Shown piece after piece: positions 1 through 55,609 of a stretch of 55,609 nt of DNA. The position numbers and the translations under genes were made by a program. The notes under the pieces were generated by a model. That model searched no databases. It saw only the letters and a list, made by a program, of their open reading frames with translations, and had not been told where the DNA came from. The stretch lies in contig NZ_JALXBK010000077.1 in NCBI RefSeq assembly GCF_026991475.1, forward strand, positions 1 to 55,609, given 5' to 3'. The DNA comes from Sulfurimonas sp. Lineage in GTDB: Bacteria; Campylobacterota; Campylobacteria; Campylobacterales; Sulfurimonadaceae. The stretch's first letter is position 1, and each line of letters opens with the position of its first letter.

Positions 1-2
1 TA

Positions 3-161
3 GCACTCTCTTTTTTCTTCTCTGATGCAAATTTGGCAATTTTAAGAGTGATAGAAAACTACAGTAGTTCTTGCCAGATTGGTAACATTATAGGTGTTAC
101 TGCAATTTCAGCTTTTAAGCTTCTTGTTCTTTTCGCTCTAAATTACTTTTTTATATGGTAA
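3..161 (+). CDS. C-terminal end of an unidentified membrane protein (partial)
   Basis: An open frame enters from the left edge and stops at the TAA at 159-161, giving about 52 residues. The last 25 or so are strongly hydrophobic (GVTAISAFKLLVLFALNYFF) and end in Trp, consistent with a C-terminal membrane helix. The stop lies inside the first codons of mutY (7-nt overlap), so the two genes are probably translationally coupled. The family cannot be named from this fragment. That it is coding is inferred from the open frame and the overlap. Confidence 0.5.
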   Translation, partial: ALSFFFSDANLAILRVIENYSSSCQIGNIIGVTAISAFKLLVLFALNYFFIW

Positions 162-1114
162 ATAAATCTGCACACAATGCTCTTTTAGATTGGTACACAA
201 CAGATGGACGCCACGAACTTCCGTGGCGTAAAACAAACGACATTTATCATATTTATATCAGTGAAATTATGCTGCAACAAACTCAGGTTAATCGTGTAAG
301 AGATGAGTATTATCCAAAATTTTTAGCGAGATTTCCTAGCATAAAAACTTTGGCAGAGGCAGAGCTTGATGAAGTTTTTGTACTCTGGAGTGGATTGGGG
401 TACTACTCTAGGGCTAGAAATTTACATAAAACTGCGCAACTTGCACTGAATGGACTCCCTTGTGAGAAAAAAGAGCTCCTAAAACTGCCAGGAATAGGCG
501 AATATACGGCAAGTGCAATTTGCAGCTTCGGATATAGACAAAATATTCCTGTAGTCGATACAAACATTGCAAGAGTGCTAAAACGCTACTTTGGACTCTT
601 AGAGGTTCAAGATAAAACTCTCTGGGAATATGCTGCTAGCTTTGTAAACGCAGCTGATGCTAGAGCGCATAATCTTGCTTTAATGGATTTGGGTTCATTA
701 GTTTGTTTGCCTAAAAACCCGCAATGTGAAATGTGTCCGTTGCGTTTAGAGTGTAAAGGGAAGGGTGAACCTGAACTCTATACACAAAAAAAGAAAAAAG
801 AGTATGAGAGACTTGAACTTTTTTACGCACTATACATAAAAGATGGTAAAATAGCATTAAGAACGTCACAAGAGAAGCTCTATAAAGGGATGTTGGTACT
901 TCCAAATACAGAACCTATTGAAGAGAATTTCATCGCTGCGTTTAAGCACTCTTATACGAAGTACAGACTCACTGTTAATCTTTATCATGTTGATAAGATT
1001 ACAGATGAATTTGTCTGGGTAGAATTAAAAGAACTGGAAAATGCACCGATTTCATCATTAACGAAAAAAGCGGCTGTTTTTATCGAAAAAAAAGGGGAAA
1101 TATATGGATTTTAA
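155..1114 (+). CDS. mutY: A/G-specific adenine DNA glycosylase MutY
   Basis: MutY removes adenine mispaired with 8-oxoguanine in base excision repair. The 319-aa protein has the helix-hairpin-helix LPGIGEYTA (about 111-119), the catalytic Glu37 in [10 protein letters not shown] and Asp135 in [10 protein letters not shown]. The iron-sulfur loop Cys184-X6-Cys191-X2-Cys194-X5-Cys200 has the spacing expected for a [4Fe-4S] cluster. The C-terminal NUDIX-like oxoG-recognition domain is short (about 225-319), as is common in this phylum. The start overlaps the upstream frame by 7 nt and the 3' end overlaps the chemoreceptor gene by 11 nt, suggesting co-transcription. Family assignment is firm. Confidence 0.95.
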
Positions 1115-3224
1115 ATCTATGTCAATCAGTAAAAAGGTACATATACCATTAGTGGTGTCTATTTTAATAGGCTTTTTAATAGTTTTAGTGAACTACTTAT
1201 ACTCTATTAAAGATTTGACCAATAATGTTTACAATAAAGAGCAAAAATCTTTGGTATTGACATATAGGGGCTTGATGCATGCCAAAGAAGATATAGGGCT
1301 TACTAATGCCATTAATATATCGGAAAATTATAGTGTTGTGCGTGCACTTCTTGAAAATAACAGAACAGTAGCGATTGAAGGGCTCAAAGACCTCTCAAAA
1401 GAGTTTAAAGAGTACACAAACTACAAAAATATTAAGGTGCATATTCATGATGCAAATATTCATAGCTTTTTAAGAGCATGGAAGCCAAATAAATATGGTG
1501 ATGATTTAAGCGGTTTTAGATACACTATTGTTGCAGTTAAAAAAGAGAAGAAGCCTATAGTTGCCATTGAACTTGGACGTGCTGGTTTAGTTTTAAGAGG
1601 TATTGCTCCTGTTATTGAAAGTGGTAAATATCTTGGTTCTGTAGAGTTTATGCAGGGTCTTAATTCTATTGTTAAATCTGCAAGAAAAAACCATGATTAT
1701 GATATTGTCATAGTGATGAAAAATGATTTACTCTCCATTGCTACAAAACTGAAAAATGCTCCAAAACTTCAAGACTATACTTTGGCAGTTAAACAAAAGG
1801 TTGTTAATCCTGATTTTTTTGAAGATTTAAAACATATTCAAATTAATAAAACTGAGCACTTTCAAATGACGAATAAATATTTTGTTGTCTCAGAACCTAT
1901 TAAAGATTTTTCTGGAAAAGTTGTGGGATTTGCATTGGTTGGTAATAAAATAGCAAATGTAAATAGTGTCATATCACAATCTAAAGATTCTCTTTTACGA
2001 CAAGTTTACATTATGTCATTTATTGATCTGTTAATTTTACTATTTTTGCTTATTATTATTAAAAAGTCAGTTACAGACCCTATACTTAATCTTGATACAG
2101 TAGCAAGTGAATTGGCTCAGGGTGATGCTGATTTGAGTAAAAGAATGCCGATCAACAGTGATGATGAATTAGGGCGAGCTAGTAAAAGTTTTAATACTTT
2201 CTTGGATAAGGTAGAACAAATTGCCCTTGATGCGCAAGAAAATGCAATAGAAGCTGAAAAAGCAGCAAAAATTGCCGAGTCTGTTGCTCAAAATAATAGA
2301 CTAACACTTGCACTATCTTCTGAAATGATTGGTGGCGCGGTAAAGAATGCTGATAATTTGCGAAAAAGTATGAATGAGAGTGTTCAAAGTGTTAATCAGG
2401 CAAATGAACTTAATGAACAGACATCTAAAGTTATTCAAGAGGTTACTGAATCAACAGGTAATATTAAAAATGCCATTCATAACATTACAGAGATGGTGAG
2501 TGAATCAAGAAATTCTGCTGAGGAATTAAATACGAATGTTGAAGAGATTTACAATGTTATTTCTCTTATTAAAGATATATCTGACCAGACGAATCTCTTG
2601 GCACTAAACGCAGCAATAGAAGCTGCCCGTGCAGGTGAACATGGACGTGGATTTGCCGTAGTGGCTGATGAGGTAAGAAAACTTGCAGAGCGTACACAAA
2701 AAGCGACAAGTGAAGTGGAAGCAAATATTAGTGTATTAAAACAAAACTCTATAAGTATGAGTGAAAATAGTGAAAAAATTGAGTTGCACTCGGTAGAGTC
2801 GCAAAGTACACTTGATGAATTTGTCGATACCCTTACGCAGTTAATTGAAAATAGTAAAATCATTACAAGAGATAATGAAATGATTGGTCATGAACTTTTC
2901 GCGAATATGGCTAAACTTGACCATATGGTATATAAAAATCATGCCTATTCTTCTATGCTCGAAGGGAAATTAAATTTTGAGCTTACAGATCAAGAGAGTT
3001 GTATGTTTGGAAAATGGTATGCAAAAGAGGGAAAAACCCATTTTGGATTAAGTAGTAGCTTTAAAGCAATTCAAGCACCTCATAAAAGGGTTCATGATGA
3101 TATTGCAAAGGCTATGAGCAAACTTCAAAGTAAAGAGATAGATGAAATTATTGCTCTCTTTAAAGATGCAGAAAAAGCCTCACTTGAACTCTTTATGCAG
3201 TTAGATTCAATGATGAAAGAGTGA
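1104..3224 (+). CDS. Methyl-accepting chemotaxis protein with Cache-like sensor and C-terminal CZB zinc-binding domain
   Basis: This is a 706-aa membrane chemoreceptor. TM1 spans about 13-34 and TM2 about 301-321, enclosing a periplasmic region that looks like a double-Cache sensor. A HAMP segment follows (about 322-375), then the signalling hairpin with the conserved tip [20 protein letters not shown] (about 494-513). After a long linker the C-terminus (about 603-700) is a chemoreceptor zinc-binding (CZB) domain with His607, Cys633 in CMFGKWY, His660 and His664. CZB domains bind zinc and in other bacteria sense hypochlorous acid or zinc. A receptor combining a periplasmic sensor with a cytoplasmic CZB could integrate two signals; the ligands here are unknown. 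There is no CheR-tethering pentapeptide at the end. Confidence 0.93.
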
Positions 3225-3310
3225 TAAATATTACAAATTAAATGATGTTTTAATATGAAAAAAAATACAATGTCATTAATAAAATAGAGTAAATTAAAAA
3301 GGATTGGAAT

Positions 3311-4306
3311 ATGGCTGTAAAAGTGGCAATAAATGGAACTGGTAGAATAGGAATGATTGTAGCAAAGATTGTTACAAGTAGAGATGACATTGAACTTGTA
3401 GCGATTAATACTACTGCAAAACCAGATATGCTTGAGTACCTTTTTAAATATGACAGTGTACATAGCGGTGTCGATGCAAAAGTTCTTGATGAAAAGACGA
3501 TTATGATTAATGGTAAAACTGTTGCTATGAGTTCTACGCGTAATCCTGAAGAGCTTGAGTTTGGTAAGGCTGGTGCGGAAGTTGTAATAGAGTGTACGGG
3601 TGTGTTCTTAACGACTCAAAAGGCAAAAGCTTACCTAAAAGATGGTGTTAAAAAAGTAGTGATGAGTGCTCCTGCAAAAGATGATACTCCTACTTATGTT
3701 ATAAATATCAATACTGATGATTATAAGGGTGAAGCGATTATTTCAAATGCAAGTTGTACAACAAATGGACTTGCTCCTCTTTGTAAAATTTTAGATGATG
3801 AGTTTGGAATTGAAAATGGTTTGATGACGACTATTCACTCATATACAAATGATCAAAATATTTTAGATGTAAAACATAACAAAGATATGCGTCGTGCGCG
3901 TGCAGCTGCTGTTAACCTTATTCCTACTACAACGGGAGCTGCAAAGGCTATGGCTCTTGTTATGCCTCAACTAAAAGGGAAGCTTAACGGCTACGCTATG
4001 CGTGTTCCTACTCCTGATGTCTCTGTAGTTGACTTAACTGTAAACTTGAAAAAAGATGTAACACTTGAAGATATTAACGCTGCGTTTGAGAAGGCTTCAA
4101 AAACAAATTTTGCGGGTCTTTTAGAGATTGATTATGACAAAAGAGTCTCTAGTGACTTTATTGGGTCTACATATAGTGCAACATATGTACCAGATATGAC
4201 AAGTGTTGTTGATGGTAAAACAGTAAAAGTTTTAGCATGGTATGACAATGAGTGGGGATATAGCTCAAGACTTGTAGATATGTGTGTTTTTGTAGGAAAT
4301 AACTAA
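3311..4306 (+). CDS. gap: Glyceraldehyde-3-phosphate dehydrogenase, possibly NADP-preferring (GapB-like)
   Basis: This 331-aa enzyme interconverts glyceraldehyde-3-phosphate and 1,3-bisphosphoglycerate. The Rossmann motif INGTGRIG, catalytic Cys149 in SNASCTTN and His176 in TTIHSYTND are present. The Asp that normally follows the second beta strand in NAD-specific enzymes (AIND) is replaced by Thr (AINTTAK). The Pro of the DLPHKD loop is replaced in DVKHNKDMRR, which carries one extra residue. Both changes are typical of NADP-accepting GapB-type enzymes, so an anabolic role in gluconeogenesis or carbon fixation is inferred. AAAGGATTGG lies just upstream of the ATG. pfkA follows after 27 nt, probably in one transcript. 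Confidence 0.95.
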   Translation: MAVKVAINGTGRIGMIVAKIVTSRDDIELVAINTTAKPDMLEYLFKYDSVHSGVDAKVLDEKTIMINGKTVAMSSTRNPEELEFGKAGAEVVIECTGVFLTTQKAKAYLKDGVKKVVMSAPAKDDTPTYVININTDDYKGEAIISNASCTTNGLAPLCKILDDEFGIENGLMTTIHSYTNDQNILDVKHNKDMRRARAAAVNLIPTTTGAAKAMALVMPQLKGKLNGYAMRVPTPDVSVVDLTVNLKKDVTLEDINAAFEKASKTNFAGLLEIDYDKRVSSDFIGSTYSATYVPDMTSVVDGKTVKVLAWYDNEWGYSSRLVDMCVFVGNN

Positions 4307-4333
4307 AAACTTTATATAAAGAGGAAAGGATTT

Positions 4334-5284
4334 ATGTCATTAGCTATTATTTGTTCAGGAGGTGATGCTCCAGGCATGAATCCTGCCATTAAAAAATTTG
4401 TTGATTATGTTTACGACAAAGATGAAAAAAGCTACTTTATTTATGATGGTCTTGAAGGTCTTATAGATAACAATATAAAAGAAGCCTCTTACAAGGATGT
4501 TGCAGGTATTGTGCATCTTGGTGGTACTATTATTCGCTCTTCGCGCTCCAAAAGATTTTATGAACACAAATATAGAAAACAGGCCTATGAAAACTTAAAA
4601 GCACTCGATATAGACGGTATAGTAGTTCTTGGTGGTGATGGTTCTTTCCGAGCGATGGAAGTTTTTAGCTCTGAGTTTGCAATAAACTTCGTAGGTATTC
4701 CCTCCACGATTGATAATGATATTTATGGCAGTGAGTATTGTCTAGGTGTCGATACCTCTTTAAATGTTATTCGTGATGCCATAGATAAAATCCGTGATAC
4801 AGCATCTTCTTTTAATCGTGCGTTTATTGTTGAGGTAATGGGACGAGAATGTGGTTACCTTGCTGCTGTCTCAGGCATAGTTAGTGGTGCAGAAATTTGT
4901 GTCATTCCCGAAGTGGAATTTGATAAAGAGAGTGTGCAAAAACGACTGAAAGCTGAGATAGACAATGGTAGAAGATATGTCCTTGCAATTGTCGCAGAAG
5001 GAACAGGTAAGAGTTCAGAAATTCACGACTGGATTGAAAAAGAGCTTGGGCTTGAGACAAGAGTCAGCATACTCGGTCATATTCAAAGAGGAGGCAACCC
5101 CACTGTATATGACCGTCTTATGGCATTTGACTTTACCATAGCTGCTGTAGATTATTTGCTTGCACATAAAGATTCAAACAAAGTTGTTGTATATAACAAG
5201 GGTGAGCTTTCATTTATAGAGATAGAAGAGGTTTGTTCAAAAAAATATGTTTTATCTCAAAAGCTTATAGATTCTATTAAATAG
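4334..5284 (+). CDS. pfkA: ATP-dependent 6-phosphofructokinase
   Basis: PfkA phosphorylates fructose-6-phosphate to fructose-1,6-bisphosphate. The 316-aa protein has the standard bacterial length. GGDGS at about 100-104 and PSTIDND at 123-129 (catalytic Asp127) indicate an ATP enzyme, because PPi-dependent relatives carry GGDDS and a Lys in PKTIDND. Further landmarks are MGRECGYLA (169-177) and ILGHIQRGG (246-254). Start support is an AGAGGAAAGG tract before the ATG. It sits 27 nt behind gap. Its stop codon TAG is also the first three bases of the left inverted repeat of the element at 5282-5550, so the element lies immediately against the 3' end. Confidence 0.94.
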   Translation: MSLAIICSGGDAPGMNPAIKKFVDYVYDKDEKSYFIYDGLEGLIDNNIKEASYKDVAGIVHLGGTIIRSSRSKRFYEHKYRKQAYENLKALDIDGIVVLGGDGSFRAMEVFSSEFAINFVGIPSTIDNDIYGSEYCLGVDTSLNVIRDAIDKIRDTASSFNRAFIVEVMGRECGYLAAVSGIVSGAEICVIPEVEFDKESVQKRLKAEIDNGRRYVLAIVAEGTGKSSEIHDWIEKELGLETRVSILGHIQRGGNPTVYDRLMAFDFTIAAVDYLLAHKDSNKVVVYNKGELSFIEIEEVCSKKYVLSQKLIDSIK

Positions 5285-5550
5285 ACTTCTTTCATAACCT
5301 AGATATATTTCAGAGGGAAGAAAAAAAGATGAAATTGTGCAAAATCTTTTTTAAGGCGTAGCCGTAGCTACGGTGAGGAAAAGTTTTGTGCAAGTTCGCT
5401 TTTTTTATCCCTCCCTTTGGGCAATTTATAGAGAGCTTTACTCTGCGTTAGATAACCTCCACCGTAGCTACGGCTACGCTGAAGAACATCTGCCTTGATT
5501 AAAACTTTCTATAAACTGCTGAGATATATCTAGGTTATGAAAGAAGTCTA
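5282..5550. mobile_element. MITE-like element with 32-bp terminal inverted repeats
   Basis: The 269-bp non-coding stretch between pfkA and the nitroreductase gene is bounded by 32-bp inverted repeats at 5282-5313 and 5519-5550, matching at 31 of 32 positions. Each begins with TAGACTTCTTTCATAACC. If the outermost TA is a target duplication, the element fits the TA-target habit of IS630/Tc1-mariner-related MITEs; that family link is inference. Inside, a second inverted pair, GCGTAGCCGTAGCTACGGTG near 5357-5376 and its complement near 5462-5481, contains the palindrome CGTAGCTACG. The single strand would fold into a long nested hairpin that could also act as a terminator for gap-pfkA. No ORF is present and no second copy is visible in the window. 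Confidence 0.75.
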
Positions 5551-5578
5551 ATATTTAGGTTAAAAGATGGAGCATAAG

Positions 5579-6211
5579 ATGTTAGAGAATGAATGCATGA
5601 AAACGATGGACTTTAGGCATGCTTGTAAGATGTTTGATGAGAGTAAAAAGATTTCTGATGAAGATATGCTTTATATCTTAGAAGTTGCAAGAAAATCACC
5701 ATCCTCTTTTGGTATGGAAGCGTGGAAGTTTTTGGTAATTACAAATGAAGAGCTAAAAGTAAAGTTACGACCCTCTTGCTGGAATCAACCGCAGATTACA
5801 AGTTGTTCTCACCTTGTAATAGTTCTAGCTGGTATTGAAAGTGTGAAAGTGGCATCTGGTGAAGTAGAAAAACGATTTGCAAGACGTCAAATGCCACAAG
5901 AGAGTCTGGATATGTATATGAATCTTTATGCAGGGCACTTAAAAGATACACTTAGCAGTGATAATAAAATTTATGCATGGACTTCAAAACAGACTTACCT
6001 TGCAGTAGCAAATATGATGAATGCTGCTGCGTTTATAGGCATAGATTCTTGTCCCATTGAGGGATTTGATAAGAAGCAGGTAGAAGAGCTTTTAGAGCTA
6101 GATACAACGAAATTTCAACTCTCTTTGGTACTTCCTTTTGGCTACCGTTTAAATGAGCAACCAGCGCAGATAAGACGTCCTTTTGAAGAAGTTGTTACGT
6201 TTATAAAATAA
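5579..6211 (+). CDS. Nitroreductase-family NAD(P)H:FMN oxidoreductase
   Basis: This is an FMN-dependent oxidoreductase of the nitroreductase fold. The N-terminal FRHACKMFDESKKIS and the following ARKSPSSFGMEAWKFLVI segment (Arg-x-Ser-Pro-Ser plus Trp, FMN phosphate contact) are typical, as is the C-terminal ALVLPFGYR-like strand (SLVLPFGYR). I place the start at the ATG at 5579 because GGAG lies six bases upstream; an in-frame ATG at 5567 would add four residues, and a third candidate lies at 5597. The physiological substrate cannot be told from sequence; members reduce nitroaromatics, quinones or flavins. It begins 28 bp after the MITE-like element, which may therefore affect its transcription. 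Confidence 0.88.
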   Translation: MLENECMKTMDFRHACKMFDESKKISDEDMLYILEVARKSPSSFGMEAWKFLVITNEELKVKLRPSCWNQPQITSCSHLVIVLAGIESVKVASGEVEKRFARRQMPQESLDMYMNLYAGHLKDTLSSDNKIYAWTSKQTYLAVANMMNAAAFIGIDSCPIEGFDKKQVEELLELDTTKFQLSLVLPFGYRLNEQPAQIRRPFEEVVTFIK

Positions 6212-6278
6212 TATTTCAATTTAATGAGTATTTTTTGTATATATTAAACTGTTAATGCAAGAAATAAGGAGCAATAGA

Positions 6279-6659
6279 GTGCAGATACGAGTCTATTACG
6301 AAGATACCGATGTAGGTGGTGTTGTTTACCACTCAAACTATCTCAATTTTTGCGAAAGGGCGCGCTCTGAAGCCTTTTTTAAACGCAGTAAAAATCCCAT
6401 TTTAGAAAGTGGGCATTTTGTGGCTCGTAAGATCAATGCTGATTTTTTTAAGAGTGCAAAACTTGGAGATATGTTAGATATTCAAACGCAGCTCATAGAG
6501 ATGAAAGCTGCTTCTTTTATGCTTAAGCAGACTATTTTTAGAGATGATGAGAAGATATTTGAGTTAGAAATATTGCTTGTGCATATTGACTTTTCGGCAA
6601 AGATACAGAGAATGAATCAAGAGACTAAAGGTATAATTTTATCTCTTTTTGAAGAGTAA
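6279..6659 (+). CDS. ybgC: YbgC-type acyl-CoA thioesterase (hot-dog fold)
   Basis: This small hot-dog-fold thioesterase carries the family signature VYYEDTDVGGVVYHSNYLNF with the catalytic Asp in EDTD, followed by ERAR. YbgC proteins hydrolyse short-chain acyl-CoAs or acyl-ACPs and are often linked to the Tol-Pal envelope system. I choose the GTG at 6279 as the start because AAGGAG lies seven bases upstream and the protein then begins QIRVYYEDTD like other family members (126 aa). The in-frame ATG at 6255 would add eight residues with no ribosome-binding site. The MFS gene starts 2 nt after the stop. Confidence 0.9.
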   Translation: MQIRVYYEDTDVGGVVYHSNYLNFCERARSEAFFKRSKNPILESGHFVARKINADFFKSAKLGDMLDIQTQLIEMKAASFMLKQTIFRDDEKIFELEILLVHIDFSAKIQRMNQETKGIILSLFEE

Positions 6660-6661
6660 AT

Positions 6662-7792
6662 ATGATGAAAAATATTGATAAAAATGTCATCTATTTAGGC
6701 TGGGTGAGTTTTTTTACAGATATGGCATCAAATATGATTACAACACTGTTGCCTATATTCATCATCTATGTTTTACATGAGGGCGTGGATAAGCTTGGTA
6801 TTATCATTGCTATCTCTACCTTTATTTCCTACGCTTTTCGTATACTTTTTGGTTATTTGAGTGATAAGTATCAAATAGTAAAACCATTTGTTGTGAGTGG
6901 GTATTTTATTTCTGCTGTTTCAAAGCCACTGCTGGCATTTTCAACTACATTTACCAGTGTTGCTCTTTTGCGTGGTGTTGAGAGAATGGGAAAAGCGGTG
7001 AGAAGTGCTTCAAAAGATTCTCTTATTAGCAGTTATGTAAAGAACAACTCGCATGGCAAGACTTTTGGTTTTCATAAGATGATGGATATTTCTGGAGAGC
7101 TCAGTGGAGCACTTATTATTTTTCTTATTTTTATGTTTGTATCAAAAGATGAGCACTCTATACGCACTATATTTGAGCTGACAATTATTCCAGGGCTTAT
7201 TGCCACTTTCATTGCACTCTTTTTTGTAAAAGATGCACCTAAAAAAGAGAAGAAAGATAGTAGTGTTCTAAACGCAGCCGATTATAAACTTTTACCAATC
7301 TTGATTATCTACTTTATATTTGTCTTTTTTATTATGAGTGATCAGTTCTTTATTTTAAAGGCAAAAACGGATGGCTATGCACTGAGCACTATTCCTCTAT
7401 TTGTAATGTTGCTTACTGCAATTCAGAGTTTGTCAAGTTATTACAGTGGTTATTTGAGTGATAAAATAGGTGTTATTCGTACTTTGCAACTTGCATTTGT
7501 TTTTGGATTATTATCGGTTTCTTTGATGGATGTAGAGTTATGGGCTGCGTTTACATCGCTTGGACTCTTTACTATTTTTAGTCTAAACGCAGTGAGAAGT
7601 TACATATCTGCTTACGCCTCTTCAAAAGGTTTTGTGTTTGGTGTTTTTTATGGTGGTGTTGCTATCTCAACTGCTTTAGGTGCTTTAGCCATAGGCTATA
7701 TTTGGCAACTATATGGTTTTGATCGTGCAATGCTTTTTAGTGAAGTAGGTATGAGTTTGATGTTTCTTATACTACTTCTAAAAAAAGCTTAA
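6662..7792 (+). CDS. Major facilitator superfamily transporter
   Basis: This 376-aa integral membrane protein has about ten to twelve hydrophobic helices. The start LGWVSFFTDMASNMI is characteristic of an MFS subgroup often annotated as drug or metabolite efflux. The loop between helices 2 and 3 carries the MFS motif A relative FGYLSDKYQ (about residues 62-70), and a related sequence GYLSDKIGV appears at the equivalent loop of the second half, supporting a two-half MFS architecture. It is 2 nt downstream of ybgC, so probably co-transcribed. It converges with the minus-strand gene at 7789 with a 4-nt overlap of stop codons. The substrate is unknown. Confidence 0.88.
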   Translation: MMKNIDKNVIYLGWVSFFTDMASNMITTLLPIFIIYVLHEGVDKLGIIIAISTFISYAFRILFGYLSDKYQIVKPFVVSGYFISAVSKPLLAFSTTFTSVALLRGVERMGKAVRSASKDSLISSYVKNNSHGKTFGFHKMMDISGELSGALIIFLIFMFVSKDEHSIRTIFELTIIPGLIATFIALFFVKDAPKKEKKDSSVLNAADYKLLPILIIYFIFVFFIMSDQFFILKAKTDGYALSTIPLFVMLLTAIQSLSSYYSGYLSDKIGVIRTLQLAFVFGLLSVSLMDVELWAAFTSLGLFTIFSLNAVRSYISAYASSKGFVFGVFYGGVAISTALGALAIGYIWQLYGFDRAMLFSEVGMSLMFLILLLKKA

Positions 7793-9102
7793 TATTTAGA
7801 AAACTTGGAGAGACCTGGTCTAATAAGTTCTATATTATACTGAACTTGATTCTCTTGCATTGGAGTTTTATACTCTCTAGGCTCACCTGTGATTAATTTG
7901 TAAAAGTAGTCTATTCCGATGGTAGTAGAGTAATTTATCCAGTCATAAACAATGTCGTTATGTAGGAGTAAATTTGCTTCTATAAGGACATTGTTCTCTT
8001 GCGTAATTGAGTTTGCTATTATCATCTTTTTTCTATCTCTATATTGTGTCATCGACAAAATAAGAGGATCATAATTTATTTGTGTTGAGAGAATATTTGT
8101 TGTATTTGTGTCATAAAGTGTTAGCTGTGACATAATCATTCCTGTTTTAATGACAGGTGTATTTATAAAAAATGAGGCATCGTTTATCTTTTCATTATCT
8201 TTGAGATAGCGTTGTAAATTTGTCGTTCTTCTTGAAATTGTGTAGTTGATGACGTGTTTCCCGTCACTAAGATTTTCATCTTCTGGTAAAGCATTTTCAC
8301 TTGTATCTGTTTGCATATCATAGACACTTACTTCATCTGCATAAGACATACTTTCATTTACATCTATGGTCGGATGTAAAAATTCCTCTTTTTGGTATGT
8401 AGCCAGCTCTTTTCCAGTATGTGATTTATCGGAAAAAATAACGAGAGGAGAAACAGCCTTTTTTAGAAGAAGTTTACTTTGCTGTTTGTAGTTGATACCA
8501 CCAAAATAGAGATATGGTGAAGTAGAATTGACATCATTTTTGTTAATAGTTGGAAAGTAAATATTTAGATTTGGATCTATAGCAATGACATTATCAACGC
8601 CTTTCTTTGTTAGAGGTGCTATGACATAATCATAACCATCTGCTTTAATTTTTCTAAACGCAGCCTCAATATCACCAATATTTTCGCTCTCTATTTTATA
8701 GCTTTTAAGTGAAAAAGAGTTACTTTTTGTCATTAGATAGGCAAAGACTGCATTTGTGGTAGATGAAGCATACTTTCCTATTTTTTTGTATGGTAGTAGC
8801 ATAGCTATATTTAAGCCGCCACGACTGTTAAAAGCTCCTAAATTAAGGACAGAAACATTCATTTTTCTAATGTCATCAAGTGCTTTATTGTCAAGTTTAT
8901 GATCAGCATGTGCCATAAAAGAAAATATCATTCCTTTGTCAAGGAAATCTTGAAGACAGATGTCGTTACACTCATAAGGATCAAGATTTTCAATATAAGT
9001 TTTTGGTAGTGGTATTGGTGAAATCATAAAGCTTTGTGCAAACATAATAGAAGGAGTAAAAAAAAGTAGTAATAATTTTATAGATAATTTCATAAGTGGC
9101 AT
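7789..9102 (-). CDS. Secreted periplasmic-binding-protein-like protein (LppC/LpoA-like, tentative)
   Basis: This 437-aa protein has an N-terminal signal peptide (KLSIKLLLLFFTPSIMFAQ). The middle resembles a type I periplasmic-binding fold: VSVLNLGAFNSRGGLNIAML followed by LLPYKKIGKYASSTTNAVFA is like the opening of LppC/LpoA and branched-chain-amino-acid-binding proteins (a 'lll P ... G ... A' pattern). LpoA-like proteins activate penicillin-binding proteins; whether this one does is unproven. The first residues are MPLMK, and the second Met (9093) is an equally plausible start because neither has a clear ribosome-binding site. It stands alone on the minus strand between convergent and divergent neighbours. 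AAACGCAG occurs inside it (8656). Confidence 0.6.
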   Translation of the reverse strand: MPLMKLSIKLLLLFFTPSIMFAQSFMISPIPLPKTYIENLDPYECNDICLQDFLDKGMIFSFMAHADHKLDNKALDDIRKMNVSVLNLGAFNSRGGLNIAMLLPYKKIGKYASSTTNAVFAYLMTKSNSFSLKSYKIESENIGDIEAAFRKIKADGYDYVIAPLTKKGVDNVIAIDPNLNIYFPTINKNDVNSTSPYLYFGGINYKQQSKLLLKKAVSPLVIFSDKSHTGKELATYQKEEFLHPTIDVNESMSYADEVSVYDMQTDTSENALPEDENLSDGKHVINYTISRRTTNLQRYLKDNEKINDASFFINTPVIKTGMIMSQLTLYDTNTTNILSTQINYDPLILSMTQYRDRKKMIIANSITQENNVLIEANLLLHNDIVYDWINYSTTIGIDYFYKLITGEPREYKTPMQENQVQYNIELIRPGLSKFSKY

Positions 9103-9204
9103 TATATCGGATTGAATTTAATAAGAGTATAAAAATTTTAACTATTGCAAGGTATTTTAAAATATAATGTTAGTATAAAGCTAAATATTTAAAAAAGGTA
9201 GTGC

Positions 9205-10392
9205 TTGAAAATATTACACACATCAGATTGGCATTTAGGTCAAAGTTTTATGGGAAAAAGTAGAGAAGAGGAGCATCAGGCATTTCTAACGTGGCTTCTT
9301 GAACTTATAGAGAAAGAGGACATCAGTGTGCTTATTGTCGCTGGAGATATTTTCGACACAGGTACGCCATCAAACTATGCCTTAGAACTCTACTACAATT
9401 TTCTTACAAAACTCTCTCACTCCTCATGTGAAAACATCATTATAACAGCAGGAAATCATGACTCCATAGCTACACTAAAAGCTCCAAAACAGCTTCTAAA
9501 AGCGCTTAATATTCATCTTATTACGAGTGGTGATGAAGATGAAGAGGAGATAGTCCCTATTTATAAGCAAGAGACATTAGAGGGTATTGTTTGCGCTGTT
9601 CCCTTTTTACGAGATTATGTGGTGCGTAAGTCACTTGATGCTCAAAGTATGAGTGACAAAGAGAACGCTTTAACTCAGGGAATTAAAGAGCATTATAACT
9701 GCGTTTACAAAGAGGCGTTGAGCGTAGCAGGGGCAAATGATGTGCCACTAATTGCCACAGGGCATCTTACAACGGTTGGTGCAAAAACAAGTGAATCTGA
9801 GCGTGAAATATACATAGGCGGAACGCTTGATATGGGCAGTGACTTTTTAAGTGAGAAGTTTGACTATGTGGCTTTAGGGCATCTGCATAGTAATCAAAAA
9901 GTCAGCTTTGATCATGTACGCTACTCCGGTTCACCTATTCCTCTGAGTTTTAGTGAAGCATCATCTGAAAAAAAGGTAAACATTATCACATTTAGTGGGA
10001 AAACTCCGAGTGTGCGTGAAGTGAGCATACCGCTCTATCGATCTCTTTTAGTACTTCGTGGTGATACTAAGAGTATTTTGGAAGCATTAAACGCAGTTAC
10101 AGATAAAGAGAGTTGGATAGAGGTACATGTTAATGATGAAAACCCTTTTTATGCTAATCAAGTCATACGAGAAAAAGCTGAAGAGTTAGAGTTGACACTT
10201 TTAGCGGTGAAAATAGACAAAAGTGAACAGGCTCTATGTAGTGAAGATTTTCAAGTCGTGAGTTTAGATGAGCTTACGCCTCTTGATTTGTTTGAAAAGC
10301 GTCTGGAAAAAGAGGAGTTGCAAGATGAAGCATTACGCGATGAGCTTATCAAAAATTTTAAAAATATTGTTGCAGAGGTGCAAAACTCATGA
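9205..10392 (+). CDS. sbcD: Exonuclease SbcCD, nuclease subunit SbcD (Mre11 family)
   Basis: SbcD is the metal-dependent nuclease of the SbcCD complex, which cleaves hairpins and processes DNA ends. All phosphoesterase motifs are visible: HTSDWHLGQ (I), VAGDIFD (II), TAGNHDS (III), a GHLTT and the GHLHSNQ motif (V). The length, 395 aa, is usual. The start is a TTG at 9205 preceded by AAAAAAGGT. Its stop overlaps the sbcC start in ATGA (4 nt), the classical coupled arrangement. An MITE-like long inverted repeat upstream (5282-5550) is the sort of structure this complex attacks, though that is only a coincidence of location. Confidence 0.95.
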   Translation: MKILHTSDWHLGQSFMGKSREEEHQAFLTWLLELIEKEDISVLIVAGDIFDTGTPSNYALELYYNFLTKLSHSSCENIIITAGNHDSIATLKAPKQLLKALNIHLITSGDEDEEEIVPIYKQETLEGIVCAVPFLRDYVVRKSLDAQSMSDKENALTQGIKEHYNCVYKEALSVAGANDVPLIATGHLTTVGAKTSESEREIYIGGTLDMGSDFLSEKFDYVALGHLHSNQKVSFDHVRYSGSPIPLSFSEASSEKKVNIITFSGKTPSVREVSIPLYRSLLVLRGDTKSILEALNAVTDKESWIEVHVNDENPFYANQVIREKAEELELTLLAVKIDKSEQALCSEDFQVVSLDELTPLDLFEKRLEKEELQDEALRDELIKNFKNIVAEVQNS

Positions 10393-13300
10393 AAATTCTC
10401 TCTTTGAAATCGCTAAATATTAACTCTTTAAAAGGAAAAACGGAGATTGATTTTGCACAACTTACACAAGAGAGTGCACTCTTTGCCATTACAGGTCCTA
10501 CGGGTTCTGGAAAGAGTACGCTGCTTGATATTATCTCATGTGCTTTGTATGGGCGAACAGCAAGACTCAAAAATCCAAATGATTTGATGTCAAAAAACTG
10601 TGGTGAAGCCTACTGTGAAGTGGAATTTGAGATAAGGGGGAGGGTGTATCGCTCTTCATGGAAGCAAAGACGAGCGAGAAAAAAGCATGATGGGGCATTC
10701 CAAAGTGCTACTATGGAGCTTGTAGATTTAGAAGAAAATAAGATTTTGCCACTAAAAACAAGAGAAGTTCCCAAAAAGATAGAGGAGCTTTCAGGGCTTG
10801 ATTTTTCTCGTTTTACGCAGTCTATGTTACTTGCACAAGGGAGTTTTGATGCTTTTTTAAAAGCAGATGAAAAAGAGAGATCTCTTTTACTTGAGAAGAT
10901 AACGGGAACACAAATATATGCAGAGATCTCAAAAGCTGTTTTTGATAAGCACCGCTTTTTACAACAGGAAATGGATAGCGAGCAGAGGGTTTTGGACTCT
11001 ATTGAGCTGCTAGATAAAGAGGTCATTGTACAAAAGCAAAAAGAGCTTTATGAAAATATTACTAAAAAAAGAGAGAATGACAAAGAACTTCAAAAACTAA
11101 ACAAGGCACTTCATTGGTCGCATAGGCTTATGGAACTTCAAAGTGATATTAAGAAATATGAAAGTATGCTACGTGAAGTCACAAAGAAAAAAGAGGAAAA
11201 TAGAGACTCTTTTGAGAGAGTGTTTTTAGCACAGAGGGCATTGAATGTTTTTGGAACTTTTTCATCTTACAAGCAACTTTATGAGAATTTGGAGACCAAT
11301 AAACGTAAGAGTGTAACACTGACAGATGAACTTACTCTTTTAGAAGAAGAGTTAAAAAAGAGTAATGCAAAATATGTAACTATAAAAGAGGCGTTTGAGA
11401 AAGAAGAGCATGAGTACAGTGCCACAGTAGAGAAGATAAAAGCTGCTCGTGAGATAAGGACGAAAGAGGAGCAGAGTCATATAAGGCTTGCCAAAGAAGA
11501 GAAGTTACTTCAAAGTAAAGAAGAAGCGCTGCAAGCAGCAAAAAAGAGTTTGGAGTTACATATACAAAAGCAAGAAGATATTCAAACGCAGATAGCAATT
11601 AAAAATGAGTATTTGCAAAAACATATAAAGGATGAGAAACTATTTACCACACTTGGCATAATAGAGCAGAATATTAAAATATATAGAAAACTTCTTGGTA
11701 AAAGAGAGAGTGATATTCAAGAGAATGATAAGAGTAGGGTGCTTATAAAATCACTCAGGGAGACGCAAAAGATTTCTATAGATCATATAGAAGAGATAAA
11801 ACGACACATAGAGACATTGCGTGAAAAAGTAGAGAGAGAACAACTACTGAAAAAGTATGAAGCAGATCGTGAACTGCTTGTAGATGGTGAAGCTTGTTTT
11901 CTTTGTGGTGCAACAGAACATCCATATGCTGAGGGTATGCAGAGTGTTTGTGTGAATGAAACAAAAGAGATGTTACAAAAAGAGCTCAAAGTGTTGCAAA
12001 TAAAAGAGAAGGATTTGCAAGATTTAGAGCTTCTTTTGGCTCTAAAGAGCTCAGAAGTTGAAAATACAGAGTTGGAGATTGAAAATCTTGATAAAGAGAT
12101 ACGAGAGCAAAGAGAACTTTTTGAAAAATACTCTTTTAAAGTTAGTGATAAAGAGATAGATGAAAAGTATCAAGAACTGCTAGAGGCTAAAAATAGATAT
12201 GTAGAAAATGTAGAGGCTTTGAAAAAGTTAGAAAAAGAGCTAAATGTATGTAATGTGCAAAAAGGGGAGAGTCAAACGCAGCTAAGGTTACTTACTCAAG
12301 AGATAGAGGCACTACAAAATAGTATACAAGCATTGCAGGAGAATATAAAAGCTTTTGTTTTAAAACGTGTAGCAGTTCTTAATGTGGCTGATTTGGATGC
12401 GTATGAACAAGAAGTGTCTAGACAGTATAAAGCAGCACAAAAAGAGGAACAGGAAGCTAAAGCTGCGTTCAATGTACTTAAAATTAAAAGCCAAGAGCGT
12501 CAGAGTGCCAAAAAAAGTTTAGAGTTGCAAATAGAAGAGGAGAGTGCAAAGCTTGAAGTGCTAAAAAAATCACTTGAGGAACTCTATGAGCAGAATGATT
12601 TTTTAGATGAAGAAGAGTTAAAAAGTGCAATGCTTAATACTAAAGAGAGAGAAGAACTTACAAAGTTTTGTAATGATATAGAAGATAGTTATAAAAAGGT
12701 GCATACGCTTTATAAAGAGACAACTTATCAACTTCAAGAGCATACAAAAGAAGCTTGTATACAAAGAACAGTAGAAGAGCTTGAAATATTGCTAGCACTT
12801 TTAACTCAAAAATCGGATGCTTTACAAGAGAGTATAGGAAGCAGTAAAAAAGAGTTAGAGTTAAACCAAGAAAATAGCAATAAATTTCAAAAACGCATAG
12901 CAGCATTGCAAGAGAAAAAAGAGGCTTTTGGAGTCTGGGTAAAACTCAATGAACTTGTAGGCTCTGCTGATGGAACAAAGTTCAAAAAATTTGCACAGGG
13001 TATAACGCTTGACCAGCTTATAAGTTTGGCAAATCAACATTTGGCGCTATTAAGCCCTCGCTACACTCTAGCAAGAAACCAAGAGAAACTTTTAGAACTT
13101 GAGATAGTAGATAGTTACCAAGGAAATGTAGAACGTCCCGTAAGTACACTCTCTGGTGGTGAGAGTTTTATAGTAAGTTTAGCTCTTGCACTGGGTCTCT
13201 CAGAACTGGCAAGTCAAAAAATAGCCATAGATTCTCTCTTCTTAGATGAGGGCTTTGGAACGCTTGATACTGAGAGTTTAGAGACTGCACTCAATGCACT

Positions 13301-13430
13301 CAACCTTTTACAAACAAGTGGTAAAATGGTGGGCGTTATCTCTCATGTAGAGGCGTTAAAAGAACGAATACCTTTGCAGATAAAAGTCATTCCTAACGGA
13401 GATGGGACAAGTAGCGTTGAGGTGGATTAA
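10389..13430 (+). CDS. sbcC: Exonuclease SbcCD, ATPase subunit SbcC (Rad50 family)
   Basis: This 1013-aa SMC/Rad50-type ATPase partners SbcD. Walker A GPTGSGKST is at about 36-44, and the N-terminal lobe is followed by very long coiled coils rich in Lys/Glu. A central zinc hook Cys503-Phe-Leu-Cys506 allows dimerisation. The C-terminal ATPase lobe has the signature LSGGE at 921-925 and the Walker B LFLDEG around 950-955. It overlaps sbcD by 4 nt and its stop overlaps the convergent uracil-DNA glycosylase gene by 4 nt. Two or three copies of AAACGCAG/CTGCGTTT-type sites lie inside (11584, 12274), as in many core genes here. Confidence 0.95.
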   Translation: MKILSLKSLNINSLKGKTEIDFAQLTQESALFAITGPTGSGKSTLLDIISCALYGRTARLKNPNDLMSKNCGEAYCEVEFEIRGRVYRSSWKQRRARKKHDGAFQSATMELVDLEENKILPLKTREVPKKIEELSGLDFSRFTQSMLLAQGSFDAFLKADEKERSLLLEKITGTQIYAEISKAVFDKHRFLQQEMDSEQRVLDSIELLDKEVIVQKQKELYENITKKRENDKELQKLNKALHWSHRLMELQSDIKKYESMLREVTKKKEENRDSFERVFLAQRALNVFGTFSSYKQLYENLETNKRKSVTLTDELTLLEEELKKSNAKYVTIKEAFEKEEHEYSATVEKIKAAREIRTKEEQSHIRLAKEEKLLQSKEEALQAAKKSLELHIQKQEDIQTQIAIKNEYLQKHIKDEKLFTTLGIIEQNIKIYRKLLGKRESDIQENDKSRVLIKSLRETQKISIDHIEEIKRHIETLREKVEREQLLKKYEADRELLVDGEACFLCGATEHPYAEGMQSVCVNETKEMLQKELKVLQIKEKDLQDLELLLALKSSEVENTELEIENLDKEIREQRELFEKYSFKVSDKEIDEKYQELLEAKNRYVENVEALKKLEKELNVCNVQKGESQTQLRLLTQEIEALQNSIQALQENIKAFVLKRVAVLNVADLDAYEQEVSRQYKAAQKEEQEAKAAFNVLKIKSQERQSAKKSLELQIEEESAKLEVLKKSLEELYEQNDFLDEEELKSAMLNTKEREELTKFCNDIEDSYKKVHTLYKETTYQLQEHTKEACIQRTVEELEILLALLTQKSDALQESIGSSKKELELNQENSNKFQKRIAALQEKKEAFGVWVKLNELVGSADGTKFKKFAQGITLDQLISLANQHLALLSPRYTLARNQEKLLELEIVDSYQGNVERPVSTLSGGESFIVSLALALGLSELASQKIAIDSLFLDEGFGTLDTESLETALNALNLLQTSGKMVGVISHVEALKERIPLQIKVIPNGDGTSSVEVD

Positions 13431-14098
13431 GAAAGACAACTTTTAATGGTTTTTAAATCATTCATAGTTATCTTTTTTAACTCCGGATTTCGTAGTAGAT
13501 ATTGCGGATGATAAATTGGTATGAGTTTGTAATTTTTGTAGTCTATGACATGTCCGCGCACATTTTCAAAATTTTCATTATCTCCTGTGAGATGGCTGTA
13601 AGCTTCTGGACCTAAAGTAACGATGACCTTTGGCTTTATAAACTCAATTTGTGAAAAAAGATAGTTTTTACATGAGTTCCATTCTGAGGGGGATGGTCTA
13701 TTGGATTGGAGTGGTTTACATTTGATTGCGTGGGTAAGATAGGCATCTTTTACATCGATTTTTACCACATTTTCTATCATTTTTTTAAGTGTTTCTCCAG
13801 ATCTTGCATCGTAGTAAGAATTTGTAGAATCTTGCGCTTTTGAAACAATATAATCAACAATAAATAACTCTGCATTTTCACTTCCAAAACCGCTCATACT
13901 TTGAGATCTGGACTTACTCAAATCACATAGGTGACACGATATTATGTTCTGTGATAATTGTGATAAACTACTAGGAGATTCATCATTTTGCCTTATATTC
14001 AAATCAAAATGGTCGATGTATTCAAAGCCTGTAGCTTTGAGTCTGTAGAGATTTTGCAATAAAACAAGATTTTGATAAGATTTCAAGAAAACCACCAC
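13427..14098 (-). CDS. Uracil-DNA glycosylase superfamily protein (family-4-like) with altered active-site motif
   Basis: The 223-aa protein matches family 4 uracil-DNA glycosylases in its iron-sulfur ligands Cys55, Cys58, Cys127 and Cys143 (CHLCDLSKSR; HAIKCKPL-QSNRPSPSEWNSC). It also keeps the late IYHPQYLL motif with His197. The usual motif A GEAPG is not there: the corresponding stretch reads VDYIVSKAQD (81-90), and the expected FVGRAG-like segment reads DARSGETLKK. Catalysis may therefore differ or be lost. The reading starts at a GTG (14098); a TTG four codons later (14086) is an alternative. It converges on sbcC with a 4-nt overlap. Family membership is confident, activity is not. Confidence 0.8.
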   Translation of the reverse strand: MVVFLKSYQNLVLLQNLYRLKATGFEYIDHFDLNIRQNDESPSSLSQLSQNIISCHLCDLSKSRSQSMSGFGSENAELFIVDYIVSKAQDSTNSYYDARSGETLKKMIENVVKIDVKDAYLTHAIKCKPLQSNRPSPSEWNSCKNYLFSQIEFIKPKVIVTLGPEAYSHLTGDNENFENVRGHVIDYKNYKLIPIYHPQYLLRNPELKKITMNDLKTIKSCLS

Positions 14099-14196
14099 GT
14101 TTTAAAATATATTGAGAGTATAATTAAAATGTGGTTAAAGTACACTTTATGAGAAAAATATGTTATTATACAGGTACCTAAAGGATTAGGAATTAT

Positions 14197-15756
14197 ATGC
14201 AAAAAAATATTTTAGAAATTAAAAACTTTGTTTTAAAATCTTCAGCAGAAGTCCCATCGACTGTTCGGGAAATTCAAAAGGGAAAATATGAAAAACTTTT
14301 AATCCATATTGTCTCTTATTTGCACAATACAGTTCTTGTACAAATTCTCTACAAAGATTTGATACATATTTATCCTGAAGCAAAAATAGCTTTTTTAAAA
14401 CATGATGATAAAATTACGACATCAGTGAATCTTTTTTCTATAAAAATCGAAGATATTGATGATATTAGTGATGAAGTATTAAAAGAATTATATCTTGATA
14501 ATTCAGAAAAAATTGACTGTATTGATGATTATCGCTCTGAATTATTTAAAAAATATTTCACTGATCATTTAACACAGCTTCCAAATTTGTATCAATTACG
14601 AAAAGATTTGGAACAACTTGAAAGTCCAGGATTGATTTTACTTAAAATTGATAATTTTCAAAAAATAAATACTTTTTATGGATTTGTAGTAGGTGATTAT
14701 GTCTTAGAAGCTGTAGCAAAACACTTAAAAGAGGTATTAGTAGATAATAAAGTATATAGACTCTCGGGTGCTGAATATGCTATTACATTGAATCATAATT
14801 TAGGGTTTTATGCTCTGAAAAAATATATTGAAGAAGTGTATGAAAAAATTTCTAAAATAGATGTTATATATAGAGAAGCACGAATATATATAGATTTTAC
14901 GCTAGGCTCAACATCTATGAGGAATAACTGCAATATTTTTTCAAAAGTTTCAATGGCATTGATGTATGCAAGACAAAAGGGAGTGCGTTACTGGATATAT
15001 GAAGACAGAATGCATTTTGAAGATGAATATAGTCGTAATTTAAATTTTTCTCACATTATAAGAGAAGCTGTTCAAAACAATAGAATTGTGCCATATTATC
15101 AAGCTATTTTGGACAATAAAAGTGGCAAAGTCGTCAAGTATGAATGTTTGGCAAGGATGATAGATTCAAATGAAAAAATTATATCACCTGCTGTTTTTAT
15201 ACCTATTGCAAAAAATATCAAGGTCTACAATGAAGTAACAAAATGTATCATCAGAAAATCTTTTGATTTTTTTGAAAACAGTCACTATGAATTTAGTATT
15301 AATCTCTCAATTGAAGATATTATGAGTAGTGAGATGTTTCATTTTATTATGCAAACACTGCACGATTCAAAAGCATCTTCTCGTGTTACATTTGAGATAC
15401 TTGAGAGTGAAGCAATACAAGACTTTAAAAGAGTAGATAGATTTATTTCTGAAGTGAGACGCTATGGTGCGCAGATTGCCATAGATGATTTTGGAAGTGG
15501 ATATTCAAATTTTTCATATCTTGTGAAAATTGAAGCAGATTATATTAAATTAGATGGTTCACTTATTGAAAATATTGATGTTAATGAATCGTCTACAATT
15601 GTAGTAGAAACCATTGTGAATTTTGCCAAAAAACTTGGAATGAAAACTATTGCAGAGTATGTACATTCAAGCGTAGTTATGGATAAAGTTATCTCTTTAG
15701 GCATAGATTATTCACAAGGCTTTTATATTGATGAGCCTTCATTAGATATTAAATAA
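14197..15756 (+). CDS. EAL-domain cyclic-di-GMP phosphodiesterase with degenerate GGDEF domain
   Basis: This is a 519-aa cytoplasmic signalling protein. An N-terminal alpha-helical region (about 1-115) of unknown type precedes a GGDEF-fold domain whose active-site loop reads SGAEY (200-204) instead of GGDEF, so cyclase activity is unlikely. The EAL domain (about 295-519) keeps the catalytic set: ECLAR (326-330, the E-x-L-x-R form), INLS (368-371), the FEILESE acid, DDFGSG (440-445), YIKLDG, IAEYV and the QG in YSQGFY. It should hydrolyse c-di-GMP to pGpG, with the GGDEF part perhaps regulatory. A gap of 16 nt separates it from the 49-aa ORF, so it may lead the following operon. The gene lies in a stretch without the AAACGCAG motif. 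Confidence 0.9.
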   Translation: MQKNILEIKNFVLKSSAEVPSTVREIQKGKYEKLLIHIVSYLHNTVLVQILYKDLIHIYPEAKIAFLKHDDKITTSVNLFSIKIEDIDDISDEVLKELYLDNSEKIDCIDDYRSELFKKYFTDHLTQLPNLYQLRKDLEQLESPGLILLKIDNFQKINTFYGFVVGDYVLEAVAKHLKEVLVDNKVYRLSGAEYAITLNHNLGFYALKKYIEEVYEKISKIDVIYREARIYIDFTLGSTSMRNNCNIFSKVSMALMYARQKGVRYWIYEDRMHFEDEYSRNLNFSHIIREAVQNNRIVPYYQAILDNKSGKVVKYECLARMIDSNEKIISPAVFIPIAKNIKVYNEVTKCIIRKSFDFFENSHYEFSINLSIEDIMSSEMFHFIMQTLHDSKASSRVTFEILESEAIQDFKRVDRFISEVRRYGAQIAIDDFGSGYSNFSYLVKIEADYIKLDGSLIENIDVNESSTIVVETIVNFAKKLGMKTIAEYVHSSVVMDKVISLGIDYSQGFYIDEPSLDIK

Positions 15757-15772
15757 TTTTTAGGAGTCTGTT

Positions 15773-15922
15773 ATGAAAAGAATCGAAGAAGTTATTGATG
15801 AACTTTTTAAAAACTTCATTGAAGAAGCGATACAAAATATTGGAATTGGTCCATTTATTACATCAAGAGAAGCTATAGAAAGCGTTTTAGATACTCAACT
15901 GCAAAAAAATAAAAAAGGCTAG
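15773..15922 (+). CDS. Small 49-aa protein, unknown
   Basis: This is a short ORF with a good ribosome-binding site (TAGGAG seven bases before the ATG). It starts MKRIEEVIDELFKNFIEEAI, continues with an Ile-Gly-Ile-Gly-Pro segment and ends in Lys-rich QKNKKG. Two amphipathic helices are likely, with a charged tail, and there is no cysteine or signal peptide. It fits between the EAL gene (16 nt upstream) and the 346-aa gene (2 nt downstream), so it is most likely translated as part of the same operon. I do not recognise the family; it could be a regulator or small partner of the membrane-pair proteins that follow. Confidence 0.6.
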   Translation: MKRIEEVIDELFKNFIEEAIQNIGIGPFITSREAIESVLDTQLQKNKKG

Positions 15923-15924
15923 AC

Positions 15925-16965
15925 ATGGAAAAAGTTAAATTAAAATTTTACACGATAGATAGATGTGCATATCGTAAATATGGTGAAGATGCTGAATACC
16001 TTACTAATATTTCGGATACACTAGATGATTTAAAAGAGTGGATTGAAGATTTAACTTTGCAACAAACACGCACAACAAATATACTCTCAGCAATATCTGA
16101 ACAATCACACACCTACTGTATTGATGTACGAAAAAGTACGAATAACAACTACTTGCTTGTAACCTGGAACAGAAGCGAATCAACAAACGGTGCTATATCT
16201 AGCATACACAAAGATGAACCAGTAAGCAGTGCTTCAACAAATGTTGAAAGTACAGACCTACCTGATGATCACATTCCTGGATATGCTACATATTTTTGGT
16301 TTATCCCAGAAGATAACATCTTAGCTACTATTAAATTCAATCATTTAAGTAACGGTCATGTTGGAATGAACAACTACTTAAAAGGTTTTTTGACTCGTTA
16401 TTCTAAATATACTATCGTGGCAGAAGATGAAGAAAATAGAGGAAATTATGAAATTGTTGGGTATGGCGAATCTAATGAAGATTATGATGAGGACTTACAT
16501 CCATATTTTAGCTCTAGCTTAAAACGACTGGCAGGTAAAATAGACTATATCCGAAATAGACGAAGAGATATTAAAAAAGTCATAAGAAAAACAGTTATCA
16601 CTCAAGAGGTCACTAATGATGCAAATCTCTTTGAAAAACTAATGTATCGTATGGGCTCAACAGAACCTCATGCTTTAAATGATAATATAGAATTAAAGTA
16701 TGAAATGAAAACTAATTTAAATGAGAGAGAATTAAATGATATAATTACATCATGGAGACAAGACCATGGACAGGCATGGGATGATGTTGGTTTTATGATT
16801 CCTGGAAATCCTAATCCACTGTGGCTTAGCTCAGAGGTTCCGTCAAAAGAAGTAGATATAAATGTTATTAGAAATAATGATGAGTTTGTAAACTTTGATA
16901 GTTTATTAACAGAGTTAGATAATAAAATTGAAGATTTTAGAAGAGTCTATAATGGAGAAGATTAG
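15925..16965 (+). CDS. Soluble protein of unknown function, candidate RexA-like component of a two-gene defence pair
   Basis: This 346-aa cytoplasmic protein has no signal peptide or membrane helix. The middle contains IPGYATYFWFIPEDNILATI (about 113-132), then a segment with GMNNYLKGFL. By memory this resembles in pattern the lambda RexA core SLGFPSFLFVEGDTIGFART...TSDLTDFL: a strand, an acidic turn, a strand and a helix. The similarity is weak and unaligned. The C-terminal third is rich in Asp/Glu/Asn. The start follows the 49-aa ORF by 2 nt, and the stop TAG overlaps the GTG of the next gene, which encodes a four-helix membrane protein. A soluble protein followed by a small four-helix membrane protein is the RexA-RexB layout of phage exclusion; KwaA/KwaB is an alternative parallel. 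Function is not established. Confidence 0.7.
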   Translation: MEKVKLKFYTIDRCAYRKYGEDAEYLTNISDTLDDLKEWIEDLTLQQTRTTNILSAISEQSHTYCIDVRKSTNNNYLLVTWNRSESTNGAISSIHKDEPVSSASTNVESTDLPDDHIPGYATYFWFIPEDNILATIKFNHLSNGHVGMNNYLKGFLTRYSKYTIVAEDEENRGNYEIVGYGESNEDYDEDLHPYFSSSLKRLAGKIDYIRNRRRDIKKVIRKTVITQEVTNDANLFEKLMYRMGSTEPHALNDNIELKYEMKTNLNERELNDIITSWRQDHGQAWDDVGFMIPGNPNPLWLSSEVPSKEVDINVIRNNDEFVNFDSLLTELDNKIEDFRRVYNGED

Positions 16966-17471
16966 TGCGAAATACAATACTTAGTATATTTGTTATTGCT
17001 TTAGCTATAGTATGGTCTTTACCTGAAGTTGCTTTTTCAAAGCAATCCATCTTATTAGATTCATTAAAACAAATTTCTTCTATTGTCTTAGCAATAACTG
17101 GTGCATGGGCTGCTATTGTGTATCCAGAATCATTAAAAAATATCATAAGTAAAAAAGGCACATATGATGTAGATATGGATTCGATTGAAAATTTGTTTCG
17201 TCCTATGATTAGTTCTATTATAATATTAGGATGTATCATTACCATAGAGCTTATGGCTTTTATTTTAAAGTTAATTGACCTACCATCATATGCAATTCCA
17301 TATTTACGAGATGTTTCATTTTTTACTATTGTTTATTTGTACATATTACAATTATGGACATTAGTAATAACAATTATTCCACTCAATAACTCTTATAGAG
17401 AAGCTAAACTCGAACATAAGAAAAATAAACATTTTGATAGTGCTACAAAAAATGTGAAAAAAATAAGATAA
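16965..17471 (+). CDS. Small four-helix membrane protein, candidate RexB-like partner
   Basis: This 168-aa protein has four predicted membrane helices at about 3-20, 33-53, 82-103 and 115-140, then a short basic cytoplasmic tail (HKKNKHFDSATKNVKKIR). It starts at a GTG with GGAG eight bases upstream, overlapping the stop of the 346-aa gene by one base (TAGTG), which implies tight translational coupling. No known family is recognised. Size and topology match membrane effectors such as RexB (144 aa, four helices) or KwaA, where phage sensing leads to membrane depolarisation; that role is an inference from layout only. No AAACGCAG motif lies in this block. Confidence 0.65.
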   Translation: MRNTILSIFVIALAIVWSLPEVAFSKQSILLDSLKQISSIVLAITGAWAAIVYPESLKNIISKKGTYDVDMDSIENLFRPMISSIIILGCIITIELMAFILKLIDLPSYAIPYLRDVSFFTIVYLYILQLWTLVITIIPLNNSYREAKLEHKKNKHFDSATKNVKKIR

Positions 17472-17623
17472 GTAAATTATTTGCTTTTAAAATGTTAGTA
17501 ATTTCCGTATAGTTAGGTTTATTTGCAAAAGTTTATTTTCTTTACTTGCACAATTTTACAACAACTTCCTAACGCAAATAAAGCACGATAACACCACATT
17601 TCTCCACATATCTTACAATTTGA

Positions 17624-17803
17624 CTTATTGTAAAAACTGCTGCGAGTCTTTCTAAAACATTAAATGTAAAAACAATTATTGAGTATATTGAAAATAAAGA
17701 GATCGAGTTAAAATTACAAGAAGAGGTAGATGATTTTTATGGACAGGGATACCTTTATGCAGTAGCAATGCCTCTAGAAAAAGTTAAAAAAACTTTTTCT
17801 TAA
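17624..17803 (+). pseudogene. Possible gene remnant (about 59 codons, no start)
   Basis: The 351-bp gap between the membrane-protein gene and the superoxide reductase gene holds one open frame, from after a TGA at 17621-17623 to a TAA at 17801-17803. It reads like protein (LNVKTIIEYIENKEIELKLQ, then EEVDDFYGQGYLYAVAMPLE) but has no ATG, GTG or TTG near its beginning, so it looks like the 3' end of a lost gene. The rest of the gap (17472-17620) shows nothing beyond AT-rich sequence. The family is not recognised. Confidence 0.35.
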
Positions 17804-17822
17804 AGAGTGTAGAAGAAATTAA

Positions 17823-18209
17823 CTATTCAGTAACTTCTACAAGTTCTGGAGTTGATTCCCAAATACCGTGTTTAGTACAGTAAGCGTGTGCTACGAGGTT
17901 AAGTTTTTTCTTCATTGGACGAATATTGAATGTTACTTCAGCATGAGATTTCTCATTTCCTAAAGTTCCTGCTACAAATGAAGCCATTGCTAATTTAGTT
18001 TCACCATCAAAAAGAGTGATGCTTTCAATGTAGTGATCAAAATCATCTGGATGAGTATATTCATTACCTAAAGTTACTTTTACTGCAAGCATTTCGCCTT
18101 TTTTTGCTACACCATCAACTGTGATAAATGGTGAGTGACGATCTATTAAATCTTTTTTTGCTTCTCTTTCTACTGTGTCAATGTCAACATATTTGTTAAT
18201 CTTTGGCAT
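17823..18209 (-). CDS. sorA: Superoxide reductase, neelaredoxin type
   Basis: This 128-aa single-domain enzyme reduces superoxide to hydrogen peroxide without making oxygen. The iron-site ligands are all present: His25 (DRHSPFI), His53 (THPDD), His59 (DHYIES), Cys111 and His114 (CTKHGIW). The Glu-Lys pair that usually precedes the first His reads Asp-Arg (DRH), so the lysine that helps attract superoxide is an Arg here. There is no desulforedoxin-type N-terminal domain, hence a neelaredoxin (class II). Start support is AAGGA before the ATG. It is alone on the minus strand, downstream of the NrfJ-like gene, and may serve oxygen defence in a microaerophile. Confidence 0.9.
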   Translation of the reverse strand: MPKINKYVDIDTVEREAKKDLIDRHSPFITVDGVAKKGEMLAVKVTLGNEYTHPDDFDHYIESITLFDGETKLAMASFVAGTLGNEKSHAEVTFNIRPMKKKLNLVAHAYCTKHGIWESTPELVEVTE

Positions 18210-18313
18210 ATTAAATCCTTGTGTTATATTTATTTGGTGTTATTGTAGTATAAAAACTTTTAGTATAATCATAAACAAGAGTATATTTCTCTTATTTAAG
18301 ATTACTTTAAAAT

Positions 18314-18946
18314 TTACTTACGAAAAGTAGCCTCTTGAATAATAAGTGGGTAAAAATATCCATATCCAAAATCTTTGTCTTTTACTACTTTTCCTGTTGC
18401 ATAAACTACATCTCCAACTTTTGGCGGTGTTTGTGTCGATGTAAAAACAAGATCGTCCATATTCATAAATCTGCTGCCATCTTCAAGGTGTACCCAGTTA
18501 AGTTTCATAATCTGTGTTAAGGCTTTTGTAACTTTTGCGTGAACGGTAACCGTTTTTCCTATATATTTGTCACGATTTTTAAAAAGTTCTGCAATAGTGA
18601 GTGTGTCTTTTGTTTTGTACTTTGATGTCATGATATTTGGCTTTATGCTCTGAACTTTTTGTGCCTGCGTTTTGGAGTTGACCTCGCCTGCAAAAAGAAT
18701 CTTCTCAAACGTACGGTTAAGTGTTTTTGAGTGGAAGTTTTTCATCCATCCCTGCTCATTAAATTTAATGGTGTCTCCTACTTTTACATTGTGTTGTGTC
18801 ATAGCAATCCAGTAAACATTGCTACCATCTTTGACTTTCATATATGTATAGCCACCACTGTTAAGAGCTTTTTCTACCTTTGCCTGATGGATACCAGCAG
18901 CATAGAGACTAGCGCCTAGTATAACTGCGAGTGCGATTTTTTTCAT
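18314..18946 (-). CDS. Periplasmic NrfJ-like protein with a second OB-like domain
   Basis: This 210-aa protein has a signal peptide (KKIALAVILGASLYAAG). Residues about 24-95 match the NrfJ-type small domain: SGGYTYMKVKDGSNVYWIAM, then KVGDTIKF and a conserved SKTLNRTFEKILF. Residues about 115-205 form a beta-rich OB-like unit (YIGKTVTVHAKVTKALTQIM, then WVHLEDGS). NrfJ-type proteins accompany nitrite and other anaerobic reductases and secreted proteins; a substrate or partner is not evident here. The gene stands alone between sorA and glyS. One CTGCGTTT motif lies inside (18665). Function unknown, fold assignment tentative. Confidence 0.7.
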   Translation of the reverse strand: MKKIALAVILGASLYAAGIHQAKVEKALNSGGYTYMKVKDGSNVYWIAMTQHNVKVGDTIKFNEQGWMKNFHSKTLNRTFEKILFAGEVNSKTQAQKVQSIKPNIMTSKYKTKDTLTIAELFKNRDKYIGKTVTVHAKVTKALTQIMKLNWVHLEDGSRFMNMDDLVFTSTQTPPKVGDVVYATGKVVKDKDFGYGYFYPLIIQEATFRK

Positions 18947-19037
18947 CTGTGTTCCTTTTTTGATTTAATAATTTTAACAAGATTTTAACCAACAAATAGA
19001 TACAATCGCGACAATTTATAAAATAAAGAGTCCAAAT

Positions 19038-21056
19038 ATGTTAAAACCATTACTAATTGAAATCGGTGTTGAAGAGCTTCCTGCAGTTCCTCTCTTAAAA
19101 GAGATGAAAAATATTGAGAAAAAATATGCTGCTGTATTAGAAAAATATTCACTTCTTGGAGAGTTTGAATTTTATTACACTCCTCGTCGTTTGGTTATGT
19201 GGCATAGAGAGTTTAAACTTAAACAAGATGACAGTGTAGAGGAGTTCTTTGGAGCACCTTTGGCTGTGGCATACAAAGATGGCAAGCCAACTCCTGCAGC
19301 AAACGGTTTTGCTAAAAAATGCGGTGTTTCTCTTGAAGAACTCAGCACAGCTGAGAAAAATGGCAAAGAGGTACTTTACTATAAAAAAGATGTTAAAGGA
19401 CAAGAGTCTCGTGAACTGCTTGGCGATATCATCCATGAGTGGCTCAAGTCACTTGACTTTGGAAAGTCTATGCGTTGGGGAAGTTTGGATGAGAGCTTCA
19501 TTCGTCCTATTCGCTGGATAAATGTACTTTTAGATGACGAGCTTGTACCTATGAAACTCTATGGTGTGGAGTCTGCAAAAACAACAAAAGTACACCGTAT
19601 TGCCAACTTTAACGCAGTCGCGATTGATGGCGCAAAAGAGTATTTTGAAACACTTAAAAAAGGTGGGGTGACACTCTTTCCACAAGAGCGCTCAGATAAA
19701 ATTCTCGCTGACATTAAAAACATAGAGTCTGAAAATGGTCTCAATGTTGAAATAGATGAAGAACTTTTTGCTGAAGTTGTGGCAATTACAGAAAACCCAA
19801 CAGCACTTTTAGGCTCGTTCGATGAGGAGTTCCTACGTTTGCCTCCTGAGGTTATCATTACCTCTATGAAAGAGCATCAAAGATATTTTCCTGTATTTAA
19901 AGATGGAAAACTTATAAATAAATTTGTTGTAGTTTCAAACGCATTGACAGATGATTTTTCAGAAGTCGTAAGTGGAAATGAGCGTGTTCTTCGTCCTCGT
20001 CTTGCTGATGGACTCTTCTTTTGGGAGAATGACCTTAAAAATGGTCTGAGTACAAAAGGGCTTGAAAAAGTTGCATTTTTCAAAGGGCTTGGAAGCGTTG
20101 CAGATAAGATAGAGAGGGAAGCAAAAGTAGCAAACAAACTTTACGAACTCTACAAGCCAAACGCAGAGATTGAAGATTTAAACAGAGCCATAGAACTTGC
20201 AAAAGCTGACTTGATGAGTGAGATGGTCTATGAATTTACTGAGCTTCAGGGTATCATGGGTTACTACTATGCACTTGAAGCGGGTGAGAGTGAAGCAGTG
20301 GCTATCGCCATAAAAGAGCAGTATCTTCCAGAGGGTGAAGACAGTGAGCTTCCATCTACTGAACTGAGTGCCATAGTTGCTATGAGCATTAAGCTCGACA
20401 CACTTCTTGGACTCTTCTCTGTCAATGAAATTCCAACAGGTTCACGTGACCCATTTGCGCTCCGTCGTGCGGTCAATGGTATCATCCGTATAGTAAATGA
20501 GTATGGCTTTGAGTTTGACATTGTAAAAACGATGAAAGAGCTTGCAGCAAACTATGATGCTATTGATTTGGAAAAATTGGAGAACTTTATTTTAGAGCGT
20601 ATTAGAAGATACTATAAGGTAAATCCTTCTATCATCGAAGCTGTTTTAGCATCTGATGAGCGAGAACTTTTGGCACTTGGACAAAAGATAGAAGCGCTTA
20701 ATACTCTTGTAAACTCTGAAGGTTTCGATGACATTTTCTCAACATTCAAGCGTGTAGCGAACATCACAAAAGACATTGACCTCAGTGCTGACTTGAGTGT
20801 TGATGAGGCTCTCTTTGAAGAGGAAGCTGAAAAAGCACTTTATAACAGATACAAAGAGGTCACTGCGAAATCATATGAGAGTTATGAAGAGGAGCTCGAT
20901 GCACTCTTTGGTCTTAAACCTGAGCTTGATACTTTCTTTGATAGTGTCATGGTAAACGCAGAAGATGAAAAAATCAAGAACAACAGAAAAGCGCTTGTAG
21001 CTTCCATCTACAAAAGTATCCTAAATATTGCTGACATTAAAGAGGTAAGTGTTTAG
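19038..21056 (+). CDS. glyS: Glycyl-tRNA synthetase beta subunit
   Basis: This 672-aa beta subunit of the alpha2beta2 glycyl-tRNA synthetase provides tRNA binding; the alpha subunit (glyQ) is not in the window. The N-terminus LLIEIGVEELPA is the family hallmark, followed by the aminoacyl-synthetase beta repeats (RPIRWI, MKEHQRYFPVF, RPRLADGLFFWENDL). A C-terminal DALR-like anticodon region ends in ADIKE. Length is standard. The ribosome-binding region is AAAGAGTCC before the ATG. The next gene starts 10 nt downstream with AGGAG overlapping the glyS stop, so the two are co-transcribed. Confidence 0.95.
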   Translation: MLKPLLIEIGVEELPAVPLLKEMKNIEKKYAAVLEKYSLLGEFEFYYTPRRLVMWHREFKLKQDDSVEEFFGAPLAVAYKDGKPTPAANGFAKKCGVSLEELSTAEKNGKEVLYYKKDVKGQESRELLGDIIHEWLKSLDFGKSMRWGSLDESFIRPIRWINVLLDDELVPMKLYGVESAKTTKVHRIANFNAVAIDGAKEYFETLKKGGVTLFPQERSDKILADIKNIESENGLNVEIDEELFAEVVAITENPTALLGSFDEEFLRLPPEVIITSMKEHQRYFPVFKDGKLINKFVVVSNALTDDFSEVVSGNERVLRPRLADGLFFWENDLKNGLSTKGLEKVAFFKGLGSVADKIEREAKVANKLYELYKPNAEIEDLNRAIELAKADLMSEMVYEFTELQGIMGYYYALEAGESEAVAIAIKEQYLPEGEDSELPSTELSAIVAMSIKLDTLLGLFSVNEIPTGSRDPFALRRAVNGIIRIVNEYGFEFDIVKTMKELAANYDAIDLEKLENFILERIRRYYKVNPSIIEAVLASDERELLALGQKIEALNTLVNSEGFDDIFSTFKRVANITKDIDLSADLSVDEALFEEEAEKALYNRYKEVTAKSYESYEEELDALFGLKPELDTFFDSVMVNAEDEKIKNNRKALVASIYKSILNIADIKEVSV

Positions 21057-21065
21057 GAGCATTTG

Positions 21066-22199
21066 ATGTATGACATTGCCATTGTCGGAGCAGGCATAAA
21101 CGGCTGTAGTGTTGCCTATGAGTTCATACAAGAGGGCAAAAGTGTTATTCTATTTGATAAAGAGGGCGTAGCCGCTGGTGGTAGTGGTGCTGCAGGTGCT
21201 TTTATATCTCCAAAGTTCTCAAAATCTGGAGAACTTCGAGAGATGTTGGATGCTGCGTTTAGCTACTCTCTAAACTACTATAAAACAAACTTTCCCCGCT
21301 CTTTTCAAGCCTCACAACTCCTGCACATTGCAAAAGATGATAAAGATGATGCGATGCTTGGTGAATATAAGAAAAATCCTGCGTTTGGGCTTGAAGAGGC
21401 ATCGCAAGAGGTGCTTGATTCTCTTACTGAAACAGCAAAAAAGAGAGAACATATCTCTCTAAACGCAGCGATTGTTAATGCACAGAGTGTTTGTCAGGAG
21501 ATGAGTAAGAGTGCGAAATTTGTGCGTGAAAAAGTGGAAAATCTACGCTATGATGATGGTTTTTGGCTTATAAATGAGACCTATGCTGCAAAAGAGGTCG
21601 TTTTGGCAACTGGGGCGTATGAAAAGGTCATCAAAGAGCCATACATTGATGTTCGGGGGATTTGGGGACACCGTGTAGATGTAGAGACAAGCTCACAAAA
21701 TCCCTACTCATTGCATCAGTTCGTCTCCATCTCCAAAAGCTCTGAAAAAAATGGTAAAAATCTCCTCGCCATCGGTGCAACACACAACATCCACTACCAT
21801 CCAGATAAAAACCAAGAATCTTATGACATAGAAAAGGGAAGAGCAGAGCTTTTGGAAAAAGCGGCGCAGACGATTAACTTAAAAGATGTAAAAATCATTA
21901 AAGATTACACAGGACTGCGTTCAGGTTCGGTTGACTATATGCCACTACTTGGTTCTTTGATACTCTCAGACGAGACCATAAAAGCGTGTGGCAACAGACT
22001 GCAAGACAAACGCATTAGCTATGATGAGTTTAGTTACTATCCAAACTTGTATATCATCAATGGCAGTGGCGGATATGGCTTTGTACTTGCACCTTACTTG
22101 GCAAAGATACTAAAAGAGTACATTTTAAGTGGAAAGAAAATAGATAAAAGCATCGCCCCTGCAAGATATTTTGCAAGATGGGCGAGAAGAAGAAAATAG
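21066..22199 (+). CDS. FAD-dependent oxidoreductase (DAO superfamily, MnmC-like C-domain)
   Basis: This protein of about 377 aa has an N-terminal FAD-binding Rossmann motif VGAGINGCSVAYEF, then the DAO feature GGSGAAGAFISPKFSK. The latter and the LREMLDAAF segment resemble the oxidase domain of MnmC, which finishes 5-methylaminomethyl-2-thiouridine in tRNA. C-terminal landmarks are GLRSGSVDYMPLLG and NGSGGYGFVLAPYLAKI. The methyltransferase half of MnmC is absent, so it is either a stand-alone MnmC(o) or another glycine/sarcosine-type oxidase. I choose the ATG at 21066 (AGGAG six bases upstream) over the TTG at 21063. It is 9 nt behind glyS. Confidence 0.75.
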   Translation: MYDIAIVGAGINGCSVAYEFIQEGKSVILFDKEGVAAGGSGAAGAFISPKFSKSGELREMLDAAFSYSLNYYKTNFPRSFQASQLLHIAKDDKDDAMLGEYKKNPAFGLEEASQEVLDSLTETAKKREHISLNAAIVNAQSVCQEMSKSAKFVREKVENLRYDDGFWLINETYAAKEVVLATGAYEKVIKEPYIDVRGIWGHRVDVETSSQNPYSLHQFVSISKSSEKNGKNLLAIGATHNIHYHPDKNQESYDIEKGRAELLEKAAQTINLKDVKIIKDYTGLRSGSVDYMPLLGSLILSDETIKACGNRLQDKRISYDEFSYYPNLYIINGSGGYGFVLAPYLAKILKEYILSGKKIDKSIAPARYFARWARRRK

Positions 22200-22940
22200 T
22201 TAGATCTTTACTATTTGTGGAGGCATAGGCTTAAATATTGCCTTGACTGCGTTTGCACGGACTTCGCGTGCTTTTCCTCCTGCATACGGAGAAGGATAGT
22301 AAGCACGCTCGATGCACTCATCTGGGTCGTAGTTATTGTCGTACATAAATACGACATTTTTGTCGAGTTTGTTTACATGTGCTGAAAGTGCTCTTGCATA
22401 AGCAATAATGGCTTTGTGGTGACGGTCGTATTTATGTCCTATACCAAAAAAGACAAATTTCCCAGTCAAGCGAATCTTTGGAATATCAATATAGTTAAGA
22501 TTTCTGTCATAACGCGTAAATTGTGTTGAAGTAAGTTTGTCAAGATCTGCATCAAACTCTTCTATAATAGGTGTCGGCTCAATATTTTCACGGTTGTAGT
22601 TAAAAAGATAGCGAATCTCTACAAGTTTACCTTTGTAGTGCTCCTTAAACCCTGCGTTTAGAATGTAGTCTTTTGGAGATTCATTAAGAGGTACAAACTC
22701 ATTATACTTATCAAATCCATCTTCTTGTAAAAAATGGCTCATTTTATAACCCACAGGAGAGCGTTCAGGATTGTAAAGAAATACCGTTCCCGCCACATGT
22801 TTACGCTTCTTTTTAAGCATATTTTCCAAATCATCTACCGTGATTTTCTCATCTTCACTCTCGTTGATGTACATATACTGCTCAACAAGGTAGTCCATAT
22901 CAAAATTTGTCGAAAACTTTCCAAATACCTGCATACTCAT
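22200..22940 (-). CDS. Conserved hypothetical protein, 246 aa
   Basis: I do not recognise a family. The protein is soluble, with no signal peptide and no membrane segment. It contains a hydrophobic strand followed by a charged loop, FVFFGIGHKYDRHHKAIIAY, and a C-terminal basic patch ending in PMPPQIVKI. The start is MSMQ; the second Met (22934) is eight bases from AAAAGGG and may be the true start. It converges on the oxidoreductase gene with no gap. Two CTGCGTTT motifs (22247, 22652) suggest resident DNA. It may be specific to this phylum, which a database search would test. Confidence 0.6.
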   Translation of the reverse strand: MSMQVFGKFSTNFDMDYLVEQYMYINESEDEKITVDDLENMLKKKRKHVAGTVFLYNPERSPVGYKMSHFLQEDGFDKYNEFVPLNESPKDYILNAGFKEHYKGKLVEIRYLFNYNRENIEPTPIIEEFDADLDKLTSTQFTRYDRNLNYIDIPKIRLTGKFVFFGIGHKYDRHHKAIIAYARALSAHVNKLDKNVVFMYDNNYDPDECIERAYYPSPYAGGKAREVRANAVKAIFKPMPPQIVKI

Positions 22941-23102
22941 AACCCTTTTAATTTTGCGAATTATATCCTAAAATTGCTTGGGATTACACATAATGTTTAA
23001 GGAACGAAATGTGTTTTTAAGCATAATAGACATTCACCTGAAATTTTTGTAAAATAGACTAAAAAACTTCAATAAACTAACATTTTAAGTGTTCATTTAT
23101 TG

Positions 23103-23131
23103 TTTAGTATCCACTGTTATTGTGCTATAAT
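23103..23131 (+). promoter_or_regulatory. Putative promoter of the methyltransferase-hydrolase-desaturase operon
   Basis: TATAAT at 23126-23131 is preceded by TGC, forming an extended -10 element. TTTAGT at 23103-23108 can act as a weak -35 with a 17-bp spacer. The methyltransferase ATG lies 37 bases downstream of the -10. This is the only strong promoter-like element upstream of the operon within about 230 bp of otherwise featureless sequence. Confidence 0.45.
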
Positions 23132-23167
23132 GTTCGTTGAATAAATAGTTATATTAAAGGATTATCA

Positions 23168-24160
23168 ATGTTAGAAAAAAATAGTAACTTTAAAAGTGTT
23201 TCAAAAAATCACATAATCGATGATGATTATATTAAGAAATATATTGAAACAACGAAGGCATTTATTTTAGATTGCTTTTCAAAATGGATTAATGAAACAA
23301 AAAAAGCAAATATACAACTTCCTCAACATATTGAAAAATTAGAAAAGATGTTATCTTCTGTAAAATATATTACTCCAAAAGAAGATATTGTTAATAAATA
23401 TTTAGTCAACGAAAATGCTACAATGCTTAGATTGGCAAAACATGTATACAGTCAATCTAATAATCTTATAACCAATCCAAAACGAGTTATTTTTTCTTTT
23501 CCTGAACACAAGATGATATATTCAAAAGACATGGGTGCAACTTATCTGTTTAACAATAAACTACTTAGTAGTATTGTTGATATAATCAGTAACGATATAT
23601 CAAAAAAAATTTCAATCTGTGAAGTTGGTGCAGGTACAGGGGGCTTGACTAAATATTTTTTACCTGTAATATATGATCAGGCTTTAATATATACAATAAC
23701 AGACACATCGAAATTTTTTACAAAAACTTTAAAAAAAGAATTACTCTCCTTTAACAATAAGACAGAATATGAAATATGGAATATTATGGAACCCAAAGAA
23801 AAAACGATAGTCTCCAATTATGATTTAATTGTTGCTAGTAATGTTATACATGCTGCATTAAATATTGAAGTTGCTATTTCAAATATTTTTCATGCTTTAA
23901 CTGATCATGGTTATTTTCTTTTGCATGAAACGACACATGGATATGCATCAAGTTCTGCTATTTGGGGTTTTATGGAGGATCTATGGAAATTCACAGATAA
24001 CAAGAAAAGGTCAGATGGTGCATTCTTATCTATCGATAATTGGTGTACAACAATTTTATCTTTTGGATTTGAACTTATTCAAATAAATGATGACGAGTGT
24101 TTGCAGACAATGTTTCTTTTTAAAAAGTCTACAAATATATTTAAAGGAAGTGTGAAATGA
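23168..24160 (+). CDS. SAM-dependent methyltransferase resembling polyketide-synthase C-methyltransferase domains
   Basis: This 330-aa methyltransferase has motif I EVGAGTGGLTKYFLP (about 155-169), a motif IV-like NYDLIVASNVIHAALNI and the post-motif GYFLLHETT. The run AIWGFMEDLWKFTDNKKRSD followed by a DNW segment matches the stand-alone form of the C-methyltransferase domain of polyketide synthases. An N-terminal helical region of about 150 residues precedes the fold. It opens a three-gene operon with an alpha/beta hydrolase (4-nt overlap) and a fatty acid desaturase. The substrate may be an acyl chain carried as a thioester, which is inference. The AT-rich context and lack of the AAACGCAG motif suggest acquired DNA. 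Confidence 0.75.
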   Translation: MLEKNSNFKSVSKNHIIDDDYIKKYIETTKAFILDCFSKWINETKKANIQLPQHIEKLEKMLSSVKYITPKEDIVNKYLVNENATMLRLAKHVYSQSNNLITNPKRVIFSFPEHKMIYSKDMGATYLFNNKLLSSIVDIISNDISKKISICEVGAGTGGLTKYFLPVIYDQALIYTITDTSKFFTKTLKKELLSFNNKTEYEIWNIMEPKEKTIVSNYDLIVASNVIHAALNIEVAISNIFHALTDHGYFLLHETTHGYASSSAIWGFMEDLWKFTDNKKRSDGAFLSIDNWCTTILSFGFELIQINDDECLQTMFLFKKSTNIFKGSVK

Positions 24161-24855
24161 AATTGAATAATAATTTATTTAAGAGTTATGAAATTTCAAA
24201 ATCAAAACCAAAAATAATTATTTACATAGCCAATGGAATAATGATTGACCCTGTTGAGTCAATAAAAGAACACAATTTTCCAGAGAATAGTAATGTATAT
24301 TTAATCTATTATCATCTAGCACCTTCACTGAAAATATTAGTACATGAATGGCTGAAACATATCGAAAATATTACTCAAGAATCAACTAAAATAATATTAG
24401 TTGGTTTTAGTGCTGGAGCTTTAGTAATTCATAGGATGGTATCAATTCTATCAGAACTTAATATTGAGGTTAATATTAGAACTATTAGTATTTCCCCTGC
24501 TCATTTAAAAAATTTTAATATGCTCAAGGAATTTACAGTAGATTTTTTAGAAAATCTACCAGATAAGATTGGAAAAAGAATGCTTAAGCGTTTACCTTGG
24601 AGCGGTAATTATCCTTTATTAAGCTACGATGAGATTATAGAACAATTAAAATTGTTTCGTTCAGATAAAATATATGAAAACACTTTAGGTGTTGTAGATA
24701 TAATTGTCATACCTTACAATGACAAACTATGCTGTGATGTAAATTTTGCAAAGAAGCATGCTAACGATATTAGACAAATTAATGGTAAGCATGATATTCA
24801 AACATTACCACTAGTATCAATTATAAATAATCAGCTAACCACAGGAGAAAATTAA
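24157..24855 (+). CDS. Alpha/beta-hydrolase-like protein, possible thioesterase or acyltransferase
   Basis: This 232-aa protein has a nucleophile elbow GFSAGA (near 88-93) with the putative Ser, after a hydrophobic strand TKIILV. Downstream, a late Asp/His are less certain: candidate DIIVIPYNDK and the C-terminal GKHDIQTL. It resembles small hydrolases and thioesterases that accompany fatty acid or polyketide modifying genes. It overlaps the methyltransferase by 4 nt (ATGA) and its stop overlaps the desaturase start by one base, so all three are coupled. It could hydrolyse or transfer the modified acyl chain. There is no signal peptide; cytoplasmic. Confidence 0.6.
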   Translation: MKLNNNLFKSYEISKSKPKIIIYIANGIMIDPVESIKEHNFPENSNVYLIYYHLAPSLKILVHEWLKHIENITQESTKIILVGFSAGALVIHRMVSILSELNIEVNIRTISISPAHLKNFNMLKEFTVDFLENLPDKIGKRMLKRLPWSGNYPLLSYDEIIEQLKLFRSDKIYENTLGVVDIIVIPYNDKLCCDVNFAKKHANDIRQINGKHDIQTLPLVSIINNQLTTGEN

Positions 24856-25473
24856 TGAGTAACACTATAGATAAAATATATATAAATAAACATGAGTTTG
24901 AAAGAGATGTAGATGATATAAGAAAAAAAATTCAAAACCCAACTTGGAAGGATTTTAAACATTTAAAAAAAATAGAAACATGGGGAAGAATTGCAACTTT
25001 TTTAGGATTTATATTAATGTTATTGTTAAGCTATTTTGAGTTTATTCACTCCAATATTAATGGCATAGTATTTTGGAGTATAGGAATATTATCTGCTGTT
25101 TTGATAGCTGGTGGAAGTGGTTCGAGGTGGGCAAATATAGCACATTCTATATTACATGGTGCATATGATAAAATACCAGGTATTCCCATAAAGTATACAA
25201 AAGCTGGTTTTGGAAAAGGTTCTCGACGTTTTCTTGATTGGCTAGATTGGTTTAAACCACAGTCTTGGATATATGAACATAATGTACTACATCATTATCA
25301 CTTAGGTGAAAAAAGTGATCCTGATAATGTTGAAAATAATTTGCAATGGCTAATAAATTCGAATATTCCTATGGGTATTAGATACTTAATCATCTTTATA
25401 TTAGCTTGTACTTGGAAGTTTACATATTATGTACCATTGACCATAAAAATTTTAAAAGAAAAAGAACAAGACA
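24855..25473 (+). pseudogene. Fatty acid desaturase, 5' fragment (gene split by IS256-family element)
   Basis: This is the first 206 codons of a membrane-bound fatty acid desaturase, which introduces a double bond into an acyl chain using a di-iron centre. Membrane helices are visible at about 48-70 and 72-95. The first two histidine boxes are present: HSILH (HxxxH) and HNVLHH (HxxHH). The frame continues into insertion-element sequence to a spurious stop near 25511. Removing the element and one copy of the 8-bp target duplication (ACAAGACA) joins this fragment in frame to 26868-27400, giving about 383 aa. The uninterrupted gene would be the last of the operon begun at 23168. Confidence 0.85.
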
Positions 25474-25529
25474 GAGCCTGTAAAATAAACTGTGTAAATC
25501 AGAGCCTGTAAAATAAACTGTGTAAACCA
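25474..25529. repeat. Tandemly duplicated left inverted repeat of the IS256-family element
   Basis: A 28-bp unit beginning GAGCCTGTAAAATAAACTGT lies at 25474-25501 and again at 25502-25529 with two changes near its end. Both copies contain the complete terminal inverted repeat. The outer copy abuts the target duplication, so either end could be used by the transposase. Confidence 0.85.
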
Positions 25530-25545
25530 CCTCCAGCCCATTTAA

Positions 25546-26763
25546 TTATCTTGTATATTTTTCCATAATTTCGCTGAAAAATATACAAAGTTGAGGGTAA
25601 ATTTCACTCCAATTGCGTAAACCGTTACGATTCCACTTTTACTGTACCTCCTGTGTAGATAAATAAAGCACCTTAAAAGCAGCATCAATTGTGGGAAATG
25701 AACCTTTTGATTTTGTGCGTCTTTTAATACTCGAATTTAGCGATTCAATAGGATTTGTGGTATAAATTAGCTTTCTGATTGGCTTAGGATATTTAAAAAA
25801 AGTTGCCAGTTCATTCCAATGATTTGTCCAAGACTGTGTGATATGAGGATACTTATTGCCCCAAATATCATTAAATTCCAAAAGTGCCTCTTGTGCATCT
25901 TCTTCAGTAGTTGCTGTATAGATCATTTTTAAATCAGCTGCTACTGCCTTTCTATCCTTCCAAGAGACATAACGAAGTGAACTTCTAATCTGATGGACAA
26001 TACAACGCTGTATCTCTGCTTTTGAGTAAACAGCTTCAATAGCTTCATTGAAACCGTTCAGTCCATCTATGGCAAAAATAAGTACATCATCTACACCACG
26101 GTTCTTGAGTTCATTCAGAAGTGAAAGCCAATATTTACTTGTTTCATTTTCACCGATCCAAATACCTAATATCTCTTTTTTTCCTTCAAGCGTGACTCCT
26201 AGCATAATATATGCAGCTATGTTTTTTACGACTCTATCCACTCTTATTTTTAGGACGGTAGCATCCATAAAGATTATTGGATAGATTGGTTCAAGCGGTC
26301 GGTTCTGCCACTCTTTTGCTTTCTCTATGATTGTATCGGTGATATTTGAGATTGTTTGTTCAGAAAGTTGATAACCATAGAGATCATCAAGGTGATGCTG
26401 TATATCTCTTACGCTCATCCCTTTGGTATAAAGTGAAAGTATAAGATCCTCACTGCCGTTTAGAAGTGTTTCCCGTTTCTTTACAAGCTGTGGTTCAAAC
26501 GAGCCCTCTCTGTCTCTTGGTATGGCGACATCTACATCACCATATTTCGATTTTAGAGTCTTTTTGTTTGTACCGTTACGATAGTTGGAGTTATCTGACT
26601 TCTGGTGCTTCTCGTAACCTAAATGCTCATCAAGTTCCACTTCAGTAGCTGTTTGAATCGTTTCTCGAAGAAGAGCTTTGAAATCATCCAATATCCCATC
26701 GAGTGAAATATCTTTGCCTTCTTTTATTTGTCTGCGTAGTTCTTCTTTATTTAAAATATCCAT
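25546..26763 (-). pseudogene. IS256-family transposase with an in-frame stop near the C-terminus
   Basis: This is a DDE mutator-type transposase. The acidic triad is IFMDATVLK (first Asp), FAIDGLNGF (second Asp) and the Glu of NPIESLNSS. The visible product ends ...LYLSTQEVQ at a TAA (25639-25641), but the same frame runs on for 30 more codons (KWNRNGLRNWSEIYPQLCIF, then a further ten) to a TAA at 25546-25548. That tail is what full-length relatives carry after the EVQ/KKW junction, so the TAA looks like a nonsense mutation in a gene of about 405 codons. I choose the start at 26763 (ATG) because AAGGA lies eight bases upstream; an ATG at 26778 adds five residues. The truncated form may be inactive. 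Confidence 0.8.
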
Positions 26764-26867
26764 CTGTAAATCCTTCAAATAAATCTATCAATAATAGCAA
26801 TTTTTAAGCCTATCTGATAAATTAGTTTTTTGGATTTACACAGTTGTTTTTACACCCTCACAAGACA

Positions 26868-27400
26868 CTCCCAAAAATTTAGAAAATCATTACAACCCAT
26901 TTACGAAATATGGAAAAATATTTTGGTTTCAATATATATTACCTTATTTTACTATTCGCTTTATAGTAACACCTCTTATCTTTTTACCATTTGGAGTAAA
27001 TGCTGCGATGAATAGCCTGCTTATTTTAATACTTGCCGAATGTTTTGCAAATATTAATTCATTTATAGTAATCTTACCGAATCATGCAGCAGCTGATATT
27101 TATAGATTTAATGGTGCTTATAAATCAAAAGGTGATTTTTATCTAAGGCAAATTATAGATACGGTTAATTATAAAACAGGATTTGAACTTTTGGATTTTT
27201 TACATGGGTGGTTAAATTATCAGATTGAACACCATCTTTTCCCTAATCTAACACTTAGTCAACATAAAGTAGTTCAACCTTATGTAAAAGAATTATGTAA
27301 AAAATATAATTTAGAATATAGGGAAGAAAATATTTTTAAAAGATCTATTCTGACTTTATCAGTTCTTGTTGGTAAAACAAAACCAAATATAATTGATTAA
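26868..27400 (+). pseudogene. Fatty acid desaturase, 3' fragment
   Basis: This continues the desaturase after the insertion element. Read in frame from the joined codon it gives TPKNLENHYNPFTKYGKIFW, then membrane helices at TIRFIVTPLIFLPFG and NSLLILILAEC. The third histidine box is IEHHLFP (QIEHH). The C-terminus is basic and ends IID. An ATG at 27008 could in theory start an 130-aa product, but this would lack two histidine boxes and be non-functional. Nothing else in the fragment is degenerate, which points to a recent insertion. Confidence 0.85.
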
Positions 27401-27433
27401 GATATATAGATTTTAAAAATTACATTTGATGGA

Positions 27434-27450
27434 TAAATCTCCACTTTTAA
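27434..27450. repeat. 17-bp direct repeat, first copy (second at 28789-28805)
   Basis: TAAATCTCCACTTTTAA occurs at 27434-27450 and identically at 28789-28805, followed in both by GCAAAGATA after a few bases (12 and 2). The two copies bracket the GNAT and broken toxin-antitoxin cassettes, about 1.34 kb. They may be edges of an inserted segment or fragments of a dispersed repeat. Confidence 0.7.
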
Positions 27451-27466
27451 GGTGTAAAGAGGCAAA

Positions 27467-27538
27467 GATATAACAAATACGAGGAGGCTAATAATTGACC
27501 CTAGCGGCTTAATTATAGCTCACGACAACCGTTATATC
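27467..27538. repeat. attC-like imperfect inverted repeat
   Basis: GATATAAC (27467-27474) and GTTATATC (27531-27538) form an exact 8-bp inverted pair 72 bp apart, end to end. Inner arms GAGGCTAATAATT and AATTATAGCTC pair imperfectly with extrahelical bases. Size, bulged stem and the AAC...GTT ends recall integron attC sites, but the consensus RYYYAAC/GTTRRRY is only partly met. It sits upstream of a GNAT gene. The rest of the 273-bp gap to that gene contains only a short hairpin, CACCTTTTT...AAAAAGGTG, at about 27623-27642. Confidence 0.4.
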
Positions 27539-27674
27539 AAGTAGTCAAATCCTTTCTTGCAAAAAAAGAGAGGGGCATCTTGCCAACAATTTAATAGAAC
27601 TTCTCTTATGCTAGTTCCCTCAGCACCTTTTTAAAAAAAGGTGACCAAAAACTAAAGAAATAAAAGAGTAAATA

Positions 27675-28121
27675 TTGATACAAATTAAAAATATTCCTGT
27701 TGAAAAAACATACACAGTAAGACTTAATGTACTAAGACCACATCAAAGTATTAGTGATTGTCAATATGATGGAGATACAGATGAACTTACAAAACATTTT
27801 GGTGCATATTTAGATAATAAACTTATTGGAATAGTCTCAATTTATAAATCTAAAATCAAACATATTGATGATAAAAATTGCTGGCAAATTCGAGCGATGG
27901 CGATAATTAAAAATATTCGTAAAAAAGGATATGCTAGTAGCCTACTTAAAGTTGCGGAAACATATGCTTTAAAAAACGGAGCAAATTATATCTGGTGTAA
28001 TGCTCGTATCTCCGCTATAGGGTTTTATGAAAAACATAACTATAAACTCTATGGTGATGAATTTAATGTTAAAGATATTGGACCACATTACATAATGATA
28101 AAAGATTGTTTTGTTGATTGA
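27675..28121 (+). CDS. GNAT-family N-acetyltransferase
   Basis: This 148-aa acetyltransferase has the acetyl-CoA motif A region IRAMAIIKNIRKKGYASSLL (Arg-Lys-Lys-Gly-Tyr-Ala), followed by the helix VAETYALKNG, the strand YIWCNARI and the late SAIGFYEKHNYKLYG. The substrate cannot be predicted. It starts at a TTG (27675) with no strong ribosome-binding site. It has no operon partner and is flanked by attC-like inverted repeats, with GATATAAC again eight bases after the stop. GNAT genes are frequent in mobile gene cassettes, which fits this arrangement. Confidence 0.8.
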   Translation: MIQIKNIPVEKTYTVRLNVLRPHQSISDCQYDGDTDELTKHFGAYLDNKLIGIVSIYKSKIKHIDDKNCWQIRAMAIIKNIRKKGYASSLLKVAETYALKNGANYIWCNARISAIGFYEKHNYKLYGDEFNVKDIGPHYIMIKDCFVD

Positions 28122-28128
28122 AATGTTC

Positions 28129-28212
28129 GATATAACAAGTACTTGCACAAAAATATGTTTCCCTCACGGGCAAATATTTTGAAGCGAAAAAATGTGCTAT
28201 TATGATAGATAT
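28129..28212. repeat. Second GATATAAC site and hairpin after the GNAT gene
   Basis: GATATAAC at 28129-28136 repeats exactly the left end of the inverted repeat at 27467 and lies eight bases after the GNAT stop. Behind it, AAAATATGTTTCCC and GGGCAAATATTTT form an imperfect hairpin with a TCAC loop. No exact GTTATATC partner follows, so this copy is degenerate if it is an attC-like site. Confidence 0.35.
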
Positions 28213-28251
28213 TACAATGATTGTGAACAGAAACATATTTTTGAAGACAGT

Positions 28252-28442
28252 CGTTGTAAGTTCCCGCAAAGCGGAAACTTACAACGGCGAAGCTGAGCTC
28301 TAAACGAGCCACCAACCTTTTGTCGTATTCCGCTATGCTACATACAACAAAAGGCAGGAGTCTCACATCAAAGTGTTTTCCAGAAAATCGCAAGTGAATT
28401 TTCCGAAATACACATTAATGAAGCTCAGCTTCGCCGTTATAC
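28252..28442. repeat. Compound hairpin region (three stems)
   Basis: The 365-bp gene-free stretch 28122-28486 holds three strong palindromes. (1) CGTTGTAAGTTCCCGC (28252-28267) and its complement (28271-28286), 15 of 16 bp with a 3-nt loop. (2) AACGGCGAAGCTGAGCT (28283-28299) and its perfect 17-bp complement (28422-28438). (3) within the loop of (2), CCTTTTGT.GTAT (28316-28328) and ATAC.ACAAAAGG (28342-28354). Stem 1 shares bases with stem 2, so they are alternatives. It could be a recombination site, a MITE-like element or a structured RNA. Confidence 0.65.
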
Positions 28443-28486
28443 TGAAAAATCAAATATGCTATAATACAAACAAAAAAGGAGAGTCC

Positions 28487-28675
28487 ATGGTAGCCATAAA
28501 ACAAGAAGCACAAAAGATGATACAAAATCTTCCTGATAGCTGTACTTATGAAGACATTCAATATCACCTTTATGTTGTAGAAAAAATTAAAAATGGTATT
28601 AGTCGTGCTGAAAATGGCGAAGTCTCATCACATCAAGATGAAAAACAAAGAATGTCTAAATGGCTTTCACACTAA
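28487..28675 (+). CDS. Antitoxin of a RelE/ParE-type module
   Basis: This 62-aa protein starts at an ATG at 28487 with AAAGGAG seven bases upstream; longer upstream frames lack any start support. The C-terminal part, NGISRAENGEVSSHQDEKQR, followed by MSKWL, has the spacing seen in antitoxins of the putative-addiction-module-component family (a 'G.v.sh.e....l.kWl' ending). It overlaps the toxin fragment by 16 nt. Because the toxin is truncated, this antitoxin is probably an orphan. Confidence 0.65.
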   Translation: MVAIKQEAQKMIQNLPDSCTYEDIQYHLYVVEKIKNGISRAENGEVSSHQDEKQRMSKWLSH

Positions 28676-28758
28676 AGTGGTCTGAAGAGGCTCTTGAAGA
28701 TATTGAGTCTATCGCCACTTACATAGAAAAAGATTCCCCAACTTATGCGAATAAGTAG
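28660..28758 (+). pseudogene. RelE/ParE-family toxin, truncated and frameshifted
   Basis: The ATG at 28660 overlaps the antitoxin end. It reads AFTLKWSEEALEDIESIATY and then IEKDSPTYANK before a TAG at 28756-28758. A normal member continues YANKVVxKI for a total of about 95 residues. Inserting one base at the NK codon restores VAVKINVPSL, the expected continuation, but a TGA follows after about ten codons and the remaining half is missing. So the toxin has a frameshift and a deletion; the deletion ends close to the 17-bp repeat at 28789. Only about a third of the gene remains. Confidence 0.7.
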
Positions 28759-28841
28759 CCGTTAAAATAAATGTCCCATCTCTGTGAGTAAATCTCCACT
28801 TTTAACTTGCAAAGATAAAAATATGGAAAAGTTATAGTACG

Positions 28842-28880
28842 TTGACACTCAAAAAAATAAATGATATACTTTGGATATAC
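28842..28880 (+). promoter_or_regulatory. mazEF promoter with direct-repeat operator
   Basis: TTGACA (28842-28847), a 17-bp spacer and TATACT (28865-28870) make a near-consensus sigma-70 promoter. GATATAC occurs at 28863-28869 and again at 28874-28880, a spacing of 11 bp (one helical turn), overlapping the -10. MazE-type antitoxins repress their own promoter, so this direct repeat is a plausible operator. GAGGAG lies 7 to 12 bases before the mazE ATG. Confidence 0.6.
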
Positions 28881-28898
28881 AGATATGAGGAGAATGTT

Positions 28899-29141
28899 AT
28901 GACAGCAACTATTTCAAGTTGGGGTAATTCTCAGGGTGTCAGATTTCCAAAAAATGTTATGAAAGAACTTCATTTATCAATTGGGGACAAGGTAAAAGTT
29001 TTAGTTGAAAATCAAAAAATCGTATTAGAACCAGTAGATAAATCACGGGAAAAATACGATATTAATGAATTGGTTAAGCAATTGCCAGCTGATTATACAA
29101 CTTATGAAGAGTTTGATAATAAAATGGGAAGAGAAGAGTGA
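28899..29141 (+). CDS. mazE: MazE-like antitoxin (AbrB/SpoVT fold)
   Basis: This 80-aa antitoxin has the swapped-hairpin AbrB start: TATISSWGNSQGVRFPKNVM, then KELHLSIGDKVKVLVENQKI, and an acidic disordered tail (TTYEEFDNKMGREE) that would mask the toxin. The start is the ATG at 28899 (GAGGAG upstream); an upstream extension to 28842 would run through the promoter and is rejected. The stop TGA overlaps the GTG start of mazF, so synthesis is coupled. The pair is intact and acts as a toxin-antitoxin module. It is in the motif-free accessory block, consistent with acquisition. Confidence 0.88.
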   Translation: MTATISSWGNSQGVRFPKNVMKELHLSIGDKVKVLVENQKIVLEPVDKSREKYDINELVKQLPADYTTYEEFDNKMGREE

Positions 29142-29470
29142 TAAAATATATTCCTGAGCAGGGAGATATAGTGGCTCTAAGTTTTGATCCACAAAGTAGT
29201 CATGAACAAAAGGGTAGAAGAGCTGCTATTATCATTAGCAATAAAGTATTTAACCAATACCTAGGGCTTGCGTTTGCATGTCCGATAACAAATACTAAGA
29301 GAGGTTTTCCATTTCATATTAAAGTTGAGAGTGAAAATATCACTGGTTTTATTATGGCTGAACAATTGAAGTCAATAGATTATAATTCAAGAAATATAAA
29401 ATTTATTGAAAAAGCAGATCAGAAAACAGTAAATAAAATACTGGGCATTATTGATAGTATCATTGAGTAA
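29138..29470 (+). CDS. mazF: MazF/PemK-family mRNA endoribonuclease toxin
   Basis: This 110-aa toxin cleaves RNA in a sequence-specific way and is held inactive by MazE. Family signatures are GDIVALSF near the N-terminus, KGRRAAIIISNKVFNQY (the RR pair and the ISN strand) and FACPITN, then FIMAEQLKSID. The GTG start overlaps the mazE stop by four bases (GTGA). No truncation or substitution is seen. The 5'-nucleotidase gene begins 12 nt downstream, at the border where core-like sequence resumes. Confidence 0.9.
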   Translation: MIKYIPEQGDIVALSFDPQSSHEQKGRRAAIIISNKVFNQYLGLAFACPITNTKRGFPFHIKVESENITGFIMAEQLKSIDYNSRNIKFIEKADQKTVNKILGIIDSIIE

Positions 29471-29482
29471 CAAAGAGGGTGT

Positions 29483-30397
29483 ATGGCATATAATTTAAAA
29501 GATAAACTTGTAGTAGCGGTGAGTTCACGCGCGCTTTTTGACCTTGAAGATGAGAACAGGGTATTTGAAGAGCGTGGGCTTGATGAGTACTACAAGTATC
29601 AGCTTGAAAAAGAGAATGAACCCCTCAAAAAAGGGACTGGATATAGACTCATAGAAAATCTTCTAAAAATAAATGAGCATTTTGCAGAAGATGAAAAACA
29701 GGTAGAGGTTATAATTCTCTCTAAAAACAATGCAGGAACAAGTTTGCGCATTACAAATGCCATAGCGAGCTACAAGCTTGACATACAAAGAAGTGGCTGG
29801 ACAAGTGGACGCAATACGTCTAACTATCTCACAGCCTTTAAAGTCGATCTTTTTTTAAGTGCAGATGATAATGATGTTATCAATGCCATCGAAAATGGTG
29901 TTGCAGCGGCAAAGATACTTCCCTCAAACAAAGATATTCATACTTCACTTGGAGATCAAGTACGCATTGCGTTTGATGGAGATGCTGTACTCTTTTCTGA
30001 AGAGTCAGAGCTTATCTATAAAGAGCAGGGGCTTGAGGCTTTCATAGCGCATGAAAAGGCAAATCGTGATAACCCTATGAAAAAAGGTCCTTTTGCAAAA
30101 CTCTTGCTCACCATCGCCAATATTCAGAAAAAATTTAAAGACAAAGAATCACCTATTCGTACAGCACTTGTCACCGCACGAAGTGCTCCGACACACGAGC
30201 GGGTAATAAAAACACTTAATGTCTGGGGTGTTCGCATAGATGAGGCATTCTTCTTAGGCGGCAGTGAGAAGTACGAGGTACTTGAAGCCTTTGGTGCTGA
30301 CATCTTTTTTGATGATCAAGATGTACATTTGGAACTCTCATCAGATGTTGTGCCTTCGGCAAAAGTGATGCATAAAACTATTTTAGAATGTGAATAA
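29483..30397 (+). CDS. 5'-nucleotidase (cytosolic cN-I-like family)
   Basis: This 304-aa protein resembles the cytosolic 5'-nucleotidase family better known from animal NT5C1. It carries a KLVVAVSSRALFDL N-terminal strand, the WTSGRNTSNYLTAF segment and RIAFDGDAVLFSEESE, which looks like the nucleophile-region aspartate pair, followed by the C-terminal FDDQDVHLELS. It would dephosphorylate nucleoside monophosphates. It begins 12 nt after mazF and ends in a 1-nt overlap (TAATG) with an alpha/beta hydrolase gene; the hydrolase and VanZ genes form its operon. Confidence 0.8.
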   Translation: MAYNLKDKLVVAVSSRALFDLEDENRVFEERGLDEYYKYQLEKENEPLKKGTGYRLIENLLKINEHFAEDEKQVEVIILSKNNAGTSLRITNAIASYKLDIQRSGWTSGRNTSNYLTAFKVDLFLSADDNDVINAIENGVAAAKILPSNKDIHTSLGDQVRIAFDGDAVLFSEESELIYKEQGLEAFIAHEKANRDNPMKKGPFAKLLLTIANIQKKFKDKESPIRTALVTARSAPTHERVIKTLNVWGVRIDEAFFLGGSEKYEVLEAFGADIFFDDQDVHLELSSDVVPSAKVMHKTILECE

Positions 30398-31170
30398 TGA
30401 TATATGTAGTTTTTTTTCTATTTACATTCTTGATTCTCATTGGGGTGTTTTATCAGTGGCAGTATTTTATGATATTTTCTCCCACCTACATAAAAGAGCG
30501 ACGACTTTGTGATAAATGTGAACTTTTAAGTATAAAAACTGATGATGGCATAGAACTTGAGGGCGCTGTCTATGAGCCTGTAAACGCAGTGACAACACTA
30601 CTTGTTTTTGTTGGACGCTCTCATGATGCTGTAGCATTAATGGGACGACTCAGTGAAGTTTATAAAAATGTACGTGTCATTGCGTTTAATTACCGTGGCT
30701 ATGGAAAAAGTGGCGGTGTTGCAAATGAGAAAAATATTTTAAGTGACAGCTTGAAAATTGCGCAGCTTGTGCAGAAGCATTATGGTGATTTTTATCTTTT
30801 AGGTTTTTCACTTGGCTCGAATGTTGCTGCGTTTGTGGCAAAGCAACATAGTGTAAAAGCACTCTTTTTGGTCGGGGCATTTGACTCTGTTACAGCACTC
30901 TCAAAAGAGAAGTACCCAAAACTCTGTTGCATTGAAAAACTACTGCGTTACAAGTTTCCTACTGATGTGTATGTACGGGATGTCACTGCAAAGACATATC
31001 TTTTTGTAAGTAGAGATGATGAGACCATTCCACTTAAAAATGCTCAAAAACTTAAAGAGTCGGTGAAAAATCTTGTTCTTTACAGTGAGATTGAGGGACT
31101 AAGTCATAAAGAACTTTTGTGGGATACAACAGTAACAAATCAAATAAATAAGGTAATGGAAAATGAGTAA
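30397..31170 (+). CDS. Membrane-anchored alpha/beta hydrolase
   Basis: This 257-aa protein has an N-terminal hydrophobic helix (about 2-22) and then an alpha/beta hydrolase fold. A VFVGRS strand and FNYRGYGKSGG (the RGxGxS loop common in the YfhR/Bem46-like group) precede the nucleophile elbow GFSLGS (Ser). The acid is likely in SRDDETIP and the base His in LSHKELL. It overlaps the 5'-nucleotidase stop by one base and the VanZ-like gene by eight. The substrate is unknown. CTGCGTTT and AAACGCAG motifs are inside (30582, 30827). Confidence 0.8.
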   Translation: MIYVVFFLFTFLILIGVFYQWQYFMIFSPTYIKERRLCDKCELLSIKTDDGIELEGAVYEPVNAVTTLLVFVGRSHDAVALMGRLSEVYKNVRVIAFNYRGYGKSGGVANEKNILSDSLKIAQLVQKHYGDFYLLGFSLGSNVAAFVAKQHSVKALFLVGAFDSVTALSKEKYPKLCCIEKLLRYKFPTDVYVRDVTAKTYLFVSRDDETIPLKNAQKLKESVKNLVLYSEIEGLSHKELLWDTTVTNQINKVMENE

Positions 31171-31519
31171 AAAATTTCAAATAATGTTCTACATCTGTTT
31201 AGTGAGTATTGAATATCTTGCAACAACAACACGAGAGATAAAAGTGATTGAGCATATTTGGGACAAGGCAAATCATTTTATTGCATTTATGACACTTTAT
31301 ATTTTGCTTTCGCTTGCATACAGACATTTGAGTGTTTTGATGAAAATTGCATTATTACTTGCTTTTGGTATGCAAATAGAGATAGTGCAGTATTTTATCC
31401 CAGGACGAGATTTTTCACTCTTTGATGTAGTGGCAGATAGTGTAGGGATTGCAATAGGAATAGTTGTTTATTATTTGTACGAAAAGTACAGAAGAAGCGC
31501 TATAAAAGCTTCTTCATAA
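31163..31519 (+). CDS. VanZ-like membrane protein
   Basis: This 118-aa protein has about three membrane helices and the VanZ-family segment EIVQYFIPGRDFSLFDVVAD, followed by SVGIAIG. In other bacteria VanZ proteins give teicoplanin resistance; here it is probably a general envelope protein. It starts with an 8-nt overlap of the hydrolase gene. Its 3' end overlaps the convergent ferritin-like gene by 20 nt, an antisense overlap. Confidence 0.8.
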   Translation: MSKKFQIMFYICLVSIEYLATTTREIKVIEHIWDKANHFIAFMTLYILLSLAYRHLSVLMKIALLLAFGMQIEIVQYFIPGRDFSLFDVVADSVGIAIGIVVYYLYEKYRRSAIKASS

Positions 31520-32309
31520 GTTCGATGTGATAATTTTCTTGGTAGTTAATAAAGTCGAAGAATTTTGAGAGTTCTTCATCTTTTATAGCATCACTAAGCT
31601 CTTTACACATTACTTTTGCAGCCTCTTCTTCTGCAATGCCATCTACAAGAAATTTATCTAAATCTTTTACAACATAGGTCATTTCATGAAGTTCACGAGG
31701 AAGTGCTAAAATGCCAAGCTTTGCCATCATATTTCCAAACGATTTAAGGTGAAAGTGTGATTCATCTACTAAATCTTGAAAGACATTAAAGCGAAGAATA
31801 TTTTTTGTGCGTGCCTGCATATAAGCATAAATAAGAATAAGCTCATACTCTTTGTAGGATTCATCAAATAAAAAAAGTGTAAGTGCATCTATTTGAGCCT
31901 GTTCAAGGTCTCTATCTTCCCATTTTCGTTTCATGTTAAACGCAGTGATTTTCCCGTTATTCTCTTCTTTTGCAAGCACTTCACTAAGATACTCTAAAAG
32001 GTAAATATCATCAGTTTTTATACGTTCGCCTAAAACATTGTTTGGATAAAATGAATGAAATGCTTTTATCTCATCTTGGAGGGCTTCAATGATTTCAAAA
32101 ACAGTGTTGCGTTTAAGAAGTACCATATTTCTGTCATAATTATAATTTTCACCATTTTCAAGAGTTTGCTCACCAAGCCATTTCATATGACGAAAAGCAA
32201 TTTGAGAAAAATCATAAAGGCGTGATTTTATCGTTTCATCATTAATGGCAAATGATGCAAACAAAATTGAGAGCCAAAGTTCATGTTTTTTTTGGTATGT
32301 TTTATTCAC
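31500..32309 (-). CDS. Ferritin-like helical protein of unknown function
   Basis: This protein of about 269 aa is all-helical. The N-terminal half has RHMKWLGE and DEIKAFH; the C-terminal half has DESHFHLKSFG and YQENYHIELM. This is two repeats of the Glu-x-x-His style seen in ferritin-like di-iron proteins, so metal binding is plausible. I choose the GTG at 32309 because AAGGAAG lies upstream. An ATG at 32336 would extend it nine residues into the upstream gene. It overlaps the NifU-like gene's 3' end by 8 nt, so the two are coupled. Role unknown. Confidence 0.65.
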   Translation of the reverse strand: MNKTYQKKHELWLSILFASFAINDETIKSRLYDFSQIAFRHMKWLGEQTLENGENYNYDRNMVLLKRNTVFEIIEALQDEIKAFHSFYPNNVLGERIKTDDIYLLEYLSEVLAKEENNGKITAFNMKRKWEDRDLEQAQIDALTLFLFDESYKEYELILIYAYMQARTKNILRFNVFQDLVDESHFHLKSFGNMMAKLGILALPRELHEMTYVVKDLDKFLVDGIAEEEAAKVMCKELSDAIKDEELSKFFDFINYQENYHIELMKKLL

Positions 32310-32769
32310 CTGTTTCTTCCTTTTGTGTTGATTCACAGCTATCTTTCATTTTAAGAACATGCATCTCTTCCTCTTCACCCTTTTCTTTATTCTCAATATT
32401 TTGTAAAGAGGCAATGTATGCAGTAAAGACTATATCTGCACATACTTGTTGTTGTGGTGAAAGATCACCTAGTTTCTCATGCATTTTAGTTATGGCTTTT
32501 TGTGCATACTCTAAGTCATTGCCAATAATCATATCGGTAAACATAGAACCAATAACAACGGTATCTTGACAGCCATTTGTCGCAAATTTTGCATTTTCAA
32601 TACCCTCTGCGTTTAAGTCTGTGTAAAAAACAACATACTCATTTGTTTTTTCATCAAGTGCTACCCCAACACCATCTGCATCTTCAATTTTTCCATAATT
32701 TTTCGGATTTATTAAGTGTTCTAAAGTTTCAGCATTAAGCCCCTCTGGCATTTTTACATTTTCAAACAT
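32302..32769 (-). CDS. NifU/IscU-like iron-sulfur scaffold protein with one ligand Cys missing
   Basis: This 155-aa protein has HLINPKNYGKIEDADGVG at its start, like IscU (ENPRNVGS). The second conserved Cys is kept in FATNGCQDT and the third in QQQVCADI, but the first, normally in the APACGD loop, is replaced by a stretch VALDEKTNEYVVF without Cys. An acidic C-terminal tail (EEEEMHVLKMKDSCESTQKE) is added. A full three-Cys cluster site is therefore absent unless the extra Cys substitutes. Coupled downstream to the ferritin-like gene, suggesting an iron-handling pair. CTGCGTTT lies inside at 32607. Confidence 0.75.
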   Translation of the reverse strand: MFENVKMPEGLNAETLEHLINPKNYGKIEDADGVGVALDEKTNEYVVFYTDLNAEGIENAKFATNGCQDTVVIGSMFTDMIIGNDLEYAQKAITKMHEKLGDLSPQQQVCADIVFTAYIASLQNIENKEKGEEEEMHVLKMKDSCESTQKEETGE

Positions 32770-32840
32770 AATTTTTCTCTTTTTTTTAATTTATGTAAGT
32801 GTAACGAAAAAGTATAAATATATTCTTGACCAATACCAGA

Positions 32841-33551
32841 TTAATATCTTATTTTTGCAAGGTAAAGACCATTTGGTGGAGCAGGTCTGATTTTATGCTC
32901 TTTTTTTAAAGAGAGTTGCTCTTGTATCTCTTGTTTTTTGAGTTGTAAAAGTGCCCCAACCATCAATCTAATTTGACTTCTTAAAAATCCATTGGCTTCA
33001 AAGTAGAGAATGTGACAATCTTTATATCTATAATAAAAAGCTCTGTATATAACTCTTTGTGTAGAGTTAATATCACTACCTGTTTTCATAAAACCGCTAA
33101 AATCATATTCGCCTTCAAAAAGTTTTATGTTTTGTTTTATCTCTGCAAGTGCTGCGTTTGGAAGAAATGTTACAAAATCACTCTCAAAAGGATTACTCTC
33201 TTCTGTTTTTATGATGTATCTATATACTCTTTTTTTTGCACTGTATCTTGCATGAAAGGAATCATCTACTGTTACAATTTTTTTGATTATGATGGAAGAG
33301 GGAAGCATCTGATTTACAACGCGTTTAAGCTTTGCTAAATCTCTCCAATACTTAGGCAGAGAGATATGGCATACCTGTCCCGTTGCATGGACTCCTTTAT
33401 CCGTACGCCCACTTGCTATAACCTTGTCATTAATGCCAAGTTGATTGAGAACCTGTGTTACATTGCCAAGTATGGTGTTGCTTGTCTCTTGCTGCGTTTG
33501 AGAACCAAGAAAATGGGTACCGTTGTAGGCAAGAGTAAATGCAACTTTCAT
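32841..33551 (-). CDS. truA: tRNA pseudouridine38-40 synthase TruA
   Basis: TruA isomerises uridines 38-40 of tRNA anticodon arms. In this 236-aa protein the catalytic Asp51 lies in ASGRTDKGVHATGQV, and Tyr/Arg landmarks follow at KRVYRYII and GFLRSQIRLMVGALL. Length is normal. Its start overlaps the lptF/G stop by one base, so the pair is co-transcribed from the minus strand. CTGCGTTT motifs are at 33152 and 33492. Confidence 0.95.
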   Translation of the reverse strand: MKVAFTLAYNGTHFLGSQTQQETSNTILGNVTQVLNQLGINDKVIASGRTDKGVHATGQVCHISLPKYWRDLAKLKRVVNQMLPSSIIIKKIVTVDDSFHARYSAKKRVYRYIIKTEESNPFESDFVTFLPNAALAEIKQNIKLFEGEYDFSGFMKTGSDINSTQRVIYRAFYYRYKDCHILYFEANGFLRSQIRLMVGALLQLKKQEIQEQLSLKKEHKIRPAPPNGLYLAKIRY

Positions 33552-34570
33552 TAGAATTTATTGACTATGGTCTTACGGTAAATAAAGTAGGTTACTGCAA
33601 GCCAAGTGAGTGAGAGTGCTGGGATTGTATAAAAATGTAAGATGCTTTGCAACCCAACTGTAACACCATAATAGAGTGCAATAGAGATAAACAGGTACAA
33701 ATAGACACGAGATTTTTGATGTCGTACCTGTACAACACCTATGGCTATAACAATGAAAAGAGAAATGATAGGAAAAAGACTTAGTAGTGTATCTGTTATA
33801 AACATTTTAACCTTATTTTTATGTCTATATTTTGAAAGCCAATATTCAAGAGGTTCTTCATAGGGATCAAGATGTGTTTTTAATGTATCATTAATCATCA
33901 TTGTTTTAAAATTAACTTGAGAGAGTTTTTTGGTTGAATAACTGTATCCCTCTCCATTTGTAAGTTTTAATCTAAGTATTCCTGAATCATTTATAATTTC
34001 TGCTTTTTTCGCAGAAATAAGTATCTCTTCTTTTCCTTTTTTATTGAATAAAAAGACCTTATAGTATGTTCCATCATCTTTCTTCCCTCCAAGATAGAGT
34101 AGCCAATCTCCAAAACTATTTCCAAATTCACTTGCTGCAAGATTAAATTTTGCTTCACTTTTTTTATATGAAACAAAATTTCTTGATAATACAGTAGAGT
34201 GCGGAAAGAGAACGAAAAAATCAAATGCTAAAATTATACTAAGTAAAAAAGCAGGTTTAAAGAGTGTTTTTATAAGGAACTTGGGTTCGATTCCAAGGGC
34301 AAACAGAACAATAATTTCATTGTCGTTTGAGAGTTTAAAGAGTGAAAGCGTTGCTGCTATAAAAAATGTTATGGGCAGGGTATAGAAAAGAATTTGAGGT
34401 AGTACAAAAAGATAGAGTTTGGTCATTTCCCAAATAGTCAGTTGAATTATTGCAGTATAAGCTGCTAGTTTTATCAAAAATATGACAGAAGCTATGGCAA
34501 AAAGAGGTAAAAATATAGATAAAAACAGCGTTGAAAGGTTTCTAAGTATATATTTTTGAAGTCTATCCAT
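33551..34570 (-). CDS. lptF: LptF/LptG-family lipopolysaccharide export permease
   Basis: This 339-aa permease is one of two transmembrane subunits of the LptBFG transporter that extracts lipopolysaccharide from the inner membrane. Membrane helices are at about 12-34, 52-75 and 95-115 and three more at 268-335, with a central periplasmic beta-jellyroll-like domain (130-260: KKDDGTYYKVFLF, EILISAKKAEII). The start MDRLQKYILRNLSTLFL is typical of YjgP/YjgQ. Which of F or G is not decided by sequence alone. It is upstream of truA with a 1-nt overlap and 14 nt downstream of the prepilin peptidase gene. Confidence 0.85.
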   Translation of the reverse strand: MDRLQKYILRNLSTLFLSIFLPLFAIASVIFLIKLAAYTAIIQLTIWEMTKLYLFVLPQILFYTLPITFFIAATLSLFKLSNDNEIIVLFALGIEPKFLIKTLFKPAFLLSIILAFDFFVLFPHSTVLSRNFVSYKKSEAKFNLAASEFGNSFGDWLLYLGGKKDDGTYYKVFLFNKKGKEEILISAKKAEIINDSGILRLKLTNGEGYSYSTKKLSQVNFKTMMINDTLKTHLDPYEEPLEYWLSKYRHKNKVKMFITDTLLSLFPIISLFIVIAIGVVQVRHQKSRVYLYLFISIALYYGVTVGLQSILHFYTIPALSLTWLAVTYFIYRKTIVNKF

Positions 34571-34584
34571 TTGTAAAAACTCTT

Positions 34585-35400
34585 TTAATAATTAGCATTG
34601 ATATAGGCTGCAATAGGAGTGTCTAGCATATATACTATAAAAGTAGCCATTGCTAAAAAAGGTACAAAAGGAACACGCTGTTGCTCTTTTGAACCTTTCA
34701 CTGTATAGAGCATAACTGGCATTGCCAAGAGTGCTGAGAGAAATATGGCAACGAGCCCTAGTTTTACACCAAGCAAGGCACCCATAGTAGCTGCGACCAT
34801 AATGTCACCTTCGCCCATTGCTTCTATAAATGGAGATCTGTCGAAGTGTTTATTCCAAGAGGTTTTTGTCTTTATCCCTGCTCTGTACACTGAAGATGTC
34901 AGGTAGTAAGAGAGTGAGAAACGCAGGAGAGTAAAGCCACCTGCAAAGAGGAGGGCATTTTGAAAATTGTTAAAAAGTCCTGTTATGCTCCATGCTCCAA
35001 AAATAGCAAAAAAGATTGCTAAAAGATTAAGTGAATCAGGAATCATTTTGTATTTTAAATCTATTACAGAGAGTGCTAAAAGCATTAAAAAACTCATTCC
35101 TATAAAGAAAAGAGGTAGGCTAAGAGAGTACTTGTAAACAAGTGCGGTGAAAATAACTCCTGAGAGGAGTTCGATAAGTGGATATTGTATAGAAATTTTA
35201 TTGGCGCAATAGGCACATTTTCCTTGTAAAAATATCCATGAGAGTAGGGGAATGTTATGCCATGGTTTAAGTTTATGACCACATGATGTACAGTGTGAAG
35301 CACCAAAAACGACACTCTCATCTTTTGGAATGCGAAGAATAACTACATTTAAAAATGAACCAAAAACTATGCCTAAAATAAATCCTATAAAAAGTTCCAT
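34585..35400 (-). CDS. pilD: Prepilin peptidase (type IV leader peptidase, PilD-like)
   Basis: This 271-aa membrane aspartyl protease cleaves and N-methylates type IV pilin-like precursors. It has the zinc-like tetracysteine CTSCGHKL and CAYCANKI, the catalytic Asp in DLKYKMIPD, and the second in GEGDIMVAA (GxGD motif). Seven or eight hydrophobic helices are visible. It overlaps the uppS stop by one base. Pilin processing here implies a type II secretion or natural-transformation pilus elsewhere in the genome, which is relevant to the possible uptake-sequence motif in this window (AAACGCAG at 34919). Confidence 0.93.
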   Translation of the reverse strand: MELFIGFILGIVFGSFLNVVILRIPKDESVVFGASHCTSCGHKLKPWHNIPLLSWIFLQGKCAYCANKISIQYPLIELLSGVIFTALVYKYSLSLPLFFIGMSFLMLLALSVIDLKYKMIPDSLNLLAIFFAIFGAWSITGLFNNFQNALLFAGGFTLLRFSLSYYLTSSVYRAGIKTKTSWNKHFDRSPFIEAMGEGDIMVAATMGALLGVKLGLVAIFLSALLAMPVMLYTVKGSKEQQRVPFVPFLAMATFIVYMLDTPIAAYINANY

Positions 35401-36077
35401 TATTTTAAACCTCCAAATCTACGCTCAATTTGTGTAAATTGCTTAACAATTTTTTGTAAATCTTTAGTTGTAAAATCTGGCCAGAGTTTATCGATGAAAA
35501 AGAGTTCTGCGTAAGCCGCCTGCCACAAAAGAAAGTTTGAAAGTCTCGTATCTCCACCTGTTCTGATGAGAATATCGACATCAGATTTACAATCAAGTGC
35601 ATTACTAAGCATCTCACTTGTAATCTCTTTTGAAGATTTTTTAAGTGAATTTACTGCACGGAGTATCTCGTCTTGTGCTCCATAATTAAGTGCTAAACTC
35701 TGTACAAGTCCATCGCAGTGAGCTGTTTTTTCTTCTACCATTTTTATGGTTTTTTGCAGGGATTTTGAAAAGGCTCTTATATCGCCTATTGGCTCAAATT
35801 TTACATTGTTCTCAAGGTAAGAGGGAAGTTCATCTTTAAGATATTTATCGAGTAATCGCATTAAAAATTCAACTTCTAAACGTGGTCTTTTCCAGTTTTC
35901 TGTAGAAAAAGCATAGAGAGTGAGTCGCTCTATCTCTTCACTGTTAGAGCAGTAAGTTGTGATTTCTTTGACGACTTTTGCACCTGCTTCATGACCTTTG
36001 ACACGTTTTTTTCCTTGCATCTCTGCCCATCTGCCATTGCCATCCATAATGATTGCTATATGTTTTGCTTTATTCAT
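35400..36077 (-). CDS. uppS: Undecaprenyl diphosphate synthase
   Basis: UppS is a cis-prenyltransferase making the C55 lipid carrier for peptidoglycan and surface glycans. The 225-aa protein has IIMDGNGRWAEMQGKKR with the catalytic Asp12 and the adjacent GRW. A segment LYAFSTENWKRP and the C-terminal DILIRTGGDTRLSNFLLWQ (RTGGDxRLSNF) are present. It starts 3 nt after coaBC ends and overlaps the prepilin peptidase gene by one base. Confidence 0.95.
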   Translation of the reverse strand: MNKAKHIAIIMDGNGRWAEMQGKKRVKGHEAGAKVVKEITTYCSNSEEIERLTLYAFSTENWKRPRLEVEFLMRLLDKYLKDELPSYLENNVKFEPIGDIRAFSKSLQKTIKMVEEKTAHCDGLVQSLALNYGAQDEILRAVNSLKKSSKEITSEMLSNALDCKSDVDILIRTGGDTRLSNFLLWQAAYAELFFIDKLWPDFTTKDLQKIVKQFTQIERRFGGLK

Positions 36078-36080
36078 TTT

Positions 36081-37355
36081 TTACTCAGATAATTTTTTTG
36101 AGTGTGAGATAATTCTGAATGAAAGGGTTAGTTTGTCACTTTGAAGGAGTAAAATATTTTTATCATTTGTGATAAACTCTATCTCATTTACATCAGTTCC
36201 AAAACTTGAAGAGTCTTTGAGTAGATTAAGACAAACTGCATCAAGATTTTTATTTTCAAGCATATTGACTGCGTTTGACTTTGCCTTCTGCTCATCCATC
36301 TCAGCTTTAAAACCTATCACAGTGATGCCCTCTTTATCAATTGTATTTAAAATATCAATATTTTTTTTCAAAGGAAGCTCCCAGCTCTCGCCCAAAGACT
36401 CTTTTTTGAGTTTTCCATCTTGTGGAAACTCTGCAATATAATCACTTACAGCCGCCGCCATAAAAAGAAAAGGTCTTTTTTGAATAATATGTATATGCTC
36501 ATCTCTTACAAGTGTTGCTTTTGAGAGTTTGCCTTTTTTTGCAATACGTACTGAATCGGTGAGGTACTCGAGCATCTCTGCTGTGCTTGCAACATCAATT
36601 TTGTGCATATTTTCAGGTAAATTTTCATCAAACCTTGTAGCAATAAGGTTTACATCTGCACCTTTTAAGTAGAGTGCCGTAGCTAGAGCAGAGGCCATTT
36701 TTCCACTTGAAAAGTTTGAAATGTAGCGCACTTCATCTATTTTTTCTACCGTTCCTCCACCGGTAATGATAACCCGTCTATCTGTCCAGTACTCTTCTTT
36801 TAGAAGTTCTCTACTTGTTTGGTAGAAAATATTTAGAGGCTCTGCCATCGCTCCATCACCTATAGTTTTACATGCGAGTTCTTTTGTCTGTGTCTCTAGT
36901 ATTGTGTAATTTGCTATGCCAAGCATTTTAAGATTTGCCTGTGTAATAGGGTTTTGAAGCATATTTGTATTTGCCGATGGTGCTAATATTTTCATACCGT
37001 TAAAGGCAAGGGCTGATTGGAGTAGAATGTTGTCTGCTATTGCATTTGCAAGTTTTGCAATGGTATTTGCAGATGCTGGAGCAATGACCATAATATCTGC
37101 CCATTCGCTGATTTTAATGTGGTTATGTTCATTTGCCCAAGACTCATTGGTATCATCAAGCACTCTGTTTGATGAGAGTGTCTCAAATGTAAGAGGGGTT
37201 ATGAATTTTTTTGCAGCAGGAGTCATTACAACTTTTACTTCTGCACCTGCTTTTACGAAATATCGTAAAAGTTCAAGAGATTTGTAAATGGCAATGGAAC
37301 CTGTCACGCCAAGGAGAATCTTTTTGTTTTTAATCAAATCTACTGGTATATTCAT
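36081..37355 (-). CDS. coaBC: Bifunctional phosphopantothenoylcysteine decarboxylase / phosphopantothenate-cysteine ligase
   Basis: CoaBC makes 4'-phosphopantetheine from phosphopantothenate and cysteine for coenzyme A. The N-terminal CoaC flavodomain has GVTGSIAIYKSLELLR, the catalytic His in NEHNHIKIS and the APASANTIAKLANAIADN segment. A Cys lies in ELACKTIGDGAMAEP. The CoaB part has GGGTVEKIDEVRYISNFSSG and AAAVSDY. I place the start at 37355, where GGGAG lies six bases upstream, giving about 424 aa. An upstream extension to 37433 adds 26 residues with no support. It leads the coaBC-uppS-pilD-lptF-truA set on the minus strand. Confidence 0.93.
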   Translation of the reverse strand: MNIPVDLIKNKKILLGVTGSIAIYKSLELLRYFVKAGAEVKVVMTPAAKKFITPLTFETLSSNRVLDDTNESWANEHNHIKISEWADIMVIAPASANTIAKLANAIADNILLQSALAFNGMKILAPSANTNMLQNPITQANLKMLGIANYTILETQTKELACKTIGDGAMAEPLNIFYQTSRELLKEEYWTDRRVIITGGGTVEKIDEVRYISNFSSGKMASALATALYLKGADVNLIATRFDENLPENMHKIDVASTAEMLEYLTDSVRIAKKGKLSKATLVRDEHIHIIQKRPFLFMAAAVSDYIAEFPQDGKLKKESLGESWELPLKKNIDILNTIDKEGITVIGFKAEMDEQKAKSNAVNMLENKNLDAVCLNLLKDSSSFGTDVNEIEFITNDKNILLLQSDKLTLSFRIISHSKKLSE

Positions 37356-37525
37356 AATAGCTCCCTCGTTTATCTGTCTGTATTTTATCAAAAAATTCTT
37401 AGTCTTTACAAAAATTGTTACGAGAGTAAACATATTTGTAAGGTTGTTCCAATAATTGGGACTATAAATATTAAATTTTATATCTATGCACTAAAATTAA
37501 TGCAATATAAACAAAGGTAATAAAT

Positions 37526-38329
37526 ATGACAAAAACCCTCTTAGAAAATATTGACAATATTCCACCGCTTCCAGAATCAGTACAGGAAGTTGAGCGTGTT
37601 TATAATAATTCAGATTCTACACTTGATGATATGCAAAAAGCGATAGAAAAAGATCCAATACTTACAGCAAATATACTGCGTTTAGTGAACTCTCCTGCAT
37701 ATGGTTTGAAACATCAAATCACTGATCTTAAGCAAGCTGTCTCTCTTCTTGGAAAAGATACTATTAGAACATTTGCATTAGGAAGTGTTTCCAATGATTT
37801 TGAGATAGATCTCTCACCATATGGTATGACAAAAGAGCAGTTTGCAACAGCGTGTGACAAACAGCTCTCTTTAGTTGTTAATTGGCTTCGTAGAACTGAA
37901 GGGCAAAACCTTTCTCTTTTAGCTCCTGCTGCGTTTTTGGTAGATTTAGGACGTGTAATAATTTCTAAAACACTACTTGAAGATAATAAAGCTGACATTA
38001 TAGAAAAAGCACTTTTAGCAGGTGAAGATATTTCAAATGCTGAAAAAACTGCCTGTGGTGCGCAAACGACTGATGTTACAGCAACACTTTTTCACAGATG
38101 GAATCTTGACCCTGAAATAGTACATATCATTCGCTATAGTGATGATCCAGAAGGTGCAACACCAGATGAGCAGAGAATGGCAGCAGAGTTAAAAGCTGTT
38201 CGTGAAACTGTTATGCCAAACGGTGAGATAACCGATGAATCGATTGCCACTGCAAAGAATACTATAGAAGAATTTGGACTTGATATGGCAAGTTATGAAA
38301 AAGCTCTTGAAAAATTGATGGACGCGTAG
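37526..38329 (+). CDS. HDOD-domain signalling protein
   Basis: This 267-aa single-domain protein belongs to the HDOD family, HD-domain relatives without catalytic metal ligands, which often act in c-di-GMP or stress signalling. The start reads IDNIPPLPESVQEVERVYNN, followed by DPILTANILRLVNSPAYG. The AVSLLGKDTIRTFAL and LLAPAAFLVDLGRVIIS segments complete the family pattern, with HRWNLDPEIVHIIRY later. It sits divergent from coaBC with 92 nt between and is followed after 3 nt by a small membrane protein gene. CTGCGTTT motifs are at 37676 and 37929. Confidence 0.85.
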   Translation: MTKTLLENIDNIPPLPESVQEVERVYNNSDSTLDDMQKAIEKDPILTANILRLVNSPAYGLKHQITDLKQAVSLLGKDTIRTFALGSVSNDFEIDLSPYGMTKEQFATACDKQLSLVVNWLRRTEGQNLSLLAPAAFLVDLGRVIISKTLLEDNKADIIEKALLAGEDISNAEKTACGAQTTDVTATLFHRWNLDPEIVHIIRYSDDPEGATPDEQRMAAELKAVRETVMPNGEITDESIATAKNTIEEFGLDMASYEKALEKLMDA

Positions 38330-38332
38330 TCT

Positions 38333-38521
38333 TTGATATTTGATCCACAAAAAAACGAGATGTTTGGAGCAAAAACAGTCTCGATTTTTATTGTTGTTAT
38401 GTTAATTATTTACTATGTAGTATGGAGATTTTTTTTACAAGAGGGTGGTCATCCCTCTGTGCAACAAGAGATCTCTTCTTCTAAAGAAGTGCAGCATGCG
38501 CACATTTTAAAGGGAAAGTGA
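38333..38521 (+). CDS. Small single-helix membrane protein, 62 aa
   Basis: This 62-aa protein has one membrane helix (about 14-35, TVSIFIVVMLIIYYVVWRFF) followed by a hydrophilic C-terminus EGGHPSVQQEISSSKEVQHA. It starts at a TTG (38333) 3 nt after the HDOD stop; an internal ATG at 38360 would remove nine residues. It ends 3 nt before the convergent glmU stop. Not recognised. It is in operon with the HDOD gene. Confidence 0.55.
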   Translation: MIFDPQKNEMFGAKTVSIFIVVMLIIYYVVWRFFLQEGGHPSVQQEISSSKEVQHAHILKGK

Positions 38522-38524
38522 AAT

Positions 38525-39829
38525 CTACTTTTTACCAAAAAATTTGTAGTAGAAGTTTTTAATGGTTTTGAGTTTTGTTCGGCTAAGAGCCAGTGAGCCT
38601 TTCTCAACTGTGCCACTTGTTACTGTAGTACCTGCTGCTATCATGACATCATCTTCAATGGTGAGAGGTGCTACGAGTTGTGAATCAGAACCTATGAAGA
38701 CATTTTTACCAATGATGGTTTTGTACTTGTTAATGCCGTCATAGTTACAAGTGATGGTTCCTGCACCTATATTTGTTCCCTCATCTATCTCTGCATCACC
38801 CAAATAACTTAAATGTCCTGCTTTTACCCCTTTAAGTGTCGCTTTTTTCACCTCTACAAAGTTACCAATGTGTGTATTTTCTATGTTTGAGAGAGGACGA
38901 AGATGTGCCATTGGACCACAATCTGAATTTTTCATAATGCTATCTTCTACAACACTACCTGCTTTTATATGAGAATTGATGATGTGAGAGTTGCCTGTAA
39001 TTCGGCATCCATTTTCAACAATACACTCTCCCTCAAACGCAACACCCTCTTCGATATAGATAGTCTCTGGAAGTTGCATTGTTACACCTGCTTGCATCCA
39101 TCTATTTCTGATGCGTCTTTGCATAATAACTTCTGAATCAGCTAAATCTTTTTTAGAATTTACACCCTTAAAATGCTCTTCATCAACAAGAATTGGCACA
39201 ACAGTTCCCTCTTCCTCTTTTACCATAGCTACAACATCTGTGAGGTAGTACTCTTTTTGGGCATTGTCATTGCTTAGTTCTGGAATGTATCTCTCTAAAA
39301 TTACTTTTGAAAAAGCATATATACCTGCGTTCACAGTTGTTGTATTGAGCTCTGCTTCATCGGCATCTTTTTGCTCAACTATATACTCCACACGGTCATT
39401 TCTGATAATAACCCTGCCGTATCCGTCTGGATTTTCAAGATCAAATATACTCATAATTACATCAGCTTGTATCTCTAAAAATCCGTGGAGTGCTTCAGCC
39501 GTGATGAGCGGCATATCGCCATTGAGGACTAAAACTTTGTCATTTTTTGGCTCTACATTCATCATAGCACCGCCAGTTCCTGGAAACTTATTGGCATCTT
39601 GTGTGACAAAGTTAATGTTGTCGAAGTAGCTGCTTATCTCTTTAATGACAGCCTCTTTTTGATGTGCTACTACAACAGTAATATCATCAGAAATTTTCAA
39701 TGACTCTTTGATGATATGATAAAGCATAGGCTTGCCACTTATAGAGTGAAGGACTTTTGCCTTGTTTGATTTCATACGACTGCCTTTTCCAGCAGCTAAA
39801 ATTACTATACTTATATTCTCTTTCATCAT
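38525..39829 (-). CDS. glmU: Bifunctional UDP-GlcNAc pyrophosphorylase / glucosamine-1-phosphate N-acetyltransferase
   Basis: GlmU makes UDP-N-acetylglucosamine, precursor of peptidoglycan and lipopolysaccharide. The 434-aa protein has the pyrophosphorylase loop [19 protein letters not shown] (about 10-28) and [10 protein letters not shown] left-handed beta-helix acetyltransferase part has [30 protein letters not shown] and [10 protein letters not shown]. It is slightly shorter than the E. coli enzyme (456). It precedes the surface-glycan genes on the same strand with a 50-nt gap, so the two may be transcribed independently. Confidence 0.95.
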
Positions 39830-39879
39830 TTATTTATTCCTCTGTTTATTCATAGTTTATTTTTGTGACATTATAACAT

Positions 39880-40548
39880 TTATTTTTTTAATCTATTACG
39901 CATTTTATCGTAAATAAAAAGTGTTGCAAGTATGCCGACAACAGTTCCTGCGATGATATCGCTGATAAAATGGTCATCTGCCAAAATTCTTCCGCTTGCA
40001 AATGTGATTCCTAAAATTATCCAAAGGTAAAGATAGCGAGGAAAGAGCAGATACATAACTGTAAATGTGGTAGCGATGGTAACAGTATGTCCTGATGGAA
40101 ATGAAGCATACGTGGTATGATGATGAAACATCGTAATATAATGATATTTTAGTTGTGCAAAAAAGCCCTTGTCATAGTTTTGAAAGAGTAAAAATCCATA
40201 CTCCTCAGGAGAATGATGTAATCCTACTGGACGAACTCTTGAAAATATCCATTTTAGTAGTATACTCACAAGACCTGAAAAAATATTTGCATAAAAAAGA
40301 AAGAGAAATCTATTTTTGTAAAGCTCAGTATCTTTAATATATTTAAAAAATAAAAATCCTAAAAGACCAGCTCCAATATACCATTGAGATTCTCCTGTAA
40401 GACTTAAAAGTTCTCCAAAATGATGGAATGTTTCTCGATGTATATAAAAATATCTAGCGACAGGCTTATCAAAAAAATTGTAACTAATAATTATAAGAGG
40501 AATTGCAATAATAAATGCCGTAAAAAACAGTTTTTTAGTTAATTTCAT
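39880..40548 (-). CDS. PAP2-family membrane phosphatase
   Basis: This 222-aa membrane protein has the three PAP2 motifs: KWIFSRVRP (KxxxxxxRP), YASFPSGHT (PSGH) and SGRILADDHFISD (SRxxxxxHxxxD; Ser-Gly-Arg variant). Five or six hydrophobic segments are present. Members dephosphorylate lipid A (LpxE/LpxF), undecaprenyl diphosphate or phosphatidylglycerol phosphate. Clustering with a GT39 glycosyltransferase (4-nt overlap) and GT9 suggests a lipid-A or carrier-lipid role, not proven. Confidence 0.85.
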   Translation of the reverse strand: MKLTKKLFFTAFIIAIPLIIISYNFFDKPVARYFYIHRETFHHFGELLSLTGESQWYIGAGLLGFLFFKYIKDTELYKNRFLFLFYANIFSGLVSILLKWIFSRVRPVGLHHSPEEYGFLLFQNYDKGFFAQLKYHYITMFHHHTTYASFPSGHTVTIATTFTVMYLLFPRYLYLWIILGITFASGRILADDHFISDIIAGTVVGILATLFIYDKMRNRLKK

Positions 40549-41975
40549 TTAAGTCCTTGAAAGTTTTTACACATTACTAGATTGATAGTATTAATTTTAT
40601 GATTTGAAATATTGATGTCAAAGCTCTCTATTGGATAAACTTTGTCACATTTCATAGTAGAAGCTATATTTTTATGGAAAAAATGCGTGTTAATGATTAT
40701 CATATCTTTTCCTTTCTTGTGCTTATCCTCCCAAAAGTCAAACTGATCTTTTTTATTGTCAAGTAGATAGACTTTTGAAGAGTATTTGCGGTCATAAAAC
40801 ATAGCTCGAGAAGCAAGTGTCCAATTTGTAACAGCTAGTGCCTCTTTTTTATCATTAGTTATCACTGCGTTTGCACGCTTCATAATTGTATTCCAACCAT
40901 AAATATCTCTATGAATTGATTGATAATTTGGCTGTGGAATGAATTTGAACACAAGCTCTGCATAGGCAAGTATACTAATAAAAAGTCCAAAAATGATGGC
41001 ATATTTAACATATTTTTTAGAAATATCTAGCATATAGTAAGTACCTAATGGAATAAAAAGTAGATAAAAGAGTGCCGACCAGTGAGGGAGGGCAGTTTTA
41101 TAGAGTGAAGCATAAGTGAAAAATGATATAAGTGTTAAACCAAAGAGTCCAGAAAGAAAAATGGTATCATTTTTGCTAAAAAATGATTTGTATAGTCCAT
41201 AAAAAGCTAAAGGAACAAGCAGAGGATTATATGCTCCAAACTGTGTTGCTATTGATTTAAAAAAGCCACCCCAATGAATATGTTTACTTCCCACAACATG
41301 AGAACTTTGGTAACTAAAACTAATCCAGTTATGTTGGATATTCCAATAAAGAACTGGAGAGATAAGGAGAAGTGCAATGAGTATAGTGAGTAAAAGTTTG
41401 GGTGAGTAAAAGAGTTTAAATTCTTTTTTTATTAAAAAATAGAGAATGATAGGAATGATAAAGAGTACTGCTGTATATTTACTTAGTCCCGCAACTCCTA
41501 GCAAAATACCTAGAATAATCCAATTTTTTGTAGAGGGTTTTTTTTCAAGGTTAATCACTACAAAAATGATGGGAATAATTAGTAAAAAGAGCAGGGTATC
41601 TGGCATAAGCATTAAAAAGAGTGCATTAAAAATAAAAGAGGCATAGAGTGCTAAAACCGCTATGAAAGTTTTTGTAGCATTTTTATTTATATTATAGATA
41701 AGTTTATATAAAAATAGGGATGTAAAAAATCCAATAACTACTGCACTAACACGAGCGCCAAATTCATTGAGTCCAAAGATAGAAGTAAAAATATACTGTG
41801 TCCACCCAACAAGCGGAGGGTGGTCAAAGTAGCTCCAATCAAGATGAATACCATAAAGGACATAGTGTGCTTCATCGACACCAAGACCAACATGAGGTGC
41901 TATAAGTAGTCTAAGAATAGCTACAACTGTAATGAAAAGAAGAAAACTTCTATGTTCTTTATTTAGAAAGTTCAT
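40545..41975 (-). CDS. GT39-like membrane glycosyltransferase (ArnT/PMT family)
   Basis: This membrane protein of about 476 aa has many helices and the opening signature VGLGVDEAHYVLYG (DE in the first periplasmic loop) followed by WSYFDHPPLVGWTQYIF, typical of the PMT_2/ArnT family, which transfers sugars from lipid carriers to lipid A or proteins. The ATG at 41975 is chosen over the TTG at 41978. It overlaps the GT9 gene by 17 nt and the PAP2 gene by 4 nt. A decayed relative of the same family lies 2.4 kb upstream (44373-44717), evidence of duplication or replacement here. Confidence 0.85.
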   Translation of the reverse strand: MNFLNKEHRSFLLFITVVAILRLLIAPHVGLGVDEAHYVLYGIHLDWSYFDHPPLVGWTQYIFTSIFGLNEFGARVSAVVIGFFTSLFLYKLIYNINKNATKTFIAVLALYASFIFNALFLMLMPDTLLFLLIIPIIFVVINLEKKPSTKNWIILGILLGVAGLSKYTAVLFIIPIILYFLIKKEFKLFYSPKLLLTILIALLLISPVLYWNIQHNWISFSYQSSHVVGSKHIHWGGFFKSIATQFGAYNPLLVPLAFYGLYKSFFSKNDTIFLSGLFGLTLISFFTYASLYKTALPHWSALFYLLFIPLGTYYMLDISKKYVKYAIIFGLFISILAYAELVFKFIPQPNYQSIHRDIYGWNTIMKRANAVITNDKKEALAVTNWTLASRAMFYDRKYSSKVYLLDNKKDQFDFWEDKHKKGKDMIIINTHFFHKNIASTMKCDKVYPIESFDINISNHKINTINLVMCKNFQGLK

Positions 41976-43182
41976 CAAGTTTAAATTTCAGTGTGTTAAA
42001 CACCAAATCAGGTGTAATAATTTTGATACATTGGTTATCACTACAAGGTGTTTTTCTATGGTTAGAAGCACTTACACAAGGACTACAAGCCATTCCTGCA
42101 AATATTGGTGTGCTTGGCCCTAATGAGCCATATAGTGCTGGTGTTTCAGGTCCAAAAATTACAAAAGTATGCATGTTTGTAATTGAAGCAAAGTGTGCAG
42201 GACCAGAGTCGTTTGTAAGCATAAATGCACTTACACTGTAAAGTGCAGGAAGTTGTAAAAATTTCACACCTCCTGCGAAGTTGATACAGCGTTTGTCTCC
42301 TATATAGTCAGCAAGAAGTTGTGCTCCATCTTTTTCAGATGGGGCACCGGTCAGTAGGACAATGGCGTCTTTATTGTAAGCTAAAATCTTTTTGATGACC
42401 TCACCATAATTTTCCCTGTCCCATCTTCTTTGTGGCAGTAGGTCTGAAGCATTTGAGTTTACTAAAATTACAGGATTTTTCTCTCTGTCAAACCCTTCGT
42501 ACATATCTGTAATTATGGCAATAACAGACTCTTTCTCTTCATCACTAATAACTGCTTTTGCAATTTGAATCTCTTCATCAGGGATGATGCGCTTTGTAAA
42601 GGGAAGTTCCTGCTTTTCACTAAGAAGTGCATCCACTAAAGCGATGAAGTTTTTAGCAATATGTTGATGTGGATTGTACGCTACTTTATGTGTTAAAAAA
42701 TCACCACGGTAAAGTCCTTCATTATGAAAAGCGTGAAAACCAACACGGTTTGATGCACCGCTGGCAGCTGTTAAAAGGGCTGTAAAACGGGAGAAAAGCT
42801 CTAAATCGATCACGGAGTCTATCTCTTTTTCTCTACACCATTTTAAAAACTCTAAGGAAGTTTGTGCAATTTCAACTATGCCGCTCTCATCAATAGTAAA
42901 TATATTTTTTTCAGGTACAGTTTCAAGAAGTTGCAATGAGACTTTGTTCTTTGAAAAGATTACAAAAAAGAGTTCTCCTTCAATATTTGCTTTGAGTTTA
43001 CGCATGGCTGGATCAACTAAAATAGCACTTCCCATCTCTGAGAGCTCTATAAGTAGTACATTTCTAGGTTTTTTTTGTTTTGGTTCTACAAAAAAATCAT
43101 ATGTTTTTTTTATAAGAGTACCAGTAAATGCAAGTGGAATCCCTGCATAATGGTCAATGTTTCTCATAGTATTTACATTCAT
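41959..43182 (-). CDS. Glycosyltransferase family 9 (heptosyltransferase-like)
   Basis: This 407-aa cytoplasmic glycosyltransferase has the GT9 landmarks LIELSEMGSAILVDP near the N-terminus, CREKEIDSVIDLELFSRFTA in the middle, and the C-terminal SVSAFMLTNDSGPAHFASI with the NDSGPxH motif. The ending FGPETPALYGSLGP with MACSPCVSASNHRKTPCSD is also family-like. It would add heptose or another sugar to lipopolysaccharide core. It overlaps the GT39 and UPF0104 genes, so the set forms one operon. Confidence 0.88.
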   Translation of the reverse strand: MNVNTMRNIDHYAGIPLAFTGTLIKKTYDFFVEPKQKKPRNVLLIELSEMGSAILVDPAMRKLKANIEGELFFVIFSKNKVSLQLLETVPEKNIFTIDESGIVEIAQTSLEFLKWCREKEIDSVIDLELFSRFTALLTAASGASNRVGFHAFHNEGLYRGDFLTHKVAYNPHQHIAKNFIALVDALLSEKQELPFTKRIIPDEEIQIAKAVISDEEKESVIAIITDMYEGFDREKNPVILVNSNASDLLPQRRWDRENYGEVIKKILAYNKDAIVLLTGAPSEKDGAQLLADYIGDKRCINFAGGVKFLQLPALYSVSAFMLTNDSGPAHFASITNMHTFVIFGPETPALYGSLGPSTPIFAGMACSPCVSASNHRKTPCSDNQCIKIITPDLVFNTLKFKLDELSK

Positions 43183-44099
43183 TTTTTTTCCTCCTGTGTT
43201 ATTTTTTTATTTTTTATCCAGAAGTAAGAGCCTGGTAGTGCACCGATAATAAGTAGTAAACCATATAAAATACTCATAGCTAAAACTTTAGTCGAATCTG
43301 CACCTACAAGCATAAAAATTCCAACCATTGCACCTTCACGAATTCCCCAGCCCGCTAATGAAACAGGGACTATAGTGAGTAAAAATACGGGTGGCACGGC
43401 AATAAGAAGCATTTGAAAACTTAAATGTGCATTGATACTTAAAGCAATTCCATATATTGTTAAGACAGATAAAAAATGCACAGCAACTGAAATAGAGATA
43501 TGTTTTACAAGTACAGTTTTTGAACTGTAGAGTTGATTGAGCCTTACTGAAAGCCTATGAAGTAGATTTAAAAATTTATATTTCGCTAAAAAGTTGATTT
43601 TTTCAAAAAGAAAAAGTGAGAAAAATCCTGCAATACCTGCGACTGAAATAAGGATGATAAGTCGTGAAAAATCTGAGGGAAACGTACCATAAAATATAAT
43701 AGAAGCTATGAAGTTTAGTACAAGCAGTCCGACAAGACCAACAACTCTATCTACAAAAACACCATAAAATGCCTCTTTTTTATCATATCCTTTTCGTGTA
43801 AGGTCTATAATTCTTACTGCATCACCACCAATACTACTAGGTAGTACTTGATTGAAAAATGTTCCTTTGAAATAACTTTGTACATAAAAAGAGAGACGCT
43901 CTTTAAAAACAAGTAATTTTGAAATTTTAAACCATCTGTATGCGGCAAGATAAGTACTTCCAAGTTGCATAATAAGAGCGAGTAGAATCCATCCACCATG
44001 ACTTTTTGCTAAAATAGCCCAAAGCGTTTGGAAATCTATTTTCTGAAAAAGAAAGTAGAAAATTGCGATAGTTATAAGTAGTTTAATTATATTTTTCAT
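43179..44099 (-). CDS. UPF0104/YbhN-like membrane protein (LPG-synthase TM region family)
   Basis: This protein of about 306 aa has many membrane helices and begins MKNIIKLLITIAIFYFLFQK. The family (AglD/YbhN) carries the features QVLPSSIGGDAVRIIDL and VDRVVGLVGLLVLN in the first half and SLAGWGIREGAMVG in the second. Members are flippase-like or lipid-related integral proteins, often next to glycosyltransferases. I choose 44099 as the start rather than 44135 because the latter's N-terminus is unusual, though the ribosome-binding site is weak. It heads the glycan operon (overlap with GT9). Confidence 0.8.
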   Translation of the reverse strand: MKNIIKLLITIAIFYFLFQKIDFQTLWAILAKSHGGWILLALIMQLGSTYLAAYRWFKISKLLVFKERLSFYVQSYFKGTFFNQVLPSSIGGDAVRIIDLTRKGYDKKEAFYGVFVDRVVGLVGLLVLNFIASIIFYGTFPSDFSRLIILISVAGIAGFFSLFLFEKINFLAKYKFLNLLHRLSVRLNQLYSSKTVLVKHISISVAVHFLSVLTIYGIALSINAHLSFQMLLIAVPPVFLLTIVPVSLAGWGIREGAMVGIFMLVGADSTKVLAMSILYGLLLIIGALPGSYFWIKNKKITQEEKK

Positions 44100-44372
44100 C
44101 GAGTACCATATTGTAAAGTAAAAGTATTTTATCAAAAAGTTGATTAATCTTTAGTAAATTACTTTTTTATAAGAGCAGATACTCTATAGAGATAAAAAAC
44201 TCTACAATTAGGGACAACTACATTTGTATCCATAAGTTTAACATGTTTGTACAATACTAAGTCATTTTTTTAAAAATATTACTTGTAGAATGATGAAGTT
44301 GACATGCAAAATCAATATAGGGATAGACTATAACTAATACGATTAGTATTTCTGTGTAGAATTTAATATTAG

Positions 44373-44717
44373 TTAATATATCCATCTTTTTAATAAGTTA
44401 TGAGAAGTAAAAATAGTAGTGACTAGAACTGCATTGAGTGCTGTTTTTTCATTACTAAGTTCTTTTGTAAATGAAAATACATTTACAAGTCGAATACCCC
44501 ACTCACTTTGTGATATATGATTTGTTAGCCAAATCATTAGAGTAATCATAGGTGGATGGTAATAGTAACCAGCTTGGAGATGATGACTCTATATACAGTA
44601 GTAAGCTTCATCCCTATGAAGAGGTATAAAAGCGTTGTAAATAGTAGAAAAGATTGCCATTAAAATGATAAGGGTGTAAGCAGATTTTTTTGTTGAACGG
44701 TAAAGCATTTCAAGCAT
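44373..44717 (-). pseudogene. Decayed GT39/ArnT-like glycosyltransferase, N-terminal remnant
   Basis: The 689-bp stretch 44136-44824 contains no intact gene, but the minus strand from 44717 reads like the N-terminus of the neighbouring GT39. The frame LHRDEAYYCI then meets an in-frame TAG (44589-44591). It continues as HHLQAGYYYHPPMITLMIWL and EWGIRLVNVFS, then to a TAA at 44373-44375. The motifs DEAYY and YHPPMI correspond to DEAHY and DHPPLV of the intact gene at 40545. Only about 115 codons of roughly 470 survive. Past 44372 the frame decays further into short hydrophobic pieces (YTEILIVLVIVYPYI). Confidence 0.75.
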
Positions 44718-44789
44718 AATTGTATTTAATTCTCAATAATTGTGATGACATTATACAACAAAAGATATTTTTTTGATTTCTTGTGGTAT

Positions 44790-44795
44790 TATAAT
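44790..44795 (+). promoter_or_regulatory. Putative -10 element upstream of motA
   Basis: TATAAT at 44790-44795 lies 29 bases before the motA ATG, in a TTTGATTTCTTGTGGTATTA context. No -35 at the usual 17-bp spacing is seen, which is common in this phylum. It is the best candidate for transcription of motA-motB-fliP. Confidence 0.35.
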
Positions 44796-44824
44796 GAAAT
44801 TATAAATTTCTATAAGGTTTTTGA

Positions 44825-45589
44825 ATGGATTTAGGTACGGTCATTGGTATTGTTTTAATTATGGCGCTTTTACTTGGCTCTATGGTTATGGGTGTTGGTA
44901 TTGGTGCGTACATTGATATACCTTCTGTCCTTATTGTTGTTGGTGGTAGTATCGGTGCTTTGATGATTTCGTTTAAACCAGCTCAAATGAAGCAGTTTGT
45001 TAAAGTCTTTATGAAAGCAATTAAGCCAGGTGAAGAGGATGTTGGTGAACTTATAAAAAAACTTGTGGAGTTTGCGACAAAAGCTAGAAAAGATGGAATT
45101 CTTGCGTTAGAGGGTGATGTTAATGATGAGGAGAATGCATTTTTAAAAAAAGGGCTCTCTATGGCCATTGATGGCAGTGAGCCTGATACTATTCGAGAAC
45201 TTCTTGAAATTGAGATGGAGCAGACAAGTACTCGACATAAAATCCATGGTTCTATTTTTAACCAGTGGGCTGGGCTTGCAGGGGCAATGGGAATGATTGG
45301 TACACTAATTGGTCTAGTTGCAATGCTTTTAAATATGGCAGATCCTTCTGCTATTGGTCCTTCAATGGCGGTTGCTCTTCTTACGACGATGTATGGTGCT
45401 ATGATTGGTAATATTTTTGGAACTCCTATATATAATATTTTAACCATTCGAAATGATGAAGAGACAACAGTGAAATCGATGATAGTTGAAGGTATTATGT
45501 CTATTCAAGCAGGTGATGCACCGAGAGTTTTAGAAGCGAAACTACTTGCTTATTTAGCTCCGGCTGATCGTGTCAGTCAATTTGACTAA
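44825..45589 (+). CDS. motA: Flagellar motor stator protein MotA
   Basis: MotA with MotB forms the proton-driven stator. The 254-aa protein has four membrane helices: about 6-26, 33-53, 147-172 and 180-205. The cytoplasmic loop between helices 2 and 3 is long and charged (residues 60-140), and the Ala/Gly-rich helices AGAMGMIGTLIGLVAMLL and AVALLTTMYGAMIGN are typical. motB follows after 12 nt. A TATAAT lies upstream (44790). Confidence 0.95.
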   Translation: MDLGTVIGIVLIMALLLGSMVMGVGIGAYIDIPSVLIVVGGSIGALMISFKPAQMKQFVKVFMKAIKPGEEDVGELIKKLVEFATKARKDGILALEGDVNDEENAFLKKGLSMAIDGSEPDTIRELLEIEMEQTSTRHKIHGSIFNQWAGLAGAMGMIGTLIGLVAMLLNMADPSAIGPSMAVALLTTMYGAMIGNIFGTPIYNILTIRNDEETTVKSMIVEGIMSIQAGDAPRVLEAKLLAYLAPADRVSQFD

Positions 45590-45601
45590 TGAGTATTTGT
45601 A

Positions 45602-46381
45602 ATGGCTAAGAAAAAATGTCCAGAGTGCGAAGAGTGTCTACCTGCTTGGCTAGCTGCGTTTGGGGATTTAATGTCTCTTCTTCTATGCTTTTTCGTTTTA
45701 CTTCTCTCTATGTCAAGTATGGATGCAAAAAAGGTAAGTGAAGCTATTGGCTCCCTCTCTGGTGCTATGAGTGTCTTAGAAGGTGGAACACAAACTGAAA
45801 TTTCAACAAAAAGAATGCTTGAAGCTACTCCTATTGATTCTCAAGATGAGACAAGTGATACTGTAAATAGAATTAAGCAAGCTGCCGGTGATGCTAATGA
45901 GATGATGGAACAGGCACAGACACCAACAATTACAGTGCGAGAAGCACAAGATGGATTTGTTATAAAAATGCCTGCTGCGCTTCTTTTTAAACCAGGGAGT
46001 GCAACTATTGAAAATCAAGATGCACTACTGTTTTTAAAAAGAGTAGCGCTTATTATTGAAGCTTTGCCACAAGATATGCGAGTGGATGCACAAGGGTATA
46101 CAGATAATGTAAAACCTGGTGCAGACAGTCCATTTAAAGATAACTGGGAACTCTCCGCTGCAAGGGCTATTGCTGTTGTACATGAACTTATTTTAGATGG
46201 TGTTGCTCCAAAAAGATTAAGTGCAACTGGATTTTCTCAATATCATCCTATTGCAACAAATGCAACAAAAATAGGTCGAGAAAAAAATCGTCGTGTTGAG
46301 TTACATTTTTATGGAAAGAAAAATGAAGAGCAGTCTAAAGTTGGTAAATCTATTTTAGATAAAACAGCAGGAACAAAATGA
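45602..46381 (+). CDS. motB: Flagellar motor stator protein MotB
   Basis: This 259-aa stator partner has an N-terminal Cys-rich start (KKKCPECEECLPAW) followed by the single membrane helix GDLMSLLLCFFVLLLS. It contains Asp22, the proton-carrying acid. The periplasmic C-terminus has an OmpA-type peptidoglycan-binding domain with AQGYTDNVKP, NWELSAARA and GREKNRRVELHF. It overlaps the fliP gene by four bases. CTGCGTTT lies inside at 45654. Confidence 0.95.
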   Translation: MAKKKCPECEECLPAWLAAFGDLMSLLLCFFVLLLSMSSMDAKKVSEAIGSLSGAMSVLEGGTQTEISTKRMLEATPIDSQDETSDTVNRIKQAAGDANEMMEQAQTPTITVREAQDGFVIKMPAALLFKPGSATIENQDALLFLKRVALIIEALPQDMRVDAQGYTDNVKPGADSPFKDNWELSAARAIAVVHELILDGVAPKRLSATGFSQYHPIATNATKIGREKNRRVELHFYGKKNEEQSKVGKSILDKTAGTK

Positions 46382-47112
46382 TAAGAGTTTTTTTTGTTTT
46401 ATTTGTGTTAAGTGCAGCTCTCTTTGGTGCAGATGCTGTCATTCCTACCTTAAATATGAATCTTTCTGCTCCAAAGACTCCTGAGCAGTTGGTTTCATCA
46501 CTAAATGTTTTAGTAATTCTAACACTACTTGTACTTGCACCATCTATGGTTCTTGTGATGACAACTTTTACAAGGTTCATAATTGTCCTTGGATTTTTAC
46601 GTCAAGCACTTGGAACACAACAAGTACCACCAACACAAATTCTTGTAATGCTGGCGATGATACTTACTTTTTTCGTGATGGAGCCTATTGGTACGAAGGC
46701 ATATCATCAAGGTATTCAACCATATGTTGAAAAAAAGATAGGCTATGAAGAAGCATTTACGAAAACGGTATTGCCTTTTAAAAATTTTATGATTAGAAAT
46801 ACTAGAGAGAAAGATTTAGCACTCTTTTTGCGCATTAGAAAGATGAAAAATCCTAAAACTGTTGCTGATGTTCCTCTCTCAATTGTTATTCCCTCTTTTT
46901 TAATTAGTGAATTAAAGACTGCGTTTGAGATAGGTTTTTTACTCTTTTTGCCATTTTTAGTTATAGATATGGTTGTTGCTTCTATCTTGATGTCTATGGG
47001 TATGATGATGCTCCCGCCAGTAATGATTTCTCTGCCCTTTAAGATACTTGTTTTTGTACTTATAGATGGGTGGAACCTCATTATAGGCAATTTGATTGCT
47101 TCAGTTAAATAA
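46378..47112 (+). CDS. fliP: Flagellar type III export protein FliP
   Basis: FliP is a core pore component of the flagellar export gate. The 244-aa protein has a cleavable-looking N-terminus (MIRVFFVLFVLSAALFGAD), the conserved LVLAPSMVLVMTTFTRFIIV and LGFLRQALGTQQVPPTQIL, then TFFVMEPIG. The C-terminal half has the IGFLLFLPFLVIDMVVASIL and SMGMMMLPPVMISLPFKIL membrane segments. It overlaps motB by 4 nt and is followed by trmA after 15 nt. Confidence 0.95.
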   Translation: MIRVFFVLFVLSAALFGADAVIPTLNMNLSAPKTPEQLVSSLNVLVILTLLVLAPSMVLVMTTFTRFIIVLGFLRQALGTQQVPPTQILVMLAMILTFFVMEPIGTKAYHQGIQPYVEKKIGYEEAFTKTVLPFKNFMIRNTREKDLALFLRIRKMKNPKTVADVPLSIVIPSFLISELKTAFEIGFLLFLPFLVIDMVVASILMSMGMMMLPPVMISLPFKILVFVLIDGWNLIIGNLIASVK

Positions 47113-47127
47113 GGAATGTAAATAAAT

Positions 47128-48237
47128 ATGGATTGTAAATATTTTGGTGAGTGTGGTGCTTGTAGAGTTTATGAAGGTGGTTATGAGGCACAATTAAGTA
47201 AAAAATTAGAGATTAATGAAGAGCGTTTTGCACCATTTTTTTCTGGCGATATTACTGTTTTTAAGTCACCAGATGAGCATTACAGAGCAAGAAGCGAGTT
47301 TAAGATTTGGCATGATGGTGATGTTATTCGCTATGCTATGAACCATAAAGAGCATAAGGGTGTTGTTTTTATTGATGAATGTCCACAGGTAAATCATTTT
47401 ATTAGTAAGCTTATGCCAAAGCTTCTTGAGGGTATAGAAAGAAAAGAGATGGGTTATAAACTTTTTGGTGCTGATTTTTTAAGTTCTAGTAGTGGTGAGA
47501 TTGTAGTCTCTCTTCTTTATCATAGACAGCTAGACAATGAGTGGCAAAAACTTGCACAGGAGTTAGCTGGGGAGCTTGGAATTTATCTTATAGGTCGCGC
47601 TAGAAAACAGAAGCTTGTCATAGGGCAGGATTATATTACTGAGACGCTAAATATTCAAAACCGAGCCTATAAATTTAACTATATTGAAAATAGTTTTACA
47701 CAGCCAAATCCTCGCGTAAATGAGCAGATGGTTTCGTGGGCAATGGAAAATTTTGCAGATGCACAAGGAGATCTACTTGAACTCTATTGTGGTGCAGGAA
47801 ATTTCACTATTCCTTTTGCAACGATTTTTGATAAAGTGCTTGCAACTGAAATCTCTAAATCTTCCATAAACGCAGCCAAAGAAAATATGCTTTTAAACAG
47901 TGTAGAAAATATAGAGTTTGTTCGTATGAGTGTTGAGGAGTTTGTTGGAGCACTCGATGGTGTTCGCGAATTTCGTCGAATGAAAGATATAGATATAAAA
48001 GCTTACAATATTAACTCCATTTTTGTGGATCCTCCTCGAAGTGGCATGGATGAGGCATCTTGTAATTTTAGTGCAAGATATGAGCATATACTCTATATAT
48101 CTTGCAACCCTGAAACTTTAGTAAGAGATTTAGAAATTTTATCTAAAACGCATGATGTTGTAGCTATGGCACTTTTTGATCAATTTCCATATACACATCA
48201 TGTTGAAATGGGTGTGAAACTCATTAAGCGAAAGTAA
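47128..48237 (+). CDS. trmA: tRNA (uracil-54,C5)-methyltransferase TrmA
   Basis: TrmA makes ribothymidine 54 in tRNA. In this 369-aa protein an N-terminal Cys pattern is Cys3, Cys9, Cys12. NSFTQPNPRVNEQM matches TrmA more than RlmC/RlmD. Other landmarks are LELYCGAGNFTIPFA (SAM binding), DPPRSGMD and the catalytic Cys in YISCNPETLVRDLEIL. It follows fliP by 15 nt and precedes the TrkA-like gene by 2. AAACGCAG is at 47868. Confidence 0.9.
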   Translation: MDCKYFGECGACRVYEGGYEAQLSKKLEINEERFAPFFSGDITVFKSPDEHYRARSEFKIWHDGDVIRYAMNHKEHKGVVFIDECPQVNHFISKLMPKLLEGIERKEMGYKLFGADFLSSSSGEIVVSLLYHRQLDNEWQKLAQELAGELGIYLIGRARKQKLVIGQDYITETLNIQNRAYKFNYIENSFTQPNPRVNEQMVSWAMENFADAQGDLLELYCGAGNFTIPFATIFDKVLATEISKSSINAAKENMLLNSVENIEFVRMSVEEFVGALDGVREFRRMKDIDIKAYNINSIFVDPPRSGMDEASCNFSARYEHILYISCNPETLVRDLEILSKTHDVVAMALFDQFPYTHHVEMGVKLIKRK

Positions 48238-48239
48238 TT

Positions 48240-49646
48240 ATGAAAAAAATATTAATCATTAGTAGTGGAACAGTTGGTGAACATTTTATTAACAGAGTTA
48301 TTCAGGCACACACTAGTGAAAATATTTATTATATAGTACAAACAAAAGCCAAAGAGTTTGAGAATGCTTCACCAGCAAGATTTAAATTTTACGAGTTTGA
48401 TCCTACTAGTCTATATAAACTTTCTAATCTGCTTAAGATGGAGTTTATACAGGTAATTATTGCGATGGATTCGCAGATAGATGTTGAAAATAGCATTAAA
48501 AATATCCGCGCTGTAAAAAAACAGTTGCGTATTGTTGTACTAAATTTTTGGAATATGAAGAGTGAAGCTTCTAATGTTGTTTTAGTAAATACAAATGAGA
48601 TATTGGCTTCACGTCTGTTGGATTACCTTCCAAATGTTCCTGTAATCGCTCAAAATGTAGGTGTGGGCGAGGGTGAAATAATGGAAGTTCTTGTCCCTTT
48701 TGGTAGTTCTTTTGTCTACAGGCATATTGGTGCGATTGAGCAGAAAAACTGGCGTATTGTTGCTATTTATAGAGATAGAAAACTTGTGATGCCCTCACGA
48801 AGAAGAATGATACAGCCAAACGATACACTTTTACTCGTTGGTGAACCTGCCGTTTTAAAGTCCGTTTACCGGGCAATTAAGCGTGAACTTGGACAATTTC
48901 CAGAGCCATTTGGAACTAATTTAATGCTCTATATTGATATGAATATTATAAACCATGAAACAATTACTGAACTTGTTGATCAAGCTGTATATGTTCATGA
49001 AAAGTTTAATCATGATTTGATTATTAAGGTTGTAAATCCGGGTAATATTGAAATTTTAGAGTACATTAAAAGTTTAAGAACTTTTAATATTATTGTAAAT
49101 ATTAAGTATGACAATCTAAATATTCGTAGTACATTTTTGAATGATGTGAGTAGGTATCATGTCGGTCTTGTCATTGTGTCATGTGAAATGTTTGCTGATT
49201 ATTATGTAAGAAATTCTTTATATGAAGTACATCTGCCAGTGCTTAAGCTTTCTAAAAAATCGCTCTCAGGAGTAAAAGATGTCTCTTTAATTCTTTCAGA
49301 TAACAGAGACTTGGAAAAAATTTCTGCTACAATTTTTGATATTTCAGAGCAGTTAAACCTTAATATAGAACTTTATAACTATATGAATGAACATCAGGAA
49401 AATAGAGAACAGGTGATTGAACATTTTAACAATCTTTCAACAATTTTTTCAAAATCAATTAAAATTTATAATGAAAGTGACAATCCTATTAGGCGCTTAA
49501 AGAGAAAAGAAAATTTTATACAAATTTTACCTTTTACAAATAAATTGACCCAAAGACATATTTTTTCTCTTTTTTCAACTGATAGTGAAAAACTCTACCA
49601 TAAACTCGATGAGTATACTCAAATATTTATTCCTGTACAGATATAA
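48240..49646 (+). CDS. TrkA-like nucleotide-binding and RCK_C protein (COG3400 type)
   Basis: This 468-aa cytoplasmic protein has an N-terminal Rossmann-like TrkA-N domain (ILIISSGTVGEHFINRVI) and a central RCK_C-like domain (about 140-215: GVGEGEIMEVLVPFGSSF, VAIYRDRKLVMPSRRRMIQP, NDTLLLVGEP). It is followed by a long C-terminal region of unknown fold. It resembles the COG3400 family found across the phylum, which may gate potassium channels. It is 2 nt after trmA. Function beyond nucleotide/ion sensing is not shown. Confidence 0.75.
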   Translation: MKKILIISSGTVGEHFINRVIQAHTSENIYYIVQTKAKEFENASPARFKFYEFDPTSLYKLSNLLKMEFIQVIIAMDSQIDVENSIKNIRAVKKQLRIVVLNFWNMKSEASNVVLVNTNEILASRLLDYLPNVPVIAQNVGVGEGEIMEVLVPFGSSFVYRHIGAIEQKNWRIVAIYRDRKLVMPSRRRMIQPNDTLLLVGEPAVLKSVYRAIKRELGQFPEPFGTNLMLYIDMNIINHETITELVDQAVYVHEKFNHDLIIKVVNPGNIEILEYIKSLRTFNIIVNIKYDNLNIRSTFLNDVSRYHVGLVIVSCEMFADYYVRNSLYEVHLPVLKLSKKSLSGVKDVSLILSDNRDLEKISATIFDISEQLNLNIELYNYMNEHQENREQVIEHFNNLSTIFSKSIKIYNESDNPIRRLKRKENFIQILPFTNKLTQRHIFSLFSTDSEKLYHKLDEYTQIFIPVQI

Positions 49647-49705
49647 TTTAGCCATTTTTTAGTAAAAATTAAGTATTATCTAATATATTAAATTTTGGAT
49701 AGATA

Positions 49706-50755
49706 ATGCAAGTAAATATTCCCCTAAAACAGATAGTAGATAACTCTTATGATATAACAATTGATGCAATGCCAAAGATGCATTTTCATAAAAAAGTTGC
49801 GATTGTAACAAATCCGAAAGTTGCTGGTTTGCATTTAGCATATCTTTTATCAAAAATTAGTGCTAAAGAGCTCTATATCATTACAGTTCCTGATGGAGAA
49901 GAGTATAAGAATCAGGCTTCAATTGACACTATTTTAGAATCACTTTTTAATCACCGTTTTAACCGTAGTTCTCTACTCATTGCGTTTGGAGGTGGTGTTA
50001 TAGGTGATATGACTGGATACGCTGCAAGTATTTATGAAAGAGGAATTGATTTTATTCAGATTCCTACAACATTACTCTCTCAGGTTGATGCAAGTGTTGG
50101 TGGTAAAACTGGCATGAACAATAGATATGGAAAAAATCTTATAGGTGCATTTCATCAACCCCAAGCCGTATATATTGACCCCATTTTTTTAGAAACATTA
50201 CCAAAAAGAGAGTTTGCAGCAGGCGTTGCTGAAATAGTAAAAATGGCAGTTACTTTTAACAAAGATTTTTTTGAATTTTTAGAGCATGCTGATTTAAATG
50301 ATAAAATTGTTCTACAAGAGGCTATTAAGCAGGCAGTAGAGACAAAAGCTGGCGTTGTTGCAAAAGATGAAAAAGAGAGAGGTTTACGAGCAGCACTTAA
50401 TTATGGACATACTTTTGGTCATGTTATTGAGAGTCAAACGCAGTATAAGCGATATTTGCATGGTGAAGCTGTAGCTATTGGAATGGTAATGGCAAACAAA
50501 ACGGCAGTAGCTATGGGTCTGATGGATGAAGATGAAGCACAGAGGGTTGAAAAGCTTTTACAAAAATATAGCTTGCCGACAGATTATGTTATTGAAGATG
50601 TAGAAGCTTTTTATGAAACATTTTATCTTGATAAAAAAAGTTTAGATGCAAGTGTGACCTTTATTATTCCACATCATCTTGGCGGTGTGAAAATAACTGA
50701 TGCAGTGGATAAACATCTAATTTTGGATGTACTCAAAACTTTTAAGGCTTCTTAA
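49706..50755 (+). CDS. aroB: 3-dehydroquinate synthase
   Basis: AroB performs step two of the shikimate pathway, converting DAHP to 3-dehydroquinate with NAD and a divalent metal. The 349-aa protein shows VPDGEEYKN, the glycine-rich FGGGVIGDMTGYAAS, IPTTLLSQVDASVGGKTG and the metal-ligand stretch NYGHTFGHVIES. It is followed with no gap by the MscS gene (1-nt overlap). AAACGCAG is at 50436. Upstream is a 59-bp AT-rich gap. Confidence 0.96.
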   Translation: MQVNIPLKQIVDNSYDITIDAMPKMHFHKKVAIVTNPKVAGLHLAYLLSKISAKELYIITVPDGEEYKNQASIDTILESLFNHRFNRSSLLIAFGGGVIGDMTGYAASIYERGIDFIQIPTTLLSQVDASVGGKTGMNNRYGKNLIGAFHQPQAVYIDPIFLETLPKREFAAGVAEIVKMAVTFNKDFFEFLEHADLNDKIVLQEAIKQAVETKAGVVAKDEKERGLRAALNYGHTFGHVIESQTQYKRYLHGEAVAIGMVMANKTAVAMGLMDEDEAQRVEKLLQKYSLPTDYVIEDVEAFYETFYLDKKSLDASVTFIIPHHLGGVKITDAVDKHLILDVLKTFKAS

Positions 50756-52407
50756 TGCAGTTGAAATTTTTTATTTTAATTCTTCTTTTTTTACAAACTT
50801 TATATGCGAATGTTGAGACTAATAGTAGTGTAGATAGTAATCTTACAAATGAAGAAGTTTTACTAATAAAGGCAAAACAAGAGTCTCAAAAATATGCAAA
50901 AATAAAAAAAGACAGAGATACTCTTAAAACTTTAAAAATGCAGATTTCAGATGAAAATATGTGGATAAAAAGTTATGCTTCTTATTTGACTGCAGTTGAT
51001 GTAAAAAATAATCTTGATAAAATCAAGAAGAGAATAAAATATCTTTCTAAACATGCAAAAAATGTAAGTGATAAGTCAGAACTCAATGCACTTATTGATA
51101 AGCAAAAGATTTTAGCCACACAGGTGGATAATTTAAAGGGAGATTTTGCACTTGCTCCATTTTCAGAGCTTATAACACCTCCAAATATAGAAAAAATTCC
51201 TGAAATCAGTAATCCTTTTGATATTTTAGGAGGTTATTCTCTTATTAAAACTTTTGATGCGAATTTTGAAGAGTATAAAAAGAAAAAAGAGGCACTCCAA
51301 AATCTTATTAAAACATTGCAAACGCAGCTTAGAATATATAACCACTTAGCAATAATAGATACAGCTCATGATTACAAAAAAGATATAAAAAGACAAAAAT
51401 TACAGTTAGAGATGTTTAGAAGAGCTCTAGATACTATGAATGTAACTATGAATGTTTATCAAAAAAGATTAGATGTTGCCGAGGTAAATATCCATAAAAG
51501 TATTAAAAGACAAATATATGGTCTCATCAAAATTACTATTATTATCTTTTTCATCTTTTTAATCTTCTTTCTTCTCAAATTGATAGTAAAGAAATATATT
51601 ACTGATAATGAACGCTTTTATATGGCAAATAAAATTATTACTTTTGCCAACTTTACAATTATTATATTGGTGCTTTTTTTCAACTATATTGAGAATGTAA
51701 GTTACATTGTAACTATTTTAGGATTTGCTTCAGCAGGTATCGCCATTGCCATGAAAGATTGGTTTATGAGTTTGCTTGGTTGGCTTGTAATTGTTTTTGG
51801 TGGTAGTATTCATGTTGGAGACAGAATCCGTGTGGACCTAAATGGTATGAAATATGTAGGAGATGTATTAGATATTTCACTGCTGCGCATAACAATACTC
51901 GAAGATATTACGCTTACTTCAATTATGCAAAATCGTCGTGCTGGTAGAATTATTTTTATTCCTAATAATTATATTTTTACAAAAATGATAGCAAACTATA
52001 CACATAACTCTTTAAAAACAGTCTGGGATGGAATTAAAATTACCATCACCTTTGACTCAAATCATAAAAAAGCAATGCATTTGGTCAAAGAGATTACCAA
52101 AAAATACTCTAAAGGGTATACTGATATTACAAGAAAACAGTTAAATAAATTACGACAAAATTATAGTCTAAAAAATACAAATGTTGAGCCAAGAATTTAC
52201 TCATTTATTGCGCCAAATGGTCTTGATATTGAGGCTTGGTATTTAACAAATGCGTATGGTACTTTAACATTGAGAAGTGTTATATCGGCTGATATTGTTG
52301 ATGCTTTTAATGCAGAAGATGATATTACCATAGCTTACCCTACACAAAAACTAAATGTCTCTATGCATAATGAAGATGCAATAGAACATAATCACGAGTT
52401 GGTATAA
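50755..52407 (+). CDS. MscS-family mechanosensitive ion channel with long periplasmic region
   Basis: This 550-aa protein has a signal peptide (QLKFFILILLFLQTLYA), a roughly 230-residue coiled-coil-rich periplasmic part and membrane helices near 256-278, 294-314 and 318-350. The last is the pore helix, with the Ala/Gly pattern GFASAGIAIAMKDWFMSLLG. It is followed by the MscS beta domain (GGSIHVGDRIRVD) and the cytoplasmic alpha/beta region. It would release osmolytes on hypo-osmotic shock. It overlaps aroB by one base and mtaB starts 1 nt after its stop. Confidence 0.88.
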   Translation: MQLKFFILILLFLQTLYANVETNSSVDSNLTNEEVLLIKAKQESQKYAKIKKDRDTLKTLKMQISDENMWIKSYASYLTAVDVKNNLDKIKKRIKYLSKHAKNVSDKSELNALIDKQKILATQVDNLKGDFALAPFSELITPPNIEKIPEISNPFDILGGYSLIKTFDANFEEYKKKKEALQNLIKTLQTQLRIYNHLAIIDTAHDYKKDIKRQKLQLEMFRRALDTMNVTMNVYQKRLDVAEVNIHKSIKRQIYGLIKITIIIFFIFLIFFLLKLIVKKYITDNERFYMANKIITFANFTIIILVLFFNYIENVSYIVTILGFASAGIAIAMKDWFMSLLGWLVIVFGGSIHVGDRIRVDLNGMKYVGDVLDISLLRITILEDITLTSIMQNRRAGRIIFIPNNYIFTKMIANYTHNSLKTVWDGIKITITFDSNHKKAMHLVKEITKKYSKGYTDITRKQLNKLRQNYSLKNTNVEPRIYSFIAPNGLDIEAWYLTNAYGTLTLRSVISADIVDAFNAEDDITIAYPTQKLNVSMHNEDAIEHNHELV

Positions 52408-52408
52408 A

Positions 52409-53659
52409 ATGAAGAAAAAAGTTTACTTTAAAACATTTGGTTGTCGTACAAATCTTTATGATTCACAAGTTATGATGAGTTCGCTCAAAGAGTATGACAT
52501 AACAGAAAATGAAGATGAAGCAGATGTGATTGTTATAAATTCATGTACCGTTACAAACGGTGCAGATACGCATGTGCGTTCTTACATTTCACAGGTTGAA
52601 AAACATAATGGTGATGCGAAGCTCTTTTTAACAGGATGTGGTGCGCATACTAAAGGAGAGTCACTTTTAAAAGAGAATCGAATTCATGGTGTTTTTGGAC
52701 AGAGTGAAAAGCAGAAAATCGATACATTACTTAAAAAAGAGCAGCCTTTTTACGAGCCAGGTGACTTAAATCATGTAGATGATATGGTGGTAGATGAGTT
52801 CATTGGAAAGAGCAGGGCATTTATAAAAATTCAAGAGGGATGCAATTTTCGCTGTTCTTACTGCATTATTCCTTATGTTCGTGGAGATGCAAGAAGTATG
52901 GATGAGTCACGAATTTTGGAACAGATAACTAGACTTGCAAGCAATGGATTTGGAGAGTTTATACTTACTGGTACAAATGTAGGAAGCTACGGACAAGACA
53001 GAAGAACTTCGCTTGCAAAACTTATGAAAAGAATGTCTCAAATCAGAGGTGTGCGAAGAATTCGTCTTGGAAGCGTTGAACCTATTCAAATAGGTGATGA
53101 ATTTAAAGAGATTTTGGATGAGCCGTGGATGGAGAAGCATATGCATATTGCTCTGCAGCATACTTCGCCAAAAATGCTCAAACTTATGAACAGACGCAAT
53201 ATTTATAAATATGACAGAGAGCTTTTTGAGTTTTTAGCAGATAAAGGCTATGCCATAGGGACTGATTTTATTACTGGGCATCCAGGAGAGAGTGAAGAGC
53301 TTTGGAGAGAAGCTATGCTAAACGCAGGGGAGTTACCTTTGACGCATATTCATGCTTTTACCTATTCAAAACGTGATGGCACACCATCAGCTGTGATGAA
53401 ACCAGAGATAAATGGAAAAGTTGCAAAAGCAAGACTTCATGAATTACAAGATTTGATTTATGCAAAAAATCTTGCGTTTAGAGAGGCATATAATGGTAGC
53501 TTAGATGTATTGATAGAGTCATATAAAGAGGGGCTCTATCATGGGCTTGACCAACACTTTAACAAAATAGTTGTAGAATCTAAAGAGGATTTAGTCGGCA
53601 ATTGGCTAAATATTGAAAATTATGAGGTGAAAAAGGATTTTAATTATGCTAGAGTCTAA
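52409..53659 (+). CDS. mtaB: tRNA t6A37 methylthiotransferase MtaB
   Basis: MtaB adds a methylthio group to t6A37 of tRNA using two [4Fe-4S] clusters and SAM. The 416-aa protein has the UPF0004 Cys triad Cys12 (FGCRTN), Cys46 (NSCTVT) and Cys77 (TGCGAH). The radical SAM motif is Cys145-X3-Cys149-X2-Cys152 in CNFRCSYC. The downstream HIHAFTYSKRDGTPS and a C-terminal TRAM-like region complete the family. The short NxxCTVTN element supports MtaB rather than MiaB. The 3' end overlaps the FtsH-like gene by 14 nt. AAACGCAG is at 53320. Confidence 0.92.
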   Translation: MKKKVYFKTFGCRTNLYDSQVMMSSLKEYDITENEDEADVIVINSCTVTNGADTHVRSYISQVEKHNGDAKLFLTGCGAHTKGESLLKENRIHGVFGQSEKQKIDTLLKKEQPFYEPGDLNHVDDMVVDEFIGKSRAFIKIQEGCNFRCSYCIIPYVRGDARSMDESRILEQITRLASNGFGEFILTGTNVGSYGQDRRTSLAKLMKRMSQIRGVRRIRLGSVEPIQIGDEFKEILDEPWMEKHMHIALQHTSPKMLKLMNRRNIYKYDRELFEFLADKGYAIGTDFITGHPGESEELWREAMLNAGELPLTHIHAFTYSKRDGTPSAVMKPEINGKVAKARLHELQDLIYAKNLAFREAYNGSLDVLIESYKEGLYHGLDQHFNKIVVESKEDLVGNWLNIENYEVKKDFNYARV

Positions 53660-55301
53660 AACAAATCGTATAGCACTTTATGTTTCTGCGCTTATTATCA
53701 TTGCGCTTGTGCTTTTTGCAATTTTTAGAGATAATTCTCAGCCAATATCACTCTCTCAAGCAAATCAACTCTTACAAGATAAAAGTGTCAAAAAGATAGT
53801 GGTAACAAAACAGTATGTATTTTTAAAAACAGATACGGGGTACTATAGAATTCCTTCATCTCAAGTAACTCCTAAAATGTTTGTTGATTATAAAGTGACA
53901 GTAGGCACAGAAGCAAATATATTAATCTATATACTCTTGTTTGTGGTTTTTTTAGGGCTTGGCTCTTTACTTTTTCGTTATTTTCAAAAAAGAAATTTTC
54001 AGTTTGGTGGTGAAGTCCAATCGCAAAATAGTGCTACATCATCAGCGTTAACGTCCGAAAACTCCTCCGTAATCGAAGCCATAAAAAGTGATGTGAGCTT
54101 TGCAGATATTGGTGGTATTAGTGATGTTAAAATTGAGCTTGAAGAGATTATTGACTTTATGAAAAATCCGAAGCGCTACAAAAGTTTTGGGGCACGTATG
54201 CCAAAGGGTGTTCTTCTAGTAGGTCCTCCTGGTGTTGGTAAAACGATGATAGCTAAAGCAGTAGCACATGAAGCAGAGGTTCCATTTTACTACCAAAGTG
54301 GTGCTTCATTTGTTCAAATTTATGTTGGAATGGGTGCAAAACGGGTACATGAACTTTTTTTAGCTGCGAAAAAAAATGCACCCTCTATCATCTTTATTGA
54401 TGAAATTGACGCTGTTGGTAAAAAACGCGATGGCAATAGAAATGATGAGCGAGAAGCCACTCTTAATCAGCTACTAACTGAGATGGATGGATTTGAAGGC
54501 TCAACAGGTGTTATTGTCGTAGCAGCTACAAATAAAATAGATGTTTTAGATTCTGCACTATTGCGTGCGGGACGATTTGATAGGCGTATTTTTGTGGAGT
54601 TACCGACAAAAAAAGAGCGTGAGTCAATTTTACTAAAATATTTAGATAAAGTTCCTCATGAGTTAGATGTTCAGGTTGTTGCAAATATGACAGTTGGTTT
54701 TAACGGGGCAGCATTAGCGGCACTTGTCAATGAAGCAGCACTTTTAGCATTGCGTCAAAATGATTTTCATGTTACTTTAGAGCATTTTTATCAGGTAAAA
54801 GACAAAGTGATGTTTGGAAAGAAAAAGCTTCAGATGTTAAGTGAGCAGCAAAAGGCTTTTCGTGTTACTTATCAGGCAGGAAAAGTTTTAGTGGCAACTT
54901 ACTATGATTTACCATTTGAAAAGCTGATGTTATCTAATGAAAATTTGACACCACAGACGGATGAACCTTTTATTAAGCAAGAACTTGAGTCTCGTGTACG
55001 TATGTTTTTATCGGGTATGGCATCGTGTGATATAAAATATTCTGAGCATTCAAATAATGCAAGAGAGGATCTGCTTCAAGCAAAAGATATAGTAGTGAAA
55101 ATGTGTAATGAGTATGGAATGGCATCTACTTTATTACCACCTGAGGGAGAGCAGGAGTTGATTTTAGAACGTCTCTATAAGGAGACAAAAGATTTACTTC
55201 TCTCTATGCAGGGCTTAGTGGCAAAAGTAGAAGAAGTTTTATATGAGCGTGAAAGTATCAGTAAAAATGAGGTAAAGAAGTATTTAGATGAAATTTTTTA
55301 G
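53646..55301 (+). CDS. FtsH-like AAA ATPase lacking the zinc protease motif
   Basis: This 551-aa membrane protein has helices at about 8-26 and 91-111, a conserved periplasmic segment between them, and an AAA domain. Walker A GPPGVGKT is at 193-200, Walker B IIFIDEID at 248-255, and the second region of homology reads [10 protein letters not shown]. The C-terminus resembles the M41 domain, but the HEAGH zinc motif is replaced by YQAGK (409-413), so all three metal/catalytic residues (His, Glu, His) are lost. It is an FtsH paralogue without protease activity, perhaps a substrate-unfolding chaperone. It overlaps mtaB by 14 nt and the next gene by 14. Confidence 0.9.
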
Positions 55302-55609
55302 CGGATTTTCTCTACAAGATGATGCCATTTTTTTTAATGACTTTATGAGCAAGAGTGACTTTAGTGTCAGTGGTTTTTCTTATGGTGCTATTAAAGCATT
55401 TGAGTATGTGCAAGACGCTTTAAAAGATGGTAAAAGAGTTGATAGATTACAACTTTTTTCTCCTGCTTTTTTTCAAAGCAGAGATATTAAATTTAAAAGA
55501 TTACAGACACTCTCTTTTAAACGCAGTAGTGATACTTATATAAGAGAGTTTATTGAGTCATGTTTTCTTCCGTATGAAGTGCAAGAAGTGGAGCTAATTG
55601 AGGGTAGTT
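55288..55609 (+). CDS. bioV: BioV-like pimeloyl-ACP methyl ester esterase (partial, runs off the window)
   Basis: The start is the ATG at 55288, inside the FtsH-like 3' end. The visible 107 residues begin [20 protein letters not shown] and contain the nucleophile elbow GFSYGA with Ser. They also carry the QLFSPAFF segment seen in BioV of Helicobacter. BioV removes the methyl group from pimeloyl-ACP methyl ester in biotin synthesis. The frame has no stop before the window edge, so the catalytic Asp and His are not visible. AAACGCAG is at 55519. Identification rests on a memory of the family and short motifs. Confidence 0.7.
   Translation, partial: MKFFSGFSLQDDAIFFNDFMSKSDFSVSGFSYGAIKAFEYVQDALKDGKRVDRLQLFSPAFFQSRDIKFKRLQTLSFKRSSDTYIREFIESCFLPYEVQEVELIEGS

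Follow-up and report, generated by a model that had tools for sequence, protein, structure and literature searches.

A putative DNA uptake sequence and the words that replace it in the genus Sulfurimonas

Across the window, i.e., the whole 55,609-nucleotide stretch of Sulfurimonas sp. DNA analysed here, and across the genome to which it belongs, the octamer AAACGCAG is dispersed in large excess, without preferred orientation and at the DNA level, and other words replace it in related clades. Its extended form, YAAACGCAGY, is likely to be a DNA uptake sequence (DUS) of a Sulfurimonas species. On balance, it also seems probable that sequence-specific uptake has a third origin, in Campylobacterota, and that the word was switched at least three times in one genus and lost repeatedly, eroded copies being visible in some clades. 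In the best reading of the sequences, this third independent origin would come after those of Neisseriaceae and Pasteurellaceae. The earlier note on this DNA had preferred a DUS over a Chi site or a protein motif, and this preference is supported by the genome counts, the synonymous codon shuffles, the strand balance and, above all, the mutually exclusive words of related species.

Enrichment in the window and in its genome

On recount, AAACGCAG was found in 41 exact copies, 21 forward and 20 reverse, spanning 646..55526, the same figures as in the earlier note. Sites of AAACGCAG, together with two other features of the window, are as follows.

646..653, plus, exact match
936..943, minus, exact match
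2606..2613, plus, exact match
4080..4087, minus, exact match
6027..6034, minus, exact match
6381..6388, plus, site not in any listed ORF (150 aa or longer)
6484..6491, plus, site not in any listed ORF (150 aa or longer)
7270..7277, plus, exact match
7545..7552, minus, site inverted relative to the 7585 site, starts 40 bp apart
7585..7592, plus, site, partner of the inverted 7545 site
8656..8663, plus, exact match
9699..9706, minus, site in sbcD
10089..10096, plus, site in sbcD
11584..11591, plus, site in sbcC
12274..12281, plus, site in sbcC
18665..18672, minus, exact match
20159..20166, plus, site in glyS
20954..20961, plus, site in glyS
21253..21260, minus, exact match
21379..21386, minus, exact match
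21461..21468, plus, exact match
22247..22254, minus, exact match
22652..22659, minus, exact match
22660..30581, no strand, longest stretch without sites; among its accessory-looking genes is a Mutator-family transposase (25639-26778, minus)
30582..30589, plus, exact match
30827..30834, minus, exact match
31938..31945, plus, exact match
32607..32614, minus, exact match
33152..33159, minus, exact match
33492..33499, minus, exact match
34585..35400, minus, prepilin peptidase gene (PF06750, 3.2e-36; PF01478, 2.7e-12)
34919..34926, plus, site within the prepilin peptidase gene
36269..36276, minus, exact match
37676..37683, minus, exact match
37929..37936, minus, exact match
40865..40872, minus, exact match
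45654..45661, minus, exact match
46919..46926, minus, exact match
47868..47875, plus, exact match
50436..50443, plus, exact match
51320..51327, plus, exact match
53320..53327, plus, exact match
55519..55526, plus, site not in any listed ORF (150 aa or longer)

About one copy had been expected, in line with 100 dinucleotide shuffles of the window (mean 1.09, largest 4) and with a first-order model (1.25). In the sample of the window's own genome (G000, 2.07 Mb), where AAACGCAG ranked on top of all octamers, 161 copies were seen against 7.2 expected under a second-order model, i.e., an approximately 22-fold excess. The whole genome holds 669+675 copies in the two orientations against 23+16 of the reversed-word control. 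A count near the Markov expectation, named beforehand as refuting, was not observed. The total of 1344 copies is somewhat inflated because the assembly is redundant: contig C12 (27,445 bp) repeats window positions 25928-45927 letter for letter over its initial 20 kb, and later sites of this contig hold the same offset to the window, up to 53.3 kb. After removal of this duplicate, the sample contained 201 sites in 288,240 unmasked bases (0.70/kb), and the genome-wide density was 0.65/kb. As in known DUS and in uptake signal sequences (USS), the excess of the word is genome-wide and far beyond composition.

The flanks were also biased. The base before the word is a pyrimidine in 38 of the 41 window sites (T22, C16), as stated previously, and so is the base after it in 32 (C19, T13); the extended form YAAACGCAGY carries a pyrimidine at both ends. 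The sites had been called evenly spread, which holds roughly but not strictly, the mean gap being 1372 with a CV of 1.18 and two of the gaps reaching 6.4 and 7.9 kb. The longest gap contains the transposase listed above, an anecdotal observation as regards the scarcity of uptake words in recently acquired mobile DNA.

Codon usage and strand balance

The earlier note had placed the copies in differing reading frames. The frames are indeed mixed but not uniformly used, 17 of the 41 window sites being read xxA-AAC-GCA-G, 12 xCT-GCG-TTT and 9 otherwise, while 3 fall in none of the listed ORFs (150 aa or longer); likewise, two frames hold 79+61 of the 197 ORF sites of G000. Such a concentration would suit an excess that follows from codon or codon-pair usage, or from a recurring peptide. 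However, synonymous shuffling within the sampled ORFs of G000 yielded 12.2 expected copies (maximum 21 in 50 rounds) against 154 observed, and the same procedure gave 9.7 against 83 in G016 and 4.0 against 58 in G014. Codon choice switches only in the context of the full word. This is illustrated by the share of the word-making codon AAC in G000, which is 79/97 in xxA-AAY-GCA-G contexts but 25/127 in other AAY-GCA and 119/1331 in AAY before other G. Enrichment was comparable in order of magnitude between coding and noncoding DNA, with respective folds of 23.7/15.1 in G000, 17.8/27.8 in G016, 20.2/54.9 in G122 and 24.6/28.6 in G124 (noncoding counts of only 3 to 7), while the noncoding DNA of G014 and G134 had 0 sites against 0.01 and 0.06 expected. 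Besides, the encoded peptides differ among sites, as had been argued against a protein motif. Codon usage, named beforehand as a full explanation that would overturn the claim, and protein motifs are rejected by these results as the source of the AAACGCAG excess, and the chance that they produced it is close to nil.

Both orientations are used equally without replication-strand bias, as in DUS and USS, with one exception among the six genomes tested. In G000, orientation was 96/105, with 101 sites on the G-rich and 100 on the C-rich strand, and stretches were homogeneous (chi2 11.6, 13 df, p 0.56). The G-rich/C-rich counts were 55/48 in G016, 32/36 in G014, 29/27 in G134 and 32/33 in G124. The exception, G122, has a G-rich excess of 74/48 (p 0.023) and stretches that differ (p 0.031). 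A mild excess on the coding strand was seen in G000 (120/77). Fourteen of the loci fetched consisted of N throughout and were uninformative.

These counts bear on two further readings, neither of which they support. A Chi-like recombination hotspot read by AddAB or RecBCD would also be a short, dispersed, non-palindromic oligomer. Of the 120 genomes, 112 encode a nuclease domain of AddB/RecB type (PF12705), and the weak bias of G122 and the coding-strand excess of G000 could fit as well. However, the orientation bias with replication that characterizes Chi is absent from five of the six genomes (G000, G016, G014, G134 and G124) and weak in G122, and the word is exchanged or lost from species to species while the nuclease domain is mostly retained, whereas a Chi reader is expected, from known Chi, to keep one word within a genus. 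This makes a Chi site quite improbable. A chromosome-organising or segregation motif (KOPS, matS-like or nucleoid-protein site) would account for sites that are genome-wide, dispersed and kept between close relatives. Yet KOPS are strongly strand-biased, with polarity towards the terminus, unlike the even and homogeneous orientation in G000, and 0.7/kb far exceeds the density of such sites. We regard such a motif as very improbable.

Mutually exclusive words across the genus

Four octamers, AAACGCAG, CTCACGCA, AACACGCA and CACATGCC, were counted in 120 genomes of the genus with a cut-off of 150 copies, which was our choice and took no account of how large or complete a genome was. This threshold was exceeded for exactly one word in 46 genomes (24, 7, 1 and 14, respectively), for two words at once in none, and for none of the four in 74. 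Among the 24 genomes with AAACGCAG, 8 had at least 0.45/kb and 16 were at or below approximately 0.4/kb. Near misses were G003 (146), G134 (141) and G028 (124) for AAACGCAG, G036 (140) and G102 (109) for CACATGCC, and G076 (99) for CTCACGCA. In 23 genomes from other families of the order, none had more than 86 copies of AAACGCAG, and in most of those with the top counts the reversed word was as frequent or more so. The comparison with related genomes that had been proposed earlier revealed mutually exclusive words with a partly common core: ACGCA is common to three of them, the fourth having only A-Y-G-C, and the dialect forms are AAACGCAG, AACACGCAA, CTCACGCAR and TCCACATGCCR. The summed likeness of the four words exceeded that of composition shuffles (P 0.0004) in a test slightly favoured by the fact that AACACGCA was picked from two overlapping top words of locus L017. 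Pairwise likeness was weak, with one of six pairs below 0.05 (AACACGCA-CTCACGCA, P 0.022) and P of 0.15 to 0.46 for pairs with CACATGCC. Between close relatives the sites are kept, 34 of 39 being conserved in G014 against 62.7% of all octamers.

On a one-protein tree (GlyS, 73 rows, quick search), the dialects appear to follow phylogeny: the four words change 3 times among 31 motif rows, the minimum possible, against at least 8 times in 300 shuffles. Thirty genomes were picked with their word counts already known, and changes were counted without the 10 of 73 rows labelled '?'. The tree lacks G079 (without a GlyS match), G139, G023 and G025 (fragments), as well as G073 and all 14 CACATGCC genomes, whose words are represented by named loci; a single row stands for AACACGCA and three for CACATGCC, each labelled from 7-22 kb. 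Genomes with weak AAACGCAG counts were assigned to that word, and L029, with 3 copies of CACATGCC, to the word-free group. Identical GlyS, likely one species each, was found in L009/G124, L010/G027, L022/G016 and L015/G138. At the alignment position of the glyS site 20954..20961, AAACGCAG is present in 10 of 44 GlyS rows.

Further candidate words were considered. A possible fifth system is the palindrome TACATGTA, which is enriched in G011 and in L049, its sister; both of these group with the word-bearing G118. The G009 word CGAAGTCA was rejected as a dialect and considered a local repeat: all but one of its 13 copies cluster in a single orientation no more than 0.8 kb from locus L136, and all but one fall outside ORFs. 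AAATGCAG was also rejected as a further dialect, its background of approximately 0.1/kb in the 120 genomes rising merely two- to three-fold. In G003, G010 and G029, this word occupies frames where C-to-T is silent, and 16 of 22 AAACGCAG copies sit where it is not; there, AAATGCAG represents either eroded old copies or a true variant.

Uptake machinery and known systems

As judged from gene content, the hosts possess a type IV pilus-like uptake machine and ComEC. ComEC was found in 110 of 120 genomes, and 17 of the 20 loci fetched contained the complete Campylobacter-Cts-like locus around the secretin; both are widespread in the genus, word-free species included. This is illustrated by G011, which is word-free and has the machinery. 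Because it is equally present in word-free species, the machinery does not predict the word, and secretin or ComEC fails to separate the two groups. The prepilin peptidase reported in the window is present. Such an enzyme is needed for type IV pilins and for type II secretion pseudopilins. Since the genome, in our reading, also has a type II secretion system, the peptidase alone is weak evidence, and the Cts-like locus and ComEC point more strongly to an uptake machinery. Locus L199 was rejected as a competence pilus, its gene order reading as type II secretion. In 13 of 14 genomes, comEC has prepilins at a distance of 7-10 kb, and pilin charge, compared in five genomes, gave no decisive difference as a clue to the receptor.

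Under the DUS reading, a surface receptor would prefer DNA holding the word. This receptor would probably be a minor type IV pilin of the Cts-type pilus; in Neisseriaceae, DUS are read by the minor pilin ComP. Word-bearing fragments would be drawn through the secretin, threaded via ComEC and recombined, and alleles with a copy would spread by molecular drive, leading to accumulation of copies wherever the protein sequence permits. Drift of the receptor preference in a lineage would replace the word with another of the four dialect forms, and loss of the preference would let the copies erode.

The nearest rival is methylation-dependent self-recognition of the Campylobacter jejuni type, where a solitary methyltransferase would target the word and uptake would read the methyl mark. 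According to published passages, C. jejuni takes up DNA methylated by CtsM at RAATTY, discriminates self-DNA at the first uptake step and uses the PilQ-like secretin CtsD and ComEC. It belongs to the same phylum, with secretin and ComEC as here, and a methyltransferase change would likewise switch words between species. However, RAATTY is a short palindromic methylation site, whereas the present words are non-palindromic, longer (8-9 letters) and approximately 20-fold over-represented, and the pyrimidine preference on both flanks in G000 is more like a receptor footprint. This alternative is unlikely.

To our knowledge, self-recognition DNA uptake words are known so far in only two unrelated bacterial families. 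In the open-licence literature, no paper joined an uptake sequence with Sulfurimonas or with Campylobacterota, and among the matches listed for looser terms and for the word's letters, none was on topic by title. If true, the DUS reading would add a third independent case, in another phylum and with four words in one genus, making origin, switching and loss testable by comparison. It would also open a new way to approach the receptor problem, allow species-specific gene flow to be read in uncultured Sulfurimonas and suggest a practical aid to their genetics, namely the addition of the right word to donor DNA.

Passages of PMC2734928 and PMC9444244 speak only of Neisseria/Neisseriaceae and Pasteurellaceae. 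As described in PMC3630211, Neisseriaceae DUS occur in thousands of dispersed copies, with eight dialects tracking the species tree and a conserved CTG core. Similarly, each of the four Sulfurimonas words is limited to part of the tree and three share the ACGCA core; the sequence and phylum are unrelated, intergenic copies are few and the function is putative. The Haemophilus influenzae USS is described as a nine-letter word with approximately 1300 copies that often form terminator stems (passages of PMC5217627), and Pasteurellaceae USS as two dialects with a conserved GCGG core (passages of PMC12616744). Close inverted pairs of the terminator type, frequent in known DUS and USS but not defining, are few in G000 (2 within 40 bp among its 201 sampled sites), and the word differs from those of Neisseria and Haemophilus, while the copy number is similar to that of Pasteurellaceae USS.

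Excess of the octamer in the window and in its genome

The octamer AAACGCAG, which the earlier note had described as strongly over-represented, does have 41 copies in the window, 21 of them forward and 20 reverse; in 100 dinucleotide-preserving shuffles the mean count was 1.09 and the highest 4. The excess extended to the window's own genome, G000 (2,074,486 bases in 131 contigs), with 669 and 675 copies on the two strands against 23 and 16 for the reversed letters used as control. In a sample made of the window and 19 other G000 stretches, some partly masked, AAACGCAG was the top over-represented octamer (161 observed vs. 7.2 expected under a second-order model, z 53.7). The genome-wide total is somewhat inflated by redundancy in the assembly, contig C12 being identical to window 25928-45927 over its first 20,000 bases; the later AAACGCAG sites, over window 25928-53372, lie at unchanged offset. 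In the sample freed of this duplicate, density was 0.70 per unmasked kb (201 sites in 288,240 bases), and for the whole genome 0.65. The longest AAACGCAG-free stretch of the window and its content were as follows:

22660-30581: longest stretch free of AAACGCAG
25639-26778: Mutator-family (PF00872) transposase, flanked by two short ORFs
First short ORF beside the transposase: fatty-acid desaturase-like piece (Pfam match below cut-off)
Second short ORF beside the transposase: fatty-acid desaturase-like piece (by eye)
Within 22660-30581, after the desaturase-like pieces: acetyltransferase-like ORF (by eye)
28842-29470: MazE/MazF-like pair (by eye)

In the G000 sample, a pyrimidine stood 5' of 144 and 3' of 134 of the 161 copies, yielding the flanked consensus YAAACGCAGY. 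The single-letter variant AAACGCAA was also raised, 3.6-fold in G000 (55 copies), 5.1-fold in G016 and 3.1-fold in G014, the remaining variants above twofold in these three genomes all having fewer than 10 copies. In G122 it was raised 9.0-fold, together with other last letters (2.7-fold). Since AAACGCAA was raised in all four genomes, a purine is preferred at the last position.

The even orientation held beyond the window: in G000, 101 sites were on the G-excess strand and 100 on the other, with no per-stretch departure from 1:1 (chi2 11.6, 13 df, p 0.56), while a mild excess was observed on the coding strand (120 vs. 77 sites). Strand splits in G016 (55/48), G014 (32/36), G134 (29/27) and G124 (32/33) were in line with G000. 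A Chi-like role is therefore disfavoured, strand bias being absent in five of six genomes; G122 is the exception, with a 74/48 split (p 0.023) and differences between stretches (p 0.031), both before any correction for the six genomes examined. An AddB/RecB-type nuclease domain was moreover present in 112 of 120 genomes regardless of the word, which also argues against a Chi site.

Codon choice and reading frame

Codon usage was considered as a source of the excess, an objection raised along with the original observation, and was ruled out by synonymous shuffles and by context-limited codon choice. When synonymous codons were permuted inside each gene, preserving protein and codon usage, 12.2 copies of AAACGCAG were expected in the sampled ORFs of G000 (sd 4.0, maximum 21 in 50 rounds) and 154 were observed; the corresponding values were 83 vs. 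9.7 in G016 and 58 vs. 4.0 in G014. Codon choice switches only where AAACGCAG gets completed. This is illustrated in G000 by AAC, chosen in 79 of 97 xxA-AAY-GCA-G contexts vs. 25 of 127 other AAY-GCA and 119 of 1331 AAY preceding other G codons, and by GCG, chosen in 61 of 67 xCT-GCR-TTT contexts vs. 45 of 146 other GCR preceding a TTY codon. Two frames were favoured among the 197 ORF-borne sites of G000 (79 direct and 61 reverse), as expected if AAACGCAG settles where the protein tolerates it. Fold enrichment was of the same order in coding and noncoding DNA, the noncoding sites being few (3, 5, 0, 7, 0 and 3 in six genomes), and low intergenic density accompanied low intergenic G+C.

Words across the genus and their turnover

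Four words were counted in 120 genomes under the genus code assigned to G000, itself included, with a threshold of more than 150 copies; words two to four came from the listed over-represented octamers of relatives, no resemblance being presupposed. The excess of AAACGCAG is dispersed, orientation-free and exerted at the DNA level, and other words replace it in related clades.

Genomes of the genus with more than 150 copies of each word
AAACGCAG: 24 genomes, 16 of them weaker than 0.45 per kb; at least 0.45 per kb in G000, G014, G016, G079, G109, G118, G122 and G139
CTCACGCA: 7 genomes (G007 767, G013 688, G020 621, G022 948, G027 785, G124 757, G134 962)
AACACGCA: 1 genome (G073 495 + 497, control 17)
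CACATGCC: 14 genomes, including G127 (803 + 865), G133 (835 + 807), G094 (1081), G078 (1035) and the lowest, G064 (152)
None of the four: 74 genomes

No genome among the 120 exceeded the threshold for two words, the nearest being G134 with 141 AAACGCAG. These copies, in a CTCACGCA genome, were lopsided (111 forward, 30 reverse), which suggests a local repeat array. Outside the family, AAACGCAG reached at most 86 copies in 23 genomes from other families of the order, where most top counts were matched or exceeded by the reversed word. Synonymous shuffles support CACATGCC (30 in ORFs vs. 6.6 expected, four named loci) and AACACGCA (6 vs. 0.7, locus L017); CTCACGCA was compared with a second-order expectation in its own genomes and gave 50 vs. 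2.6 in G134 and 61 vs. 2.3 in G124.

Flanked forms in relatives were AACACGCAA (7 copies in L017), CTCACGCAR for one further word and, from 34 copies across four named loci, TCCACATGCCR. ACGCA is common to the first three words (YAAACGCAGY, AACACGCAA and CTCACGCAR), and the fourth, TCCACATGCCR, has only A-Y-G-C in common with them. Summed pairwise matches of the four octamers were above composition shuffles (P 0.0004), with weak single-pair similarity among the first three (P 0.022, 0.072 and 0.083) and P from 0.15 to 0.46 for pairs with CACATGCC.

On the GlyS tree, built from one protein with genomes picked when their counts were already known and with some rows identical, the four words changed 3 times over 31 motif-bearing rows, the minimum possible, vs. 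at least 8 times in 300 shuffles; with word-free rows included (63 rows), 10 changes were required vs. at least 20. Hence, the words follow lineage, with several losses or gains. CTCACGCA genomes and S. indica, whose cultured strain NW8N carries CTCACGCA in locus L009, formed one group, joined by L017 (AACACGCAA), and AAACGCAG was scattered over several clades; AACACGCA was represented by one row and CACATGCC by three, all from named loci. The named relatives of the window GlyS belonged to Sulfurimonas (Campylobacterota): over the full length S. indica NW8N was closest (83% identity), and locus L049 matched partially at 87%. A clear local example of AAACGCAG loss or gain is given by G011 (89 copies genome-wide), which groups with G118 (1207 copies).

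At site level, 34 of 39 AAACGCAG sites were kept in G014 vs. 62.7% of all octamers (45 kb aligned, 93.4% identity), and 6 of 16 in G118 vs. 16.4% (16 kb aligned, 77%). Within GlyS, 10 of 44 rows had AAACGCAG at one common position, and in the CTCACGCA clade three positions of CTCACGCA recurred, in 9, 6 and 8 rows. In G003, G010 and G029, 106 of the 107 Asn codons preceding GCA were AAT. Of the 22 AAACGCAG copies surviving there, 16 lay in frames where C-to-T alters the protein. This reflects either the erosion of old sites wherever the change was silent or the use of a variant, AAATGCAG.

Further words were observed locally. G016 carried CATGAGC plus any letter alongside AAACGCAG (L089-L096 and L224; 129,660 bp), CATGAGCG numbering 60 vs. 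3.8 expected, and 58 vs. 7.3 in ORFs by synonymous shuffle. The palindrome TACATGTA was over-represented in L049, L056, L057, L059, L060, L083, L152 and L153 of G004, and L156 and L221 of G011, with 63 copies vs. 2.5 expected in 151 kb of mixed loci and 10 vs. 0.8 in 40 kb of G011; it had 0 copies in the window. In the GlyS tree, L049 is the sister of G011, and both group with AAACGCAG-bearing G118. Local enrichment was also seen for AGCGCGCT in L039 (Sulfurimonadaceae), ATCATGAT/TATCATGA in L079 and GATGCTAA in L048 (15 vs. 1.2). In L136 (G009 contig C2, 13004-13725), CGAAGTCA/TGACTTCG occurred 12 times in single orientation within 0.8 kb and forms a local repeat array, possibly of CRISPR type.

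Uptake machinery and known uptake sequences

ComEC (PF03772) was found in 110 of the 120 genomes, and secretins matching the PilQ family TIGR02515 in 112, none above the family's curated cut-off and with type II secretion secretins among the matches. One secretin-centred locus, L219 of G014, contained:

Secretin, AAA protein, PilB/GspE ATPase with MshEN domain, and PilC/GspF (Pfam)
PilO-like protein (slightly below Pfam cut-off)
PilN, PilP and ExeA (our reading)

This gene set corresponds to that of the Campylobacter cts locus. All ten proteins of L219 were matched well or fairly in 17 of 20 secretin-centred loci, L219 included; the incomplete ones were those of G083 (one poor match) and of G020 and G119 (short contigs). 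The locus was also complete in word-free G011, G031, G005, G002 and G084. Therefore, the machinery is necessary at most, and the word must depend on receptor detail. In 13 of 14 genomes, prepilin genes lay at a distance of 7-10 kb from comEC, and in G002 on a separate contig; these genes would be the first candidates to consider for the putative word receptor.

Word-bearing DNA would be preferentially taken up and recombined, leading the words to accumulate, and receptor drift could give rise to dialects. The nearest rival would place methylation-dependent uptake behind the words, as described for C. jejuni (PMC8468864, PMC10046745). Among the matches listed in the open-licence literature, no report of uptake words was found for Sulfurimonas, Campylobacterota, Sulfurovum or Epsilonproteobacteria; the words of Sulfurimonas, putative members of the uptake-sequence class, are thus apparently unreported. 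According to a 2025 paper (PMC12616744), Neisseriaceae and Pasteurellaceae are the only families known with sequence-specific uptake words, and the same two are named in PMC5031613. For H. influenzae, sequencing of taken-up DNA after supply of sheared genomic fragments has been described (PMC7811141). In the Neisseriaceae, eight dialects of the DNA uptake sequence (DUS) share a CTG core and track the core-genome tree (PMC3630211). The words reported here resemble the DUS of Neisseriaceae in that related clades carry different words following lineage.

Follow-up and report, generated by a model that had tools for sequence, protein, structure and literature searches.

Gene cassettes of integrons carry one open reading frame (ORF), sometimes two or none (review: PMC8618304). 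Within the genus, Sulfurimonas autotrophica has been listed with an In0 and a CALIN (PMC10295459). Among C-methyltransferases (C-MTs), a His-Glu dyad and a Tyr have been named as catalytic, and a pull-down showed ACP binding by AmxMT1, a free-standing C-MT homologue from an anammox fatty-acid cluster (PMC9821293). The window analyzed here is a 55,609-nucleotide stretch of Sulfurimonas sp. DNA. It contains an operon that was originally predicted to comprise methyltransferase (MT), hydrolase, and desaturase genes. The three genes are there, and their integron cassette nature was overlooked in that prediction. On the evidence of sequence anatomy, including attI, attC, an insertion sequence (IS), and the gene families, the operon forms the first cassette (cassette 1) of an integron array (Table 1). 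Overall, the three genes are probably the cargo of one integron cassette in an integrase-less secondary chromosomal array and encode an acyl-modifying pathway.

Table 1. Features of the cassette array and its attI platform, in window coordinates. The slash in G/TT marks the crossover point.
Feature	Position	Strand	Evidence or remarks
intI-attI intergenic remnant, intI missing	22990-23122	+	Matches DNA upstream of intI in G014 (contig C56)
Extended -10 TGCTATAAT, Pc-like promoter reading into cassette 1	23123-23131	+	Position conserved at other attI sites
attI core TGTTCGTTGAATAAATAG/TT	23131-23150	+	Crossover between 23148 and 23149
Gene cassette 1 (MT-hydrolase-desaturase plus IS)	23149-27531	+	G/TT at attI and at attC
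MT, stand-alone PKS-type C-methyltransferase, 330 aa	23168-24160	+	Pfam PF08242, similarity to CurJ 5thy, motifs
Small alpha/beta hydrolase, 232 aa	24157-24855	+	Sub-threshold PF06821, motif positions
Desaturase 5' part, histidine boxes 1 and 2 (HSILH, HNVLHH)	24855-25473	+	Includes target duplication
IS256-family element	25474-26859	-	Transposase 25639-26778 (minus strand), NF033543, inverted repeats, target site duplication
Desaturase 3' part, box 3 (QIEHH)	26868-27400	+	ORF 27008-27400; frame open from 26870; PF00487
attC of cassette 1	27467-27538	-	Folded bottom strand; hairpin with unpaired bases; covariance match
Gene cassette 2, GNAT acetyltransferase	27532-28253	+	ORF 27675-28121, PF00583; attC 28129-28260
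Cassette 3, ORF-less, nearly all attC-like hairpin	28254-28436	+	Fold z -11.9; attC model E 0.038
Cassette 4, ParD-like antitoxin and truncated toxin	28437-28761	+	91% match in G011 array; also in G014
MazE/MazF-like pair, probable last cassette	28842-29470	+	ORFs; family by inspection; no clean attC seen

The attI platform spans 23123-23148, and the operon starts exactly at its G/TT, 19 bp 5' of the MT. A search of 12 congeneric genomes for the attI core pattern gave nine sites, distributed over six of the genomes, and a reversed-pattern control gave none. These sites are alike upstream of G/TT, TATAAT included, and the DNA beyond G/TT differs at each. Two of the nine (in G014 and G001) adjoin intI, and a variant attI lies beside the IntI gene on contig C13 of the genome studied here (G000). 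Because the upstream sequence is conserved, the downstream sequence differs, and some sites lie beside an integrase, the recurrent sites are attI sites, and the promoter belongs to the platform. The extended -10 is identical on contig C120 of G001, where it lies beside intI. Thus the extended -10 of the original prediction is a real element, but it is not the operon's own, as it belongs to a conserved attI platform present at several loci. Cassette 1 is presumably transcribed from this attI-side promoter.

No intI lies beside the window attI, so the locus is not a complete integron. The junction in the window, where sequence from upstream of intI is kept and intI is gone, recurs at the end of contig C70 in the nearest relative, G014. 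attI-like sites away from intI are also present in G011, G028, and G001, all of which do have intI. G011 is a single-contig genome; therefore, attI without integrase is not only an artifact of draft assembly. The full integron of the genome studied here is on contig C13 (10038-13294) and consists of IntI, the attI variant, and two cassettes, one without an ORF and one with an MFS transporter and attC. Its IntI matches TIGR02249 with 408 bits (cut-off 265). This IntI or a predecessor probably inserted cassette 1, in which case the integrase would have acted in trans.

Cassette 1 is 4383 bp long, or about 3.0 kb without the IS, and its attC starts 67 bp past the desaturase stop codon. The cassette attC sites form bottom-strand hairpins with conserved R and L boxes, and the R boxes match the general attC consensus at 6 of 7 positions. 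Using covariance model R2, from which the window site was left out, the cassette 1 attC scored 62 bits (E 2.6e-12) and the cassette 2 attC scored 37.7 bits (E 2e-6). The best three matches of this model in 55.6 kb are three successive cassette junctions. Folding energy alone is unexceptional for the cassette 1 attC (z -1.5). The full attC model, based on seven sites, detected regular arrays in G011 and G044 and had no match across 617 kb of other Campylobacterota loci. An Rfam search returned no match at the array. The cassette 3 unit stands right after attI on contigs C13 of G000, C56 of G014, and C243 of G044. It had been considered a MITE (repeat r2), which was dropped because it begins exactly at G/TT past attI in three genomes. 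Some cassettes in the Sulfurimonas arrays analyzed here have at least two ORFs, a count that undetected attC sites may inflate.

Comparison with congeners identified an empty site. In G034, G044, G011, and G033, the gene at 22200-22940 adjoins the gene at 30397, without an intervening array, and G028 and G009 have the same adjacency, less tight. The copy of cassette 4 in the G011 array has 91% identity, compared to 71-84% for the vertically inherited flanks. The MT and hydrolase genes have a G+C content of 27%, compared to about 34% for the window. It is very unlikely that this is an ordinary resident lipid operon lying by chance beside integron remnants: even though the desaturase belongs to a family native to the Campylobacterota and has an intact paralogue on contig C47 of the same genome, the exact start at attI G/TT, the attC after the desaturase, the low G+C, and the empty site in congeners all argue for a cassette.

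Octamer AAACGCAG has 41 copies in the window compared to a Markov expectation of 1.5, with equal numbers on the two strands. Genome-wide it has 1344 copies, compared to 39 for a reversed control. A minority of Sulfurimonas genomes show similar enrichment (2331 copies in G503, 1822 in G016, 1698 in G397, and 1367 in G014), and most are near background. The octamer looks like a DNA-uptake-type signature. The longest AAACGCAG gap in the window (22652-30582) spans the array, in agreement with the original description of the operon as lying in a motif-free block.

The three ORFs of the operon are on the plus strand, have ribosome-binding sites, and overlap translationally (ATGA at 24157-24160; position 24855 common to stop and start), which bears out the claim that they are tightly coupled. 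Fusion of separate cassettes as the source of the three genes is disfavored by the overlapping stop and start codons. The MT matches Pfam PF08242 (Methyltransf_12) with 44 bits. Its nearest solved structure is CurJ 5thy (E 2.7e-20), and it also matches citrinin PKS, LovB, PsoF, and the stand-alone anammox AmxMT1 (7dmb, E 2.8e-7). GAGTG of its SAM motif VGAGTGG is kept in the alignment with nine homologues, and H228 (in NVIHAA) and E254 (in LLHETT) are invariant across the MT and these homologues. This invariance suggests that H228 and E254 are the catalytic His-Glu dyad described in the literature on CurJ and AmxMT1. The CurJ match and the homologue alignment agree with the proposed PKS-type C-methyltransferase, with a predicted class I SAM fold, lid region, and His/Glu pair. 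The MT is a free ORF and not part of a PKS, and a C-MT domain search found no second C-MT domain in the genome; to the extent of that search, the MT stands alone.

The hydrolase is very divergent, and its family assignment is uncertain. Its best Pfam match, PF06821 (Ser_hydrolase), is sub-threshold (E 0.0024), and its AF2 model has a pLDDT of 35. It has GFSAG at residues 83-87, and motif positions indicate Ser85-Asp189-His212 as the likely triad. It could thus be retained as a small alpha/beta hydrolase, with family profiles matching below threshold; as to the thioesterase-like part of the prediction, no thioesterase family profile matched, and similarity was limited to a weak one to Ser_hydrolase.

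The desaturase gene is interrupted by an IS256-family element. The transposase matches NF033543 with 431 bits, and the element has terminal inverted repeats, the left one doubled, and an 8-bp target site duplication (ACAAGACA) at 25466-25473 and 26860-26867. Reading frames on either side fit simple insertion into an intact gene. The 3' part matches PF00487 (E 3e-13). The 5' part is 44-52% identical to genus paralogues. Against a chromosomal desaturase family present in 30 of 99 genomes searched, identity is about 45-58% for the 5' part and 53-63% for the 3' part. The membrane desaturase with three histidine boxes was correctly recognized as to the boxes, but not as a single gene: the IS parts boxes 1 and 2 from box 3, so that no single protein has all three. 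The IS had been hinted at by the phrase "restored operon." With the desaturase split, the operon is probably inactive as encoded, and the interruption may be a sign of a pathway already in decay. A second contig of this assembly, C12, carries a copy of 25928-53372 of the window at 99.8-100% identity and is either a redundant contig or a strain variant.

Co-occurrence of the three genes in other genomes had been proposed as a test whose failure would refute the prediction, and the outcome was negative in the genus, in the phylum, and in 80 desaturase neighborhoods. The MT was not found in 134 other genomes of the genus, a KsgA match in G040 aside, or in 397 genomes of the phylum, apart from weak or PKS-like matches. 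The G040 match was rejected as an MT relative, being KsgA, and so was the G198 match in the phylum, which is PKS-like and lies inside a 3241-aa open frame. Scans of genome contigs and viral contigs gave no close MT relatives. For the hydrolase, the 397 phylum genomes gave a single weak match, within a 1708-aa frame, and plasmid and viral-contig scans gave none. The MT and hydrolase are also absent near the 80 best desaturase relatives (all labeled as Campylobacterota taxa except one labeled only "bacterium"), in up to 8 kb of surrounding DNA per side. The conserved desaturase genes of relatives were rejected as orthologues of the operon gene, their gene context being unrelated. Co-occurrence therefore gives no support, since the MT and hydrolase were detected at no other locus and neither lies near these 80 relatives; because both lack close relatives in the sampled genomes, conserved pairing cannot be demonstrated. 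Even so, the overlap of the genes favors a functional unit.

Gene families suggest an order of reactions for this unit, in which methylation would be followed by release and then desaturation. Most likely, the MT would act in trans on a beta-ketoacyl-ACP supplied by the ordinary type II fatty acid synthase and C-methylate it at the alpha carbon. The hydrolase may then release or edit the acyl thioester, and the desaturase would introduce a double bond into the chain or into its lipid. As encoded, the pathway would halt before desaturation, unless the intact C47 paralogue substitutes. Counting against this explanation, cassette 1 encodes neither a dedicated ACP nor a ketosynthase. Judged from the gene families, the most likely function is still the one originally proposed, in which an acyl chain is methylated and desaturated with no PKS involved.

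The same cassette could instead make a secreted or volatile small molecule, such as a methylated polyketide-like ketone or acid, and not a membrane lipid. We consider this unlikely; the nearest relatives of the MT work on polyketides and a releasing hydrolase would suit a free acid, but the desaturase family resembles membrane acyl desaturases and the cassette has no ketosynthase. A non-metabolic use, such as phage defense, appears extremely unlikely. About 10% of Vibrio cholerae integron cassettes are anti-phage, but defense systems of more than two genes (such as CRISPR-Cas and BREX) are absent from integrons (PMC12409362). The MT has one weak PADLOC match (mad2, E 1e-5) in a generic methyltransferase region, whereas the hydrolase and desaturase match no defense family. 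Tentatively, a complete three-enzyme acyl-modifying pathway may move among Sulfurimonas strains as one cassette, expressed from attI platforms that lack intI and rely on one integrase at another place in the genome. If so, membrane or signal lipid chemistry would join the shuffled cassette pool.

A cassette with three enzyme genes is unusual compared to the one or sometimes two small ORFs described in reviews. It is also unusually large, at about 3 kb, and its overlapping three-enzyme operon adds lipid or polyketide-like chemistry to what cassettes are known to carry. The Sulfurimonas attI platforms without an integrase suggest that one integrase may supply several arrays. Among the papers searched, no relevant one links integron, attC, and desaturase.

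Compared to described systems, the MT resembles PKS C-MT domains (CurJ, citrinin PKS, LovB) in its N-terminal lid homology, SAM motif, and invariant His and Glu; it differs in being free-standing and the sole C-MT domain in its genome, and it shares 21-26% identity with the aligned domains. AmxMT1 is likewise a stand-alone C-MT homologue, with beta-ketoacyl-ACP as its proposed substrate (PMC9821293). However, AmxMT1 sits in a FASII cluster, has no membrane desaturase partner, and is not on an integron. The desaturase shares 44-63% identity with the Campylobacterota membrane desaturase family (PF00487; HxxxH, HxxxHH, QIEHH) and has all boxes across its two halves, but the window copy is an interrupted paralogue and not the widespread chromosomal copy. 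The locus as a whole resembles chromosomal integrons and CALIN/In0 elements (PMC8618304) in its IntI family, attI with promoter, folded attC, G/TT junctions, and toxin-antitoxin and GNAT cassettes. It differs from them in having second-site attI arrays without intI and a cassette of three overlapping enzyme genes.
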